DNA of 64,000 nucleotides, from contig WPIO01000250.1 of the NCBI GenBank assembly GCA_009760855.2, positions 124,001-188,000 of the forward strand. Direction: 5' to 3'. The notes under the pieces were generated by a model. It was not told the origin of the DNA, did not search any database, and saw only the letters and a program-made list of their open reading frames with translations. Position 1 is the first letter of the stretch. Every line of letters starts with the position of its first letter. A program made the position numbers and the translations under genes. Below are positions 1 through 64,000 of this stretch, piece by piece. The DNA comes from Cristatella mucedo. Lineage: Eukaryota; Bryozoa; Phylactolaemata; Cristatellidae.

Positions 1-405
1 CAATGCAGCTGTACTCAATCAAAAGTGGCAACGCCTCGGTGTCAATCATAGGGAAGAGCTGCGAGAGCAGGCGAGAAGACTACGATTCTGAACAACGGCT
101 GACAAGACGGCCGGGTCCAGCCGGCGTCATCCTTCCATACTCTGATTCAATTGTGGTATTCGTATCTCATCTCCTACGTGGTACCAAGACCCTCCCTTTC
201 ACATACTAGCAACCGCCCCTGACGGCTAGTGGGTGCAAGCTCGTTAGCTGTACGTCGCCGAATGTTCATGTGGGTAGTAAGTAGGAGCAGCAAAGGCTGG
301 CTGCACGGGTCAGGCAGAGGCGGGATCAAGCTGAAAACGTGCTTGTTGTTCTGAGATTAATGCCAGAGCATGAATGGAAATAACTTTCTTGTGAAAGCCC
401 GTGTC
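1..405. other. Downstream flank of the Roco-CARD gene
   Basis: This sequence lies 3' of the inferred stop codon on the minus strand and should hold the 3' UTR and the polyadenylation region. I see no canonical AATAAA on the minus strand here, no repeat and no convincing exon. Confidence 0.3.
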
Positions 406-593
406 TCATTTCCTGAGTGAAGCCTTTCTCACATTCTTCTCGACATGAGCTAGATGGCTCTTGCTAGTGAGGCTATTCATCAGCTCAGCCAGGTGCAGGT
501 TTCTGGTGTGCGATAGAAAAACCGTCGCTTGATTGAGGATATCGTTATCATGCAGAAGCCACACAGTATAAGCCCTGACTTCCATCATTTTTC
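406..593 (-). CDS. Terminal exon: second half of CARD 2 (Roco-CARD gene)
   Basis: Minus-strand open segment ending in TGA at 408-406. It encodes a hydrophobic segment around YTVWLLHDND, then a segment reading FLSHTRNLHLAELMNSL. This matches the pattern of the C-terminal half of a CARD: helix 5, a short turn with acidic/glycine residues, then helix 6 with HLAEL. A basic tail of about 20 residues follows. It is the natural partner of the first-half exon at 1788-1950. The best acceptor is the AG at 595-594, preceded by a weak pyrimidine tract. From there the open frame is entered in phase 1, whereas the upstream exon ends in phase 0. One extra base in the A run (T run 588-592 on the plus strand) would reconcile them. 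This may be a real frameshift or an assembly homopolymer error. The domain call is pattern recognition, not a search result. Confidence 0.5.
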
Positions 594-1787
594 CTTAAAA
601 TCGTTTCTTTCAATCATGAACCTGTAGAGCTGACGTGCACACTAGGACATTACGAAGCTATTTCATTTCGAATTAAGATGAAATCCAAGTAGATAACATA
701 AGCAAAGGCAAAGGTTACCGGAATTATAAGACTTAGCATCAAAATTGTGTTCGGCTGGTGTAGCTGTAGTATCATCTGCACGTAATGAGGGTGTCACGTT
801 CAAAAATGACTTTCAACTAGAAGACCACGTAAGATAATTCTGAACCTACTTGCATTTGCTGCCCATTAGGTAGTACATCAACTTCGAGGTTCTTTCAATC
901 TCTTTTAGGTCCGTCGAGCTTTTTCTGGACACTATATCCCCCAAACCTACTCATTCAGCTTGGCATCAAAACAAAGCTCTTCCGACAATAATAATTTCAA
1001 TAAAATGGCATTTAGATAGCACCAGGTGATAGTTTAAATATAAATATAATTCATTTATATAGCGCCCAAGATAACTTGATCTCTATTCAGGCGCTTCACA
1101 TATGCCTCGGGGCTCGAGCCCACGACCTCAGTCAGACCTTGGTCGGGGCGAGCCCCGTAACCACTAGACCAAACCAGCTCGGCAATAGTTACATCTTTCG
1201 GTACTAACTTGAAATTTGCTCGATTAGTTTGCTGGGCCTCCAAGCGAGGTAAAATCCGTTGGCGAAACGGACTTCAGTTTGAATACTCTCGAAGGCCGAA
1301 ACTCACCACCGACTGAAGCCGACTCCCCCGACTAGACATGATTTAAATTCAGGCAACGAATCTGTGTCTCAATGCATTCACTCCTAGGTGAGCTGATCTT
1401 TCACCTACAAACGTTGCAAAAGATAACAAGTTTCCTTTTAAGCTTCTGTAGAGCCAGCCTAAAGAAATTTAGTTTTTTAAGAGAGTACACAAATATCCTA
1501 TTAAATACTATTTTATTGCTAGTCTTGTGAAAAGTCGTAATGTTCAGGCTTGCAGAAGCTGGCTGTGAATGACGGACCTGCCGCATTACTCGAATCTACC
1601 CCCTTGGTCAAACATTGTCAAGCAGGTCATTTAAGTTCTATGCTAAGAAGCTCAGGACGGCAGACCATTAAAAAATTTCTAGCTAGCAAATAATTTCTTC
1701 CTTCCTGGTCTAATTTGTTTGGTTATTTGTTTTAGATATTTGCTCTGAATTATTGACAAGTTCTTCCGAAAATCAACGAGGGCTTAC
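594..1787 (-). other. Intron between CARD 2 halves
   Basis: This intron joins the donor after 1788 to the acceptor at 595-594. It contains one SINE (1036-1190). The rest (594-1035 and 1191-1787) shows no gene, repeat or RNA that I can recognise. Confidence 0.4.
1036..1190 (-). mobile_element. tRNA-derived SINE, family 1, with LINE-like tail
   Basis: On the minus strand this reads as a tRNA-like head: an A-box-like GGTCTAGTGGTTACGG, then a B-box-like GTGGGCTCGAGCCCC. It is followed by a short tail, AAGCGCCTGAATAGAGATCAAG then GGGCGCTATATAA, and an AT-rich end. A second copy of the same head and tail is at 44145-44280 on the plus strand, so it is a dispersed family and not a functional tRNA gene. 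The tail resembles the 3' hairpin end of the abundant LINE in this window. Confidence 0.75.
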
Positions 1788-1950
1788 CCCAATATTCTCT
1801 TTCTCAAAGCTGCTAATGCATTTGCCAGAATAGAGTACATCCGCTGCTTGTTGGATCTCGGTTTTATTCAGCTCGTCAATAAGCTTGGACGTTGCTTTCT
1901 TTAACTGATTTTGAAGAATAGATTGCTCGTTTGGGGGGCGTCGCTTGTGG
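1788..1950 (-). CDS. Exon: first half of CARD 2 (Roco-CARD gene)
   Basis: The minus strand is open from the acceptor GGTAG at 1955-1951 to a good donor GGG|GTAAGC (GT at 1787-1786). The translation starts with a P-P-N-E-Q motif, then amphipathic helices around NQLKKATSKLIDELNKTEI, then ADVLYSGKCISSFEKENIG. This resembles CARD helices 1 to 4 and aligns by eye with the exon at 17623-17780, which begins P-N-Q and ends ITAELEEIE. Both end in phase 0. The CARD frame is entered here in phase 2, whereas the linker exon upstream ends in phase 1. One extra C in the six-C run near the start would restore phase 1 and make the module identical in layout to CARD 1. Coding status is fairly likely; the exact start is uncertain. 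Confidence 0.6.
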
Positions 1951-2375
1951 CTACCAAATATCGATCCAAATTAAGTGCTGAATTATGAAATCTACAGTTC
2001 GGTCTTTGAGAATTTTATAACTATGCAGGTCAGCCAAACGTTGTGAATCGTATATGCAACCCATCAACTGATTGAGACTGGTACGAGCTTGTGAGAGCGA
2101 CGAGATATTTAGGGGTCAAGGCGAGTAATTTAAACACCCAGGGAAAGAAAAAAGCAGACTTGATATGCCTCTAGGCTATTGGTGTAGTCCACCTGTCAAC
2201 TAAGTTGTTCCAATAAACAGCTGATCACCCAACTTGGCATACACGGCTGAATCGTGGATTTGCTACCTGGCAAAGAACTAGCGTCCATCGAAGCTCCCTC
2301 AAATTATAGCATTACATTGATTGCCAACTGATTTCGTCAAAGTCAACTCAAAAATATAGAATATAGTTAGGCTTA

Positions 2376-2556
2376 CCCTACTGGAAAAAAATAAATACTA
2401 GCTGATTTCACAGCCTCTTTTTGTATAGCGACAGAAGAGCGTTTACGGCTATCACCGCCGCTTACAGTGGCTATAAAGGATCGCCCACAGCACGATTCGA
2501 ACCCATGACCTGCTGGCCGAGGTCGTGAAAAGTGCCTTACCTAGTGAGCCATTATG
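2376..2556 (-). mobile_element. tRNA-like SINE, family 2
   Basis: On the minus strand the head reads TGGCTCACTAGGTAAGGC (A-box-like) and later GGGTTCGAATCGTG (B-box-like). It is followed by a body with GGGCGATCC, a stretch around GGCGGTGATAGCCGT, then CTCTTCTGTCGCTA. Diverged copies with the same order of blocks are at 23240-23415 and, more weakly, 22640-22800. The shared non-tRNA body shows it is an interspersed repeat. Confidence 0.6.
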
Positions 2557-3148
2557 GCTCCCGCAGAGCTGCAACAAGCGTTCTGCATCGACTAGAGATT
2601 AGCAAGACAAGATATTGCAGACGATCGAATGACATTCACATGGCTTGCTTTATCAGCTGCTCTGCTAATGCGAGCTTATATTGCTCCTTGCATCACAGAA
2701 GTTCAGTCAAGATGGCTTTTAGAAACACCTGTTGTTAATTGTGATCATCACCATCAGTGATTACCCATCGCATGCGAATAGTTCTATATCCTTATGTATT
2801 TAAGACTCAAGGTCACACTCTATAATGCATTTTCCCGGGCTATTAGAATGGAGGCCTTGGTCTTACTGAAAATTAAGTGCAAAAATGCTGCACCTAACCT
2901 TAATCAGACTGTATCCAAATTATCTTATAACTCGTTCCGATTACATGACGTCACTTTTAGAGAAATCAAAGGCAAAATTTTAGCACTACACTGGCAGCAT
3001 TGCTGGCCAGCAGAAATATATGTGGACATAAATACTCAATATAACGGAAGCTCCATATGCTAATCGGCCCTACATCAAGCGAAAAATTGGTACGACCTAC
3101 AGTGGTCTTTGTGTGCCTGTATATTAAAAGTCAGACCTAGTCTTTTTT

Positions 3149-3674
3149 TTAAAGCTTATCCTCAGTAGAACTTGCTACTTTAATGTGCGTGGTAAACCAT
3201 TGGTTGTTTGAACGAGGGTATGCGGTTTTCTTAGTTAGAGGAGCAAACTCGTCGAGCATATCAGCTAGTGTCGGGTTGCGGCAATCTACCAATGAGGAGG
3301 TTGGAAGGGGGATTGACAGCAGAGGTGACACATATATTCTCGTGCGGACAACATCAATTTCAACGGTCTTGAGATTTTGTGATTCACATATGAATTTAGA
3401 TAAGGAGTAGGACGGCGTGCATGGTACACTGATATTTTTGTGTGGTCGGATACGCTGAGTTCGGTATAAATTGGTGATGATAAAGTGAAGTTGTAGGAGA
3501 AAATTTTTCGAGTTTATGACCTTTGACACGATTAGGGCCATGCGTATTGGCTATATGAGATGGCAAATCAGTCAATGGGCCAAAGCCGAGGCTGATGCCG
3601 TCATATAAGTTATTGAAACGAACTTTAAAATCATCCATAGCGAGGAAAGAACGGATTGTTTCACATAAAATCAA
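3149..3674 (-). pseudogene. LINE fragment: endonuclease C-terminus and EN-RT linker
   Basis: Two overlapping minus-strand frames complement each other. One has a VKGHKLEKF segment placed like the GHTLDL end of an apurinic endonuclease domain. The other carries an IDVV...SPLLS block followed by NPTLADMLDEFAPLTKK and a W-F-T-T-H-I block. This matches the conserved linker upstream of reverse transcriptase in CR1/L2-type ORF2 proteins (pattern: tL..lLd..APl..k, then PWf...i). The two frames overlap, so the copy is frameshifted and dead. No 3' end is attached. Confidence 0.6.
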
Positions 3675-4537
3675 AGTGAGATTACATGATACCTATATAA
3701 GAAAGAACTTGGTTCCTTGAATTGATAGACTGCAATCACTATTCGTAACTTTTTTGCCTACCAAAATCAAAGCTATAGATATTAATGATTATAATTAGAG
3801 TTTAGACTCATTTGAGGAGGAATGCAAACGGCGCCAAATTAAAGGATTAGCCTGTCATAGCCGTGGCTCTACATTCAGTTTTGAGAGATTGATCTAGGAT
3901 TGTGGCAGAAGGAGAAACCTGTTACGTTTTTCTTTGCTAATGGTCGGACAGTTAATATCTATTTCAGCCGTGTCTCCGTTAAGACGTGGAGTTTGAGGCC
4001 TTTTTCAGAGACAATTTCGCTCAATTATAGCTGGTGAAATGAACATTAAGCATGAACTCCCACGACAAGTAGAATAGGGTCAGCTGAGTTAAAGCGGACC
4101 TTACGACCACTAGAGAACGGTTAGGATGTCAGAATATAACTGTAGTTAGCCAGCTATTTGATCTGTAGCTACAGTCATACCAATAGATGTATCAGCATCC
4201 AAAGAATTGTTCATAGGTTGTATAAATCGTTCCTTGTGATGTCTGCAGAAACCTACCGAATACCTGCCACACATATAATGCCGAAGCAAAGCGTATCATT
4301 CAGTAGTCAGAATAAGCAAGAAGCAATAAGCAGCAATAACTTCCTACATATTGAAATCAACAAGTGCCCCACAGTGGTATACCAAAGTATGGCACTAAAT
4401 ACTGTGGCTAGCATTGACTGCTGCATAGCAATATCCAAGTAGTACGGAATAAAGCTACACCATGATTGCAGTGGTAATCATTTTTCACATTTCATAAGTT
4501 ACTGCATCACTGTAGGCTCCAACGATATAATGCTTAC

Positions 4538-4621
4538 CGTCAGTAGACCGCTCTCTTTTTTGCTTTGCAGCTGGTCTTCGATCTGTGGTAGAGCCAGGAG
4601 CCGCAACTTTGCGGCTTAGAC
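4538..4621 (-). CDS. Exon: basic linker 2 (Roco-CARD gene)
   Basis: An 84-nt minus-strand segment lies between an acceptor with a good pyrimidine tract (CTTGTTTTTTCAC...TTAG, AG at 4623-4622) and a donor GACG|GTAAGC (GT at 4537-4536). Read in phase 1 to phase 1 it is open and encodes a basic, low-complexity linker ending around RRPAAKQKRERSTD, possibly a nuclear-localisation-like patch. It sits between the two CARD exon pairs. Its phase fits the end of the exon at 15299-15464, and it has the same phase class and basic character as linker exon 26748-26837. Short and without domain homology, so only moderately supported. Confidence 0.4.
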
Positions 4622-5059
4622 CTAAATGTTTAGTGAAAAAACAAGTTAATCAGCCTCATTCCTTTAAGGAGCATAGCACTGCGAGGAGGATCACGTAGGC
4701 ATTACATTCGGTATTTTTTAGACTTGACATGACTTTTCTAGACTTGCAGGACCCAGCAAGAGAGCTCAATCTGACCGAGGTTGGCGCACGAATATCGCTA
4801 AAACATGGGTAATTGCAAGACAAATGATATGATGGAAACTTCAGATACCCTAGCTTCTTTGGCGACTCTAGCACAAACTGGCTTGCAGTACATTTACGAA
4901 GCTACTAGGCGTGGCACACCTACACGACAAAAAGACGGCATCTGGCCAGATGGCGAGCTAAAAAACTGCCGGGAAAGTTTTGTGTGACTCCGCTACCAAG
5001 TGCCAGCTAAAGTGAGCAGACTTTAATGATGACTGGTAGGCAATCTAGTCAAGGAGTTA

Positions 5060-6393
5060 GTTAAGGTTGGCAAAATAATGAGGATGGGCATCACTGGCAC
5101 TGCTCTGCAATGGTTCAGGTCCTATCTCAGTGGGAGACTCCAGAGTATTGACGTGAATGGACAAAGATCATTCGAGGTACCTCTTAAATTTGGGGTACCT
5201 CAGGGCTCCCTGCCATGTCCGCTTCTTTTCACGGTTTATACTCTCCCTCTTGCTGATGTGATTGCCAAGCACAATCTAGGCTTCCACTCCTCTGCGGATG
5301 ACCCTCAGTTGTAACTTTGCTTGAATCCATCCAAGCCTTCGAGCACCTCAAATTCTCTTAACTCAATTGCTGCATGTATTGATGACATCCCCACAAGGAC
5401 GGCAGTACATTTTCTAAAACTAAACGATGATAAAACTAACTTACTAGTTATGGGCAAACCTAGTGTGATTCAAAAATTGGAAAGGCTGACGCCCAAAATT
5501 GGCTCTGCCAGTATATCTCCTGTTGAATCAGCCCGAAATTAAGGTGTCATGTTTCACAGTGACCTCTCGTTAGACGACCACATCAGTTCCACAGTCAAAT
5601 CTGCCTTTTTTCAGCTTCATAAAATTGCTAAAATTCGGGCTTGTTTAAATAAACACACCACGTTGAATTCATTCCATGCATTTGTTACGTCCCTTCTTGA
5701 CTTCTGCAACTCACTGCTTGTTGGCCATCCAATATGTGCGATCAGGCGATTGCAGCTGGTTCAAAAGTCTGCAGCTAGGCTTGTCCGTCGTGAGATTAGC
5801 ACTTGCCACATTACTCCACTTCTCGCCGACCTGCACTGGCTACCAGTCAAGCAACGGATTGACTTCAAGGTTTTGTCGCTCACTTTTAGGTTCCTTCATT
5901 CTATGGCTCCAGCCTATCTTTCAGATATACTACCCCATCAGGCCAAGAATCGTACCACCCGCTTTTCGGAATCAAACAGTCTACCAATAAATCGTATTAA
6001 TCTCAATCCCTTTGGAGACCTTGCATTTTGTTCGCAGGCTCCCAATGCCTGGAACTCCCCCCAACTTGCGTCAAAACATAACTCAACTTGACCACATTTA
6101 AATAAAGCTTAAAAATACACCTATTTAGGTCAGCATTTAGTGGGTCCCTGTATATTGTCCTTCACATGCTTGTGCTCGCTGACACTGTTCATGCTGCCAC
6201 TAACCACATTTGCATGCTGACCCTGTGCATGTCACCCCTAACCATGTTATTCATGTTGTTTATTAAGTATGATATTACTCATCATTCAATTTTGCATTTC
6301 CCTTTGCAGAAAACGTAAAGCACATAGAATGAGATTGAGTTCTCTGCTGGTGCTTTATCGGGTGCATTATTATGATTATTATTATTATTAATT
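5060..6393 (+). pseudogene. LINE A (CR1/L2-like), RT domain to (ATT)n tail
   Basis: The plus strand encodes the second half of a reverse transcriptase: an ITGTALQWFRSYL block, then GVPQGS, then a degenerate catalytic box reading SADD where YADD or FADD is expected. Frameshifted pieces continue through LDDHISSTVKSA, the LLADLHWLPVKQRIDF block and YLSDILPHQAK. A 3' UTR with repeated CATGCTGACACTGTGCATG-like words follows, then a hairpin-like end and an ATT-rich tail at 6364-6393. It has several internal stops and is the longest RT-containing plus-strand copy in the left part of the window. Confidence 0.85.
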
Positions 6394-6639
6394 GTTTTAA
6401 ATACAGTTACGCTAATAGCCGAGTAATTTAAATGGCAGCCATGGACTACGGTGGTATTTTGAAAATTTTAAGGACAGCAGGAATTGAAAAAGAACCCGTA
6501 AGTGCTCGGCTGAGTTCGGGGTCAAGACGGCTTCCAACGAGGAGATTGTTGAGCCTCTAGCTGCTCTGAGTAGCATGCCGAACCTCTACTTTTATTGTTA
6601 CAAGTGGCTACTATACAATGCTAGTTAACTTCTCATGCA

Positions 6640-7125
6640 TTCTCAATCGCTGTTCCCAGGAACAACCACATATTAGACTCTCCCTCTTGCCGATGCGATC
6701 GTCAAGCATAATCGTAGCTTTCTCAGCTTATACAGATGACAGTCTGCAGTACCGTTGCTTCGATTCCTTACAGCCGTGGAGCAGGTCAAATTCTCAACAC
6801 AGGCTTGGTGCATGTATGATGATATTCGCGCATGGAGGGCAGCAAACTCTCTTACATTGAACGACGACAAATCGACTGATATGTTATGGGCAAACCAAGT
6901 ATGACTCGGAACCTCGAAAACCAAGAGCTCAATATCGAGCGTATCTTCTGTTGAATCAGCACCTAATCTAGAGGCATGTTCAAGAGTGACATTTCATTAG
7001 ACGACCGCATCTGCCCCATAGTATATTTTGCATACTTTAAGCTAAATAATATCGTTAAAAATATTCTTGAATCCGTAAACTGCCTTCGCAACTGCATTTA
7101 TCTCTATCTTCAGTAGCCTCGTGGC
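6640..7125 (+). pseudogene. Degenerate LINE A RT fragment
   Basis: This contains a diverged RT segment with the D-D-S-L-Q catalytic surroundings (about 6720-6750), an LNDDKS-like block, and the VESAP/LDDRI region, all frameshifted. It stops before the LHWLPVK region and has no tail. Confidence 0.55.
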
Positions 7126-8189
7126 TTGTGCAGTATTACCACTGAAACGATTACGGCAATTAGTTCAGGACACTGGCGATTATTTTGAATGGGGAACACT
7201 TAAACGGAGTCTAGCCGGATTCTCTCTCAATGCTACAACCAGAGGTGCATGCTATTTCGACATGTTAGCACTTTCTTGATGGCTAAGACATACGCAAAGA
7301 GTAGCATTGAAAAACTGTACCCTCAGTCTCTTCTCTATGCCTATGCTACAGCTATCAAAAGCACTTCCCTTCTTTGGTTCGTTTCTAGCCGGCTGTTTCC
7401 ACAGCAACTTTCTCATAATTCAAAACTGATAATCATATGTTCTTTTCTCCCAGTGATGAAGGTCACACAATTTGCAAAAAGACTAGCTCAAGCTTAGCCC
7501 GAGTTATTACAAACTTTCGATCATATGGAAATATCTATTCACCTTGACTTAAGATAAGGCAGACGAACGTTTGTTAATATACACGTGAATAGCCGTGAGG
7601 GACCATTCACAGATAATCACATGGCATCGCCCACTTTTGCCTATTCTATGTTTTATACTATTAACCGTAGTGAATAGTATGGTTAAGATGTCAGAATGGA
7701 ACTTTAGCCAGCTAAGCATTGTTGAACTGCAACCATGTCGGTGTATTTAATTCAGCCTCATGAAATTTGTATGGGTTGTAATACTTTGTCTTCATTATAT
7801 TTGCACAAACCTGTTAAATACCAGCTACACTTAATATTCAGATACAACCTCTGAAGAAATCCGTAAAGAGTAAAACGTATAAATACAATGCTACACTGTG
7901 GTGTGGCATACTAATGATTAAACCCGGAGTCCATTGAAACTGGCTAATTTCCATTATGGGTTCCGTGTAAGAGACAACAATGAGAGTCGTAGCTCACTGA
8001 AAGTTTCAGATTTTCTCCTTTAACTTGCCTGTTTGCGTAACATGCATTAGGCGTGCCCGATTCATTGCATGATCATGTCCAACGTCTTGGAGCCAACCAG
8101 TGCACCGATGCAAACTAGAAGCACTGGAGCTAGAAGTACAATGATAAGCATTGACTGTTGCAAAGTGACCTGCCAGTACACACAGAAAG

Positions 8190-8650
8190 CAAATGGTGAT
8201 GATTTTTTACATCTCTTCAGTCCACTATCTATATCTTAAGACAACTAGACTACTAAAGCTGGCTATGAATATGGCTACAAGGCAGTTTTTCAAGGCCCAG
8301 AAGCTTGGCCAAGTGCCTCTTTTGCTAAAACAGCTTGGATGGCTGCCTGTTGATCAACAAAGAAAGAGCAAAGTTCTTACCCCGATCGATAAGGCCCGTA
8401 ACGGCTTGGCTCCTCCATAAATAGTTGAACTGCTGCACCAGGTAATGCCTCTTCGCACCCTCACGTCCTGTATGGACAATACATTAGGTGCTCCATCCTT
8501 CCACTTAAAGACTTTTGGCGACAGAAGCTTTAGATCTGCAGGTCCTATACTGCGGAAGTCGCTTCCAAAATTCTTAGGCAACGACACCTACTCTCCTGCT
8601 GCCGACTATGGTTCATCCTTTCCAGCGGTCCTGAGCTGCTACATCTATGC
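8190..8650 (+). pseudogene. LINE B (second CR1-like lineage) RT C-terminus
   Basis: Two frames give an AMNMATRQFFKAQ...LGWLPVDQQRKSK segment and then LKTFGDRSFRSAGPILRKSLP. This is the same region as the LHWLPVKQR...GDRAFSSYAPKAWNSLP part of LINE A but clearly a different family. A TGA/TAA break separates them. Related minus-strand pieces lie at 22090, 24640, 36860, 38170 and 41035. Confidence 0.65.
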
Positions 8651-9175
8651 TACTCACTACCCCAACTGCTCTCCTGACTCTCCTATGCTTCCATCTTTCT
8701 TTTTGTTGTGTGAGATGAAGTCTTGTGGCTACCGAATTCGTACCGAAAGCAGCTTAGGCTTTGAGTGAGCTATACAAAATTCTCCTGCCTAATACCCACT
8801 CAGTCTTTACGACTTTGTGGAGTTACAGATAGAGATTCGTTACATTCCTATGCTACCCTTCAGATCAATTTTTTAAATATTTCTCTCTAACGAATGCTAC
8901 ATAAATCAGCTGAACGGGTCTAACCAATTCGAGTCATTGTTTGAAGTACGACTCAGTTACCAAATCCTTGAGTGAAAATGCATGAGCAAACATTAGAGGA
9001 TGACTAGTAGGGAACGGAGAGGCACACAGAGAGTTCAACTCTTGCAAGCTAAATTCACTTACTTAGTCAGCAGCTTAAAGCCGACTTGCTTAAACCGTTG
9101 TGGGCTGAAGCTGCATTGATCGGCGCGTTTCATAATACCAGTCTCGAAGGTTTTTTTTTGGAATCACATTTTTAA

Positions 9176-9772
9176 ATAGCAGTTGCCACATTACTCCACT
9201 CCTCGCCGACATGCACTGGCTACCAGTCAAGCAACGGATCGACTTCGAGGTTTTGTCGCTCACTTTTAGGTCGCTTCATTCTTTGGCTCCAGCCTATCTG
9301 TCAGATATACTCACCCATCAGGCCAAGCATAGTACCACCCGCTTTACGGAATCAAACCGTCTACAAATACCTCGCACTTTCCTCAAATCATTAGAAGACC
9401 GTGCATTTAATTCGTATGCTCCCAAAGCCTGGAACTCCGTCTCGACCTGCGTCAGAACATCCCCTGACCTGACCGCATTTAAAAAGAATTTAAAAACACA
9501 CCTATTTAGGACAGCATTTAGTGGGTCCCTGTGATTCGTCCTTGATGCGCTTATGGGTGCTGACACTGTGCATGCTACCACCAACCAAGATTGCATGCTG
9601 ACCCTGCCTATGTCACACGTAACCATGTTATTCAGTTCGTTTGTGCATCAAACATGATTTTACTCACCATTTAATTGCATTTCCCTTTGCAGCAAATGTA
9701 AAGTGCCTAGAGAGAGATTAGGTTCTCTGAGGGTGCTTTATAAGGTGCATTATTATTATTACTGTTATTATT
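9176..9772 (+). pseudogene. LINE A 3' end copy
   Basis: This 5'-truncated copy begins inside the HITPLLADMHWLPVKQR block and stays open for about 107 codons to LFRTAFSGSL. It then runs through the 3' UTR, the GCGCC-type hairpin and an ATT-rich tail at 9747-9772. Confidence 0.85.
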
Positions 9773-11995
9773 AGAGTCCGAGTATCTACCATGCTCAACA
9801 TTATTAGTGATTTAAACATCTGTACATTTATCAGTAACTCTTAAAACCTATATACTTGGAGAGTCTAATATGTAGTCATATTAATCCCCACGGAGAGTTG
9901 TAACATGTTGCTGGCATTTCAAACTAAGGGCTCCACATGCCGACATCCATGCGGTCTATATTAAGGCCTAATTAGGGAGCTTAACATAGCAAGTGCCAGC
10001 TTCAGGACTGCACGGACACTCAAGAATTTCCATGGCTGTTGCAAATGACATCATAGATATAACTTCAAAGGAATACCAACCTCTTTGTACAGAACTGATT
10101 CAAAAAAATCAATACGAGCGAATACTGAAAGTTCTCAACACTATAAGGTTTTACGAAACAAGGAATTAAATCGGTAAGTAGGCATCTCAGCCGTGTTCAG
10201 TGCGTTTCATTAAAGGAAGGGAGTTTAATTAAGTGAAGTTTAATTCAGCCGGGAAGTTGGGTAAGCTCTCCCCACAGCGATTGCACAGATATGTGAGAGC
10301 ACTTTTGGAACAAACAGCTAAAATGTTGCAAACTTGTTAGTCCATAGCAACACCATATTTAAATCCTCAAAATCCATAGCGACCCGTGCTATTTTGCAGT
10401 TTTAAATCCAAATAACGTTTCTGGCTTAATTTGCCAACCTAACGTTGATCGATCAAACGTGCTGCTCTGGTTTGGCCAAGCTGTAGGGAGCTCCTCTTTA
10501 ACGACCAACATAGCATACTCTAGCATTACGGCATTCTCACTCCCGACACCAAGCGCTACTAGCTTTTCTCGACCTTTTCAGAGTTCTCATCGAAAATGGA
10601 AGGTCTTGCGAAAACCACTGGCCAAAACCGATACAGCTAAAAATTACCTAAAGCTTCTCTGCTTGCTGCTTTATAGTAGTCAAAGAGAAATTAGGTAGAC
10701 ATCTAAACCTTTACAGCTGGGTGTTTGATACTAGCTAAGGCATTAGCTATGCTAGTGCCTAGTATTCTGCTTATAAATTACGATCATGCACACCTATTGT
10801 CGCCTGCTTATGATTGTTCAAATGCATTCCCAGATGTTGTTGCTGCTGTGAAGATCCGTAAATTATGAAATCACAAAAGAAAAGCGTCCCAAACTGATTC
10901 TAAGAGCTGAGAACCAGCTCAACTGGTGTTTTTAGCAATGTCTCCAACCATTCAGAGCATTCTCCTTTAAGCCTTGCAGTGAATCTCTCAACCATAAGGA
11001 TAACCGGGATGCTATCAGTCCTCCGACCAAATGTATCGCTTTTCTATGGAATTGTCACCTAATTTTCTATAAAGCTTTATTAATAAGCGACATTGTGCCT
11101 GAAAATGACCTCGGCCGACTCTCAATGTCTAAGTTCAGGCTAAAATTGGTTGACCACCCTATCAGAGCAACGATACTAGAATGACATTCTTCTTATTCTT
11201 TCAGACACTGATAGCGATCATAACTAGATACAGGTTCGTATTACCTAACTTTCATTCCTCATTTTAACCCTTTATCAGTTACATCGAAGGAGTTTTTGAA
11301 TCAATTCTTGCGAGTCGGCCTGAAAAGTGTCAATCGCTTCCAGCGTTTCAAGTTGTTCCTTATATCAGATTTCTCTGATCTCACTTTAATTACGTTTGCA
11401 AGAATTCAATCTTTCCTCGTTATGAGCAATTTCAACATTCATTAGAGAGCTTATATGACACCTTCTGCACTTAATTTCGTGCACTGACTCACTCATTTTA
11501 ACCTGAGGCTAATGTGCATAGAGTGTTGGTCAGACAGTTGGTCAGATACGACCAAACTTTCTCTTGGATCTGCAAGCTAACCTCATCAACTTTAAAGCAT
11601 TGTGCGTACCAGCCTATAGTTAACGGCAGACGTTAAACTAGCTAGCTCTACTAACCCTATGATTGAAAAAGCAAGAACAATACAGTTCATTGACAAACAC
11701 GTGAGGAGGACTGTAGAATGAACTAGTAAATGTGAGCATAAACAAAATGTACCTTCTATTAAAACTTGGTTACATCCCAGATGCAAAATCCAAAAACTCC
11801 TACGTCTGAGATCGACCATCTACTTAGCCATTGTCAGGCTAGTTCCTTCCCTAGTCTAAGTTACAATGATCAAGCTAATCGTTTCTTTGGCTTCTTTGTC
11901 AACAACACTTTATCAACTCAGCACGTGGATAGCAGCAACTTTTCTTAAATTGAATAAGAAAATAATTAATTAAATATAGGCACAGCTATGTGATT

Positions 11996-13112
11996 CAGAA
12001 ATTAAAAGGTTAACCCTCAAAATCGGCTCAGCAACGATATGTCCTTTTGAATCTGCACTAATCAAAGTGTCGTATTCCAAAGGGACCTTTTAGTAGACGA
12101 CCTAATCAGGTTGATTGACAATCAAATCTGCTAACTTTCAGCCATATAACATTGCTAACGATTCGGGTCATTTTAGACAGGGATACCGAATCTAAATTGA
12201 CCCCTGCATTCATGACACTTCGTCTTGACTTCTGTAACTCACTGCTGGCTGGCCTACCGATATGTGCAACCAGGCTCTTACAACTCTTGTAAAAGTCAAC
12301 AGCTACCAGCTCCACAGTCAAATCTGCCTTTTTTCAGCTTCATACCATTGCTAAAATTCGGGCTTGTTTAGATAGGGATACCATATCTAAGTTGGTCGAT
12401 GCATTCGTGATATCCCGTCTCGACTTCTGCAACTCACTGCTCCCTGGCCTAACGGAATCTGTGATCAGGCGATTGAAGATGGTGCAAAACTCTGCAGCTA
12501 GGCTTGCACGTCATGAGCGTCACAGTTGCCACATTACTCCACTTCTCGCCGACCTGCACTGGCTACCAGTCAAGCAACGGATTGACTTCAAGGTTTTATC
12601 GCTCACTTTTGCGTCACTTCATTCTTTGTCTCCAGCCTATCTATCAGATATACTCCCCTATCTGGCCAAGCATCGTACCATCAGCTTTTCGGAATCCAGC
12701 AGTCTACAAATACCCCTTACAAACCTCAAATCCTTTAGAGACCGTGCATTTAGTTCGTATGCTCCCAAAGCCTGGAGCTCCCTCCCGACCTGCGTCCGAA
12801 CATTCCATGACCTGACCACATTTAAAAAGAATTTAAAAACATACCTATTTAGGTCAGCATTTAGTGGGTCCTATGATTCGTCCTTAAGGTGCTTATGCCT
12901 ACTGACACTGTGCATGCCGCCACTAACCTCATTTGTATGCTGACGTTGTGCATGTCACCCCTAACCATGCTATTCATTTGGTTTGTTTATCAAGCACGAT
13001 ATTACTTACCATTCAATTGCATTTCCCTTTGCAGCAAATATAAAGCGCCTAGAGAGAGAATAAGTTACCTGAGGGCGCTTTATCGAGTGCATTGTTATAA
13101 TTTTTATTATTA
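11996..13112 (+). pseudogene. LINE A 3' copy with internal partial duplication
   Basis: The copy starts with a diverged stretch (11996-12305) covering the VESA...LDDHIS to PICA.R region. It then re-enters the same region at about 12308 with a fresher sequence, STVKSAFFQLHTIAKIRA-like, and continues open for 183 codons through LLADLHWLPVKQR to FRSAFSGS. The 3' UTR and ATT tail end at 13112. Either one element inserted into another or a partial duplication occurred. Confidence 0.8.
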
Positions 13113-13124
13113 GCTAGGATTGTA

Positions 13125-13625
13125 CGTCGGAAGCTTCAAAATTACCACATCACACCAATTCTGGCCATGATGCAAAGGCTACCAGTCAAGCAAAGCATCG
13201 CCTCTAAGGTTTTGTCAACCACTTTTATATTGTATCATTATTTGACTGCAGCTTACCTTTTAGTTTTACTCCCCACGGCATCAAGTATGGTACTGAAAGT
13301 TTTTTTTCGAAATCTAAATATCCATTATTACCTCAGACCAATCTCAAAATCTTTGGAAAACGCATCGTTAGTTGGTATGATCCCGGAAAACCTGGATCAA
13401 ACTCCCTACTTGAGTCACGGCAGCTCCTGACTTGCCCAAGCCAAAAAAAGGAACTAAATGCACGTACATCTATCAGAGCATTTTTTAGTTCCACGTGATT
13501 CATCATTCTGATGGTTATGCCAGTTGAAGCTGTGCAAGCTGCCACTAACCACACATGGATGCTGATGCTGTGAATGCCACCAAAAACTAACGTGTTATTA
13601 GTTTCGTTTATTTAGCATACCTAGC
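13125..13625 (+). pseudogene. Old degenerate LINE A 3' copy
   Basis: The words for RLPVKQ, the GDRAF-like region and the CATGCTGACACTGTG 3' UTR motif are all recognisable but heavily substituted. No ATT tail is left, and the next copy starts directly after it. Confidence 0.6.
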
Positions 13626-13629
13626 AGGT

Positions 13630-14222
13630 GCCCCACCACACCACTATTCGCCGACCTGCAATGGCTACCAGTCAAGCGACGTACATACTTCAAGGTCTTG
13701 TCGTTTACTTTTAGGTCTCGTCTTGATTTAGCTCCAGCCTATCTATCAGATCTGCTCCCCCAACAGGCCAGGCATAGCACCACCCGCTTTTCGGAATCCA
13801 ACAGTCTACAAATACCCAGCACAAACCCCAAATACTTTGGGGACCGTGCCTTTAGTTCGTATGCTTCCAAAGCCTGGAACTCATTTCCGACTTGTGTCAT
13901 GACATCCCCTGACTTGACCACACTTAAAAAGAAATTAAAAACGCACCTATTAATGACAGCAATAATGAGTCCCTGTGATTCGTCCTGTATGTTCTTATGC
14001 ATGCTGACGCTGTGCATGCTGCCACTAATCACACTTGTATGCTGACCTTGTACATGTCATCCCTAACCTTGTTATTCATGTCGTTTATCCAACATGATAC
14101 CACTCACCACTCGATCTTATTTCCGTTGCAGTTAATAGAAAGCACATAGAAAGAGACTGATTTTTTCTGAGGGCACCTTATCAAGTGTATTATTATTATT
14201 ATTAACAATATTATTATTATTA
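13630..14222 (+). pseudogene. LINE A 3' end copy
   Basis: The copy begins at the CCACCACACCACTATTCGCC block. It has an open 115-codon stretch with LAPAYLSDLLPQQAR, a GDRAFSSYASKAWNSFP block and a 3' UTR, and ends in ATT repeats at 14187-14222. Confidence 0.8.
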
Positions 14223-14489
14223 GTTATGCTTGCCGATCTCTAGTCAAATGCAATTAAGCTCTGGCTGTTTTCACAAAATTTTACAGCTATGGTAGTATGT
14301 CGCAAAAATTGCATTATCTTTTACCACTTTTTCTACCTGCAGTTGCTCGTTACCAAGCAGACCATAAGCTAAAATGTTCTGTCAAGCACTTATCGGTTCC
14401 TTAATTATCCAACCAAAGTTTCCCATCAAAAATTAATTCAAATTACGCTAAGCATTGTTCCCAACTGTTTTTCGTCTTAAATCGTTGAC

Positions 14490-14900
14490 GTATGGCTCTT
14501 CCGAACCTAAAATCCTGTAGAGACCGTGCCTTTTGTTGGTATGCAGAGAAATTCCGGAACCAGCCCGAACAAACGTCAAGTTATCCCTAGAGTTGACGAC
14601 ACTTAAAAATAACCTTACAGGTAGAAGTTAAGCATTTTTTGGTAATGTTGATTTTTCTTAGTGTGCGAATGCATGCTGACACTAGGCACACTACCGCTTA
14701 CAATGAAGTACATGTTGAATCAGTGAATGTCACAGCCAACTATGTTATCCTAAAAAATGGAGAGATCATTGTCGTGCATGTTGCCACTAAAAATATGAGC
14801 CGGTTTCTTTGCATCACATGCAAAGTGCTTAGAAAAAGATTGAGGTATCTGAGGTATCCAGTTTGCAACTGCAATACAATAATATTATCACTCACTTCAT
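14490..14900 (+). pseudogene. Degenerate LINE A 3' end
   Basis: This shows a GGCTCTTCCGAACC...GACCGTGCC block equivalent to NLKSFGDRAF, then a diverged 3' UTR (CATGCTGACACTAGGC) and a decayed hairpin end at about 14820-14865. It is the fourth copy in the same orientation within 3 kb. Confidence 0.5.
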
Positions 14901-15115
14901 CGATTACCTTCTTGACTCAGCTATGCTTCACATTTTCTTTTAGTTTCCTTAGATAAAGTCTGTTGGCTATGGGATGTCTGGCTGCAGTAGGTTTAGCTAG
15001 TAGCTAGGCACAGAAGACTCTGGGTGACATTCGCTAACTCCTAGTGCTCCAGCCTAGTCATATGCAAAGATACGATGAATTTAATAGTAATCAATTACTG
15101 ATAATTAATTAAAAC

Positions 15116-15302
15116 CCGATTCACCTGGCCGATTCATTGAGGACTCACCAGGTCTCATTCTTCGAAGTCTTACATAGTCTCTCTTATCGGATACTCACCA
15201 GGGCTCACAAACCGGATACTCACTAGTACTTTATTGAATTTTCACTTGGATACAACACACATCATTTATTCGCCTGGTCTCAATTATCGGCGACTCACCT
15301 GG
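15116..15302 (-). repeat. Degenerate repeats of the splice-donor neighbourhood
   Basis: On the plus strand, variants of TATCGGaTACTCACCAGG recur at about 15116, 15141, 15184, 15211 and 15286. The last overlaps the donor of the CARD 1 exon (GT at 15298-15297). On the minus strand each reads as a donor-like CCAGGTGAGT followed by a CCGATAA word. Confidence 0.45.
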
Positions 15303-15464
15303 ATTTGTTTGGCGAAATCCTTTCCGTTCAATAAGATCGGCAAGTGTGGCAGCTCCGACCTCATCAAGACGAAGAGCAGCAACAAAGGCGCTGGCTCCTT
15401 CCTCCCCCTTCTTTAGCACGAGATAAACAAGGTGACCGGCTGCGCCCGTAGCCGTGGCCTTTGC
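15299..15464 (-). CDS. Exon: second half of CARD 1 (Roco-CARD gene)
   Basis: Minus-strand exon between the acceptor TTTTTTTGTAG (AG at 15466-15465) and the donor CCAG|GTGAGT (GT at 15298-15297). It is read in phase 0 and ends in phase 1. The translation holds GHLVYLVLKKGEEGASAF, then VAALRLDEVGAATLADLIE. This is a clear CARD C-terminal half: helix 5, a K-G-x-x turn, helix 5/6 with F..AL, and L-A-x-L-I-E in helix 6. It continues in frame from the phase-0 end of 17623-17780; together they give about 98 residues, the usual CARD size. It is GC-richer than its surroundings. CARD is preferred over a death domain because of the KKGEE turn and the AL...LADLIE ending. No database search was possible. 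Confidence 0.75.
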
Positions 15465-15715
15465 CTACAAAAAAAGGCATTGGAGAGAAAAAAGTCAAGA
15501 CGAGATTATTTGACCAGAGCTGAATCGCATCGACAAACACTCCTTGGTGAACATTACTTTATATTTTATGGGTGCACTGTAAGATTCGATTTTCCTATGG
15601 AGGCATTATAAACTATTCACAGCCTAAATCGTACTCTTCGTAGGTGTAGTTGTACATCTCTACAGCTCTTTTTACAGGGACCTGATCGATTATTTTTCGT
15701 ACTAACTGATTTCTC

Positions 15716-15786
15716 CCTGTGATTCGTCCTTGATGTGCTTATACATGCTGACACTGTGCATGCTGCCACTAACCATAAATGCATGT
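15716..15786 (+). mobile_element. LINE A 3' UTR fragment
   Basis: Seventy bases match the GATTCGTCCTTGATGTGCTT and CATGCTGACACTGTGCATG words of the LINE A 3' UTR. The fragment breaks off where a minus-strand tail begins. Confidence 0.65.
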
Positions 15787-15985
15787 TATAATAATAATAA
15801 TAATAATTCACTTGATAAAGCGCCCTCAGAGAACTTAATCTCTCTCTAGGCGCTTTACATTTGCTGTAAAGTGAAATGCAATGGAATGGTAAATAAAATC
15901 ATGCTTGAAAAAAATAAACGAAATGAATAATATGGTTAGAGGTGACATGCACAGGGTCAGCATGCAAATGTGGTTAGTGGTGCAT
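15787..15985 (-). mobile_element. LINE A 3' end copy, inverted arm 1
   Basis: This starts with (AAT)n and TCACTTGATAAAGCGCCCTC, the reverse complement of the LINE A end. It runs back through the 3' UTR to the GTGGTTAGTGG word at about 15985. Confidence 0.85.
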
Positions 15986-16142
15986 GCCACCCCTAACCAG
16001 GTTATTCATTTTGTTTGTTTGTCTAGCATGATTTCACTCACCATTCAATTGCATTTCCATTTACAGCTAATGTAAAGCGCCTAGAGAGAGATTGAGTTCT
16101 CTGAGGGCACTTTATCAAGTGCATTATTATTTTTATTGTTAC
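15978..16142 (+). mobile_element. LINE A 3' end copy, inverted arm 2
   Basis: The plus-strand 3' UTR runs from CACCCCTAACCAGG to the hairpin end and the ATT-rich tail at about 16120-16142. With arm 1 it forms a near-perfect inverted repeat of roughly 150 bases per arm. Confidence 0.85.
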
Positions 16143-17622
16143 TATTCTCTCTGAAGAAATCGCCTAGATGTCACGAAATCGGTAGCAGACTTTAGTGCAG
16201 GAATGAAACTTGTCAGTATGAATAACTAAACTCAGTTCACCCCTAGCATGCACCAGTGCTTCTTGTAATTTACAGAACCTCCTTGTACCTGCACTCAGCT
16301 GAGCACTGCTAAGCTTCCTGAACTCTCTAAACTTCCACAACTTACTGGACTCAGCCGAGCTCCCTGAATGCAAAGGCAACCTTTAAAGGATCACGGACAA
16401 ACATAGGGGACCGTATATGAGGTGAGTTGATGTCATATAAGTTGAGCAAGAGACAGCTTTCCTTGTAAGGATATCTATATAAGTGAATATAAAATCCTTT
16501 ACTAAGGTGCTGCTCAGGGACAAAGCATGAAACTTATAACCAGAAATGCCTACCGACTTAAAACAGGTACTTGCCAACACCGGAACGTCCAAGGCTGATT
16601 GGTCCGTTGTAATGCACAACCACATGCTTTGCGGATACCACTGAATGTATGAGAAATCGTATCAATATAGAAACGGACTCTTGGAAGTCATGCAATTTGG
16701 AAAATACATAATAATGGCAAATATTAACTATTGTTTCAGCAGTTTAAGAATTTGATTGTGCTACTTCTAACTCCTAATAGAGATTCCATTGGAAGATAGT
16801 CGGGACTGAACAGACGTCACAACGGCTTGCAGACTTGAAAGTGTGTATTGGTCGACTACACGACTAAAAATAATACGGATCAAGCAATGAACCTGGCATG
16901 ACGACGAGCCAGAGCACTAGCCAAGTAAGCCTACTGCTAGATGCTACCAAACTGATTCTCCTTTATATCGAAGCAAGGCCTGCTGCAGTACGACAGACTT
17001 ACATGGGCTAAACTGGGGCACATTTATATTACGAAAGCTATACAAATTGGAGCTGCACTGCAAGTGTAAAAGCCTACTTGCATTCCCCCAAGCATATGCG
17101 AAGTGCCAATACCCAGAGCTAATGCTCTAGCAGTGCTACTCTACTACCTAAAACTATTCTTGCTGCTGTTATCAGAGTAGTGTATTTTAGTCAACCGGCT
17201 GTGGATCCTGCTGAAAGGAAAATAAGCTAAATTGTATAATAGGCTTATGGTAATATTGTTGTGTATAATTTAAAAATCCGTTAACGTTTTGAAGGATGTG
17301 TGATAAAGGTTATTTTGGCAAATTGGGTCGCACTCTTTTTCAGTCACAGGCCTGGGACTGACCTAAGCCGAGGGGTTCTCAGATCACGAGCCAGAGATTG
17401 ATTTCAAGACCTGCATCAGGCAACAGAGCATATTCCAATGTAAGAGATAATTGCAGCAGCTAATTCTCTTTAACATCAAAATAAATGAGGGTGAGATCAT
17501 ATTTGTTAAGGCAAGCTTTTACATACAGCTTTGAATGACAAGGTCAACTAATCAATAGCTAGATCTGTCAAGTAGCTTTTGGTTTTGAGGGATGCTCGAA
17601 CGAACAATTTTTAATTGGTTAC

Positions 17623-17780
17623 CTCTATTTCCTCTAACTCTGCGGTAATCAGCCCGTTTCCGGTTATCAGCTGGTTTCCGATCAGAGCACGTGCAATCTG
17701 CATTACTTGTGGCTTGCTCAGTTGATCAGCAATAGCTTTCATATTTGTCCTGATGGCATCATACAGACTTTGGTTTGGGG
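17623..17780 (-). CDS. Exon: first half of CARD 1 (Roco-CARD gene)
   Basis: A 158-nt minus-strand exon with a strong acceptor (CATCTTTTGCAG, AG at 17782-17781) and donor GAG|GTAACC (GT at 17622-17621). It enters in phase 1 and leaves in phase 0. The translation begins A-P-N-Q-S, followed by amphipathic helices LYDAIRTNMKAIADQL, a KPQVMQIARALIGN helix and a LITAELEEIE segment. This is the order of CARD helices 1-4, with the typical 'glycine-L-x-T-x-E-x-E-x-I' signature before the intron. It splices in frame to 15299-15464. Its entry phase matches both the end of the Roc-COR exon and the end of linker 1, so linker 1 could be optional. A solo LINE tail lies 38 bases upstream of the acceptor. Confidence 0.75.
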
Positions 17781-17817
17781 CTGCAAAAGATGTTGAAGGT
17801 TGTGTTTCAACAAGTCA

Positions 17818-17846
17818 GGGCACTTTATCAAGTGCATTATATGGAA
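17818..17846 (+). mobile_element. Solo LINE A tail remnant
   Basis: The words CAGGGCACTTTATCAAGTG and CATTAT match the very end of LINE A without any upstream LINE sequence. It lies 38 bases 5' of the CARD 1 exon acceptor on the minus strand. Confidence 0.5.
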
Positions 17847-18448
17847 GAAAGCAAAAGTAAAAAGCAAATGGCTTTTAAATACATTGAGTACTGGGCACCA
17901 AATCGGAAACATTTGACCAAAATTAATGTCGTTAGTAGCAAACAACTATTTTGGAAATGGTAATCTCCTGCTCATAATTACATGCTAGTCAGAAAAGGTG
18001 GTTATTGTTAAAAAACGTTAGCTCGATTGTATTTTGAACGTAATCCTCAGCAAGGGCCAATCAACTTGAAAACGGATGCCATGCCATAAGCTCGGTTAGT
18101 TTGAGCAGTTTAGGCATTAAATTCCTGCAGTAATTGCCGGCCAGCTCATGCCGACCCAAGATTTGCAGATGTAGCAATACATTTTTATATCCACGAAGAT
18201 AGAGCAGCCAAAGAATAGTTAATGACTCGGAAAAGCAACCATGAATCTCGCAATGTCCGTGTGTAGTGGCATAACAGGCTGCAATTGATGGATTGCTCGA
18301 GCTGAGGTTTATCCATGCTGAGCGGAAGTTGTCATTGTGGGCTTATTCCTAGGATCTGTTATAATTTTCTTTCCGGCTCGGAATTAAGCATATGACAAAT
18401 TTGCCTCATGCAAGATTTGCATACACATATATATTGCACCAACACTAA

Positions 18449-18568
18449 CGCACACACACACACACACTCACGAGGACACACACATACACACACACACACA
18501 TACACACACACACTCGCACACACAGACACAAATGCACACACACATACACACAAACACGCACAAACACA
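18449..18568 (+). repeat. (CA)n microsatellite, interrupted
   Basis: About 120 bases of ACAC repeats with interruptions such as CTCACGAGGACA, TACACA and TGCACA. The minus-strand cysteine/valine-rich open frame across it is an artefact of the repeat. Confidence 0.95.
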
Positions 18569-19049
18569 TATTACATTTTAATTTACATGTAGTTGTTATA
18601 TTATACAGCCAAATTTTGAAATGCTGAAGAGTAATACTGTTGCAGCTCTAAATATTTTTACTAACGCCTAAATTTAAGGTAAATATTGCAGGATTTCTCA
18701 GAAGTAACAATCAATAGGTAGGCTTTAAAGGTTGAAATTGTGATTTTGGTTTCAGCAAGTAGGTCTTTGAACGTTGCATGCTATGGCTAGTTTGGTACAG
18801 CCATCTCACAGTGGCGTAATAAGAAATTGTCTTACATTAACTACATGGGCTATTTATCCCTAATATTAAGCTCGTTATGTAGCCATTCTTAAAATCCATT
18901 AATTTTTTTCAGAACAGGAGGCAGCTTCTGTGACTGTTTCTCTGCTTTGCCAAATTTTCGGCATTAGTGAACTTTATCAAAAGTATTCTAAGATTAACTG
19001 CAGTGCATAAGCTGTGTCAGAGGTATCTGTACCTTAGCTCTAAGCGACC

Positions 19050-19858
19050 TGAGCACATGCCTAATTAAAGCACTGCTACGAAAAATCTAGCTTTGTGAGT
19101 TAAGCACCGGCTAAAAATTTCCTCCTTTAATAACAAAAATAAGAAAAGTACATTTAAGACAGTACCTAAGAAAAATCAATCTCTTTCCGGGCACTTTAAA
19201 TTTGCTGGAAAGGAAGCACGATCTAATAGTTAATGGTAGAATGCTCAATTAGAAAGAGCATAACTTGGCTAGGGGAGAGATGCACATGGCCAGCATCGAA
19301 ATATGGTAAGTTACTACAAAGTGCAGATACAGCACACACAAACATAGGAAAACCGTTCAGGCACATCCACAAAAGGCTATGATTAATAGATGAGAGTTTA
19401 GCTTCCTATTAAAATGTAGTCTAGTCAGTCGCTGTCATGACAGAATTCAGATGTGTGTTCCAGGCTTAGGAGCAGACAAACTAAAGGCTCGGTCTCCAAA
19501 GGATCTTAGGCTTTACGAGATACAAGTAAACGATTAGAATCTGAAAATTGAATGGTATTATGCTTAGCCTGGTGGAGGAGTAGATCTGATAGGCAGGCTG
19601 AAGGCAGAAAATAAAGCGACCTAAAATTAGATAACAGAACCTTGAAGTCGATGCTTCACTTGACTGTAAACTGTGAACCCGTGTAGGTCGGCCAGAAGCT
19701 GTGTAATGAATCAACTGCTAGGCTCGTTACAATCCAAGCAGCAGTTTTGCATGAGCTGTAAGCGAGTGATAACACGGGTTGATTGACCAGCAAGAGGTGA
19801 ATAATAGAAGTCGATTTGGAATGTCACAAATGGATGAACCAGCTTAAATGTAGTATCA
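19050..19858 (-). pseudogene. LINE A variant, 3' part (left of nested insertion)
   Basis: A diverged minus-strand LINE 3' end with CTTTCCGGGCACTTTAAAT (hairpin end), GAAGCACGATCTAATAGTTAATGG and GCACATGGCCAGC. It continues through the C-terminal coding region to about 19858, where it is cut by a plus-strand copy. It resumes at 20745. Flanking sequence from 19050, with GAGTTAAGCACCGGC, is shared with 27050-27165. Confidence 0.75.
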
Positions 19859-20743
19859 ATGTAGCCAGCATATCTCCAGTTGAATCAGCTCGAAATCTAG
19901 GTGTCACATTCCAAAACGACCTCTCGTTAGACGACCATATCAGCTCCACAGTCAAATCTGCATATTTCAGCATCATAACATTGCTAAAATTTGGGCTGGT
20001 TCAGATAAGGATACCACATCTAAGTTGGTCCATGCATTCGAGATATCCCGTCTCGACTTCTGCAACTCACTGCTCACTGGCGTACCGGCATGTGCAATCA
20101 GACCATTGCAGACGGTGCAAAACTGTTCAGCTAAGCTCACCTGTCGTGAGCATCGCCATTGCCACATTACTCCACTTCTCGCCGACTTGCACTGGCTACC
20201 AGTGAAGCAACGGATTGACTTCATTGTTCGGTAGCTCACTCTCAGGTCACTTCATTCTTTGGCTCCAGCCTATCTCTCAGATATACTCCCCTATCAGGCC
20301 AAGCATTGTACCACCCACCTTTTGGAATCCAGCAGTCTACAAATACCCCGTATAAACCTTAAATCCGCTGGAGACCAGGCGTTTAGTTCGTATGCTCCCA
20401 TCGTCTGGAACTCGCTCCCAACCTGCGTCAGAGCATCCCCTGACCTGACCACATTTAAAGAATTTAAAAACACCTATTTCAGACAGCATTAAGTGGGTCC
20501 CTGTGATTCGTCCTTGATGTGCTTATGCGTGCTGACACTGTGCATGCTGTCACTAACCAAATTTGCATGCTGACCCAGCGCATGTCACCCCTAACCATAT
20601 TATTCATTTTGCTTGTTTTTCAAGCATGATTTTAGTCACCATTTAATTGCATTTCACTTTGCAGCAAATGTAAAGCGCCTAGAGAGAGATTAGGTTCTCG
20701 GATGGTGCTTTAATAAGTGCATTATTATTATTATTATTATTAT
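19859..20743 (+). pseudogene. Younger LINE A copy nested in an older one
   Basis: The plus-strand copy starts in the ISPVESARNLGVTF block and covers LDDHISSTVKSA, the HWLPVKQRIDF region (stop TAG soon after), LAPAYLSDILPYQAK and the 3' UTR. It ends in a clean (ATT)n at 20718-20743. It is much closer to the window consensus than the element it interrupts. Confidence 0.85.
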
Positions 20744-21270
20744 TAGCGATCGATAGTGGCAAGCATGAATTTTAGCATTGATATTGAGCTAAAAATAGGC
20801 TGACTTGACTGCAGAGCTGATTTGATCGACTAATGAAAGGTCACTTGGAATAGGACACCTAGATTTCGTGAAGATCCGATGTTAGGTGTGCTGGCAGGGC
20901 GAATTCGTATACTCAACCTTTGAAATTTATCAATCACACATGGTTTGTTCATGCTTGACAGTTGGTTTTATCATCGTACACTTTTAAATATTGCTGCTAT
21001 CCGTATGCAGATTCTATCAATATGTGCAGCATTGGAGTTGATAAATCGACATAATGATGGGCAGAGAGCGATCAAAGTGAAGGTACTACAGAGTCATCTG
21101 CATTAAAGTTAAAGTTTGGATAGTGCGTGGCTACCACACCGGAAAAAGGGGTAGTATAAACCGTAAAAAGAACTATACTAAGCAAACACAACTAAGGTAC
21201 CCCATACTTCAGTACTTCCTCGTGTGATTACTTTCCTTTTATATCAATCCACTGGAGTCTTCCACTGAGA
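20744..21270 (-). pseudogene. LINE A variant, 5' part (right of nested insertion)
   Basis: This resumes the minus-strand element: TTTTAGCATTGATATTGAGC corresponds to the reverse complement of the CATTGCTAAAATTCG block. The SLDDH region follows, then a diverged RT segment around 21180-21265. The sequence GCATTGGAGTTGATAAATCG at about 21030 is matched at about 28150, in the unbroken paralogue. Confidence 0.7.
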
Positions 21271-21272
21271 TA

Positions 21273-21900
21273 ATAGTTATTTTTAAATGTGGTCAAGTCA
21301 GGGGGTGATGTTCCGATGCAAGTCGAGATGAAGTTCCAGGCTTTGGGAGCATACGAACTACAGGCAAGGTCTCCAAAGGATTTGAGGTTTTTACGACAAA
21401 ACTGTTGGAGTCCAAAAAGCGAGTGGCATGATGCATGGCCTGGTGGGGAAGTAGATTTCAGACATAGGCTGGAACCAAATAAAGGAGTGACCTAGAAGTG
21501 AGCGACAAAACCTTAAAGTCGATCCGTTGCTTGACTGGTAGCCATTGCAGATCGGCAATAAGTGGTGCGACGTGGCAATCGCGACACTCACTACAGACAA
21601 GCCTAGCTGCAGAGTTTTGCACCAGCTTTAATAGCCTGATTGTAAATGCAAGTAGATCAGCATGCAGTGAGTTACAAGGATAAAGATGGATGTCACAAAT
21701 GCATGGACAAACTTAGACGTGGTATCCTTATCTAATCACCCCAATTCTAGCAATGCTATGTAGTTGAAAGTAGGCAGACTTGATTGTGGAGCTGATATGG
21801 TCGTCTAACGAGAGGTCAATTTGGAACATGACACCTAGATTTTGAGTTGATATCGGGCTCTTCTAGAGATCAAAACTCTCAATGCAAACTGAGGCTAGAA
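21273..21900 (-). pseudogene. LINE A coding fragment without 3' UTR
   Basis: A minus-strand copy begins at the reverse complement of the DLTTFKKNLK block (TTTTTAAATGTGGTCAAGTC). It runs back through GDRAF, the HWLPVKQR region and LDDHISS to about 21900. It lacks the 3' UTR and tail, so it is a 3'-deleted piece abutting the previous copy. Confidence 0.75.
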
Positions 21901-22089
21901 GTATGTACTTAGTCCATTATTATACACTGTATGCTATGCAACGGCTCGTTGAAAACCCCTCTCGGTGAAAGCTGAGGGCACTTACGGGCATCCTTACTTT
22001 AAGTTTTCAACTTTGTCTCGAACTACTCTGACCCTCAAGTTAAAAGTTAGAGATTCCCTGATTATACAGTTCAATTTGTATAAAGGTAA

Positions 22090-22200
22090 AAGAGCTAAAA
22101 CGGCTATCACCAAAGTTTGAAGCCATAGTCGGCAGCAGGTAATTATTTGTCGTTGTACAAGAATAGTGGAAGCGAGTCCCACAGTCTAGGTCCTATTGGT
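22090..22200 (-). mobile_element. LINE B fragment
   Basis: The words GCCATAGTCGGCAGCAGG, TTGTCGTTGTACAAGAA and GGAAGCGAGTCCCACAGTCT match the reverse complement of the GDRSFRSAGP...DYG segment seen at 8190-8650. Confidence 0.55.
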
Positions 22201-22204
22201 TTGT

Positions 22205-22412
22205 CTGATTCAACATGCTGACACTGTGCATGCTTCCTTTAGCCATATTTGACGTACTGGTACTCTCCATGTCACCTCTAACCACATCCATCGTACTTTA
22301 TGACATTGTGCATGTTACCACTAATCATTCGATCGTGAATTTTTTATAGTAAATGCCAAGTACCTAAAAAGAGATTGGGTTCTCTGAGGGTGCTCTAGAA
22401 ATGCACCTTCAT
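22205..22412 (+). mobile_element. Degenerate LINE A 3' end
   Basis: It contains CATGCTGACACTGTGCATGC, the CCTCTAACCA words and the end AAAAAGAGATTGGGTTCTCT with GAGGGTGCTC. No ATT tail is left. Confidence 0.6.
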
Positions 22413-22429
22413 TAGCGTAAAGGCATTAC

Positions 22430-22565
22430 CAGGCTCCAGAGGTCGAAGGTCAAAGCTAGACATAGCGAATCGCCCAACACAGGCTCCAACTCGGGACCTT
22501 AGTGAATGAAGAGTCAGAGCCAGAGCTCAGACGGAGAGTGCTCTATCTTAAAGCTCTTCTATGAC
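22430..22565 (-). mobile_element. tRNA-like SINE remnant
   Basis: On the minus strand, AGATAGAGCACTC and later CCCGAGTTGGAGCC resemble decayed A and B boxes, followed by GGGCGATTCGC, which resembles the SINE family 2 body. Weakly supported. Confidence 0.35.
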
Positions 22566-22639
22566 TCATTGTAATTGGTGATTGCCAGGCCAGTTATAAC
22601 TCTCACTGCCGATTTGTAAGAACTGCCTTTGTAACCCTC

Positions 22640-22800
22640 CACAACAGAAAAAAATTCACTTTTTATTTAAGATACTCATTTAAATAGTGGCAGATGAGCC
22701 TTAACAGCTATTAGCACCGCATGCAGTTTGTAATAAAGAGATCGCCCACTGTACGAAGAGCAAGCAACGCTTGCAATTAACCACTAAGATAGTGATATTA
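22640..22800 (-). mobile_element. SINE family 2, diverged copy
   Basis: The blocks GCCTTAACAGCTATTAGCAC, GCATGCAGTTTGTAATAAAG and GATCGCCCACTGTACGA follow the same order as in 2376-2556. The tRNA-like head is mostly lost. Confidence 0.45.
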
Positions 22801-23239
22801 TTCTCGATGACAATCTTGACCTGCTTGCTTTAACAGAGAATGAGCTGAAATCGGTTAGCTGCATACTAACGGCTGATACTAACAGAAGCCACTGGCCGGC
22901 TGCTGTTTAGTTAAACTTACAGATAGATAAACGGTCAAGCTGCCGATAGTCATTAGCAAGACACAAAGCCGGGTAACAGAATAATTTCTGGCTATACAAG
23001 AACAGATGCGATGTAAGTTAGTTAAAAAAAAATTAGCTGATAAAACAACATACTCTATATAGCGACCTGCGAGTCTTATTTGCAATCACAATCGCTTGCT
23101 GTGGAGAATAAATAAATGCTCACGACAGTATTTTAACCAAGTTACTGGGTCGTGAAGTGGGAGCATCTTAAGACTCACCATACTTTAAATGGCAAGCCAA
23201 ATGACAAAGCAAATGAGGAAATGATAAGGAGAGAGTCTT

Positions 23240-23415
23240 GCACTAACAATATACAATAGCTGATTCAGAAGTATCATTTTTTAGCAGCAGAAGAGCTCTA
23301 ACAAGTATGATCACTGCTTTGCAGTTGACAATATCGGAGCACCCCCTGCAGTATTCAAACCCACGACCTCGGTTTTGAAGACTTCACGCCTTACCTGGGC
23401 TATCATGCCACGTAC
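23240..23415 (-). mobile_element. SINE family 2 copy
   Basis: The minus strand shows GGCATGATAGCCCAGGTAAG, then GTCGTGGGTTTGAATACTGC (B-box-like), then a body with GCAGTGATCATACTTGTTAG and AGCTCTTCTGC. The block order matches 2376-2556. Confidence 0.6.
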
Positions 23416-24617
23416 AAATATAGAGGCTGACTAAATTATTCTTTTTCTTTTCTGCATCGGAAATTTGAAGCCCGGGTGTAGGAACCATGTTTTTGGACTG
23501 AGCAGTGACAGGTGCCTATTTTGCACGTTGTTGTATTACTTAACAAGTAATCATTACCACCTACAGCCTCGATCAGTTGCCTTGCCACACGAATTAAGCA
23601 CTAAAGCACATGAACAGTTTGCAGGCAATGAGGGAGGGCACGGGATTTCGTTTATGCACTAATGTTAATCATTCGAGCGAATTGACTCACTACAGATGCA
23701 ATGTGTAATGCACTACAGAATAGCTGAAAAACCTAGTAGATAAACAAGATATATACTTGCCATGATGTGACACAAGTTATGCGAAGGCTTACAGACAGCA
23801 TATATTTTTTCTCTAGCATATTACTAGAGCTATTTGTAAGCCAAACTCGGAGTTAACATTCAGCCATCGGCTTCATATCCAGCACAGATCCGGCAGATTT
23901 CATCAATGGGCTAGGGAGGCATTTAGCCCGAACTTTTGCCTGGTGAATGTGCCAATAGATGCAGCAAGATGCTTCTGTGCATATAGGGCTACCGAATGGA
24001 CCGTCGATGAGCTGAACCGATCGGGCACAGCCTCCTAGGTAAACCACTACTTCAAATACCAGAATGTAAGTTCCAGCCTCTCGATATTTTCGACGTGCAC
24101 TAAAGATGGTAGTACACACAAGGAAACTACCACTGGAATCGGAAGAAGCACGAGGAAATGAGGGTGTCAGCTGACAGTCCTTGGAACGACGTCTGCTGAG
24201 AATAAAGTATCAAACGCCGACCTTAAAGGTGAAGACACAGATGATAGGCGAAGACACTTCCAGGCAGGGCTCCAACAGAAGATACAATTCTCAACAGCAT
24301 ATCATGCGACTGAACCTTTTGCAAGTGGTATGTACTGATGACGATTAACACACTATGAAGTTCGAATGCCGAGCAGTGGATAAGAAAACTATTTTACTGC
24401 TTACAAGGTACAAGACAAGCATTGCTTCTAAGTACTGGCTGGTAGAAACCCAAGGATTGATGCGTCTGTAACTCCACAAAGCCATTAATATTATGTGGGT
24501 CTAATGCAGGAGAGTTTTGTATAGCACACTCACAGCCTAAAGCTGCTTTCGGTACGCATTCGGCAGCCAACAGACTTCGTCTCATGCAACGAAGAGAAAG
24601 GGGGAAAAGTAGAAGAG

Positions 24618-24800
24618 TCAGGAGAGCAGTTGAAGTTGTGAGAAGCATGGAAGTAGACGCTCATTACCGCTGACAAGGATGAGCCATAGTCGGCAGCAGG
24701 AAAGTAGTTGTCGTTGTGAATGAATTGTGGAAGTGACCCACAAAGCTAAAGCTTCAGTTGCCAGCGGTCTTTAAGCAGAGGAATGGAACAGCTTATTTGT
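24618..24800 (-). mobile_element. LINE B fragment
   Basis: The reverse complement of the LINE B C-terminal region: AGCCATAGTCGGCAGCAGG, GTTGTCGTTGTG, TTGTGGAAGTGACCCACAAAG and AGCAGAGGAATGGAACAGCT. It is followed directly by a LINE A tail on the other strand. Confidence 0.6.
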
Positions 24801-24864
24801 TGTCCACACAGGATCTGAGAGCATGAAGAGGAGGAAATGGAGGAATGGAAGAATCTGTCTGTCA

Positions 24865-25115
24865 CAGCATTTAGTGGGTCTCTGTCATTCGTACTTGATT
24901 TGCTCATGAGTGCTGACTCTGTGCATGCTGCCACTAACCATACTTGGATGCTGACCATGTGCATGCCAACCCTAAACATGTCATTCTAGTTGTTTATTGA
25001 GCAGGCTATAACTAACCATTTGAGAGCGCTTCATTTGTTGTATATTTAAAGTGCCTAGAAAGAGATGAAGTTTTCTGAGGGTGCTATGTAAAACGTATAA
25101 TTAGTAATATTATTA
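24865..25115 (+). mobile_element. LINE A 3' UTR and tail
   Basis: This starts at CAGCATTTAGTGGGTCTCTG and carries the CATGCTGCCACTAACCA words and a diverged hairpin end (GTGCCTAGAAAGAGATGAAG, GGGTGCTATG). It finishes in AT-rich TTATTAT. Confidence 0.75.
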
Positions 25116-25849
25116 TCTTAACAATAGCAATGTACAAAGTAACTATCACAGCATAAACTTGTGGAGTCTTTGGTCGCTCTAACGTGGCAAACTGGTCCAG
25201 TACAGTTTGAAATAAATAGTTTCCGGTGTTTCTTTTCTTAAGCTTAACAGCGCAACCTAAGGGAATTTTTTGTACTTAAACGAGGCAAACTGGTTCAATA
25301 TAGTTTGAATCAATATTTTCCAGTGTTTCTTTTTCGGTGCTTAACATGTCTTATTCCATTGATGCTTTCAGATAATACAGAATTATCTTATGCTTGCAAA
25401 AGGATAGTTTCACAGTTGGTAATTGATACAGCTACGGCGAGAAGAATTTGCAGAGTAACTCTCAAATTAGGAAACATGTCTTCTTCATAACTGAAGAAAG
25501 ACACGAGTGTCAGCGGTGTGGTGACTTTAGTGCAGAGTACAAACGTGTATCAAGAAGCATTTAACAGTTACACATTTCGTTATACAGCTTAGTTCCATCT
25601 ACGTCTGAACAATAGAAACTTCCAAGATCTACACCTTGCTAGTGGACTTTGGCTTTGCCAACTGATTTCAAAAGCTTCTCAACTTCCAATAGGAAAATTA
25701 ATTTGACAGCAAGACCATTGAGCCAAAACAATCTATTTTATTTTCTTGTCTGTGTCAGTCTGTGCTGCTCTTCATTATTTTTGGAATCCTGTCCTCCGCC
25801 ATGAGGTCTTTTTCCGATAATCTTGTGAGAGTTCTCCAGACGGCTGACA

Positions 25850-26028
25850 GATTTGCATGCTGACCCCGTGCATATCACCCCTGGCCATGTTAATCATGTC
25901 GTTTATCGAGCACGATATTACTCACCATTCAATTGCGTTTTCCTTCGCAGCAAACCTTAAGAGCCTAAAAAGAGACTGAGTTCTTCGAAGGCGCTTTATC
26001 AAGTGCATTATTATTGTTGTTAAGTCAA
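25850..26028 (+). mobile_element. LINE A 3' UTR and tail
   Basis: The end part of the LINE 3' UTR: ATTTGCATGCTGACCCCGTG, the hairpin end with GAAGGCGCTTTATCAAGTGC, then ATTATTATTG. Confidence 0.75.
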
Positions 26029-26449
26029 TGTCGTAATATGGAGTCTTTGTTAAACTGCAACTTTCCAATAATTCACATCCCCTTTTGGCATCTAGTAGTG
26101 ATTCCTGGAAAAGGTCTTCTCAAAGTCTTGACAACTCAAGCGAGTAAAGGCAATAAGAGGCGTCTTTGAACGTTATCTTTTTCCTGCAGTTTATTCTGAA
26201 TGCGGTCAATCTTCCTTAAGAACTGCACCAAAGGGCAACAAAGTAAACAATTTAAAGTTCAAAATATAACGTTGGAGACTGTAAGCTTTACTTCTGCTTT
26301 CAAGCATTCCACTTTTGTCCTCCAACAGTTGCTCAAAACAACCTACGATGCTGCTCAGTCTATCACCGACAGCTTTCTCAGCCTCCATTATTTGGGAAGT
26401 GGCCTTCGTTTCTAGAGTGGGCACTGGTAGCAGGAGCCATTGTTGACTA

Positions 26450-26555
26450 GTGATGTTACTCACCATTCAATCGTGTTTCCCTTTGCAGCAAATGTAAAGC
26501 ACCTAGAAAGAGTTTGAGTTCTCTGAGGGCTCTTTATCAAGTGCATTATTATTCA
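26450..26555 (+). mobile_element. LINE A terminal 100 bases
   Basis: This runs from TTACTCACCATTCAATCG to GGGCTCTTTATCAAGTGC and ATTATTATT. Only the last 100 bases of the element are present, an extreme 5' truncation. Confidence 0.75.
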
Positions 26556-26747
26556 AATCACGAGTCCGAGATTATGAAGATGGAGATATTGTGGGCGTGG
26601 CCGTGCCCACAATGCTCAGCCCCAGCCAGACTCACACCTCTCTGCTGGGCCTACGGGCAGGCTGAGTACCACCTCAGTAGGCTCTAAAAAAAACTCGCAA
26701 AAAGCAACTGCATTCCCCAGTGTGCCATCGCGGCTCACCAAGGTTAC

Positions 26748-26837
26748 CTTCCCATGACCTCTTCTTAGGTGCTGCCAATGAAGCTGGTAGGTCACTGCTG
26801 GCACAGGGCAGTAGGGCTGCAGCTTTGCCATCATTAC
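26748..26837 (-). CDS. Exon: basic linker 1 (Roco-CARD gene)
   Basis: A 90-nt minus-strand segment follows an excellent acceptor (CTTCCTTCTTTCTTTCAG, AG at 26839-26838) and has a donor GAAG|GTAACC (GT at 26747-26746). Read in phase 1 to phase 1 it is open and encodes a small Ala/Ser-rich linker ending LAAPKKRSWE, with a short basic patch. Its phases fit between the Roc-COR exon (ends phase 1) and CARD 1 (starts phase 1). It mirrors linker exon 4538-4621 in phase, size and basic end. Because it is phase-symmetric it could be skipped without a frameshift. A longer alternative frame through the same DNA (26616-26858) has incompatible phases. No domain homology, so moderate confidence. Confidence 0.45.
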
Positions 26838-27049
26838 CTGAAAGAAAGAAGGAAGCATAGCGAATTAAACAATCGCATCACTTCAAAGAGGAAGGGCAAG
26901 GTGACTTAGCAGCAGCAAAAGAAGAAACCTTGGACTGAGCCATGTGAGCTGACTCATGCACAGCTGCACATACAAAGAACAAGAAAAAAAAGAGATGTTC
27001 TCTGAGGCACAGGCAAAGCTGACCCCACCAGGTGCATTTGTAGCTGAGA

Positions 27050-28245
27050 CCTAAACTCTGGCATTAATTAAGGCACAGTAAAGAAAAAATTAATTAGGTC
27101 TATGAGTTAAGTACCGGCAACAACAATCCTTAAATAGTAATATAAACAATACATCTAATATAGTTCCCTTCGAGACTTTAATCTGTTTCTGGTCAATATA
27201 TATTTTCTGGAAAGATAGCACGATCTAGTGATTAATGGTAGCTAGCTCAATGACAACTAGCATAAGGCGGTTATGAGTGACATGCAAATGGCCAGCTTCA
27301 AAATATGCTTAGGGCAAAGAGCAAAGATTCAGCTCACATAAGCAAACTCAAACTCACACAGATCCACAAATTCTATGATAGACAGAGGACATTTTCCTTT
27401 CTATTTACCTACAGTCTATAGTCAGGCCCTTTCTTGATGGATGTCAGACATGGGTTCCAGGCTTGAGAGCATACCAACTGTATGCACGGTTTCCACAGTA
27501 TTTGGGGCTTTATAAGGTAATGATAAACGAGTGAAATCAGAAAATTGGATCGTACAATGCCTAAACTGATGGAAGATTATATTCTATAGGTAGACTGGAA
27601 TCATAAAATAAAAGGACCTAAAAGTAAGTAAGGAAACCTTGAAGTCGCCGTGTCGCTTGACTATGAGATAGTGCAGGTCGGAGAGAAGCAGTATCACGTA
27701 TCAAATGCGAGGCTCATGACAAACAATCCTAGCTGCAGACGCTTGCACGAGCTATAAGTGAAAGATTGCACCGGCCGGTAGACCAGCCGGCAGTGATCTA
27801 ACAGAAATCGAGTCGGGATGTCTCAAGTACGTAGACCAATCATGACGTGGTATTGACGTTTTGGCAAGCACAAATTTTAGCAATGGCTTGGTAGCTTCAA
27901 GGAGGCACACTTGAGTGTAGAGCTCATGTGATCGCCTGATGAAAGGTCACTTTGAAAAGAGGACACATACATTTCTTGCAGATTAAACAGGACGATTGCA
28001 GGTGGAGCTAATTTCGAGGTTTAGCCTAGCCAATTTAGTAATGGCACTTGGTTTGCCCATAATGATTAGGTAAATCTTACCAAAATTCAAATCAGAAATT
28101 CTGCTTACATCCCTGTGCACCTGTCATCAAAACACACTGCAGCATTTGAGTTGAGAGAAATCGACATATTGAAGGGCAGGTATCAATCAAGGCAAAGGTA
28201 CAACTGTCTTATATGCATAGAAGTGAACGTTTGGATTGTTCCTGG
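27050..28245 (-). pseudogene. LINE A variant, uninterrupted paralogue of 19.05-21.27 kb
   Basis: Minus-strand copy with GAGTTAAGTACCGGC (flank), AGATAGCACGATCTAGTG, the decayed C-terminal coding region, then GGCAAGCACAAATTTTAGC and the LDDH region. It ends near AGCATTTGAGTTGAGAGAAA and AACGTTTGGATTG. The same blocks in the same order occur at 19050-21130. There a plus-strand element splits them; here they are contiguous. Confidence 0.75.
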
Positions 28246-28254
28246 CTTTTTTAT

Positions 28255-28838
28255 TGTTCTCCTACCTTTATACTGTATTTAGGTTTCTTTAGTTTCGCTG
28301 TTTTTTGTCATTGCATTAGTAGGTTCTTTGCCAATTTTTTCTGTGGTACTATTATTTAGATATTCAAAAATCTTTGGCAAATTATCAACCCACTCTTTCT
28401 TTCTAACATAGTCTCCTATATTCACTTTCTATTTCCTTTTCACACTGTGCAATAAAGGCTCTTCTAGCTACTGTTCGATTCATTCTTTCAACAAATGCAA
28501 CTCTTTTCAGTAGTACCTTTTATCACGCGTGTTACATGCCTTTTCATTTCTTTCGTGAACTCTCCTTTAAACTCTGTTCCTGGATCTACCGTTATCTTCT
28601 TTGGCCATTGTAACGGGCCTTCTATAAATATCTACAATTGCTTGCGTTACTTCTTAAGGAGACTTTGTTTTAAGTGGTCTTGAATCTTTATATCTACTAG
28701 CAATACCAACCACATTCAAACCATATTTGTATCCAGAACTATTTGGTACATATAAAATGTCTGTTTGGTGATTTTCATTAGGTGCAACTCCTTTAGCGAA
28801 ACCATTTAGAATTTCCTTAGGCCTTGATTTGAATACTT
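28255..28838 (-). pseudogene. Degraded rve (DDE) integrase relic of a DNA transposon
   Basis: The minus strand, read across several frameshifts, contains the pattern of a retroviral-type integrase core. There is a T-D-I-L-Y segment (first Asp, about 28750-28765), a block reading Y-G-L-N-V-V then ASRYKDSRPL, a VDPGTEF motif (second Asp, about 28574-28590) and VERMNRT (Glu, about 28480-28498). The second Asp to Glu spacing is about 33-35 residues, as in DDE/rve enzymes. The ASRYK...PL wording is typical of integrases in Polinton/Maverick- or Ginger-type elements rather than LTR retrotransposons. I see no terminal repeats or other element genes nearby. Frame breaks show it is inactive. Confidence 0.65.
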
Positions 28839-28839
28839 G

Positions 28840-29703
28840 ACTTCAGCTCGTAATCTCGGTGTCATCTTCCAAAGTGAACCCTCGTTAGACGACCATATTA
28901 GCTCCATAGTCAAATCTGCATATTTTCAGCTTCATAACATTGCTAAAATTCGGGCTTCTTTAGATAAGGATACCACGTCCAAGTTGGTCCATGCATTCGT
29001 GACATCGTCTCGACTTCTGCAACTCACTGCATACTGGCCTACCAGCGTGTGCGATCAGGCGATTGCATCTGGTGCAAAACTTTGCAGCTGGGCTTGTCTG
29101 TCGTCAGCGTTGCAGTTGCCACATTACATGACTTCTCACCGACCTGCATCAGCTCCCAGTCAAGCAACAAATCGACTTCAAGGTTTTGTCGCTCACTTTT
29201 AGGTCGTTTCATTCTTTGGCTCCAACCTATCTCTCAGATATACTCCCCCATCAGGCCAAGCATCGTACCACCCACTTTTCGGAATCCAACAGTTTACAAA
29301 TACATAGCGCAAACCTGAAATCCTTTGGAGACCGTGCATTTAGTTCGTATGCTCCCAAAGCCAGGAACTTCCTCCTGACCAGCGTCAGAACATCCCCTGA
29401 CCTGACCACATTTAAAAGAAACTTAAAATCACACCTATTTAGGACAGCATTTAGTGGGTCCCTATGATGCGTCCTTGTTGAGCTTATGCATGCTGACACT
29501 GTGCATGCTGCCACTAACCACATTTGCATGCTGACCATGTGCATGTCACCTCTAACCAAGTTATTAATTTCTTTTGTTTATCAATCATGATATTACTTAC
29601 TATTAAATTGCATTTCCCTTTGCAGCAAATGTAAAGCGCCTAGAGAGAGATTGGGTTGTCTGAGGAAGCTTAATCAAGTGCATTATTGTTATCATTATTA
29701 TTG
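28840..29703 (+). pseudogene. LINE A 3' copy
   Basis: The copy starts in the TSARNLGVIFQ block and proceeds through LDDHISSIVKSA. A frameshift falls near 29005 (a CATCGTCTCG missing bases). Then come QLPVKQQIDF, LAPTYLSDILPHQAK and FKRNLKSHLFRTAFSGSL, then the 3' UTR, hairpin end and ATT tail to 29703. Confidence 0.85.
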
Positions 29704-30479
29704 CCTCGATAACAGTGAAAGGTAAGTAGTTCTTCACAGCTCGCATTGTACTGTTGCCAAGCCCAGCTGCCGACATCTTACACAAGCCATGCATTTCATT
29801 TTACTTACGAAATCTTTCGAGGTACTCGTCTATTTTCTCTTGCTCCTCTATTGAACAGGAACCTTAAAAAACCAAGCAGGCAATGCTAGTCACCCGACTT
29901 ACTGCCCAGTTCACCAACCGAGTCTGTTAAGATAAGAAATACAGGAAATAATAGTGCAAGGAAGAAAAACAGGCTTTTTTTAGTGGTCGTTTGGTTTTAC
30001 ACCTGTTTAACACTGTCAGCACAAAAAATCGGCTTTTAAACTTCACATTTTATTGGGTAATATGTCAAGCACTAGGTTCTGGGCCAATGGCAGAACAGTT
30101 ACTAGAATCCCACCAACAATTTGAGTAGGTCAAGTGAGCCAAAAATATGCTCCGATCACGAAGTCACGAAAGCTCAAAAACGATTTTCAATTAAAACATT
30201 CTTTGGAAACTAGAATTCGCACAATCAGCAGCCAAATAGTAGCAGCTGTGGCCACTTAATTTATTTATTTTTATTTAGCTATAAGCTTTGGTAAAGGCAA
30301 GCGATGTTCCCTTAATTAATTTCCGGAAGTTAAAAGAAATATGCCAAGGTCACATTTACCAGAGATTTCTGGCTGTGTGGAGAGACGATACCGGATAAAT
30401 TAATTATCTTGTATTGCATTTAGAACGGTACTAAAAAGAAAACAAATTGTTTATAAATTTCACGTATGTGTCAAACGTA

Positions 30480-30665
30480 TCCTGTCAATCGGCATTCGAA
30501 AGCATGCATGCTGTCACTATACGCAAGCACTGAAAAGGCGTTTCACGAAATGCTGCGAGCAACAAGCTGGTTTTGAGCTTCTTCAGAAACGGGAGGTCAG
30601 GTAAAGTCGAAAAGTCAGCCGGGAGAGAATACAGCTTATGGATGATACGAACTAAAGGCATTGTC
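30480..30665 (-). pseudogene. Highly diverged LINE C-terminal fragment
   Basis: A minus-strand frame reads LPADFSTLPDLPFLKKLKTS, which parallels the LPTCVRTSPDLTTFKKNLKT segment of LINE A but is much diverged. A CATGCATGCTGTCACT word also matches the 3' UTR. Confidence 0.5.
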
Positions 30666-31289
30666 AACTTATATTTTCAAGTTAGCCAGAGGCAGAACCA
30701 GACCGCCCAAGTCAGGTGAGAACATTGCTAGTTGCTAAGCCTGACTAGGCAACAGTTCTAATAGGTACCCCGGAGCCAAGAATGAAGGGACACAAGATAT
30801 AAGCCAAACAGATGAAAGGCTGATTGCAATGGCTTGTCGAGTGAGTATTGGTCGGTTATAGAACTAGATCGCAAATACATGGACCATGGGGTTATGAAAG
30901 CGTGCAAAGCCTTCATTTTGCTATGAAACGTATTGCAATGCAGAAGCATTTACTGTGAAGTTTATATAGGCATCAACCAAAATGAGACTAAGCAACAGAA
31001 CTGGAATCCTTGCCAATACTACAGCATTACACAGAACGAGTTCATGTTTTGGTTAAGCATTCCAATTCCTGAATGATTCAATACGTACTAACGGAAAAGC
31101 CAATGTCGATGATCAACCTTCTCCTAAATCGTCGGCAGATTAGCTCCTAGCATAATCGGGTTTGAAGATTTACATGATCACTTCTTCAGCTTCACTTTAA
31201 GCACAATTGACAAGATTAGAATCTAGACACCTAAGGCAGCAGCACCCCTTCAACACTTCTGTCAATCATTAACAACCCCACAAGTCTCC

Positions 31290-32110
31290 CCACCCTAAGC
31301 GTCGTGCAGCATCTCAATGTCTACACTCACGGAGGCCACTAGTGACCTCATCCTCAATTCATCTTCCAATCCAAGAAGTATATCAATCTTCTAGACCGTA
31401 CAACCCATGTTTTAACTAAATGAAGCATAGATCTGCTGCCATGCATCACCTAGCATTAAGACACTGCCTTTAGCATTAGTACATTTCCCGGCCACTTCCA
31501 AAAAGGCTGCAGTTAGGCCACTAATAAAGAAAAAGAAAAACTAGATATAAAACCACTCGATCAGCATCCGTGCAGTCTCTATTCTAATGTTCGTCTCAAC
31601 GACGCAAGAACCAGTTGTGGCGGACCCGCTAAACTCGTCTACAGAGAAGCTTCAAACCTAGCAAGCACATTAAATTCTGGTTCTAGAACCTATCACTCCA
31701 CAGTGTAACCCTGCTTAGGGTTTACAAGGACATTCTCAGCAATGTAGACTTAGGTGAGCCCTCTCTACTTGTTTTGCTGGTTCTACGAGACCGGTTTATA
31801 CTATTGATCATAAATTACTTCTCGAGCAAACCTCACCTCGCCCAGGCATCACCGGCACTGCACTAAAATGGTTTAGTTCTAACGTCTCTAGAAAAATACG
31901 GAGCATTGATGTGAACGGAAGAAGATCAGCCGAGAACTCACTGAAGTATGGAGTACTCCGGGGCTCTGCGTGCGATCGGCTTTTCTTCACCGTTTATACT
32001 ATCCCTGACGCCCACGATATTACCAAGCACAATCTAGACTTTCACTACGTGATGTCGACGGCTCTCAGTGTACCATTAATATGTACTGTGGTTAATAAAA
32101 CTTTCTCGTT
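31290..32110 (+). pseudogene. LINE RT domain fragment (5' part)
   Basis: Plus-strand decayed RT with an AAVRPLIKK start block (about 31508), a SLLVLL...DHKLLLEQ region (motif A surroundings, about 31770-31830), PGITGTALKWF, a SIDVNGRRS block, a degenerate YGVLRGS in place of GVPQGS, and LFFTVYTIP. Stops and shifts separate the pieces. It supplies the RT N-terminal part that other copies lack. Confidence 0.7.
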
Positions 32111-32239
32111 TCGATAGGGCTGCTATATAAGTGTTTAGAATTTCTTCTGTGGTGGAGATATTTTGCAGCATTTCATGACAAGGGAGGGCCACATTTTTAA
32201 GTTTTGTCCCAGGTGGCGTAAGGTCTCACTATATCTCTG

Positions 32240-33004
32240 TTAATGTAGGAAAGCAGCATGAACAGCTTACTTACATCGGCTGACTTGACTGAATTTAAAA
32301 AGAAACTACTTATGCAACTCACTGCTTACTGGCCTACCAGCATGTGCGATCAGGCGATTGCAGCTGGTGCAAAACTCTGCAGCTAGGCTTGTCTGTCGTG
32401 AGCGTCGCAGTTGCCACATTACTCCACTTCTCGCCGACCTGCACTGGCTACCAGTCAAGCAACGGATTGACTTCAAGGTTTTGTCGCTCACTCTTAGGTC
32501 TCTTCATTCTATGGCTCCAGCCTATCTCTACGACATACTCCCCCGTCAGGCCAAGCACCGTACCACCCGCTTTTCAGAATCCAACAGTCTAGAAATACCT
32601 CGTACAAACCTTAAATCCTTCGGAGACCGTGCATTTAGTTCGTGTGCTCCCAAAGCCTGGAACTCCCTCCCGACCTGCGTCGGAACATCCCCCTGACCTG
32701 ACCACATTTAAAACAAACTTAAAAACACACCTATTTAGGACAGCATTTAGTGGGTCCCTATGATTCGTCCTTGATGTGCTTATGCGTGCTGACATTGTGC
32801 ATTCTGCCACTAACGACACGTGCATACTGACCCTGTGCATGCCACCCCTAACCATATTATTCATTTCGTTTATTCTTTTCAAGCATGATTTTACTTACCA
32901 TTCAATTGCATTTCCATTCGCAGCAAATGTAAAGCGCCCATAAAGAGATTAAGTTCTCTGAGGGTGCTTTATCAAGTGCATTATTATTATTATTATTATT
33001 ATTA
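32240..33004 (+). pseudogene. LINE A 3' copy
   Basis: From about 32308 it runs through the QLVQNSAARLVCRERRSCHI block, LLADLHWLPVKQRIDF, LAPAYLYDILPRQAK and GDRAFSSCAPKAWN. One frameshift falls in a C run near 32690. The 3' UTR, hairpin end and (ATT)n end at 33004. A short SADLTEFKKKLLM-like piece at 32280-32310 looks like LINE B sequence fused at the 5' junction. Confidence 0.85.
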
Positions 33005-33270
33005 CAAACGTATTTATTTATCACAGCTTTTACTGGGTCTGTGTTATTCATCCATTACGAGCTTTCGCCCTCTGAGGCTGTGCAAGCTACCACTGACAAT
33101 ATTTGCATGCTGACTCTGAGCATGTCATTTCTAACCATGTTATACTTGTTGCAATTGGGGATGCTACCACTAACCACTCGAACGGGCTACCTTTGCAGCA
33201 AATGTAAAGAGCCTAAACAGAGATTCGGTTCTCTGAGGGCTCTATATCTAATGAATTATTATTACTATTA
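33005..33270 (+). mobile_element. LINE A-related 3' end
   Basis: A second 3' UTR follows directly: TTTACTGGGTCTGTG, TTTGCATGCTGACTCTGAGC, GAGCCTAAACAGAGATTCGG, GGGCTCTATATC, then ATT-rich sequence to 33270. It is tandem with the preceding copy. Confidence 0.7.
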
Positions 33271-33795
33271 TTACTGTTACCTGCTGCAAAAAAGAAGCCG
33301 GCTGCATAGGTTTTCAAATGAAAGAGACAGCTTAGGCAGACAAGAATCCTGATAGGCAGACCAGTAATACTTCTGCAGCTATTAGGCTGACTGGGTAGGG
33401 TGACTCATCCGAGTCCAAGAGTGAGTTAGTTTACGGTCTGCTCAACGGCCGAAAACTGCACAGAACATTGTGGAGAGGTACACAGAAAAGATTTGTCTGA
33501 GTTTATACGTTAAATAAACAGTATCGTATGGGCACCAGCTCCAAAGAAAGTTGCAAAACATACCTAGAACCAGAGACTAAATCAGATAATACAATGGACA
33601 GATTAAAGTGCGACGCCCAAGGCAATGCACGATATCAGCCCATTAGTCAAACTGGAGTAGAGTGAAAGCAATAATAAAATCAGGACGTACGTAAATCAGT
33701 CTCCAAGGTCAACAAAGAAATGGGTAAACTTGTGCCCATTTGAAGGCTCACGAGGATTATCTCACGAGGAGAGCACTAACGATGTACGGTCATAC

Positions 33796-35614
33796 CTGGC
33801 TGTTGTAGATACATCCACATCGCAGGTATTTTGCAGTGGCACTTGTCGCAATGCCAGGTTCTTGAATGTCGTGGCTCAGCTCTACTTTTCCCGTTATTCG
33901 CCAGTTTATTCCAAGCCACTGGGCGTCCGTGAGGCTGTTGGTCCGTTGGTCTCTCCACGTATCTCGATTCAGGGCATACAAGCTTACATATCGGTGGGAC
34001 GCCTTTCCACGACATTGCCAAATTATCATAGATGCAGTCAAGCAAGGAATGTAAAGCTGTCCAGACTTCCTGCTTGCCAGATTTTGAAAATGCCACCAAT
34101 TCCAAAGCACTCTTGTTACGTCTCATTATTATACGTACATAATCCAGTTTGACGAGTACACCGTCCTTCCAATACGTTGGCTCAGCATTTTTCGAGCGCA
34201 GCCAGGACAACACTGAAGCCAGGTTTGTTGGAAAGAAAGCGAGTGGCATGTAATTTCCCAGGAAGCTGAGCTGCAAGCAAACAGGAGGATCTTTAGCGGC
34301 CTTGTTTAGCCACTCCTGCAGTGTAGAAGGGGGCTGCTCAAGGAGATTACCAGTCAAGATGTACTCATCCTTAGAAGTCGTGATCATGTGAAAATGTTGC
34401 ATAAAATTGCTGACAACATCGACATAGCTACTTCCCAGCAATTGTGCAAAGAAATTTCTATCAAGAAGCCCTTCACGATATGAGTCCATTAAATCTTTGT
34501 AATAGTCGTCAAGTTGAAGACTTTCAGAAGATTCGTGATGCAATACCTTCTTTAAATCGAGAACAATTTGCCGAGGTTGATTGAAAACGAAGTCTTTAAG
34601 GGATGAAGAGTCCTCTAACCATATAATCTGGGATGTAGATACGAGAATTCTAAGTATAGTTTTCAGTTTGGAGTCGTCCGGCTGTGGCTCCAACTGTTCA
34701 TACACTGACTTTCTGACCTGCTCCCATTCCAAATACGGTCGATAGTTGTCATCTTCTGACTTAAGGCCCTTTATTCCTTTCATAATACGAAACCATAATG
34801 CAGGATATTGCTCCGGGGCCTTTAGTTTTTCCTTGACTAATGATTCAAACTCAGATAAGCTTTTACCATTGTCTTTGCAGCTCACCGTTGTGAATGAAAT
34901 GTCAGCAGCTTTTATATTTTTAAGATGCCGTTTGAGGAAGTCGACGTTAGTTTTGGAGGAATCCGAACGTGATTCAAGTACTGTTATGTGATCTGCAAGC
35001 TCTTTTTCAGCATCCAAATGAATTTGGTTTACGTACTTATTCATCTCTTCTTCCACATTCTTGAGTTGGCCTGGTTCAAGACAATCGGAATGCGTGCCAA
35101 CTACGATAACTCGTATCTCTGTTGATTTAGCAAATATCGTCATAAGCCATTTGTTTACTTGCTCCTTCAGATCCTTAACGTTTTGACTAACGTCGAACGC
35201 AATTATGCAAAGTCCATTGGAAGGCAAAAATATTGGAACCACTGTTTGATAAATTTCATGTCCACCAAAGTCATTCACATTTATCATCTGATCCTCAAAC
35301 TTTACAAGTCTCTGATCTATCACACGAGTTCTATCGTCAGCTGCAGCAGTGGATGGCCGGCCGATGAGTAGCGACTGAACGATGCTAGTCTTTCCTGCTC
35401 CCGTGTCTCCAAGCATGTTGATAGTATCACAGAGTAGCCATACCTTCCCCTGAGTGATATCTCGGAAGTACTCTCGAATAGATTTAATTCCCTGGTCACA
35501 CACTGCTGCAGGTGGAAAAACCATTGGATTTCCGTCCAATTTGAGCCTGGTCAGTGAGGTATGAATAACTTCCTCTGGCAGCTCAGTTATATTGTTTCCA
35601 CGTCCAGGATACGC
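33796..35614 (-). CDS. Roc-COR exon of a Roco-family protein (last LRR, Roc GTPase, COR)
   Basis: A single 1819-nt minus-strand exon, open throughout. It runs from acceptor TTTTGCTTTAG (AG at 35616-35615) to donor CCAG|GTATGA (GT at 33795-33794), entered in phase 0 and left in phase 1. Residues 1-35 hold the last LRR (NNITELPEEV, then LTRLKLDGNP and VFPPAAV). The Roc GTPase follows with P-loop GDTGAGKTS at about 68-76, the DFGGHE switch box at about 115-120 and THSD as the G4 motif at about 174-177. The COR domain starts near PALWFRIM and includes LDRNFFAQLLGSSYVD and YILTGNLLEQPP. A Cys-rich end (WHCDKCHCKIP) follows. Roco proteins are GTP-regulated dimeric signalling scaffolds. No kinase domain follows; the inferred partners downstream are CARD exons. 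The first ATG inside the exon is not a start. Confidence 0.93.
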
Positions 35615-36239
35615 CTAAAGCAAAACAAGAGAGAGCTCAACCGAAATTGTCAACAGAAAATTGTCAAAAAACGACTTGGCACTAGCAGAGCCAAATACTG
35701 TAATATTCTTTCATGCATATTATGCTAGTAGACGTAGCCGTAAAAATAAGCTGCTGGGCAATTATTTATCGTTACTATTACACATAGAATTCAGCAATGA
35801 GCAGTGAAATCCATACCTGACTGGAGATGGTTAATCACTAATTACATTGTTGTTTAAACTAATTAAATTACATAAAACCAAGGTTTTATGAGTAGACGGC
35901 ATACATTCTCTCAAGAAAAAAACAGCATTCAAGAGGGAATATAAAATCCATGTTAGCAGAGACCAATAAACTGTTATTAGTTTAGGCAATAAAGTCTGTT
36001 CTTCCTTACACCATGATGCTATTGCCGCTCCTTCAAGCGACTCAAAAGGCTCTAGTTTTCATTTAAATACTAAAAAATAAGTGGCATGCCAGGCATACAA
36101 TAAAAAGTAACTCACTTGCACAGTTCCATAAAAAGCCTAGTCATTGTACACACATTTTTTTATCCCTTTGGCTATGGTTTCCAGTACAATCTTAAATGTC
36201 AACAGCCAAAATGTATTTATATTAGCTTTTAAAGAGTGT

Positions 36240-36705
36240 TCCAGTGTGTTTTAAAGAGTGGCTCCAGCTGACCTCGCAAACCTACTTATCCAGCAGGCTA
36301 AGGATCATGCCATTTGCTTTTAGGAACTAAACAGTCCACCTGCACCCACCTCGTGCAAATCTTAAATCCTTTGGAGACCACGCCTTTGGTTCCTATGGAT
36401 ATGTGTCACGAAATCTATTAACTTGTGAAAACTTAAAAAGAGAACTAAAACTCGTATGTTTTAGATAGTATTTAGTGGTTCTGTAATTTGTCCATATCTG
36501 CTTAAGCCTGCTGACACTGCGCTAGCAGCCACTAACTACATGTGCATCCTGACAATGTGCTCGTCTCCTCCAACCATGTTTTACTTGTTTTTTATTGAGC
36601 GTGCCTCCACTAATCATTCGGTCGTGCTTTCTTTGCATCAAACGTTAAGTGCCAAAAAATATATTGAGTTCTCAGAGGGTATGCATTATTGTTGTTATTA
36701 TTATC
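36240..36705 (+). pseudogene. Degenerate LINE A 3' end
   Basis: This begins at GTGGCTCCAGCTGACCTCGC (the LAPAYLSDLL region) and carries AAATCCTTTGGAGACCACGC (KSFGDHA) and the 3' UTR. It ends in a decayed hairpin and TTATTATTATC at about 36690-36705. Confidence 0.65.
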
Positions 36706-36859
36706 ATGAAGAAAATGACCTTTAAGTGACCTACATATTTACTATGGAGCAAAGGTGCATTTTTGACTGTTCCTTCTGCCGATGCCGAATACCTGCCCGA
36801 GGCTTTGGGCATGTAGACGAGTCGGTAGAGCAGCTACTTGAATAAGCTTATTGAAGCAG

Positions 36860-37400
36860 CTAGTTGAATAAGTAAAATATTGAGTCAGGATAGCAGTTGA
36901 GGTAGTGAGTAGCATGGAAGTTGCAGCTCAGAACTGCTGAAAAGGGAGAGCCATAGTCAGTAGCAGCAGAGTAGTTGTTGTTGTGCAAGAGTTGTGGAAG
37001 CGATTTCCACAGTCTAGGACCTGCACAGCTACAGCTTCTGTTGCAAACTGTCTTGAAGCAGTGGCACGGAGCAGCTAATTCATTGTCCATACAAGGAGGG
37101 GGGCACGAGAAGACTGAAACTTGTCCAGCATTTCAGCCAGGTATGGAGGAGCTAAGCGGTGGCAGGCCTTGTGGGTCAGCGTAAGAACTTCGTCCTGTAT
37201 CCGTTGATCCACCGGCAGCCACCGTAGCTCTTATAGCTAATGAGACACTTGGTCAAACCTCTGGGTCTTGTAAAATAGCCTTGCAGCCATATTCATAGTC
37301 GGCGGCAGTGGCCTAGTTTCTTCCTGCTTGCGACCTAAACTTTTAGCTGTATCGACTTTCATAAGGGTTTCACACTTGGAGAAACGCTAGATGATGTGAC
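36860..37400 (-). pseudogene. LINE B fragment, longest copy
   Basis: Reading from 37090 downwards gives MDNELAAPCHCFKT, SCAGPRLWKSLPQLL and DYGSPFSAVLSC, matching 8445-8650. The upstream part (37100-37300) covers the GLAPPYL-type and LRWLPVDQR-type regions in broken frames. Confidence 0.65.
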
Positions 37401-37994
37401 AGCTTACCACCAAGCATTAAAGTGCCTTGAAGCTTATGTCGCCTGTTGTGCATTGAGCGATTATCAGATGCAGAGTGATCCCAATCTTTGCTTTTGAGTT
37501 CAGTGTTGAATAGCCCTTGGAGCCAACCAGAGGTCTTTCAGCAAGGCCTTCGGGATAAACGAAGGGTTTTAGCAACTAAGCAGCCTTCGGCAAAACCATT
37601 CGTTCATTTTCCCCAGAGTGCAAAAATTGTGAAAAATTAACGAAAAGCGTAAACAGATATTACGTGACGGCTTATATTTTTAACGTATTATCAGACAGAA
37701 ATAAGACCACACGTTCTTCTGAGATATCATGTCGGTCTTTAGCATTTTGCAGCAGGCAAGGATTTCATATCTTATGAGATAGAGGAATGGAAACTGTTAC
37801 TTATTTGTCACACCCATGTGAGAGTCCATAGCTGTGTCACTCTTGTCGAACTTTGGACTAAGCAACGTCAGCTATAATTAATGATTCTGTTAGGAAGTTG
37901 TGTCACGAGAGTCGTGCTGTGCAAAGTCTGAGGCATTATTTAAAGCTTAGCATTGTCGTCTGCACGGAGAAATAGCTGTTGCTAAGGTGAAAAC

Positions 37995-38012
37995 CTGCTG
38001 CTGCTGCTGCTG
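37995..38012 (+). repeat. (CTG)n microsatellite
   Basis: Six tandem CTG triplets. Confidence 0.85.
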
Positions 38013-38169
38013 GCTTTGCTTCCTCAGATCTGGCCCCCCTTACAACATTGACACGAGGTGCAGCTAAAGACTTGCTTTAAGCAGATTTCCTTGAACCTGC
38101 CTGCCCAGTGAGTGTGTCTAAATGTGCCTGAAGCCGCAGGAGTTTTGCGTGCTCGCCTTTCACGATCCT

Positions 38170-38345
38170 AGCGAGGACGAGCGAGCAAAGATTGTCTGTT
38201 CCCAAGAGGCCTGAAGAATGGAAACGGAACAGCTAATTCACTGCCGATAGCCAACTTTAAGACTCGTGGAGGCTGAAACTGGCGCAGCACTTCAGCTAGG
38301 TATGAAGGACGCAAGACTACTCCAGCCTGGCAATCACTCCTGACT
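38170..38345 (-). mobile_element. LINE B fragment
   Basis: The words GAATGGAAACGGAACAGCTA, ATTCACTGCCGATAGCC and CAGCACTTCAGCTAGGTATG match the antisense LINE B segment seen at 36860-37400 and 41035-41204. Confidence 0.5.
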
Positions 38346-39384
38346 GACCTCACGAATTTGCCTGATTTGACGTTGACAAAGAAGCAACACAGAATCTCTT
38401 AGGTACAAACACTTTGGTGGATTCATAAAACTATTCCATTGTCTGCTTGTTCTTGCAGACAGTGCTAAAGCAATTTCTAATTTGAGATGCTTCCATAACA
38501 GCCTACATGAAGCACTGATTAAGCAATTCAGTTATGTTACGGTACGATACATATGTCTTAATAGTTTGTATCATTCCTTCAAACAAGTAGCAGGCAAGCT
38601 AAGTGCCTGCAATTGTCCAACCAGCAAGCAAAGTTGTTAAGTAGCTATATTTATAGCACACGCTCGTCATCACAGTCGACCATGGATCATTTGGGTATGA
38701 GCCAAACTATGAAAACAGACCATAAGGAAATATAATTCTGGTAACTGCTGCAAAAGCATGAATGGGATAATTTTATCTGCATTGTCTAACCTGCCCTCAG
38801 TTGTATAAACAGCCATTAATTAATCGTATTACTGCAGAGTTAAAGTTGACTGGAGCTGTTCGTGGTTCGTTCTCAAGCCACTATGGAACAGTCAACAAAC
38901 TTCAATAGTATTAAAGGCGTGTTATGCCAAATATTTACAATGCAAGAGTTTTAGCATACTCTGTCATAGGAATAACGTATAGAGAGGCTACTAATGATAA
39001 CTTCAGTGACAAGCACTGGAATAAATGACTGGTTGGAGATGGTTAACTACTAACCAAATTATAGCTGACCTAGGTCTTCTGTGTATACAACGCAAATTTT
39101 CTCAAGAATAAACCAGAATTTACTGGAGGAGCCTAGTTTAATACAGCAGAGACAAATAAATTTGATTTAAATACTGAAAATTTCATATCAGGCATACACT
39201 AATGTTATTTATTTGCAAGGTTCCATAAGAGAGCCTTATTATTCTACACAAGTTTATCGTTTCTCTTGTTATAGTTTCAAGTATAATGTTTAATGTCAAC
39301 TGTTCAAATGTAATCGTGTTAATCTCTAAAAGGTGTGCTAAACAAGGGGGCAGGTTTAGGTACTTAAGTTCTCGTTCTACAGAG

Positions 39385-39406
39385 TTCTCTCTCTCTCTCT
39401 CTCTCA
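39385..39406 (+). repeat. (TC)n microsatellite
   Basis: About eleven tandem CT dinucleotides. Confidence 0.9.
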
Positions 39407-40061
39407 CTATGCTATGTTGAACTATAATTTCCAAGGAGCTGACACAGGCAGCTGTACTAGTGACTTGCCAACATTCCGCTTTCCCTGACCTAAAAGTTTA
39501 CAACTACCTCACTTGTCAACATCTTTAAAGTGCCTAGCAATATAATTAGACATCTTAAAGAGCTTAATTACCAGCTAATTGTTGTTAAAAAATGCATATA
39601 GTAGCTGTGAATGACTGCACAATTTCTCAATATTATCGATAATGAGCCCGAACCATTGACTAGAGAGAGGTCCAACCAGCATCGGTGCTGGCAGCATACC
39701 CACTAAGCTTCGGCACGGATTTTGGACGTCCGAATTTCAAAATGGCTTTTTGAGCTGTCCTCACTCATCGAACTGCCTGGCTAATAGCCTAAGGCTGCTC
39801 GGCACGTTACTCTGCACCTGTTACCTGCAGAGTAACACAGCGAGATCCGTTATTTCACTAGGTGCAGTTATCCCCACATTCTATAACACAGTGAACTATA
39901 TGCTAACTGTCGAGCAGGAAACAGAACAGTCACACAGAGATCCTGACCAATACAATCAAGTCAGTGGAGGGCTGAATTAAAGCTAATAAAAGAGAGCCAA
40001 ATAACAGACTCATTCAATTATTGGCATATGATTAACAGCTATCACTACTAAAGCATATTAA

Positions 40062-40985
40062 TATTAATAGTAATTCATTTGATAAAGCGCCCTCAAAGAA
40101 CTCAATCTCTTTCTAGGCGCTTTAGATTTGCTGCAAGGTGAAACTCGATTGAATCGCAAGTAATATCATGCTTGATAAACGACATGAACAAAGTGGTTAG
40201 GGGTGACATGCACAAGGTATGCATGCAAATGTGGTTAGTGGCAGCATGTAGTGTCAGCACGCATAAGCATATGAAGGAGGAATCACAGGGACCCACTAAA
40301 TTCTCTCCTAAATAGGTGTTTTTAAATTATTTTTAAATATGGTCAGGTCAGGGGATGTTCTGACGCAGGTCGGGAGGGAGTTCCAGGCTTTGGGAGCATA
40401 CGAACTAAATGCACGGTCTCCAAAGGTTTTAAGGTTTGTACGAGGTATTTCTAGACTGTTGGATTCCGAATAGCAGGTTGTGCGAGGTTTGGCCTGGTGG
40501 GGCAGTAGATCTGAGGGATAGGCTCTAGCCAAAGAATGGAGTGACCTAAAAGTGAGCGACCAACTTTGAAGTCGATCCGTTGCTTGACTGGTAGCCAGTG
40601 CAGATCGGCGAGAAGTGGTGCGATGTGGCAACAGTGACGCTCACGACAGACGAGCCTAGCTTCCGAGTTTTGCACCACCTGTAATCGCCTGATTGCCCAT
40701 GTCGGTAGGCCAGCCAGCAGCGAGTTACAGAAGTCAGGTCGGGATTTCACAAATGCATGGAGCAACTTAGACGTGGTATACTTATCCAAACAAGCCCGAA
40801 TTTTAGCATTGTTGTGAAACTGAAAGTAGGCAGATTTGACTGTGGAGCTGATGAGGTCGTCTAACGAGAGGTCACTTTGCAACATGACACCTATTTTTCG
40901 ACCTGATTCAATGTAGATGTGCTGGCAGAGCCAATTTTGAGCGTCAGCCTTTCCAATTTCTGAATCACACTGGGTTTTCCCATGA
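40062..40985 (-). pseudogene. LINE A 3' copy
   Basis: Minus-strand copy: an ATT tail and GATAAAGCGCCCTC at 40062-40095, then the 3' UTR, then coding blocks in reverse order. These are FKNNLKTPI, GDRAFSSYAPKAWNSLP, the HWLPVKQRIDFKV block, then LDDLISSTVKSAYFQFH. It extends to about 40985 near the GKPSVI-type region. It is broken into at least two frames. Confidence 0.85.
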
Positions 40986-41034
40986 CTAGTAATTTAGCAT
41001 CAGTTTATCACAAGATAAAGTGATAAACTGATAA

Positions 41035-41204
41035 ACTTGTAAACCACAGTCTACGAACTGCAGAGCTAAAGCTTCTGTCGCCAGCAGTCTTTAAGCAGAG
41101 GAATGGAACGGCTAATTCAATATCCACACAGGACCTGAGGGCTCAAACAGATTGAAGCTGATGCAACAGTTCAGCTAGATGCGAAGAAGCCAAGCTGTGG
41201 CGGG
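41035..41204 (-). mobile_element. LINE B fragment
   Basis: The words GCAGAGCTAAAGCTTCTGTC, AGCAGAGGAATGGAACGGCT and CAGTTCAGCTAGATGCG match the antisense LINE B C-terminal region. Confidence 0.6.
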
Positions 41205-41885
41205 CCATCCAGCCTCGACATATGCAACTCTCAGGTTGCTGGTCACTGGGCCTCTAATCAGGCACTTAAAATTGTTGCAAACTCTGTAGCTAATCTTGTC
41301 TGTCTTGAGCCTCACAGTTGCCACATCAGACCACTTCTCGCCAACCTGAGCTAGCACTCAGTAAATCAGCACATAAACTTCAAGGTTCTGTTACTCACTT
41401 TTAAGTCCCTTCATTCTTCGGCTCTAGCCTACCTGTCAGATCTCCTCTCCAACCCAGGCTAAGCATAGTAATACCAGCTTTTCTGTATCCAATCGTTTAC
41501 ATACAGCTGGTACAAACCTCACACATTTGGTCACTATGCCTTTAATTTGTAAGCTCTCATAGCCTGGAACTCACTTCTGACGTCGGTAATGACATTTCCT
41601 GATGGACGACATTTTAGACGAAGCTAAAACTGCATTTATTTATCACAGATTTTACAGTGTCGACGTGATTCTTTCTTTGTGTGCTTAGGTTAGCTAACGC
41701 TGTGCATGCTGCCACTAACTTTGTTTGCATTGCTGAACCTGAGCGTGTCAACTCTAACAAGGGAATGCTTGATATCATTGATATCACTAACCATGTGATC
41801 ATGCTTCCATCGCAGCAAATATAAAGTGCCTCGAAGAAGAGTAAGTTCTATGAAGGTGCTATACCAATATATTACTAGTGATCTT
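41205..41885 (+). pseudogene. Old LINE A 3' copy
   Basis: This contains CTCACAGTTGCCACATCAGA, CCACTTCTCGCCAACCTGAG, TCGGCTCTAGCCTACCTGTC, then the 3' UTR and a decayed end (GTGCCTCGAAGAAGAGTAAG, GAAGGTGCTATACC). It is heavily substituted. Confidence 0.7.
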
Positions 41886-42127
41886 GTTATTACTGTTTGT
41901 TTTTAATTCAGACGGAGATGTAAGCTCCACAAACTGTCACAAGACTCTGAAGATGGTTAGTTCAAAACTAAAAAATCCGACTGCAACAGAACGAGATCAT
42001 TCAGCTTGATCTGCAAATTAAGAATTAAAAACACTCTATGTGTGTAAGCAGCCGAGGTTAAATTAAGGACACCTACTCTAGCTGAATGTCCCAGCATAAA
42101 AGCATTCATTTGTACTTAAGGACTTAC

Positions 42128-42235
42128 CCTGCCATGCCAGTCATTTGATAGGTCGAGATATTGAAGACTCTTCAAACCGAGGGTACCAGTAGGGTAAGTC
42201 TTCAGGCAGTTGTCATTAAGACTCAGCACCTGCAA
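42128..42235 (-). CDS. LRR exon joining the tandem LRR array to Roc-COR
   Basis: A 108-nt minus-strand exon with acceptor CTCTCTTTAG (AG at 42237-42236) and donor AGG|GTAAGT (GT at 42127-42126), phase 0 at both ends. It encodes LQVLSLNDNCLKTYPTG, then LKSLQYLDLSNDWHGR. Spliced to 35614, the second repeat completes across the junction: LQYLDLSND, an insertion of about ten residues, then NNITELPEEV. Its start follows naturally from the end of the exon at 49725-49862 (LEGMKS, then LQVLSL), so the LRR register is kept over both junctions. This exon is outside the tandem array and is diverged from the array exons. Confidence 0.88.
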
Positions 42236-43164
42236 CTAAAGAGAGGAAAGAAGTGTGAAGGTCAGAAGAAAGGATTATATGCATGATGATTTGTCGGAAG
42301 CCTCAGCAATACTGACGATCCTTGACAACCATCCGAATAATAAGCTGGAATTATTATTACAGTACCGGCAACGGAAACCCGAAATGGTTTATGGATTGGC
42401 AATGCATTTGACAAAGCAAACCTGCATGTACTTGGAGATAGAAGTGGATGGCAAAACTCAGGAGATGCTGGAGTAGCATTTCCGGAAGTTTATATCATGG
42501 CCGTATGCAAAGATTATTTGAAAGTCTCCACTCCTTATAGGAGACACTGCATAATATGCTCACGGAAGTACCACTAACAATGGTTTTGGGGCAGTATATT
42601 TAATGCTCGGAAATAGCAATAATAAATGTCTAAAAGCACCAAATTGATTCTCTGCTGGCCAAATAAAGAGTGAGTGCAAAGCCATAACGATCATGCGAAC
42701 ACATACTCGTTAGTATGAAGGCTTCATTGAGTTAAAAAGAATACTTCGTATAGTAGATTTGACCCTGCAAAGCCTGTTGATCATTTATTGACCGCTGAAA
42801 GTTGTGACTGAAAATAGGTCAGTGCATTTAGAACTGGAGATCATATATGTATTGGTCCCTGGTCCAAACTGAATTTGGCTCCTCTTCGTTCTTAATTCCA
42901 ATTATTCCTTTGCTCGGACTCCTTCCATACGCAGTGCCCTAGCTTATGACCAGTGGTTGCATACAGGAATGCATGAACAATTGTTTATGATTCATACACT
43001 TCTTAACTGCTGTGCTGCTGCGTGCACTGCTCTTTTTATGACTAATAGACACACTTTTCGAACAATAGCAACATAAATTCGAATACCGTATTAAAACCAG
43101 TAAAACCTAACGCTGACTGCATGCTTTCTCAGCCATCTGTCAGCTTGGTTAGGCCGCATAGAGA

Positions 43165-43266
43165 AGCATGAAGCCGATTCAGTGCATGATGCAGCTGGCA
43201 CGTGGACGGAGGAAGAGTGGCGAGATCCGCAGTTTTTTTTTTAAAGATCGAGATACCTCAGCTTGA
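43165..43266 (-). pseudogene. Decayed LRR exon
   Basis: The minus strand reads CTGAGGTATCTCGATCTT, then a run of ten A, then CTCGCCACTCTTCCTCCGTC and GTGCCAGCTGCAT. These parallel the array exons: an L-x-x-L-x-L block, an L-T-T-L-P-P block and C-Q-L-H. An in-frame TAA at the A run and a frame change between the two halves make it non-coding. The downstream half (the LPDGxEGMK part) is not recognisable. Confidence 0.65.
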
Positions 43267-44144
43267 AAAAGCAACGAAAACTAGCCTTTTCAATTTCTCG
43301 CAGGCATTTGTTCTGGTTGCTTTAGACCTTCCCCTACTAGATAAAGTGAAGAACAATGAACCAATGTTCTGGAAACTTTCTCCTTCGCGTGCTTGATTTG
43401 GAAAGTCAGCAAAGTTCATATTGTGAGTAAGTAGAAATTAAAGCACCGGATAATAATAATATTAAAATCGCCGATAGCAGCATCACTATCTAAAGCTCGT
43501 TTACATAAATCTGTAAACCTAACATCTAACTTTGTTTGCGTTGACCTTTATAAGACGAGAAGGCATGTGGCAAAATGTGGGGTAAAAATAATTTCAGTAA
43601 GAAGCAGCATATCGGTGTCGCCAGTGAGAAGTAGAGTGATCAACACAAATGGAGAGTTGAGCTACGTGTGGCAAGCTCAAACTTATGTAAGTGCAGAAAT
43701 AATCCAGAGGCAGCTGCATGGCGAACCCCCTTCGTATATGCCTACTACAAATAGCGCCCCTTCGTGGCAAGGCGATTGCAGACAAAACGCTTACAGTTTT
43801 AGGTACATAGCAGCTTTAGTCAAGGATGGAAAAGGATTTTTTGGTGTGGCTACAAATGAATGACCAGTCCTATGAAAAACTAAGCATGCAGAAAAGTCTC
43901 ATGACTAATGATTCTGGAGAGGAGACATAACATTGCAATATTATGCGGGGGATAAACACGTAGCAAGGTACTGACTCTGACCAGGAACGCCTTGCTATGA
44001 CATCAACATCACATGGGCAGGCACTTGTATAAGGAATGATGATAATTACGAGTGGCTCTCGGATATCAGGCAATAGCTGAGCCTCGTTTCTTCCATGCAC
44101 CAATCCAACGATTACAATGGTGATATTTGGCTCCAGCTCTATGA

Positions 44145-44279
44145 AGGAGCCGGATTGGCCAAGTGGTTAAGCTGCTCGCCCCTACCCAGGTCCGGCTGAG
44201 ATCGTGGGCTCGACCCCAGTGGCATATGTGCAGAGCCGGAATAGAGATTAAGTTCTCTTAGGGGGGCAATATAATTGTA

Positions 44280-44280
<1 letters not shown>
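44145..44280 (+). mobile_element. tRNA-derived SINE, family 1, with LINE-like tail
   Basis: The plus-strand head has GGATTGGCCAAGTGGTTAAG (A-box-like) and GATCGTGGGCTCGACCCC (B-box-like). It is followed by GGCATATGTGCAGAGCC, GGAATAGAGATTAAGTTCTC and a degenerate GGGGGGCAATATAA. The order and wording match the copy at 1036-1190. The end runs into a TA microsatellite. Confidence 0.75.
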
Positions 44281-44324
<44 letters not shown>

Positions 44325-44379
44325 ATTATATATTATATATATTATATATATATATTATATATATATATATATATATATT
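44279..44379 (+). repeat. (TA)n microsatellite
   Basis: About 100 bases of TA repeats with occasional TTA interruptions, directly at the 3' end of a SINE. Confidence 0.95.
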
Positions 44380-45687
44380 CCTCTGGCCATAAAGTTATTA
44401 AGAAATGGTTGGTGACTAATGCTGCATCAAGAATACCACCGAAAAAGTACATCTGATTTGGTCAATATTATAAATCATGTAGAAGTCGTTCCGTGCCATT
44501 GTTTATTAATAAATAATGCTGATAACATGCAATAAATCATATTCGTGTTTTTCAGTAGAATAAATTTGAGACATTTATTTAGATTGTGTAAACTATTATT
44601 GAGTTTGTTTACTAAAGTGTAATGCAAGGAACATGTGAAACTAAAGGAAAGTACTACAGAGTGAGTTCAAGGACAAAACGAACAAACCTTTAGTGATAGT
44701 GTGAAAAAAACAGCAGTGTTCGTGCAACTACTCTGTCGTAGTGCAACCTCCTAAAAAATACCTGAAGTAGAACTAACAGTGCCCTCAAAACTCATGGTAA
44801 AAATTGAGAGACACGATTTCGCTCTGCACAAGTGGTGCTACTGGCTGGCTCGCCAATAGGCAGTGCTGAAATCAAGCCACCAGTCACTTTACGACACTAA
44901 ATTCTAATCACAGAGCCACTAAGTAAGAGTTACTTCAAGCCGTCCTGAAGAGATGGACTCTCCAGCAGGGCTGCAATCAAAACGCCTCGTCAGTTGGATC
45001 CTCGTGGCAAGCTATAGGTTCGGTCGTTGGGCAGGTACAACTAGAAGGTCCCATTTTCTTTGGGACTGAGGGTATCAGAGATCAAAGTCAAAGGCACGGG
45101 GATCTTACAAACTTACTCAATTCACGCTAATTGCTAATACATGAACCGATTTAACGGTTTAATCTTTAGTTCATAGATGACCCACCTAAACATGGCTCAC
45201 AAATAATTACTAAAAAGTAACTTGCCGTGGACTGTCTGCTGAATGACAATTCCTATATAAAGCTTGAGCCTGACAGAAAGCATAGAGCTTAGTTATGAGC
45301 TATCCATGACTATTCACTCCAAGCTTTAAATTAATAATTTAATTCAGACCTAACAGTAAAGACGTTCATACAGGTCTTTCCCGATAATTCGGCCATGATG
45401 TCAGCACTAATGGCAACTCACAACCTGCCTCAGGTATATTGTAATATTAGTTATGTCAAGAATAAGACGGCTGCAATATATTGGAGAGGTCTCCAGAGTG
45501 CATAAGTTCACCCTGCAACATGTTCACTAAAACTGAAGGAGGTCAGCATAATAGGTAGTGCAAGTACCAGGTACAGTGTGAATCAGTCATCCAAAATTCT
45601 GATGCAAGATAAATACCACCAAGCGTTTCCTTAAATGCTACGTCAGATTATGACACGAGATCGTCTTTGCGGACCCTAATACGAGGA

Positions 45688-46212
45688 AATAATAATAATA
45701 ATAATTCACTTGATAAAGCGCCCTCAGAGAACTTAATCTCTCTCTCTAGGCGCTTTACATTTGCTGTAAAGTGAAATGCAATTGAATGGTAAGTAAAATC
45801 ATCCTTGAAAAACAAACAAGATGAATAATATGGTTAAGGGTGACATGCACAGGGTCAGCATGCAAATGTGGTTAGTGGCAGCATGCACAGTGTCAGCACG
45901 CATGAGCACATCAAGGACGAATCACAGGGACCCACTAAATGCTGTCCTAGATAGGTGTGTTTTTAGGTTCCTTTTAAATGTGGTCAGTTCAGGGGATGTT
46001 CTGACGCAGGTCGGGAGGCAGTTCCAGGCTTTGGGAGCATATGAACTAAATTCACGGTCTCCAAAGGATTTAAGGTTTGTATGAGGTATTTCTAGACTGT
46101 TGGATTCCGAAAAGCGGGTGGTACGATGCTTAGCCTGATGGGGTAGTATATCTGACAGATAGGCTGGAGCCATAGAATGAAGGGACCTAAAAGTGAGCGA
46201 CAAAACCTTAAT
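45688..46212 (-). pseudogene. LINE A 3' copy
   Basis: (AAT)n, then GATAAAGCGCCCTC, the 3' UTR and an open 93-codon minus-strand stretch (LHSMAPAYLSDILPHQAK to LSRTAFSGSL). It is truncated at the FKVLSLTF block at about 46212, where a second copy starts. Confidence 0.88.
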
Positions 46213-46370
46213 AATAATAATAATATTAATTAACTTGATAAAGCGCCCTCGGAGAGCTTAATATCTCTCTAGGCGCTTTACATTTGCTGTAAAGTGAAAT
46301 GCAATTGAATGGTAAGTAAAATCATGCTTGAAAAACAAACAAAATGAATAGCATGGCTAGGAAAGGGGCA
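46213..46370 (-). mobile_element. LINE A terminal fragment in tandem
   Basis: A second AAT-rich tail and AAAGCGCCCTCGGAGAG follow, and about 150 bases of 3' UTR up to ATGAATAGCATGGCTAGG. Its tail abuts the truncated 5' end of the previous copy, so two same-strand insertions lie head to tail. Confidence 0.85.
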
Positions 46371-47004
46371 AATAGCCAAAATAGGGACCAAAGACTCGTT
46401 TGCAAGACGACCCAACTTATTACTGTCAGCAAAACAAAAGAAGAGCAACTAACAGCAACTAAGAATAAGGAAACGAAAAAATAGTGCACGTTCAAGTGAG
46501 TGCTGCAATAATAATACGAAAGATACATGTACATTTGCCTCGCAGCTGATTCCTAAACATTGTAGAGCCACCACCTGCGGCTTATCTTCATAAAGCTTAC
46601 AGTTGTACCTGCCTATCAGCTGTAGAAGGCAGCCATTGGGATTTCCGGTTTCGATATAAAAGTAAATAACAGCTCGCCGAAGAAGGCAGTAAGTGAAACA
46701 AGTATTACGACCGATTATTCTAGGGAGATGATCCAACTTGGCGAAAATGAGCCACGTTAGGAGCCAAACGATGTGCTGCAGCTAAGGAGAGACTGGATGG
46801 AAATTATCTGAACATCCAAAGTGATAACTAGAAATGTCAGACTGCTGCTGCAAATAGCCCTTCACTTCCAACTCGAGTTGTCTCTAAAACCTCAGCATTA
46901 GGCACAGTGATTGGCTGCATTTGTTTCCAAGCGATGTAAGTGAGGCTAAGTCACCTGGTCTATACTGAACCACAAATAGCTTATTGTAACGCAACATGGT
47001 CGGA

Positions 47005-47075
47005 TAGTAATAATAATAACCATAATAAAACATTTGATACAGTGCCCTCAGAGAACTCAATCTCTTTCTAAGATA
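47005..47075 (-). mobile_element. Solo LINE A tail
   Basis: AATAATAATAACC, then CATTTGATACAGTGCCCTC and AGAGAACTCAATCTCTTTC. Only the last 70 bases of the element remain. Confidence 0.7.
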
Positions 47076-47933
47076 AACCGCTCATAATCCAAGAAGAAAT
47101 TGTGTATGAACCATAAGAAATTACATTGAGCTACAACCACTGTTAAATTCTGCCATATTCTTAACGTCGGAGAGATTAGCCCTAATAGTGAGCTTCCGCG
47201 AAGTTTTAAAAGTGCTATGTGGGAACATTGACTGCAATATCAGATGCATCAAAAACTACAGCCTTCTGTCAGGCTGACACATTTTTATGTGTCCTACGTA
47301 CGGCATACCTCGCAGTCCTACAATTATATCTAACTAGAAACATTCCTCACTAGCCGCACATCAACCGTTTTTTTCATTCGAGGCCCTAAACTTCCCATAT
47401 CGCACGCAGCAGATTAATACTGAACTCTTTGAAACCATGCGTGTGTCTTCATTAATGTCATCTAAGTCTATCATCAAGATTAGGTTTACCAATCATAAAA
47501 AAGGATCGCATATGCTAGAGCTATTGGAAACATTTCAACAGGTCTTTTAGCTGTAAATCCAAAACGGATATTCATCATAGTATAGTGTAGGCATCATAGG
47601 CCAGTGTAGGCATTCAATGTTAGGGTAGCCTATCCTCACTATCCATTCAAGAGAAGGGTCAAATGAGGATCTTCTGAAATCCATCATAGGCTCGGACTGC
47701 CATTTTATAATCACGACTCAGGAACAGTTACTGCTTATTGCATCACTTCTAAGCAGCTGAATCTAGCATGAAAAACTTGTTGGGACGAGCTATGACCACG
47801 ACGAACGTTTTTCAAAGCAACGAAAACGTCGTTTGAAGTCTACCAACATACCAACGGAGTGAAGAATTGGAAACCGAGCAGAAACTAATAAAAATAGGTC
47901 ACTGCTATTATGTAGTAATAATAAAAATAATGC

Positions 47934-50882
47934 GTGCTACCTGAAAACGATCGCCGTATTACTAAACTTGAAAAGAGCATGCGTGGGTTAAATTGAAACC
48001 AAATAGGACGAAGTAACTACTGCTTGCTTTGGCGGTACCTCAATTAGCCGAGAAGAAATATTCATTTTGGCAAATCAAACGTCTTACTTGAATTAGTGAG
48101 CCCGAAACAATCGTTACTATTGCTGCTGACTATGACACAATGACAGCCTATATTTAAAATATAAAAGCTCAACTGTACGGTACATGCTGTTAACCTTAAC
48201 GTCATATTATCCTTCAAGTTTTTGCAAACCTAACGATACAATCTGTAAATGGTGTGTGTCAGCAGAAAGTATGCTTAAAATAAAACGTTCCCTTTACGAT
48301 GATGCAAAGGTCATTAGAGCGATGCAAAAAGAGTTATTTCATTTTGACGTTTCTTACGGCCGTAGGTCGCAAGGCAAAATTAAATTAAGCTGTTGTCACT
48401 ACAACCATTTTTTTTAGTGAGAAATACTTCGTTGGAATGTCAGCACAGCCAGGCAGGCTAAACGTCTCTGAAATTATCAGCATTCCATTTATTCAATTAG
48501 CTTTGGGGGATAGAGAGGTTTAAGCGATAGATTGAAAGAACGCTTTCGTTGTTATGGTCATTTATGGTTTCTCGATGCAACCCGCGAGTTTTCCTTGCCA
48601 GTGGCTGCGAAGTTGCGCCTGTTGCTTGTATTAGGCCGGTAAACACAATTCCACTAAGCTAAATGTTCTGCAAGTGTGTATGTCAGGTAAATACGCCCTA
48701 ACGGAATTTCAACCATTGGCTGCTAACCTAACAAAATACAGGGTTTGAGGTCTGTCTATTATTTACCAGGTGATTCAAAACAAGCATTCGTTTTCGAATG
48801 CCAAATAACCACAGGCTGTTAGCCCTGAATAAAACCTAAATGTAGTGCAGCATATTTACACCAGTTCATCCAATTCGCAACCAGCCTAGAACACCTACTA
48901 GGAGTAGCTCGATTTTTCTCACTTCCGATTATCATAGACGCATTTAACAAACGATAAGATCACCAGACTAAAAAACTTTTGGCGTATTATTTCAAGTACA
49001 AACTGTTTGATCGATGCACGAACTAATTTCAGATACCGTCGCGCCTTCTAGCACCTCTAATTCAGCCAAACTGAATACTGGCACAGCCGTAACGGCTGTC
49101 AAAGCTGCCTGTAAGCAGGCTATTTATACCGGCACGTTAAGTAATTTGATTCAGGGGTTCTTTCAAAACAGCACTCTTTAATACTTCAACAAGTACAATG
49201 GGATCGAAGGAGGATATCACGTGCCATATGAATCTATGGTTTATCCTGCTCACGTCCTAATTACGCTGCTTTTCTTTTTACATATAGGCCCGACATCATA
49301 TTCAAGCATTTAATTCAGACAACGACGAACGCAAATGTTGCTAACAGTAAAAGCTCCTAAACGTACCGTATAGATCGAAAGCGTGACTAACCGTTATAAA
49401 TTCTCAACCTAAAAGCTAGTTGCATGCTTTAATTGTAAATTACACAAAACCTTACCGTGTGGGCAAGCCAAGTCGCAAGTGGGAATGCTATAAGAAAGAA
49501 CCTTGCTAACGACCAAGGTTTAAGAACGCAGTGCGACAACGTCATTTTCTCNAGGAAAAGAGAGGACATGAGCCGTCACGAAAACAATTCTTTTTTATTA
49601 AAGACAGTCGTTTATACTACGCCGCTTTGGCCTTCGAGACCAAACGAGTTACGAAGAAATGAAATTGAAATATAGTTTGGATCTTTTAAAAATCCAAGCG
49701 TTTAAACTTTCCTTCTGAGCTTACCGACTTCATGCCTTCCAATCCATCAGGCAGGTTATTAAGACGATTCCTACCAGCTTCCAGAATCTTCAGTGCATGC
49801 AGCTGGCACATGGATGTAGGAAGAGTTGTGAGATTATTCTCACTGATAGCGAGCATCTCCAGCTACAGAATAAAAGGAAAAGTAATGCAATGTTAGAACC
49901 GCTCACGCTTGTTATCCACCAATCTTTAAAGAAAGCACGGCCAATTTCTCAATACAGGTAAGTACCAGGCACAAGACATACTGGTCACCTTAGCATAATG
50001 TTCATCTAAATCGCTAGTGAATGATCGATCGATCCAATCAAATGATGTTAATAAACCAGTTCTTACTTAGGCGGCGGTAATGCAAGACAAATAGCAAGTG
50101 GCATAGCTAAAGTTCCACTCACAGGCTTAAGAAACACTTTGACTTTCTAAGCTTGCCGAGAATCGTAAGCCGAGCAAAAAACATTATTAAAAATAGCGAA
50201 ACGTGACGTCAGTGCACACTTTAATTAGATGAGTAAGAATCAATACGAGGCTGTAGGATACTTGAGCATTTTCGCTGCACCTTGAGGATCACAAAGCCAT
50301 CTAAAGTGGCAGTATCAGTCGACAGATTTACGAGGTTTAGTTGCCCATTAGCTGTAGATTGAGACGAACTACAACGCGTGCTGTCGCATCAATTTAAATT
50401 GCAGTCCATCAAAAATGGCAGCCAGCGTAGAAAACCTAAAAAAGATTGTTGCATCGAGGGAACCTAATTCGGTAAAATTAAGAAACCTGTGTACTACAAA
50501 CTTCCTGCGAAGACTAAAGAAACATTCCATGGCACTGTTTTGGAATGCTTACAAGTGAATTACAATGGGCCTTAAGCAGTACTCCTGCGTACGGCTTTCT
50601 TCATTCAATGCAATTCTTCGCTAAAGCTTCTGAACGACCTCTGGAATTGATTGCGTTCAAATCCTAAAAGTACTTGTGGGAATGAGTCACTTGTCCTATA
50701 CAGAACACCAATAGGTTGCACTAGTCTAATAGCTCAAGTCATTCACCTCAGCTTCAAAAAAGCCATGCTGCATTCATGCTGAATACCTAAGATGACATGA
50801 TGTGGACAGTGAATTACCTAACACTGTTACCAGTAGTGCAGTTGCCTTTTCTAGCGATTTCAGTCACTATTTAGAGAAGTAA
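47934..50882 (-). repeat. Tandem unit 1 (edge copy) with LRR exon
   Basis: A unit of about 2.95 kb, counted from the GTGCTACCTGAAAACGATCG landmark to its next occurrence. The part left of its exon is clearly diverged from the other units, with several indels. The part right of the exon (49863-50882) is almost identical to unit 2, suggesting unequal exchange or conversion with a breakpoint near the exon. It contains one N at 49552. Confidence 0.92.
49725..49862 (-). CDS. LRR exon of tandem unit 1
   Basis: A 138-nt exon (46 codons), phase 0 at both ends, with acceptor TTTTATTCTGTAG and donor TCG|GTAAGC (GT at 49724-49723). It encodes two LRRs: LEMLAISENNLTTLPTSMCQ plus LHA, then LKILEAGRNRLNNLPDGLEG plus MKS. 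It is the most diverged of the array exons and the last before 42128-42235 in the transcript. Its final residues lead straight into the next repeat, LQVLSL. Confidence 0.88.
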
Positions 50883-53800
50883 GTGCTACCTGAAAACGAT
50901 CGCCATATAACTAAACTCAACAAGAGCCTGTGTGGTTTAAAGTGAAACCAACCAAGGACGAAGTAGTTATTGCATGCTTTGGCAGTCCCTCAATTTGCCC
51001 GAAAAGAAACATTCTTTTTGGCTTATCAAACCCCGTAGTTGAAAGTGCAAGGCCGAAAGTTGTAATATTACATGCTGGCCAAATAACACTATACTTAGTA
51101 AAGCCGTCTGTGTATTCATATTTAAGCTTTGCATTAGCAAGCATTAAATTGTATACAATCAATAAGTGTGATTAACCATTTCTACCTAAATCTTGTTTCT
51201 TGTATCACTACGAAAGTCAAAGAGTGACGCACGTTGAGTTTCTGAAAGGTGATGTACCACCAGTGACTTACCATTGTCTTTTAACCACCTCAAACGAGTA
51301 TTGAAGTGTCCTAACTGCGAGATTAAGCTCACGATTTTATTACTATTGTCTATTTAAGTGGTACCAAGAGAAAACTTGTCTGCATACATTGCTGATAATT
51401 GAGAAATCCGCTCAGCCGAACGCCCTACGACAGTAGCTGACGCGGCTTACGGACGGCCATGAGAGGTTTCGTCGACCTGCTATTTAGATACTAGAAAACA
51501 GCAGATGGGTCCGGCTAAACGTGTGTGTGTTAATTCAAGAAAAGACAAGACTAGGCACATCCGCACAAAGGAAGGCTCTTGTCACTAGGATCGAAAGATA
51601 ATACGAAGCTGCATATTTACATTAAGTTAAGACGTAATTTAATGTGCGTAAAAAATATGCTCAAACGCTATTAGACAGTTTGACGTCCGAACCATTTATG
51701 CTTTTACGGCATGTTAAAGCTTAAATCATGATGAAAGCGTAGCCCATCCTTAGCTAACAAGTAGAACAGAATCAGCAAATAATTTCGCGTCTCACTTCAA
51801 TACTTTCCTCCTATCCTTTATCAACTCAAACTGAGCTTATTTTACGAGCCAAATAAATCAAACCTCTAGGTCAATGTAATCGGTGAGTAAATAAGCGTGA
51901 CTATTGTTGTCGACATCGACGTATTAACAGCCTATATTTAATGTACAAAAGATCAAATGTACGTTACGTGCTGTTAACCTAAAAAGCAATATTTACTTTA
52001 ATTTTTTGCACACCTAATGGTACGATCGGTATGCCGTACGTCTCAGATGAAAGTCTTTTTTCCGATACCGTCGCATGTTCTAGCACCTCTAATTCAGCCA
52101 AACTGAACACCGGCACAGCCGTAACGGCTGTCAAAGCTGCCTGTAAGCAGGCTATTTATACTGGCACGTGGAGTATTGTCATTCATAGGTTCTTTCAAAA
52201 CAGCACTCTTTAATAATTCGACTGGTACAACGGTATCGAAGGAGGATATCACGTGCCATACGAATCTATGGTTCATCCAGCTCACGTCATAATTATGCTC
52301 CTTTTTCTTTTACATATAGGCCCGACATCATATTCAGGCATTTTAATCAGAAAAAGATGAATTCAAATGTTGTTGAAAGTAAAGGCTCCTAAACGTAACG
52401 TATCGAGCGAAAGCATGACTAACTGTTATACGTTCTCAATCTAAGAGCTAGTTGCATGCTTAATTTGAAAATTACTCAAAACCCTAAAGTGTGACCTTTG
52501 CAAGTTAATAATAGGAATGCTCTAAGAGAGTACCTTGCTAAAACGACGGTTAAAGAACCCAGCGCCACAACATCATTTTCTCGTTTCAGTAGTTTCAACG
52601 AATGTATGTAACCGAGTAAATGAAAGGACATGTGCCGCACTAAAACAATTCTTTTGAATTAAAGACCATCGTTTATACTACGCCGCCATGGCCTCTGAGA
52701 GCACACGACTTACAAGGGGAAAGGAATTCAAAATATTTAAAACGTTTCAAAAATCCTTGCGTTTCAACTTTTCGTCTGAGCTTACCGCCTTCATGCCTTC
52801 CCATCCATCGGGCAGTTCATTTAGATGACAATGAGACAAATTAAGCTTCTTCAGTGCATGCAGCCGGCATATGGATGTAGGAAGCGATTTCAGACCATAG
52901 TTGCAACTGATATCGAGCTCCTCCAGCTACAGAATAAAAGGAAAAGCACTGCACTGTTAGAACCGCTCACGCTTGTTATCCACCAATCTTCAAAGAAAGC
53001 ACGGCCAATTTCTCAATACAGGTAAGTACCAGGCACAAGACATACTGGTCACCTTAGCATAATGTTCATCTAAATCGCTAGTGAATGATCGATCGATCCA
53101 ATCAAATGATGTTAATAAACCAGTTCTTACTTAGACGGCGGTAATGCAAGAGAAATAGCAAGTGGCAGAGCTAAAGTTCCACTCACAGGCTTATGAAACA
53201 CTTTGACTTTCTAAGCTTGCCAAGAATCGTAAGCCGAGCAAAAAACATTATTAAAAATAGCGAAACGTGACGTCAGTGCACACTTTAATTAGATGAGTAA
53301 GAATCAATACGAGGTTGTAGGATACTTGAGCATTTTCGCTGCACCTTGAGGATCACAAAGCCATCTAAAGTGGCAGTATCAGTCGACAGATTTACGAGGT
53401 TTAGTTGCCCATTAGCTGTAGATTGAGACGAACTACAACGCGTGCTGTCGCATCAATTTAAATTGCAGTTCACCATAAACGGCAGGCAGCAGAGAAATCT
53501 TAAGGAAAACTAGTTTATCGAGGTGGCTTAACTCAGTAAAATTGAGGGACATGTGTACTACTAACTTCCTGCGTAGACTAAAGAAACATTCCATGGCACT
53601 GTTTTGGAATGATTACAAGTGAATTACAATGCGCCTTAAGCAGTACTCCTGCGTACGGCTTTCTTCATTCAATGCAATTCATCGCTAAAGCTTTTGAACG
53701 ACCTCTGGAATTGATTGCGTTCAAATCCTAAAAGTACTTGTGGGAATGAGTCACTTGTCCTATACAGAACACCAATAGGTTGCACTAGTCTAATAGCTCA

Positions 53801-53946
53801 AGTCATTCACCTCAGCTTCAAAAAAGCCATGCTGCATTCATGCTGAATACCTAAGATGACATGATGTGGACAGTGAATTACCTAACACTGTTACCAGTAG
53901 TGCAGTTGCCTTTTCTAGCGATTTCGGTCACTATTTAGAGAAGCAA
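50883..53946 (-). repeat. Tandem unit 2 with LRR exon
   Basis: A unit of about 3.06 kb, nearly identical to units 3-6 over most of its length. The short (GT)n at about 51520 is four to five repeats here. The exon is at 52786-52926. The remainder is intron on the minus strand with no other feature that I recognise. Confidence 0.95.
52786..52926 (-). CDS. LRR exon of tandem unit 2
   Basis: A 141-nt exon (47 codons), phase 0 at both ends, with acceptor TTCTGTAG and donor GCG|GTAAGC (GT at 52785-52784). It encodes LEELDISCNYGLKSLPTSIC plus RLHA, then LKKLNLSHCHLNELPDGWEG plus MKA: two leucine-rich repeats of 24 and 23 residues. The second LRR is nearly invariant among units 2-5, whereas the variable positions cluster in the first LRR on the exposed LxxLxIS strand and loop (C-N-Y-G-L-K here). 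Confidence 0.9.
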
Positions 53947-56940
53947 ATGCTACCTGAAAACGATCGCCGTATAACTAAACTCAACAAGAGCCTGTGTGGG
54001 TTTAAGTGAAACCAACAAGGACGAAGAAGTTATTGCATGCTTTGGCAGTCCCTCAATTTGCCCGAAAAGAAACATTCTTTTTGGCTTATCAAACCCCGTA
54101 GTTGAAAGTGCAAGGCCGAAAGTTGTAATATTACATGCTGGCCAAATAACACTATACTTAGTAAAGCCGTCTGTGTATTCATATTTAAGCTTTGCATTAG
54201 CAAGCATTAAATTGTATGCAATCAATAAGTTTGATTAACCATTTCTACCTAAATCTTGTTTATTGTATCACTACGAAAGTCAAAGAGTGACGCACGTCGA
54301 GTTTCTGAAAGGTGATGTACCACCAGTGACTTACCATTGTCTTTTTACCACCTCAAACGAGTATTGAAGTGTCCTAACTGCGAGATTAAGCTCACGATTT
54401 TATTACTATTGTCTATTTAAGTGGTACCAAGAGAAAACTTGTCTGCATACATTGCTGATAATTGAAAAATCCGCCCAGCCGAACGCCTTACGACAGTAGC
54501 TGACGCGGCTTACGGACGCCCATGAGAGGTTTCGTCGACCTGCTATTTAGATACTAGCAAACAGCAGATGGGTCCGGCTAAACGTGTGTGTGTGTGTGTT
54601 CATTCAAGAAAAGAAAAGACTAGACACATCCGCACGAAGGAAGGCTCTCGTCACTAGGATCGAAAGATAACACGAAGCGGCATATTTACTTAAAGTTAAG
54701 ACGTAATTTAACGTGCGTAACAAACATGCTTAAACGCTATTAGACAGTTTGACGTCCGAACCATTTATGCTTTTACGGCATGTTACAACTTATATCATGA
54801 TAAAAGCGTAGCCTATCCTTTGCTGACAAGTAGAATAGAATTAGCCAAAAATTTAGCGTCTCACTTCAATACTTTCCTCCTATCCTTCATCAACTTAAAC
54901 TGAGCTTATTTTACGAGCCAAATAAAACAAACCTCTAGGTCAATGTAATCGATGAGTAAATAAGCGTGACTATTGTTGTCGACATCGACGTAATAACAGC
55001 CTATATTTAATGTATAAAAGATCAACTGTACGTTACGTGCTGTTAACCTAAAAATCAATATTTACTTCAATTTTTCGCACACCTAATAGTACGATCGGTA
55101 TGCCGTACGTCTCAGATGAAAGTCTTTCTTCCGATACCGTCGCATGTCCTAGCACCTCTAATTCAGCCAAACTGAACACCAGCACAGTCGTCACGGCTAT
55201 CAAATCAGCCTGTAAGCAGGCTCTTTATACTGGCACGTGAAGTATTGTCATTCATAGGTTCTTTCAAAACGGCACTCTTTAATAATTCGACTAGTACAAC
55301 GGTATCAAAGGAGGATATCACGTGCCATAAGAATCTACGGTTTATCCAGCTCACCTCCTGATTATGCTTATTTTTCTTTTACATATAGGCCCGACATCAT
55401 ATTCGGGCAGTTTAATCAGAAAAAGATGAATTCAAATGTTGTTGAAAGTAAAGGCTCCTAAACGTAACTCATCGAGCAAAAGCATGACTAACTGTTATAC
55501 GTTCTCAACCTAAGAGCTAGTTGCATGCTTAATTTGAAAATTACTCAAAACCCTAAAGTGTGACCTTTGCAAGTTACAAATAGGAATGCTCTAAGAGAGT
55601 ACCTTGCTAACGACGACGGTTAAAGAACCCAGCGCCACAACATCATTTTCTCGTTTCAGTAGTTTCAACGAATGTATGTAACCGAGTAAATGAAAGGACA
55701 TGTGCCGCACTAAAACAATTCTTTTGAATTAAAGACCATCGTTTATACTACGCCGCCATGGCCTCTGAGAGCACACGACTTACAAGGGGAAAGGAATTCA
55801 AAATATTTAAAACGTTTCAAAAATCCTTGCGTTTCAACTTTTCGTCTGAGCTTACCGCCTTCATGCCTTCCCATCCATCGGGCAGTTCATTTAGACGACA
55901 ATGAGACAAATTAAGCTTCTTCAGTGCATGCAGCCGGCATATGGATGAAGGAAGAACATGCATGCTTATTATTCAACAGTCTTCTAAGAGAGCACGGCCT
56001 ATTTCTCATTACAGGTAAGTACCTGGCACAAGACATACTGGTCACCTTAGCATAATGTTCACCTAAATCGCTAGTGAACGATCGATCGATCAAATCAAAT
56101 GATATCAATAAACCAGTTCTTACTTAGGCGGCGGAAATGCAAGAGAACTAGCAAGTGGCATACCTGAAGTTCCACTCACAGGCTTAAGAAGCACTTTGAC
56201 TTTCTAAGCTTGCTAAGAATCGTAAGCCGAGGAAAAAAACATTATTAAAAATAGCGAAACGTGACGCCAGTGCACGCTTTAATTAGATGAGTAAGAATCA
56301 ATACGAGGTTGTAGGATACTTGAGCATTTTCGGGGCACCTTGAACATCACAAAGCCATCTAAAGTGGCAGTATCAGTCGACAGATTTACGAGATTTAGTT
56401 GCCCATTAGCTGTAGATTGAGACGAACTACAACGCGTGCTGTCGCATCAATTTAAATTGCAGTTCACCATAAACGGCAGGCAGCAGAGAAATCTTAAGGA
56501 AAACTAGTTTATCGAGGTGACTTAACTCAGTAAAATTGAGGGATATGTGTACTACTAACTTCCTGCGTAGACTAAAGAAACATTCCATGGCACTGTTTTG
56601 GAATGCTTACAAGTGAATTAAAATGCCCCTTAAGCAGTACTCCTGCGTACGGCTTTCTTCATTCAATGCAATTCATCGCTAAAGCTTTTGAACGACCTCT
56701 GGAATTGATTGCGTTCAAATCCTAAAAGTACTTGTGGGAATGAGTCACTTCTCCTATACAGAACACCAATAGGTTGCCCTAGTCTAATAGCTCAAGTCAT
56801 TCACCTCTGCTTCAAAAAAGCCATGCTGCATTCATGCTGAATACCTAAGATGACATGATGGGGACAGTGAATTACCTAACACTGTTACTCTTAGTGCAGT
56901 TGCCTTTTCTAGCGATTTCGGTCACTATTTAAAGAAGTAA
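53947..56940 (-). repeat. Tandem unit 3, with a damaged exon
   Basis: A unit of about 2.99 kb, about 75 bases shorter than its neighbours because of a deletion over the exon 5' end. Otherwise it is very close to unit 4. The (GT)n at about 54585 is the longest of the array. Confidence 0.95.
55856..55954 (-). pseudogene. Truncated LRR exon of tandem unit 3
   Basis: The donor (GCG|GTAAGC, GT at 55855-55854) and the last 99 nt of the exon are intact and encode LPSSICRLHALKKLNLSH and RLNELPDGWEGMKA. The first 42 nt of the exon, the acceptor and adjoining intron sequence are missing. The junction reads AAGCATGCATGTTCTTCC, with an in-frame TGA just upstream. Since neighbouring exons are phase 0, skipping this exon leaves the frame intact. 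Confidence 0.88.
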
Positions 56941-59900
56941 GTGCTACCTGAAAACGATCGCCATATAAATAAACTCAACAAGAGCCTGTGTGGGTTTAAG
57001 TGAAACCAACAAGGACGAAGAAGTTATTGCATGCTTTGGCAGTCCCTCAATTTGCCCGAAAAGAAACATTCTTTTCGGCTTATCAAACCCCGTAGTTGAA
57101 AGTGCAAGGCCGAAAGTTGTAATATTACATGCTGGCCAAATAACACTATACTTAGTAAAGCCGTCTGTGTATTCATATTTAAGCTTTGCATTAGCGAGCA
57201 TTAAATTGTATACAATCAATAAGTGTGATTAACCATTTCTACCTAAATCTTGTTTATTGTATCACTACGAAAGTCAAAGAGTGACGCACGTTGAGTTTCT
57301 GAAAGGTGATGTACCACCAGTGACTTACCATTGTCTTTTTTTTACCACCTCAAACGAGTATTGAAGTGTCCTAACTGCGAGATTAAGCTCACGATTTTAT
57401 TACTATTGTCTATTTAAGTGGTACCAAGAGAAAACTTGTCTGCATACATTGCTGATAATTGAAAAATCCGCCCAGCCGAACGCCTTACGACAGTAGCTGA
57501 CGCGGCTTACGGACGCCCATGAGAGGTTTCGTCGACCTGCTATTTAGATACTAGCAAACAGCAGATGGGTCCGGCTAAACGTGTGTGTGTGTGTTAATTC
57601 AAGAAAAGACAAGACTAGACACATCCGCACGAAGGAAGGCTCTCGTCACTAGGATCGAAAGATAACACGAAGCGGCATATTTACTTAAAGTTAAGACGTA
57701 ATTTAACGTGCGTAACAAACATGCTTAAACGCTATTAGACAGTTTGACGTCCGAACCATTTATGCTTTTACGGCATGTTACAACTTATATCATGATAAAA
57801 GCGTAGCCTATCCTTTGCTGACAAGTAGAATAGAATTAGCCAAAAATTTAGCGTCTCACTTCAATACTTTCCTCCTATCCTTCATCAACTTAAACTGAGC
57901 TTATTTTACGAGCCAAATAAAACAAACCTCTAGGTCAATGTAATCGATGAGTAAATAAGCGTGACTATTGTTGTCGACATCGACGTAATAACAGCCTATA
58001 TTTAATGTATAAAAGATCAACTGTACGTTACGTGCTGTTAACCTAAAAATCAATATTTACTTCAATTTTTCGCACACCTAATAGTACGATCGGTATGCCG
58101 TACGTCTCAGATGAAAGTCTTTTTTCTGAAACCGTCGCATATCCTAGCACCTCTAATTCAGCCAAACTGAACACCAGCACAGTCGTCACGGCTATCAAAT
58201 CAGCCTGTAAGCAGGCTCTTTATACTGGCACGTGAAGTATTGTCATTCATAGGTTCTTTCAAAACGGCACTCTTTAATAATTCGACTATTACAACGGTAT
58301 CAAAGGAGGATATCACGTGCCATAAGAATCTACGGTTTATCCAGCTCACCTCCTGATTATGCTTAATTTTTCTTTTACATATAGGCCCGACATCATATTC
58401 GGGCATTTTAATCGGAAAAAGATGAATTCAAATGTTTTTGAAAGTAAAGGCTCCTAAACGTAACTCATCGAGCAAAAGCATGACTAACTGTTATACGTTC
58501 TCAACCTAAGAGCTAGTTGCATGCTTAATTTGAAAATTACTCAAAACCCTAAAGTGTGACCTTTGCAAGTTACAAATAGGAATGCTCTAAGAGAGTACCT
58601 TGCTAAAACGACGGTTAAAGAACCCAGCGCCACAACATCATTTTCTCGTTTCAGTAGTTTCAACGAATGTATGTAACCGAGTAAATGAAAGGACATGTGC
58701 CGCACTAAAACAATTCTTTTGAATTAAAGACCATCGTTTATACTACGCCGCCATGGCCTCTGAGAGCACACGACTTACAAGGGGAAAGGAATTCAAAATA
58801 TTTAAAACGTTTCAAAAATCCTTGCGTTTCAACTTTTCGTCTGAGCTTACCGCCTTCATGCCTTCCCATCCATCGGGCAGTTCATTTAGATGACAATGAG
58901 ACAAATTAAGCTTCTTCAGTGCATGCAGCCGGCATATGGATGTAGGAAGCGATTCCAGACTCCAGTTGTTACGGATATCGAGCTCCTCCAGCTGAAGAAT
59001 GACACGAAATGCAATGCAATGCTAGAACCGGTCAAGCTTATTATCCAACTCTTTAAAGAGAGCACGGCCTATTTCTCATTACAGGTAAGTACCAGGCACA
59101 AGACATACTGGTCACCTTAGCATAATGTTCATCTAAATCGCTAGTGAATGATCGATCGATCCAATCAAATGATATTAATAAACCAGTTCTTACTTAGACG
59201 GCGGTAATGCAAGAGAAATAGCAAGTGGCATAGCTAAAGTTCCACTCACAGGCTTAAGAAACACTTTGACTTTCTAAGCTTGCCAAGAATCGTAAGCCGA
59301 GCAAAAAACATTATTAAAAATAGCGAAACGTGACGTCAGTGCACACTTTAATTAGATGAGTAAGAATCAATACGAGGTTGTAGGATACTTGAGCATTTTC
59401 GCTGCACCTTGAGGATCACAAAGCCATCTAAAGTGGCAGTATCAGTCGACAGATTTACGAGGTTTAGTTGCCCATTAGCTGTAGATTGAGACGAACTACA
59501 ACGCGTGCTGTCGCATCAATTTAAATTGCAGTTCACCATAAACGGCAGGCAGCAGAGAAATCTTAAGGAAAACTAGTTTATCGAGGTGACTTAACTCAGT
59601 AAAATTGAGGGACATGTGTACTACTAACTTCCTGCGTAGACTAAAGAAACATTCCATGGCACTGTTTTGGAATGCTTACAAGTGAATTACAATGCGCCTT
59701 AAGCAGTGCTCCTGCATACGGCTTTCTTCATTCAATGCAATTCATCGCTAAAGCTTTTGAACGACCTCTGGAATTGATTGCGTTCAAATCCTAAAAGTAC
59801 TTGTGGGAATGAGTCACTTGTCCTATACAGAACACCAATAGGTTGCACTAGTCTAATAGCTCAAGTCATTCACCTCTGCTTCAAAAAAGCCATGCTGCAT

Positions 59901-60009
59901 TCATGCTGAATACCTAAGATGACATGATGGGGACAGTGAATTACCTAACACTGTTACTCTTAGTGCAGTTGCCTTTTCTAGCGATTTCGGTCACTATTTA
60001 GAGAAGTAA
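56941..60009 (-). repeat. Tandem unit 4 with LRR exon
   Basis: A unit of about 3.07 kb, nearly identical to units 3 and 5. It contains an intact exon at 58851-58991. The rest is intron. Confidence 0.95.
58851..58991 (-). CDS. LRR exon of tandem unit 4
   Basis: A 141-nt exon, phase 0 at both ends, with acceptor GTCATTCTTCAG and donor GCG|GTAAGC (GT at 58850-58849). It encodes LEELDIRNNWSLESLPTSIC plus RLHA, then LKKLNLSHCHLNELPDGWEG plus MKA. The second repeat is identical to that of unit 2. The first differs at the exposed positions (R-N-N-W-S-L-E against C-N-Y-G-L-K). Confidence 0.9.
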
Positions 60010-63000
60010 GTGCTACCTGAAAACGATCGCCGTATAACTAAACTCAACAAGAGCCTGTGTGGGTTTAAGTGAAACCAACAAGGACGAAGAAGTTATTGCA
60101 TGCTTTCGCAGTCCCCCAATTTTCCCAAAAAGAAACATTCTTTTCGGCTTATCAAGCCCCGTAGTTGAAAGTGCAAGGGCGAAAGTTGTAATATTACATG
60201 CTGGCCAAATAACACTATACTTAGTAAAGCCGTCTGTGTATTCATATTTAAGCTTTGCATTAGCAAGCATTAAATTGTATACAATCAATCAATAAGTGTG
60301 ATTAACCATTTCTACCTAAATCTTGTTTATTGTATCACTACGAAAGTCAAAGAGTGACGCACGTTGAGTTTCTGAAAGGTGATGTACCACCAGTGACTTA
60401 CCATTGTCTTTTTACCACCTCAAACGAGTATTGAAGTGTCCTAACTGCGAGATTAAGCTCACGATTTTATTACTATTGTCTATTTAAGTGGTACCAAGAG
60501 AAAACTTGTCTGCATACATTGCTGATAATTGAAAAATCCGCCCAGCCGAACGCCTTACGACAGTAGCTGACGCGGCTTACGGACGCCCATGAGAGGTTTC
60601 GTCGACCTGCTATTTAGATACTAGCAAACAGCAGATGGGTCCGGCTAAACGTGTGTGTGTGTGTTAATTCAAGAAAAGATAAGACTAGACACATCCGCAC
60701 GAAGGAAGGCTCTCGTCACTAGGATCGAAAGATAATACGAAGCGGCATATTTACTTAAAGTTAAGACGTAATTTAACGTGCGTAACAAATATGCTTAAAC
60801 GCTATTAGACAGTTTGACGTCCGAACCATTTATGCTTTTACGGCATGTTACAACTTATATCATGATGAAAGCGTAGCCTATCCTTTGCTGACAAGTAGAA
60901 CAGAATTAGCCAAACATTTAGCGTCTCACTTCAATACTTTCCTCCTATCCTTCATCAACTTAAACTGAGCTTATTTAACGAGCCAAATAAAACGAACCTC
61001 TAGGTCAATGTAATCGGTGAGTAAATAAGCGTGACTATTGTTGTCGACATCGAAGTAATAACAGCCTATATTTAATGTATAAAAGATCAACTATACGTTA
61101 CGTGCTGTTAACCTAAAAATTAATATTTCCTCCAATTTTTCGCACACCTAATAGTACGATCGGTATACCGTACGTCTCAGATGAAAGTCTTTTTTCCGAT
61201 ACCGTCGCATGTCCTAGCACCTCTAATTCAGCCAAACTGAACACCAGCACAGTCGTCACGGCTATCAAAGCTGTCTGTAAGCAGGCTCTTTATACTGGCA
61301 CGTGAAGTATTGTCATTCATACGTTCTTTCAAAACGGCACTCTTTAATAATTCGTCTAGTACAACGGTATCAAAGGAGGATATCACGTGCCATAAGAATC
61401 TACGGTTTATCCAGCACACGTCCTAATTATGCTTATTTTTCTTTTACATATAGGCCCCACATCATATTCGGGAATTTTAATCAGAAAAAGATGAATTCAA
61501 ATGTTGTTGAAAGTAAAGGCTCTTAAACGTAACTCATCGAGCAAAAGCATGACTAACTGTTATACTTTCTCAACCTAAGAGCTAGTTGCATGCTTAATTT
61601 GAAAATTACTCAAAAACCTAAAGTGTGACCTTTGCAATTTATAAATAGGAATGCTCTAAGAGAGTACCTTGCTAACGACGACGGTTAAAGAACCCAGCGC
61701 CACAACATCATTTTCTCGTTTCAGTAGTTTCAACGAATGTATGTAACCGAGTAAAGGAAAGGACATGTGATGCACTAAAACAATTCTTTTGAATTAAAGA
61801 CCATCGTTTATACTACGCCGCCATGGCCTCTGAGAGCACGCGACTTACAAGGGGAAAGGAATTCAAAATATTTAAAACGTTTCAAAAATCCTTGCGTTTC
61901 AACTTTCCGTCTGAGCTTACCGCCTTCATGCCTTCCCATCCATCGGGCAGTTCATTTAGACGACACTGAGACAAATTAAGCTTCTTCAATGCATGCAGCT
62001 GGAACACGAATGGAGGAAGAGTTGTGAGCTTCTCGTCGTAACTGATATCGAGCTCCTCCAACTGCAGAATGACACCAAAAGTGATGCGATGTAAGAACCG
62101 TGCACGCTTATTGTCCAACTTTCTTCTAAGGGAGCACGGCCTATTTCTCATTACAGGTAAGTACCATGCACAAGACAAACTGGTCATCTTGGCATAATTC
62201 TTACTAAATCGCTAGTGAATGCGTTCATCGTTACAATATACCAATATTAATAAACCAGTTCTTACTTAGACGACGGTAATGCAAAAAAATAGCAAGCGCT
62301 AAACTTGAAGTTCCAAGCACTGGCTAAAAAAACACCAAGACTTTCTATGCTTGCGAGGAATCGTAACAGAGGAAAAGAAAATTATTAAAAATAGCGAAAC
62401 AAGACGCCAGTGCACACTTTAATTAGATGAGTAAGAATCAATAGCAGGCTGTCGGATACATGAGCATTTTCGCGGCACCTTGAAAATCACAAAGCCATCT
62501 AAAGTGGCAGCATCAGTCGACAGATTTACGAGATTTAGTTGCCCATTAGCTGTAGATTGAGACGAACTACAACGCGTGCTGTCGCATCAATTTAAATTGC
62601 AGTTCACCATAAACGGCAGGCAGCAGAGAAATCTTAAGGAAAACTAGTTTATTGAGGTGACTTAACTCAGTAAAATTGAGGGATATGTGTACTACTAACT
62701 TCCTGCGTAGACTAAAGAAACATTCCATGGCACTGTTTTGGAATGCTTACAAGTGAATTACAATGCGCCTTAAGCAGTGCTCCTGCATACGGCTTTCTAT
62801 ATTCAATGCAATTCATCGCTAAAGCTTCTGAACGACCTCTGGAATTGATTGCGTTCAAATCCTAAAAGTACTTGTGGGAATGAGTCACTTGTCCTATACA
62901 GAACACCAATGGGTTGCACTAGTCTAATAGCTCAAGTCATTCACCGCAGCATCAAAAAAGCCCTGCTGCATTCATGCTGAATACCTAAGATGACCTGATG

Positions 63001-63079
63001 GGGACAGTGAATTACCTAACACTGTTACCAGCAGTGCAGTTGCTTTTCTAGCGATTTCGGTCACTATTTAGAGAAGTAA
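60010..63079 (-). repeat. Tandem unit 5 with LRR exon
   Basis: A unit of 3.07 kb. The segment 62100-62500 is more diverged from the other units than the rest. The exon is at 61921-62061. Confidence 0.95.
61921..62061 (-). CDS. LRR exon of tandem unit 5
   Basis: A 141-nt exon, phase 0 at both ends, with acceptor GTCATTCTGCAG and donor GCG|GTAAGC (GT at 61920-61919). It encodes LEELDISYDEKLTTLPPFVF plus QLHA, then LKKLNLSQCRLNELPDGWEG plus MKA. It is the most 5' exon of the gene visible in the window. Its L-T-T-L-P-P core resembles unit 1 and the dead exon at 43.2 kb more than units 2-4. Confidence 0.9.
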
Positions 63080-64000
63080 GTGCTACGTGAAAACGATCGC
63101 CGTATAAGTAAACTCAACAAGAGCCTGTGTGGGTTTAAGTGAAACCAGCAAGGACGAAGAAGTTATTGCATGCTTTGGCAGTCCCTCAATTTGCCCGAAA
63201 AGAAATATTCTTTTCGGCTTATCAAACCCCGTAGTTGAAAGTGCAAGGCCGAAAGTTGTAATATTACATGCTGGCCAAATAACACTAAACTTAGTAAAGC
63301 CGTCTGTGTATTCATATTTAAGCTTTGCATTAGCAAGCATTAAATTGTATACAATCAATAAGTGTGATTAACCGTTTCTACCTAAATCTTGTTTATTGTA
63401 TCACTACGAAAGTCAAAGAGTGACGCACGTTGAGTTTCTGAAAGGTGATGTACCACCAGTGACTTACCATTGTCTTTTTACCACCTCAAACGAGTATTGA
63501 AGTGTCCTAACTGCGAGATTAAGCTCACGATTTTATTACTATTGTCTATTTAAGTGGTACCAAGAGAAAACTTGTCTGCATACATTGCTGATAATTGAAA
63601 AATCCGCCCAGCCGAACGCCTTACGACAGTAGCTGACGCGGCTTACGGACGCCCATGAGAGGTTTCGTCGACCTGCTATTTAGATACTAGCAAACAGCAG
63701 ATGGGTCCGGCTAAACGTGTGTGTGTGTTAATTCAAGAAAAGACAAGACTAGACACATCCGCACAAAGGAAGGCTCTCGTCACTAGGATCGAAAGATAAT
63801 ACGAACCGGCATATTAACTTAAAGTTAAGACGTAATTTAACGTGCGTAACAAATATGCTTAAACGCTATTAGACAGTTTGACGTCCGAACCATTTATGCT
63901 TTTACGGCATGTTACAACTTATATCATGATGAAAGCGTAGCCTATCCTTTGCTGACAAGTAGAACAGAATTAGCCAAACATTTAGCGTCTCACTTCAATA
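63080..64000 (-). repeat. Tandem unit 6 (partial, runs off the window)
   Basis: The first 921 bases of a further unit, matching the start of unit 5 at a high level. By spacing, its exon would lie at about 64990, outside the window. Confidence 0.93.

Follow-up and report, generated by a model that had tools for sequence, protein, structure and literature searches.

A probable LRR-Roc-COR-CARD sensor gene with tandemly duplicated LRR exons and a probable relic of a second CARD in Cristatella mucedo

Gene Layout

The analyzed window, a stretch of 64,000 nucleotides from the bryozoan Cristatella mucedo (contig WPIO01000250.1), contains nine minus-strand exons between positions 62061 and 15299 (Table 1). 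Joined in phase, they give a single stop-free frame of 967 aa with the layout LRR(n)-Roc-COR-linker-CARD; phases match and stops are absent at every junction from the intact LRR exons of the window to CARD 1. The earlier note had claimed matching phases as far as a second CARD, and this held from the LRR exons through CARD 1, but not at 4538/1950 and 1788/593, where the frame is lost. Two extra LRR exons were detected past the far end of the window (L012), in agreement with the gene span of more than 60 kb proposed earlier. The 5' end of the gene was not found, the contig stopping 1.3 kb past the outermost LRR exon detected. An exon downstream of the second exon of CARD 1, which ends in phase 1, was also not found; both points weigh against the present gene model. 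Pfam showed no kinase domain on the scanned exons and no matches for four other ORFs of the window, and tRNA and Rfam scans gave no matches.

Table 1. Exons, relics, and repeat structure of the locus (positions in the window).
Feature	Position	Strand	Properties
LRR exon, intact	61921..62061	-	2 LRRs, 47 aa, phase 0-0; GT-AG sites, open frame
LRR exon, intact	58851..58991	-	2 LRRs, 47 aa, phase 0-0; GT-AG sites, open frame
Dead LRR exon	55856..55954	-	acceptor and most of first LRR deleted
LRR exon, intact	52786..52926	-	2 LRRs, 47 aa, phase 0-0; GT-AG sites, open frame
LRR exon, intact	49725..49862	-	2 LRRs, 46 aa, phase 0-0; one codon shorter, second LRR diverged
Decayed LRR exon	43114..43224	-	in-frame stop
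Last separate LRR exon	42128..42235	-	36 aa, phase 0-0
Tandem segmental duplicate array	49027..64000	.	unit ~3.03 kb, ~5 in window; one LRR exon per unit
Roc-COR exon	33796..35614	-	606 codons + 1 base, phase 0 in, 1 out; Pfam Roc 4.3e-13
Linker 1 exon	26748..26837	-	90 bases, phase 1-1; kept in two paralogs
CARD 1 first exon (1a)	17623..17780	-	phase 1 in, 0 out; no in-frame ATG before acceptor
CARD 1 second exon (1b)	15299..15464	-	phase 0 in, 1 out; by itself Pfam CARD 0.002
Proposed linker 2	4538..4621	-	open, in phase with CARD 1b; unsupported
CARD 2 first half (2a), probable relic	1788..1950	-	homologous to CARD exons of paralogs; weak acceptor, entry phase does not fit
CARD 2 second half of the earlier note	406..593	-	rejected as CARD exon

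LRR Exons and the Tandem Array

The intact two-LRR exons share one phase and number at least six: four in the window and two just upstream. The main blocks of the array show 89.5–97.5% identity, its end at 49027–49551 shows 82–85%, and the array continues past the end of the window. The paralog loci L016 (E 8e-6) and L020 (E 0.011) each contain a relic similar to the decayed exon at 43114..43224. The last separate LRR exon is 92% identical to that of paralog C128 and 89% identical to that of C193; fused to the start of the Roc-COR exon, it matches Pfam LRR_4 (1.7e-8).

Across six of the eight two-LRR copies on the contig (two dead copies and the shorter 42235 exon were excluded), pN was 0.060 and pS 0.240 at the scaffold L/I positions, and 0.311 and 0.240 at the exposed strand positions (permutation p 0.005 and 0.023, respectively), for position sets that follow the general LRR consensus but were chosen after the per-site table had been inspected. 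Cassettes that appear to keep the leucine scaffold and vary at exposed residues are what would be expected of a diversifying recognition surface. Since the divergence peak in the first LRR reaches into the neighbouring intron, gene conversion accounts for part of this variation, and positive selection is not claimed as its sole cause.

Roc-COR Exon and Its Divergence

The Roc-COR exon of the earlier note is confirmed; besides the Roc GTPase and COR, it encodes the last LRR and a tail with four cysteines. Pfam Roc was matched in all six aligned Roc-COR copies, and the best match of Roc among solved structures was LRRK2 Roc (1.7e-11). A match to LRRK1 extends over profile positions 9–451 (LRR end, Roc, COR). 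The NTPase is a Roc domain, and no NACHT match was found on this region when NACHT/NB-ARC domains were considered; a weak nSTAND3 match (0.008) was seen in one of the six copies. As for COR, Pfam detected COR-A in three of the six copies (best 0.0012), the copy of the window being without a match, and COR-B reached only 0.06 in the copy of the window. It can be said with moderate confidence, from sequence comparison, that a divergent COR follows Roc directly. The predicted structure of Roc-COR was poor (mean pLDDT 37.7).

The Roc-COR exons of the window and C128 differ by 179 substitutions with the frame intact, and in a neutral simulation with 180 substitutions the frame was kept in 1 of 2000 runs. 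The dN/dS ratios against the two nearest paralogs are close to 1 (1.08 and 0.98), which would also fit relaxed constraint. Hypervariability confined to the exon was ruled out for the comparison with C128, the 3' intron being equally divergent; mosaic exchange would fit this divergence better. The same ratios, together with the two dead LRR exons, the broken CARD 2, and the genome's many broken copies of Roc-COR, agree with a decaying pseudogene of a formerly functional family. However, 606 codons have stayed open despite the above substitutions, which rarely happens under neutrality, and the window still has an intact CARD 1 and five intact LRR exons, making decay of the locus very unlikely.

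Linker 1 and CARD 1

Among 4230 AG sites on the minus strand, the acceptor of linker 1 ranks in about the top 0.1%. Linker 1 occurs in the same phase in C263 (81%) and C107 (74%), that is, in two of the seven other full-length paralog loci with downstream DNA examined; phase and conservation uphold the 1-1 linker described earlier. Its codon score was negative within the window alone, and support was restored by conservation in paralogs.

The two exons of CARD 1, joined (17780–17623 and 15464–15299), match Pfam CARD (PF00619) with 2e-6 and 28.2 bits, above the curated cut-off of 23.9, as the exon pair of the earlier note predicted; no Pfam match was found with the first exon by itself. CARD 1a must be spliced to an upstream exon, since it lacks a start codon in frame. 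Read-through of the donor of the second exon leads to a stop at 15233–15231, which overlaps AATAAA. Among solved structures, CARD 1 has no significant relative, the best being NLRC4 (E 0.19).

The paralog C263 has a complete 3' end and encodes Roc-COR-linker-CARD-stop in one unbroken frame of 753 aa, with a CARD matched by Pfam at 1.4e-7. Because it has the same linker exon and its own CARD in a single frame, linker 1 and the Roco-CARD layout are considered real. It might be supposed that CARD 1 is a separate downstream gene and that the Roco gene stops shortly after Roc-COR. Read-through past the Roc-COR donor gives GMTVHR-stop (with the stop at the sixth codon after PG), and in C128 and C193 Roc-COR likewise runs into a short tail and a stop. 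Linker 1 lies 6.96 kb from Roc-COR, and CARD 1a another 8.97 kb from linker 1. Against these points, linker 1 is conserved and in phase, CARD 1a is without a start codon, and C263 has the same order closed by a stop, so that two separate genes appear distinctly improbable. Phases, Pfam, and the intact paralog C263 give good support to a Roco gene joined to a CARD.

Second CARD

The earlier note had extended the layout to Roc-COR-linker-CARD-linker-CARD. Its linker 1 and CARD 1 stand; linker 2 is unsupported, and the likely true CARD 2 is interrupted by a stop. The best match of linker 2 across the examined paralog DNA had E 0.11, and no conserved copy was found there. Of the two C-terminal CARDs proposed, CARD 1 and the first half of CARD 2 (1950–1788) were retained, the latter being a genuine CARD half that matches two paralog CARD exons (36%, E 6e-7 and 7e-5). 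The acceptor of this half scores at the 55th percentile, and none of the known upstream exons ends in phase 2, as its entry would require. Because linker 2 exits in phase 1, the join 4538/1950 is out of frame and gives two stops.

The second half given earlier (593–406) was rejected, having no support from phase, Pfam, ORF ranking, or paralogs. The join 1788/593 brings phase 0 against phase 1 and produces stops. The Pfam check suggested for the pair 1950–1788 plus 593–406 returned nothing even with the threshold set at E 10, and solved structures offered no relevant match (the best was an unrelated protein, E 1.3). In a Smith-Waterman comparison with the second half of CARD 1, the 593–406 ORF ranks 1053rd among 2147 window ORFs. 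The global alignment of this pair with CARD 1 was matched by only 1 of 2000 shuffles, the local one by 26 of 2000, with the local alignment lying entirely within the first half; the genuine first half may explain the global score.

The likely true second half starts at C167:123826, 175 bases outside the window. This candidate is in phase 0, ends with a stop at the homologous end, and is 30% identical to the C263 exon (E 0.017). It carries an in-frame premature TGA, because of which CARD 2 looks like a degenerating relic. True tandem CARDs, with the TGA being an allele or assembly error, would agree with the homology of both halves, with the Pfam CARD match of CARD 2a joined to the candidate (3.6e-4, X at the stop), and with the divergence of CARD 2a from the C263 CARD (dN 0.55, dS 2.7), which is old and constrained. 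However, besides the TGA and the acceptor and entry phase of CARD 2a, the joined match falls short of the Pfam cut-off (20.9 against 23.9 bits), and no Pfam CARD match was obtained with the second half by itself. Intact tandem CARDs are therefore quite unlikely.

Paralogs and Wider Searches

The same genome contains no fewer than 13 Roc-COR copies that are nearly full-length and uninterrupted, this number being a lower bound. C193 retains relics of both halves of CARD 1, and C128 a relic of part of the second half, in each case on the Roc-COR strand and 6–8 kb downstream; neither of these two loci showed linker 1. Neither linker nor CARD was detected within 8–10 kb downstream in C150, C256, and C274. 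Of the four near paralogs for which 30 kb of downstream sequence was covered, three have a CARD that is broken or missing: CARD 1 is affected in C128 and C193, and in C107 it is the second exon of the CARD. The locus likely belongs to an LRR-Roc-COR-CARD gene family with multiple copies.

In viral and prokaryotic collections, six short peptide patterns found no relatives of Roc-COR, and one 23-base repeat word had no exact copy. A megablast search of the Roc-COR exon against phages also gave no matches.

Proposed Function

Roco research has been driven mainly by LRRK2 in Parkinson's disease, and the ancestral role of Roco proteins is unclear. Judging from its sequence features, the locus is probably an LRR-Roc-COR-CARD intracellular sensor gene, with a second CARD that looks like a relic. 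The LRRs would bind a ligand, and Roc-COR would switch by nucleotide-dependent dimerisation, as in other Roco proteins (PMC4017136), bringing CARDs together. The CARD cluster could then nucleate CARD-CARD assembly with a caspase or adaptor, the output being cell death or inflammatory signalling. Such a protein would operate in an NLR-like manner with Roc-COR replacing NACHT. Its LRR exon cassettes duplicate as 3-kb units.

The Roco-CARD gene is plausibly an immune or cell-death adaptor. The earlier note had proposed a lineage-specific adaptor of this kind; the gene itself is supported by phases, Pfam, and the paralog, but its novelty is weakened by Trichoplax (see below). A bolder reading, which we regard as rather doubtful, is a repertoire-type family of cytosolic innate receptors in animals, assembled from Roco rather than NLR parts, in which same-phase duplicating LRR cassettes, variable in copy number and alternatively spliceable, give a Roc-COR-CARD death-signalling chassis its diverse recognition surfaces. 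A Roc-COR-CARD family with expanding LRR exons variable at exposed sites would support Roco proteins as immune sensors parallel to NLRs, and C263, complete at its 3' end, is a testable copy.

Comparison with Known Systems

NLR receptors such as NLRC4 combine an LRR sensor, an NTPase switch, and a CARD. The present gene shares LRR, NTPase, and CARD with them, and the NLRC4 CARD is the nearest solved one, at the non-significant level given above; in contrast to NLRs, Roc-COR takes the place of NACHT and the CARD is C-terminal. Human LRRK1 and LRRK2 are similar in the LRR end, Roc, and COR (LRRK1) and in Roc (LRRK2), whereas here a CARD was found instead of a kinase on the scanned exons.

The coupling of Roco to CARD is less novel than the earlier note supposed, since Trichoplax adhaerens ROCO proteins carrying CARD and death domains have been published (Civiero et al. 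2014, PMC4104024). In both animals Roc-COR is accompanied by LRRs and CARD; amplified LRR exon cassettes, seen here, are not described in the consulted part of that paper. A literature search found no gene combining Roco-CARD with shuffled Roco LRR exons. Aplysia Roco-TIR proteins likewise join a Roco unit to immune adaptor domains (PMC9334734), which, in the portion of that work considered, are TIR or death-like domains, in contrast to the CARD found here.

Shuffled LRR exons are also found in LRR-ROC-COR genes of brown algae (Teng et al. 2024, PMC11378527), which are candidate immune receptors with same-phase LRR exon cassettes and variable concave positions. The algal exons are 72-bp single-LRR phase-2 units, whereas those of C. 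mucedo measure 141 bp, hold two LRRs in phase 0, and belong to 3-kb tandem units; for the algae a simple LRR-ROC-COR layout is described, to which the gene presented here adds a CARD.

Roc-COR Exon and the Open Frame through CARD 1

In the Roc-COR exon, Pfam recognised Roc with high significance (4.3e-13), and COR-B was sub-threshold in the window copy (0.06). COR-A was matched in three of six aligned Roc-COR copies (best 0.0012). The six-copy alignment also matched LRRK1 at profile positions 9-451 (1.2e-8), a stretch spanning the LRR end, Roc and COR, and the closest solved Roc structure to the window Roc was that of LRRK2 (1.7e-11). The post-COR tail carries four cysteines (residues 543, 547, 589 and 592 of 33796-35614; C-x3-C ... 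W-x-C-x2-C) that are unchanged in all six aligned copies and may form a zinc site; Pfam gives a weak match to Cript here (0.07).

Features of the locus and of the paralogous contig C263
Feature	Coordinates	Strand	Remark
LRR62	61921-62061	-	LRR exon
LRR59	58851-58991	-	LRR exon
LRR53	52786-52926	-	LRR exon
LRR50	49725-49862	-	LRR exon
Decayed LRR copy	43224-43114	-	before Roc-COR exon
LRR42	42235-42128	-	further LRR exon, before Roc-COR exon
Roc-COR exon	35614-33796	-	1819 bases; LRR domain end, Roc, COR
Linker 1	26748-26837	-	
CARD 1a	17623-17780	-	
CARD 1b	15299-15464	-	
CARD 2a	1950-1788	-	first half of CARD 2
Better CARD 2 second half	starts C167:123826 (window's contig)		175 bases beyond window edge; phase 0, the right phase
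C263 CARD first exon	50521-50702		after linker
C263 last exon (CARD second exon)	from 51844		after CARD first exon

Joining LRR62, LRR59, LRR53, LRR50, LRR42, Roc-COR, linker 1, CARD 1a and CARD 1b yields 967 aa with zero stops, the exit phases being 0, 0, 0, 0, 0, 1, 1, 0 and 1 in order. This open chain bears out the earlier note, which had claimed matching phases from the LRR array through Roc-COR and linker 1 to CARD 1. Its pairing of two exons as a CARD also holds, since the joined CARD 1 exons reach 28.2 bits in Pfam against a cut-off of 23.9 (2e-6); CARD 1b by itself scores 0.002, and CARD 1a by itself has no Pfam match. The frame of CARD 1a contains no ATG ahead of its acceptor, so this exon must be spliced from something upstream. 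In the stretch 15299-15100 behind CARD 1b, a CCTGGTGAGT-like word recurs imperfectly, as judged by eye, and several tandem donor-like sites thus follow this exon.

Paralogs in the Same Genome

The window occupies G000:C167:124001-188000 of its 572-Mb assembly, and its host is probably an animal, judging by the CARD and the gene structure. Using Roc-COR as the query, 67 matches were found in this assembly, and at least 13 (own copy counted) are stop-free over nearly the entire query; these counts are lower bounds. Downstream DNA was examined for seven other full-length copies, namely 30 kb each for contigs C128, C193, C263 and C107 and 8-10 kb each for C150, C256 and C274, as well as for a partial second C263 copy. 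Linker 1 was found again in the same phase in C263 (81%) and C107 (74%), and at E 0.1 or better in none of the other fetched downstream stretches. In C263, Roc-COR, linker and CARD form a frame of 753 aa up to the stop (phases 1, 1, 0), with a CARD match of 1.4e-7. The first CARD exon of C107 is 75% identical, and its second is frameshifted. On the Roc-COR strand, both halves of CARD 1 survive as broken relics in C193, as does part of the second half in C128; neither linker nor CARD was found within 8-10 kb downstream of C150, C256 and C274. The partial C263 copy (G000:C263:79059-80713) lies at the contig end on the opposite strand, in pieces 73-92% identical, one with an in-frame TAA.

Putative Second CARD

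The earlier note had also proposed a second CARD, of which the first half stands and the second, placed at 593-406, lacks support. By homology, the putative first half is real: it shows 36% identity to the CARD exons of C263 and C107 (6e-7 and 7e-5) and ranks top among window ORFs with the C263 CARD exon as query. The stretch at 593-406 ranks 1053rd of 2147 window ORFs against CARD 1b and 485th among the matches listed against the C263 second exon; joined to CARD 2a, it has the wrong phase and stops arise. Even with a bridging residue, the pair matches zero Pfam families at E up to 10. In favour of that bridged pair, only 1 of 2000 shuffles equalled its global alignment with CARD 1; for the local alignment, which is confined to the first half, 26 of 2000 did.

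The better candidate, past the window's low end, is weakly similar to the C263 last exon (30%, E 0.017) and has its terminal stop at the same place, with a TGA in frame. Joined to CARD 2a with X replacing this TGA, it gives a Pfam CARD match of 3.6e-4 (20.9 bits, under the cut-off); by itself it has no Pfam CARD match. At the 55th percentile, the acceptor of CARD 2a counts as weak, and nothing upstream leaves in a phase that suits the exon's entry phase. In our reading, CARD 2 is a relic in decay. It differs from the C263 CARD by a synonymous distance of 2.7, far more than the 0.41 of Roc-COR, and therefore neither CARD is a recent copy of the other.

A tRNA-derived SINE-like element was seen by eye at 1183-1043, with an 85% match near paralog C107 and no match in ARAGORN or Rfam. 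About a dozen repeat copies (0.3-0.95 kb, 70-90% alike, AAT-rich tails) lie on both strands of 5436-46209; in the fetched pieces L025/L026, similar sequence runs by eye into an apparent LINE reverse-transcriptase frame.

LRR Exon Array and Sequence Evolution

Upstream of Roc-COR lie LRR exons with two repeats each, 141 or 138 bases long and of phase 0-0. They are housed in tandem segments of ~3.03 kb, and identity among the main blocks of these segments is 89.5-97.5%. Four intact two-repeat exons lie in the window and two further ones upstream on the contig (L012); in one window LRR exon the acceptor is gone, along with most of the first repeat. When the last LRR exon (42128-42235) is joined to Roc-COR at 35614, an LRR is interrupted by 11 extra residues, DWHGRAYPGRG, and both flanks of this insert look alike in near paralogs. 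A lone N at 49552 marks the exact point where identity of the 3-kb unit falls from ~90-94% to 82-85%.

In the six intact LRR exons, scaffold leucine/isoleucine positions changed mostly synonymously (pN 0.060, pS 0.240), and exposed strand positions gave pN 0.311 and pS 0.240; the permutation p values (0.005 and 0.023) refer to position sets fixed post hoc, with a per-site table already seen. Against a reading by selection alone stand this modest excess of pN over pS and the first-LRR divergence peak, which continues for 75-450 bases within the intron.

Between the window and C128, identity is 96-98% in the upstream introns, 89% in the Roc-COR region and 93.5% in the long block beyond. Since divergence in 100-base bins rises from about the Roc-COR exon and runs on into the 3' intron, the pattern resembles mosaic exchange among copies more than an effect confined to the exon. 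Roc-COR exon dN/dS relative to the window was 1.08 (C128), 0.98 (C193), 0.60 (C263), 0.44 (C107) and 0.34 (C150). The window and C128 exons differ by 179 substitutions, and under neutral simulation of that much change the frame survived in 1 of 2000 runs; therefore, selection held the Roc-COR frame during some or all of that interval.

Putative Mechanism and Relation to Known Proteins

CARD signalling proceeds by CARD-CARD assembly. We infer ligand sensing, a Roc-COR switch and CARD signalling in the window gene: the LRRs would bind a ligand, the Roc-COR dimer would then switch, the CARDs would then cluster, and a caspase or inflammatory output would result. Roco proteins dimerise via COR and are described as nucleotide-dependent dimerisation switches (PMC4017136).

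Roco-CARD and LRR exon cassettes in one gene had no report among the matches listed, in a search mostly outside the subscription literature. A Roco with CARD and death domains has already been published from Trichoplax (PMC4104024), and brown-algal Roco genes are on record with LRR exon cassettes that vary at concave sites (PMC11378527).
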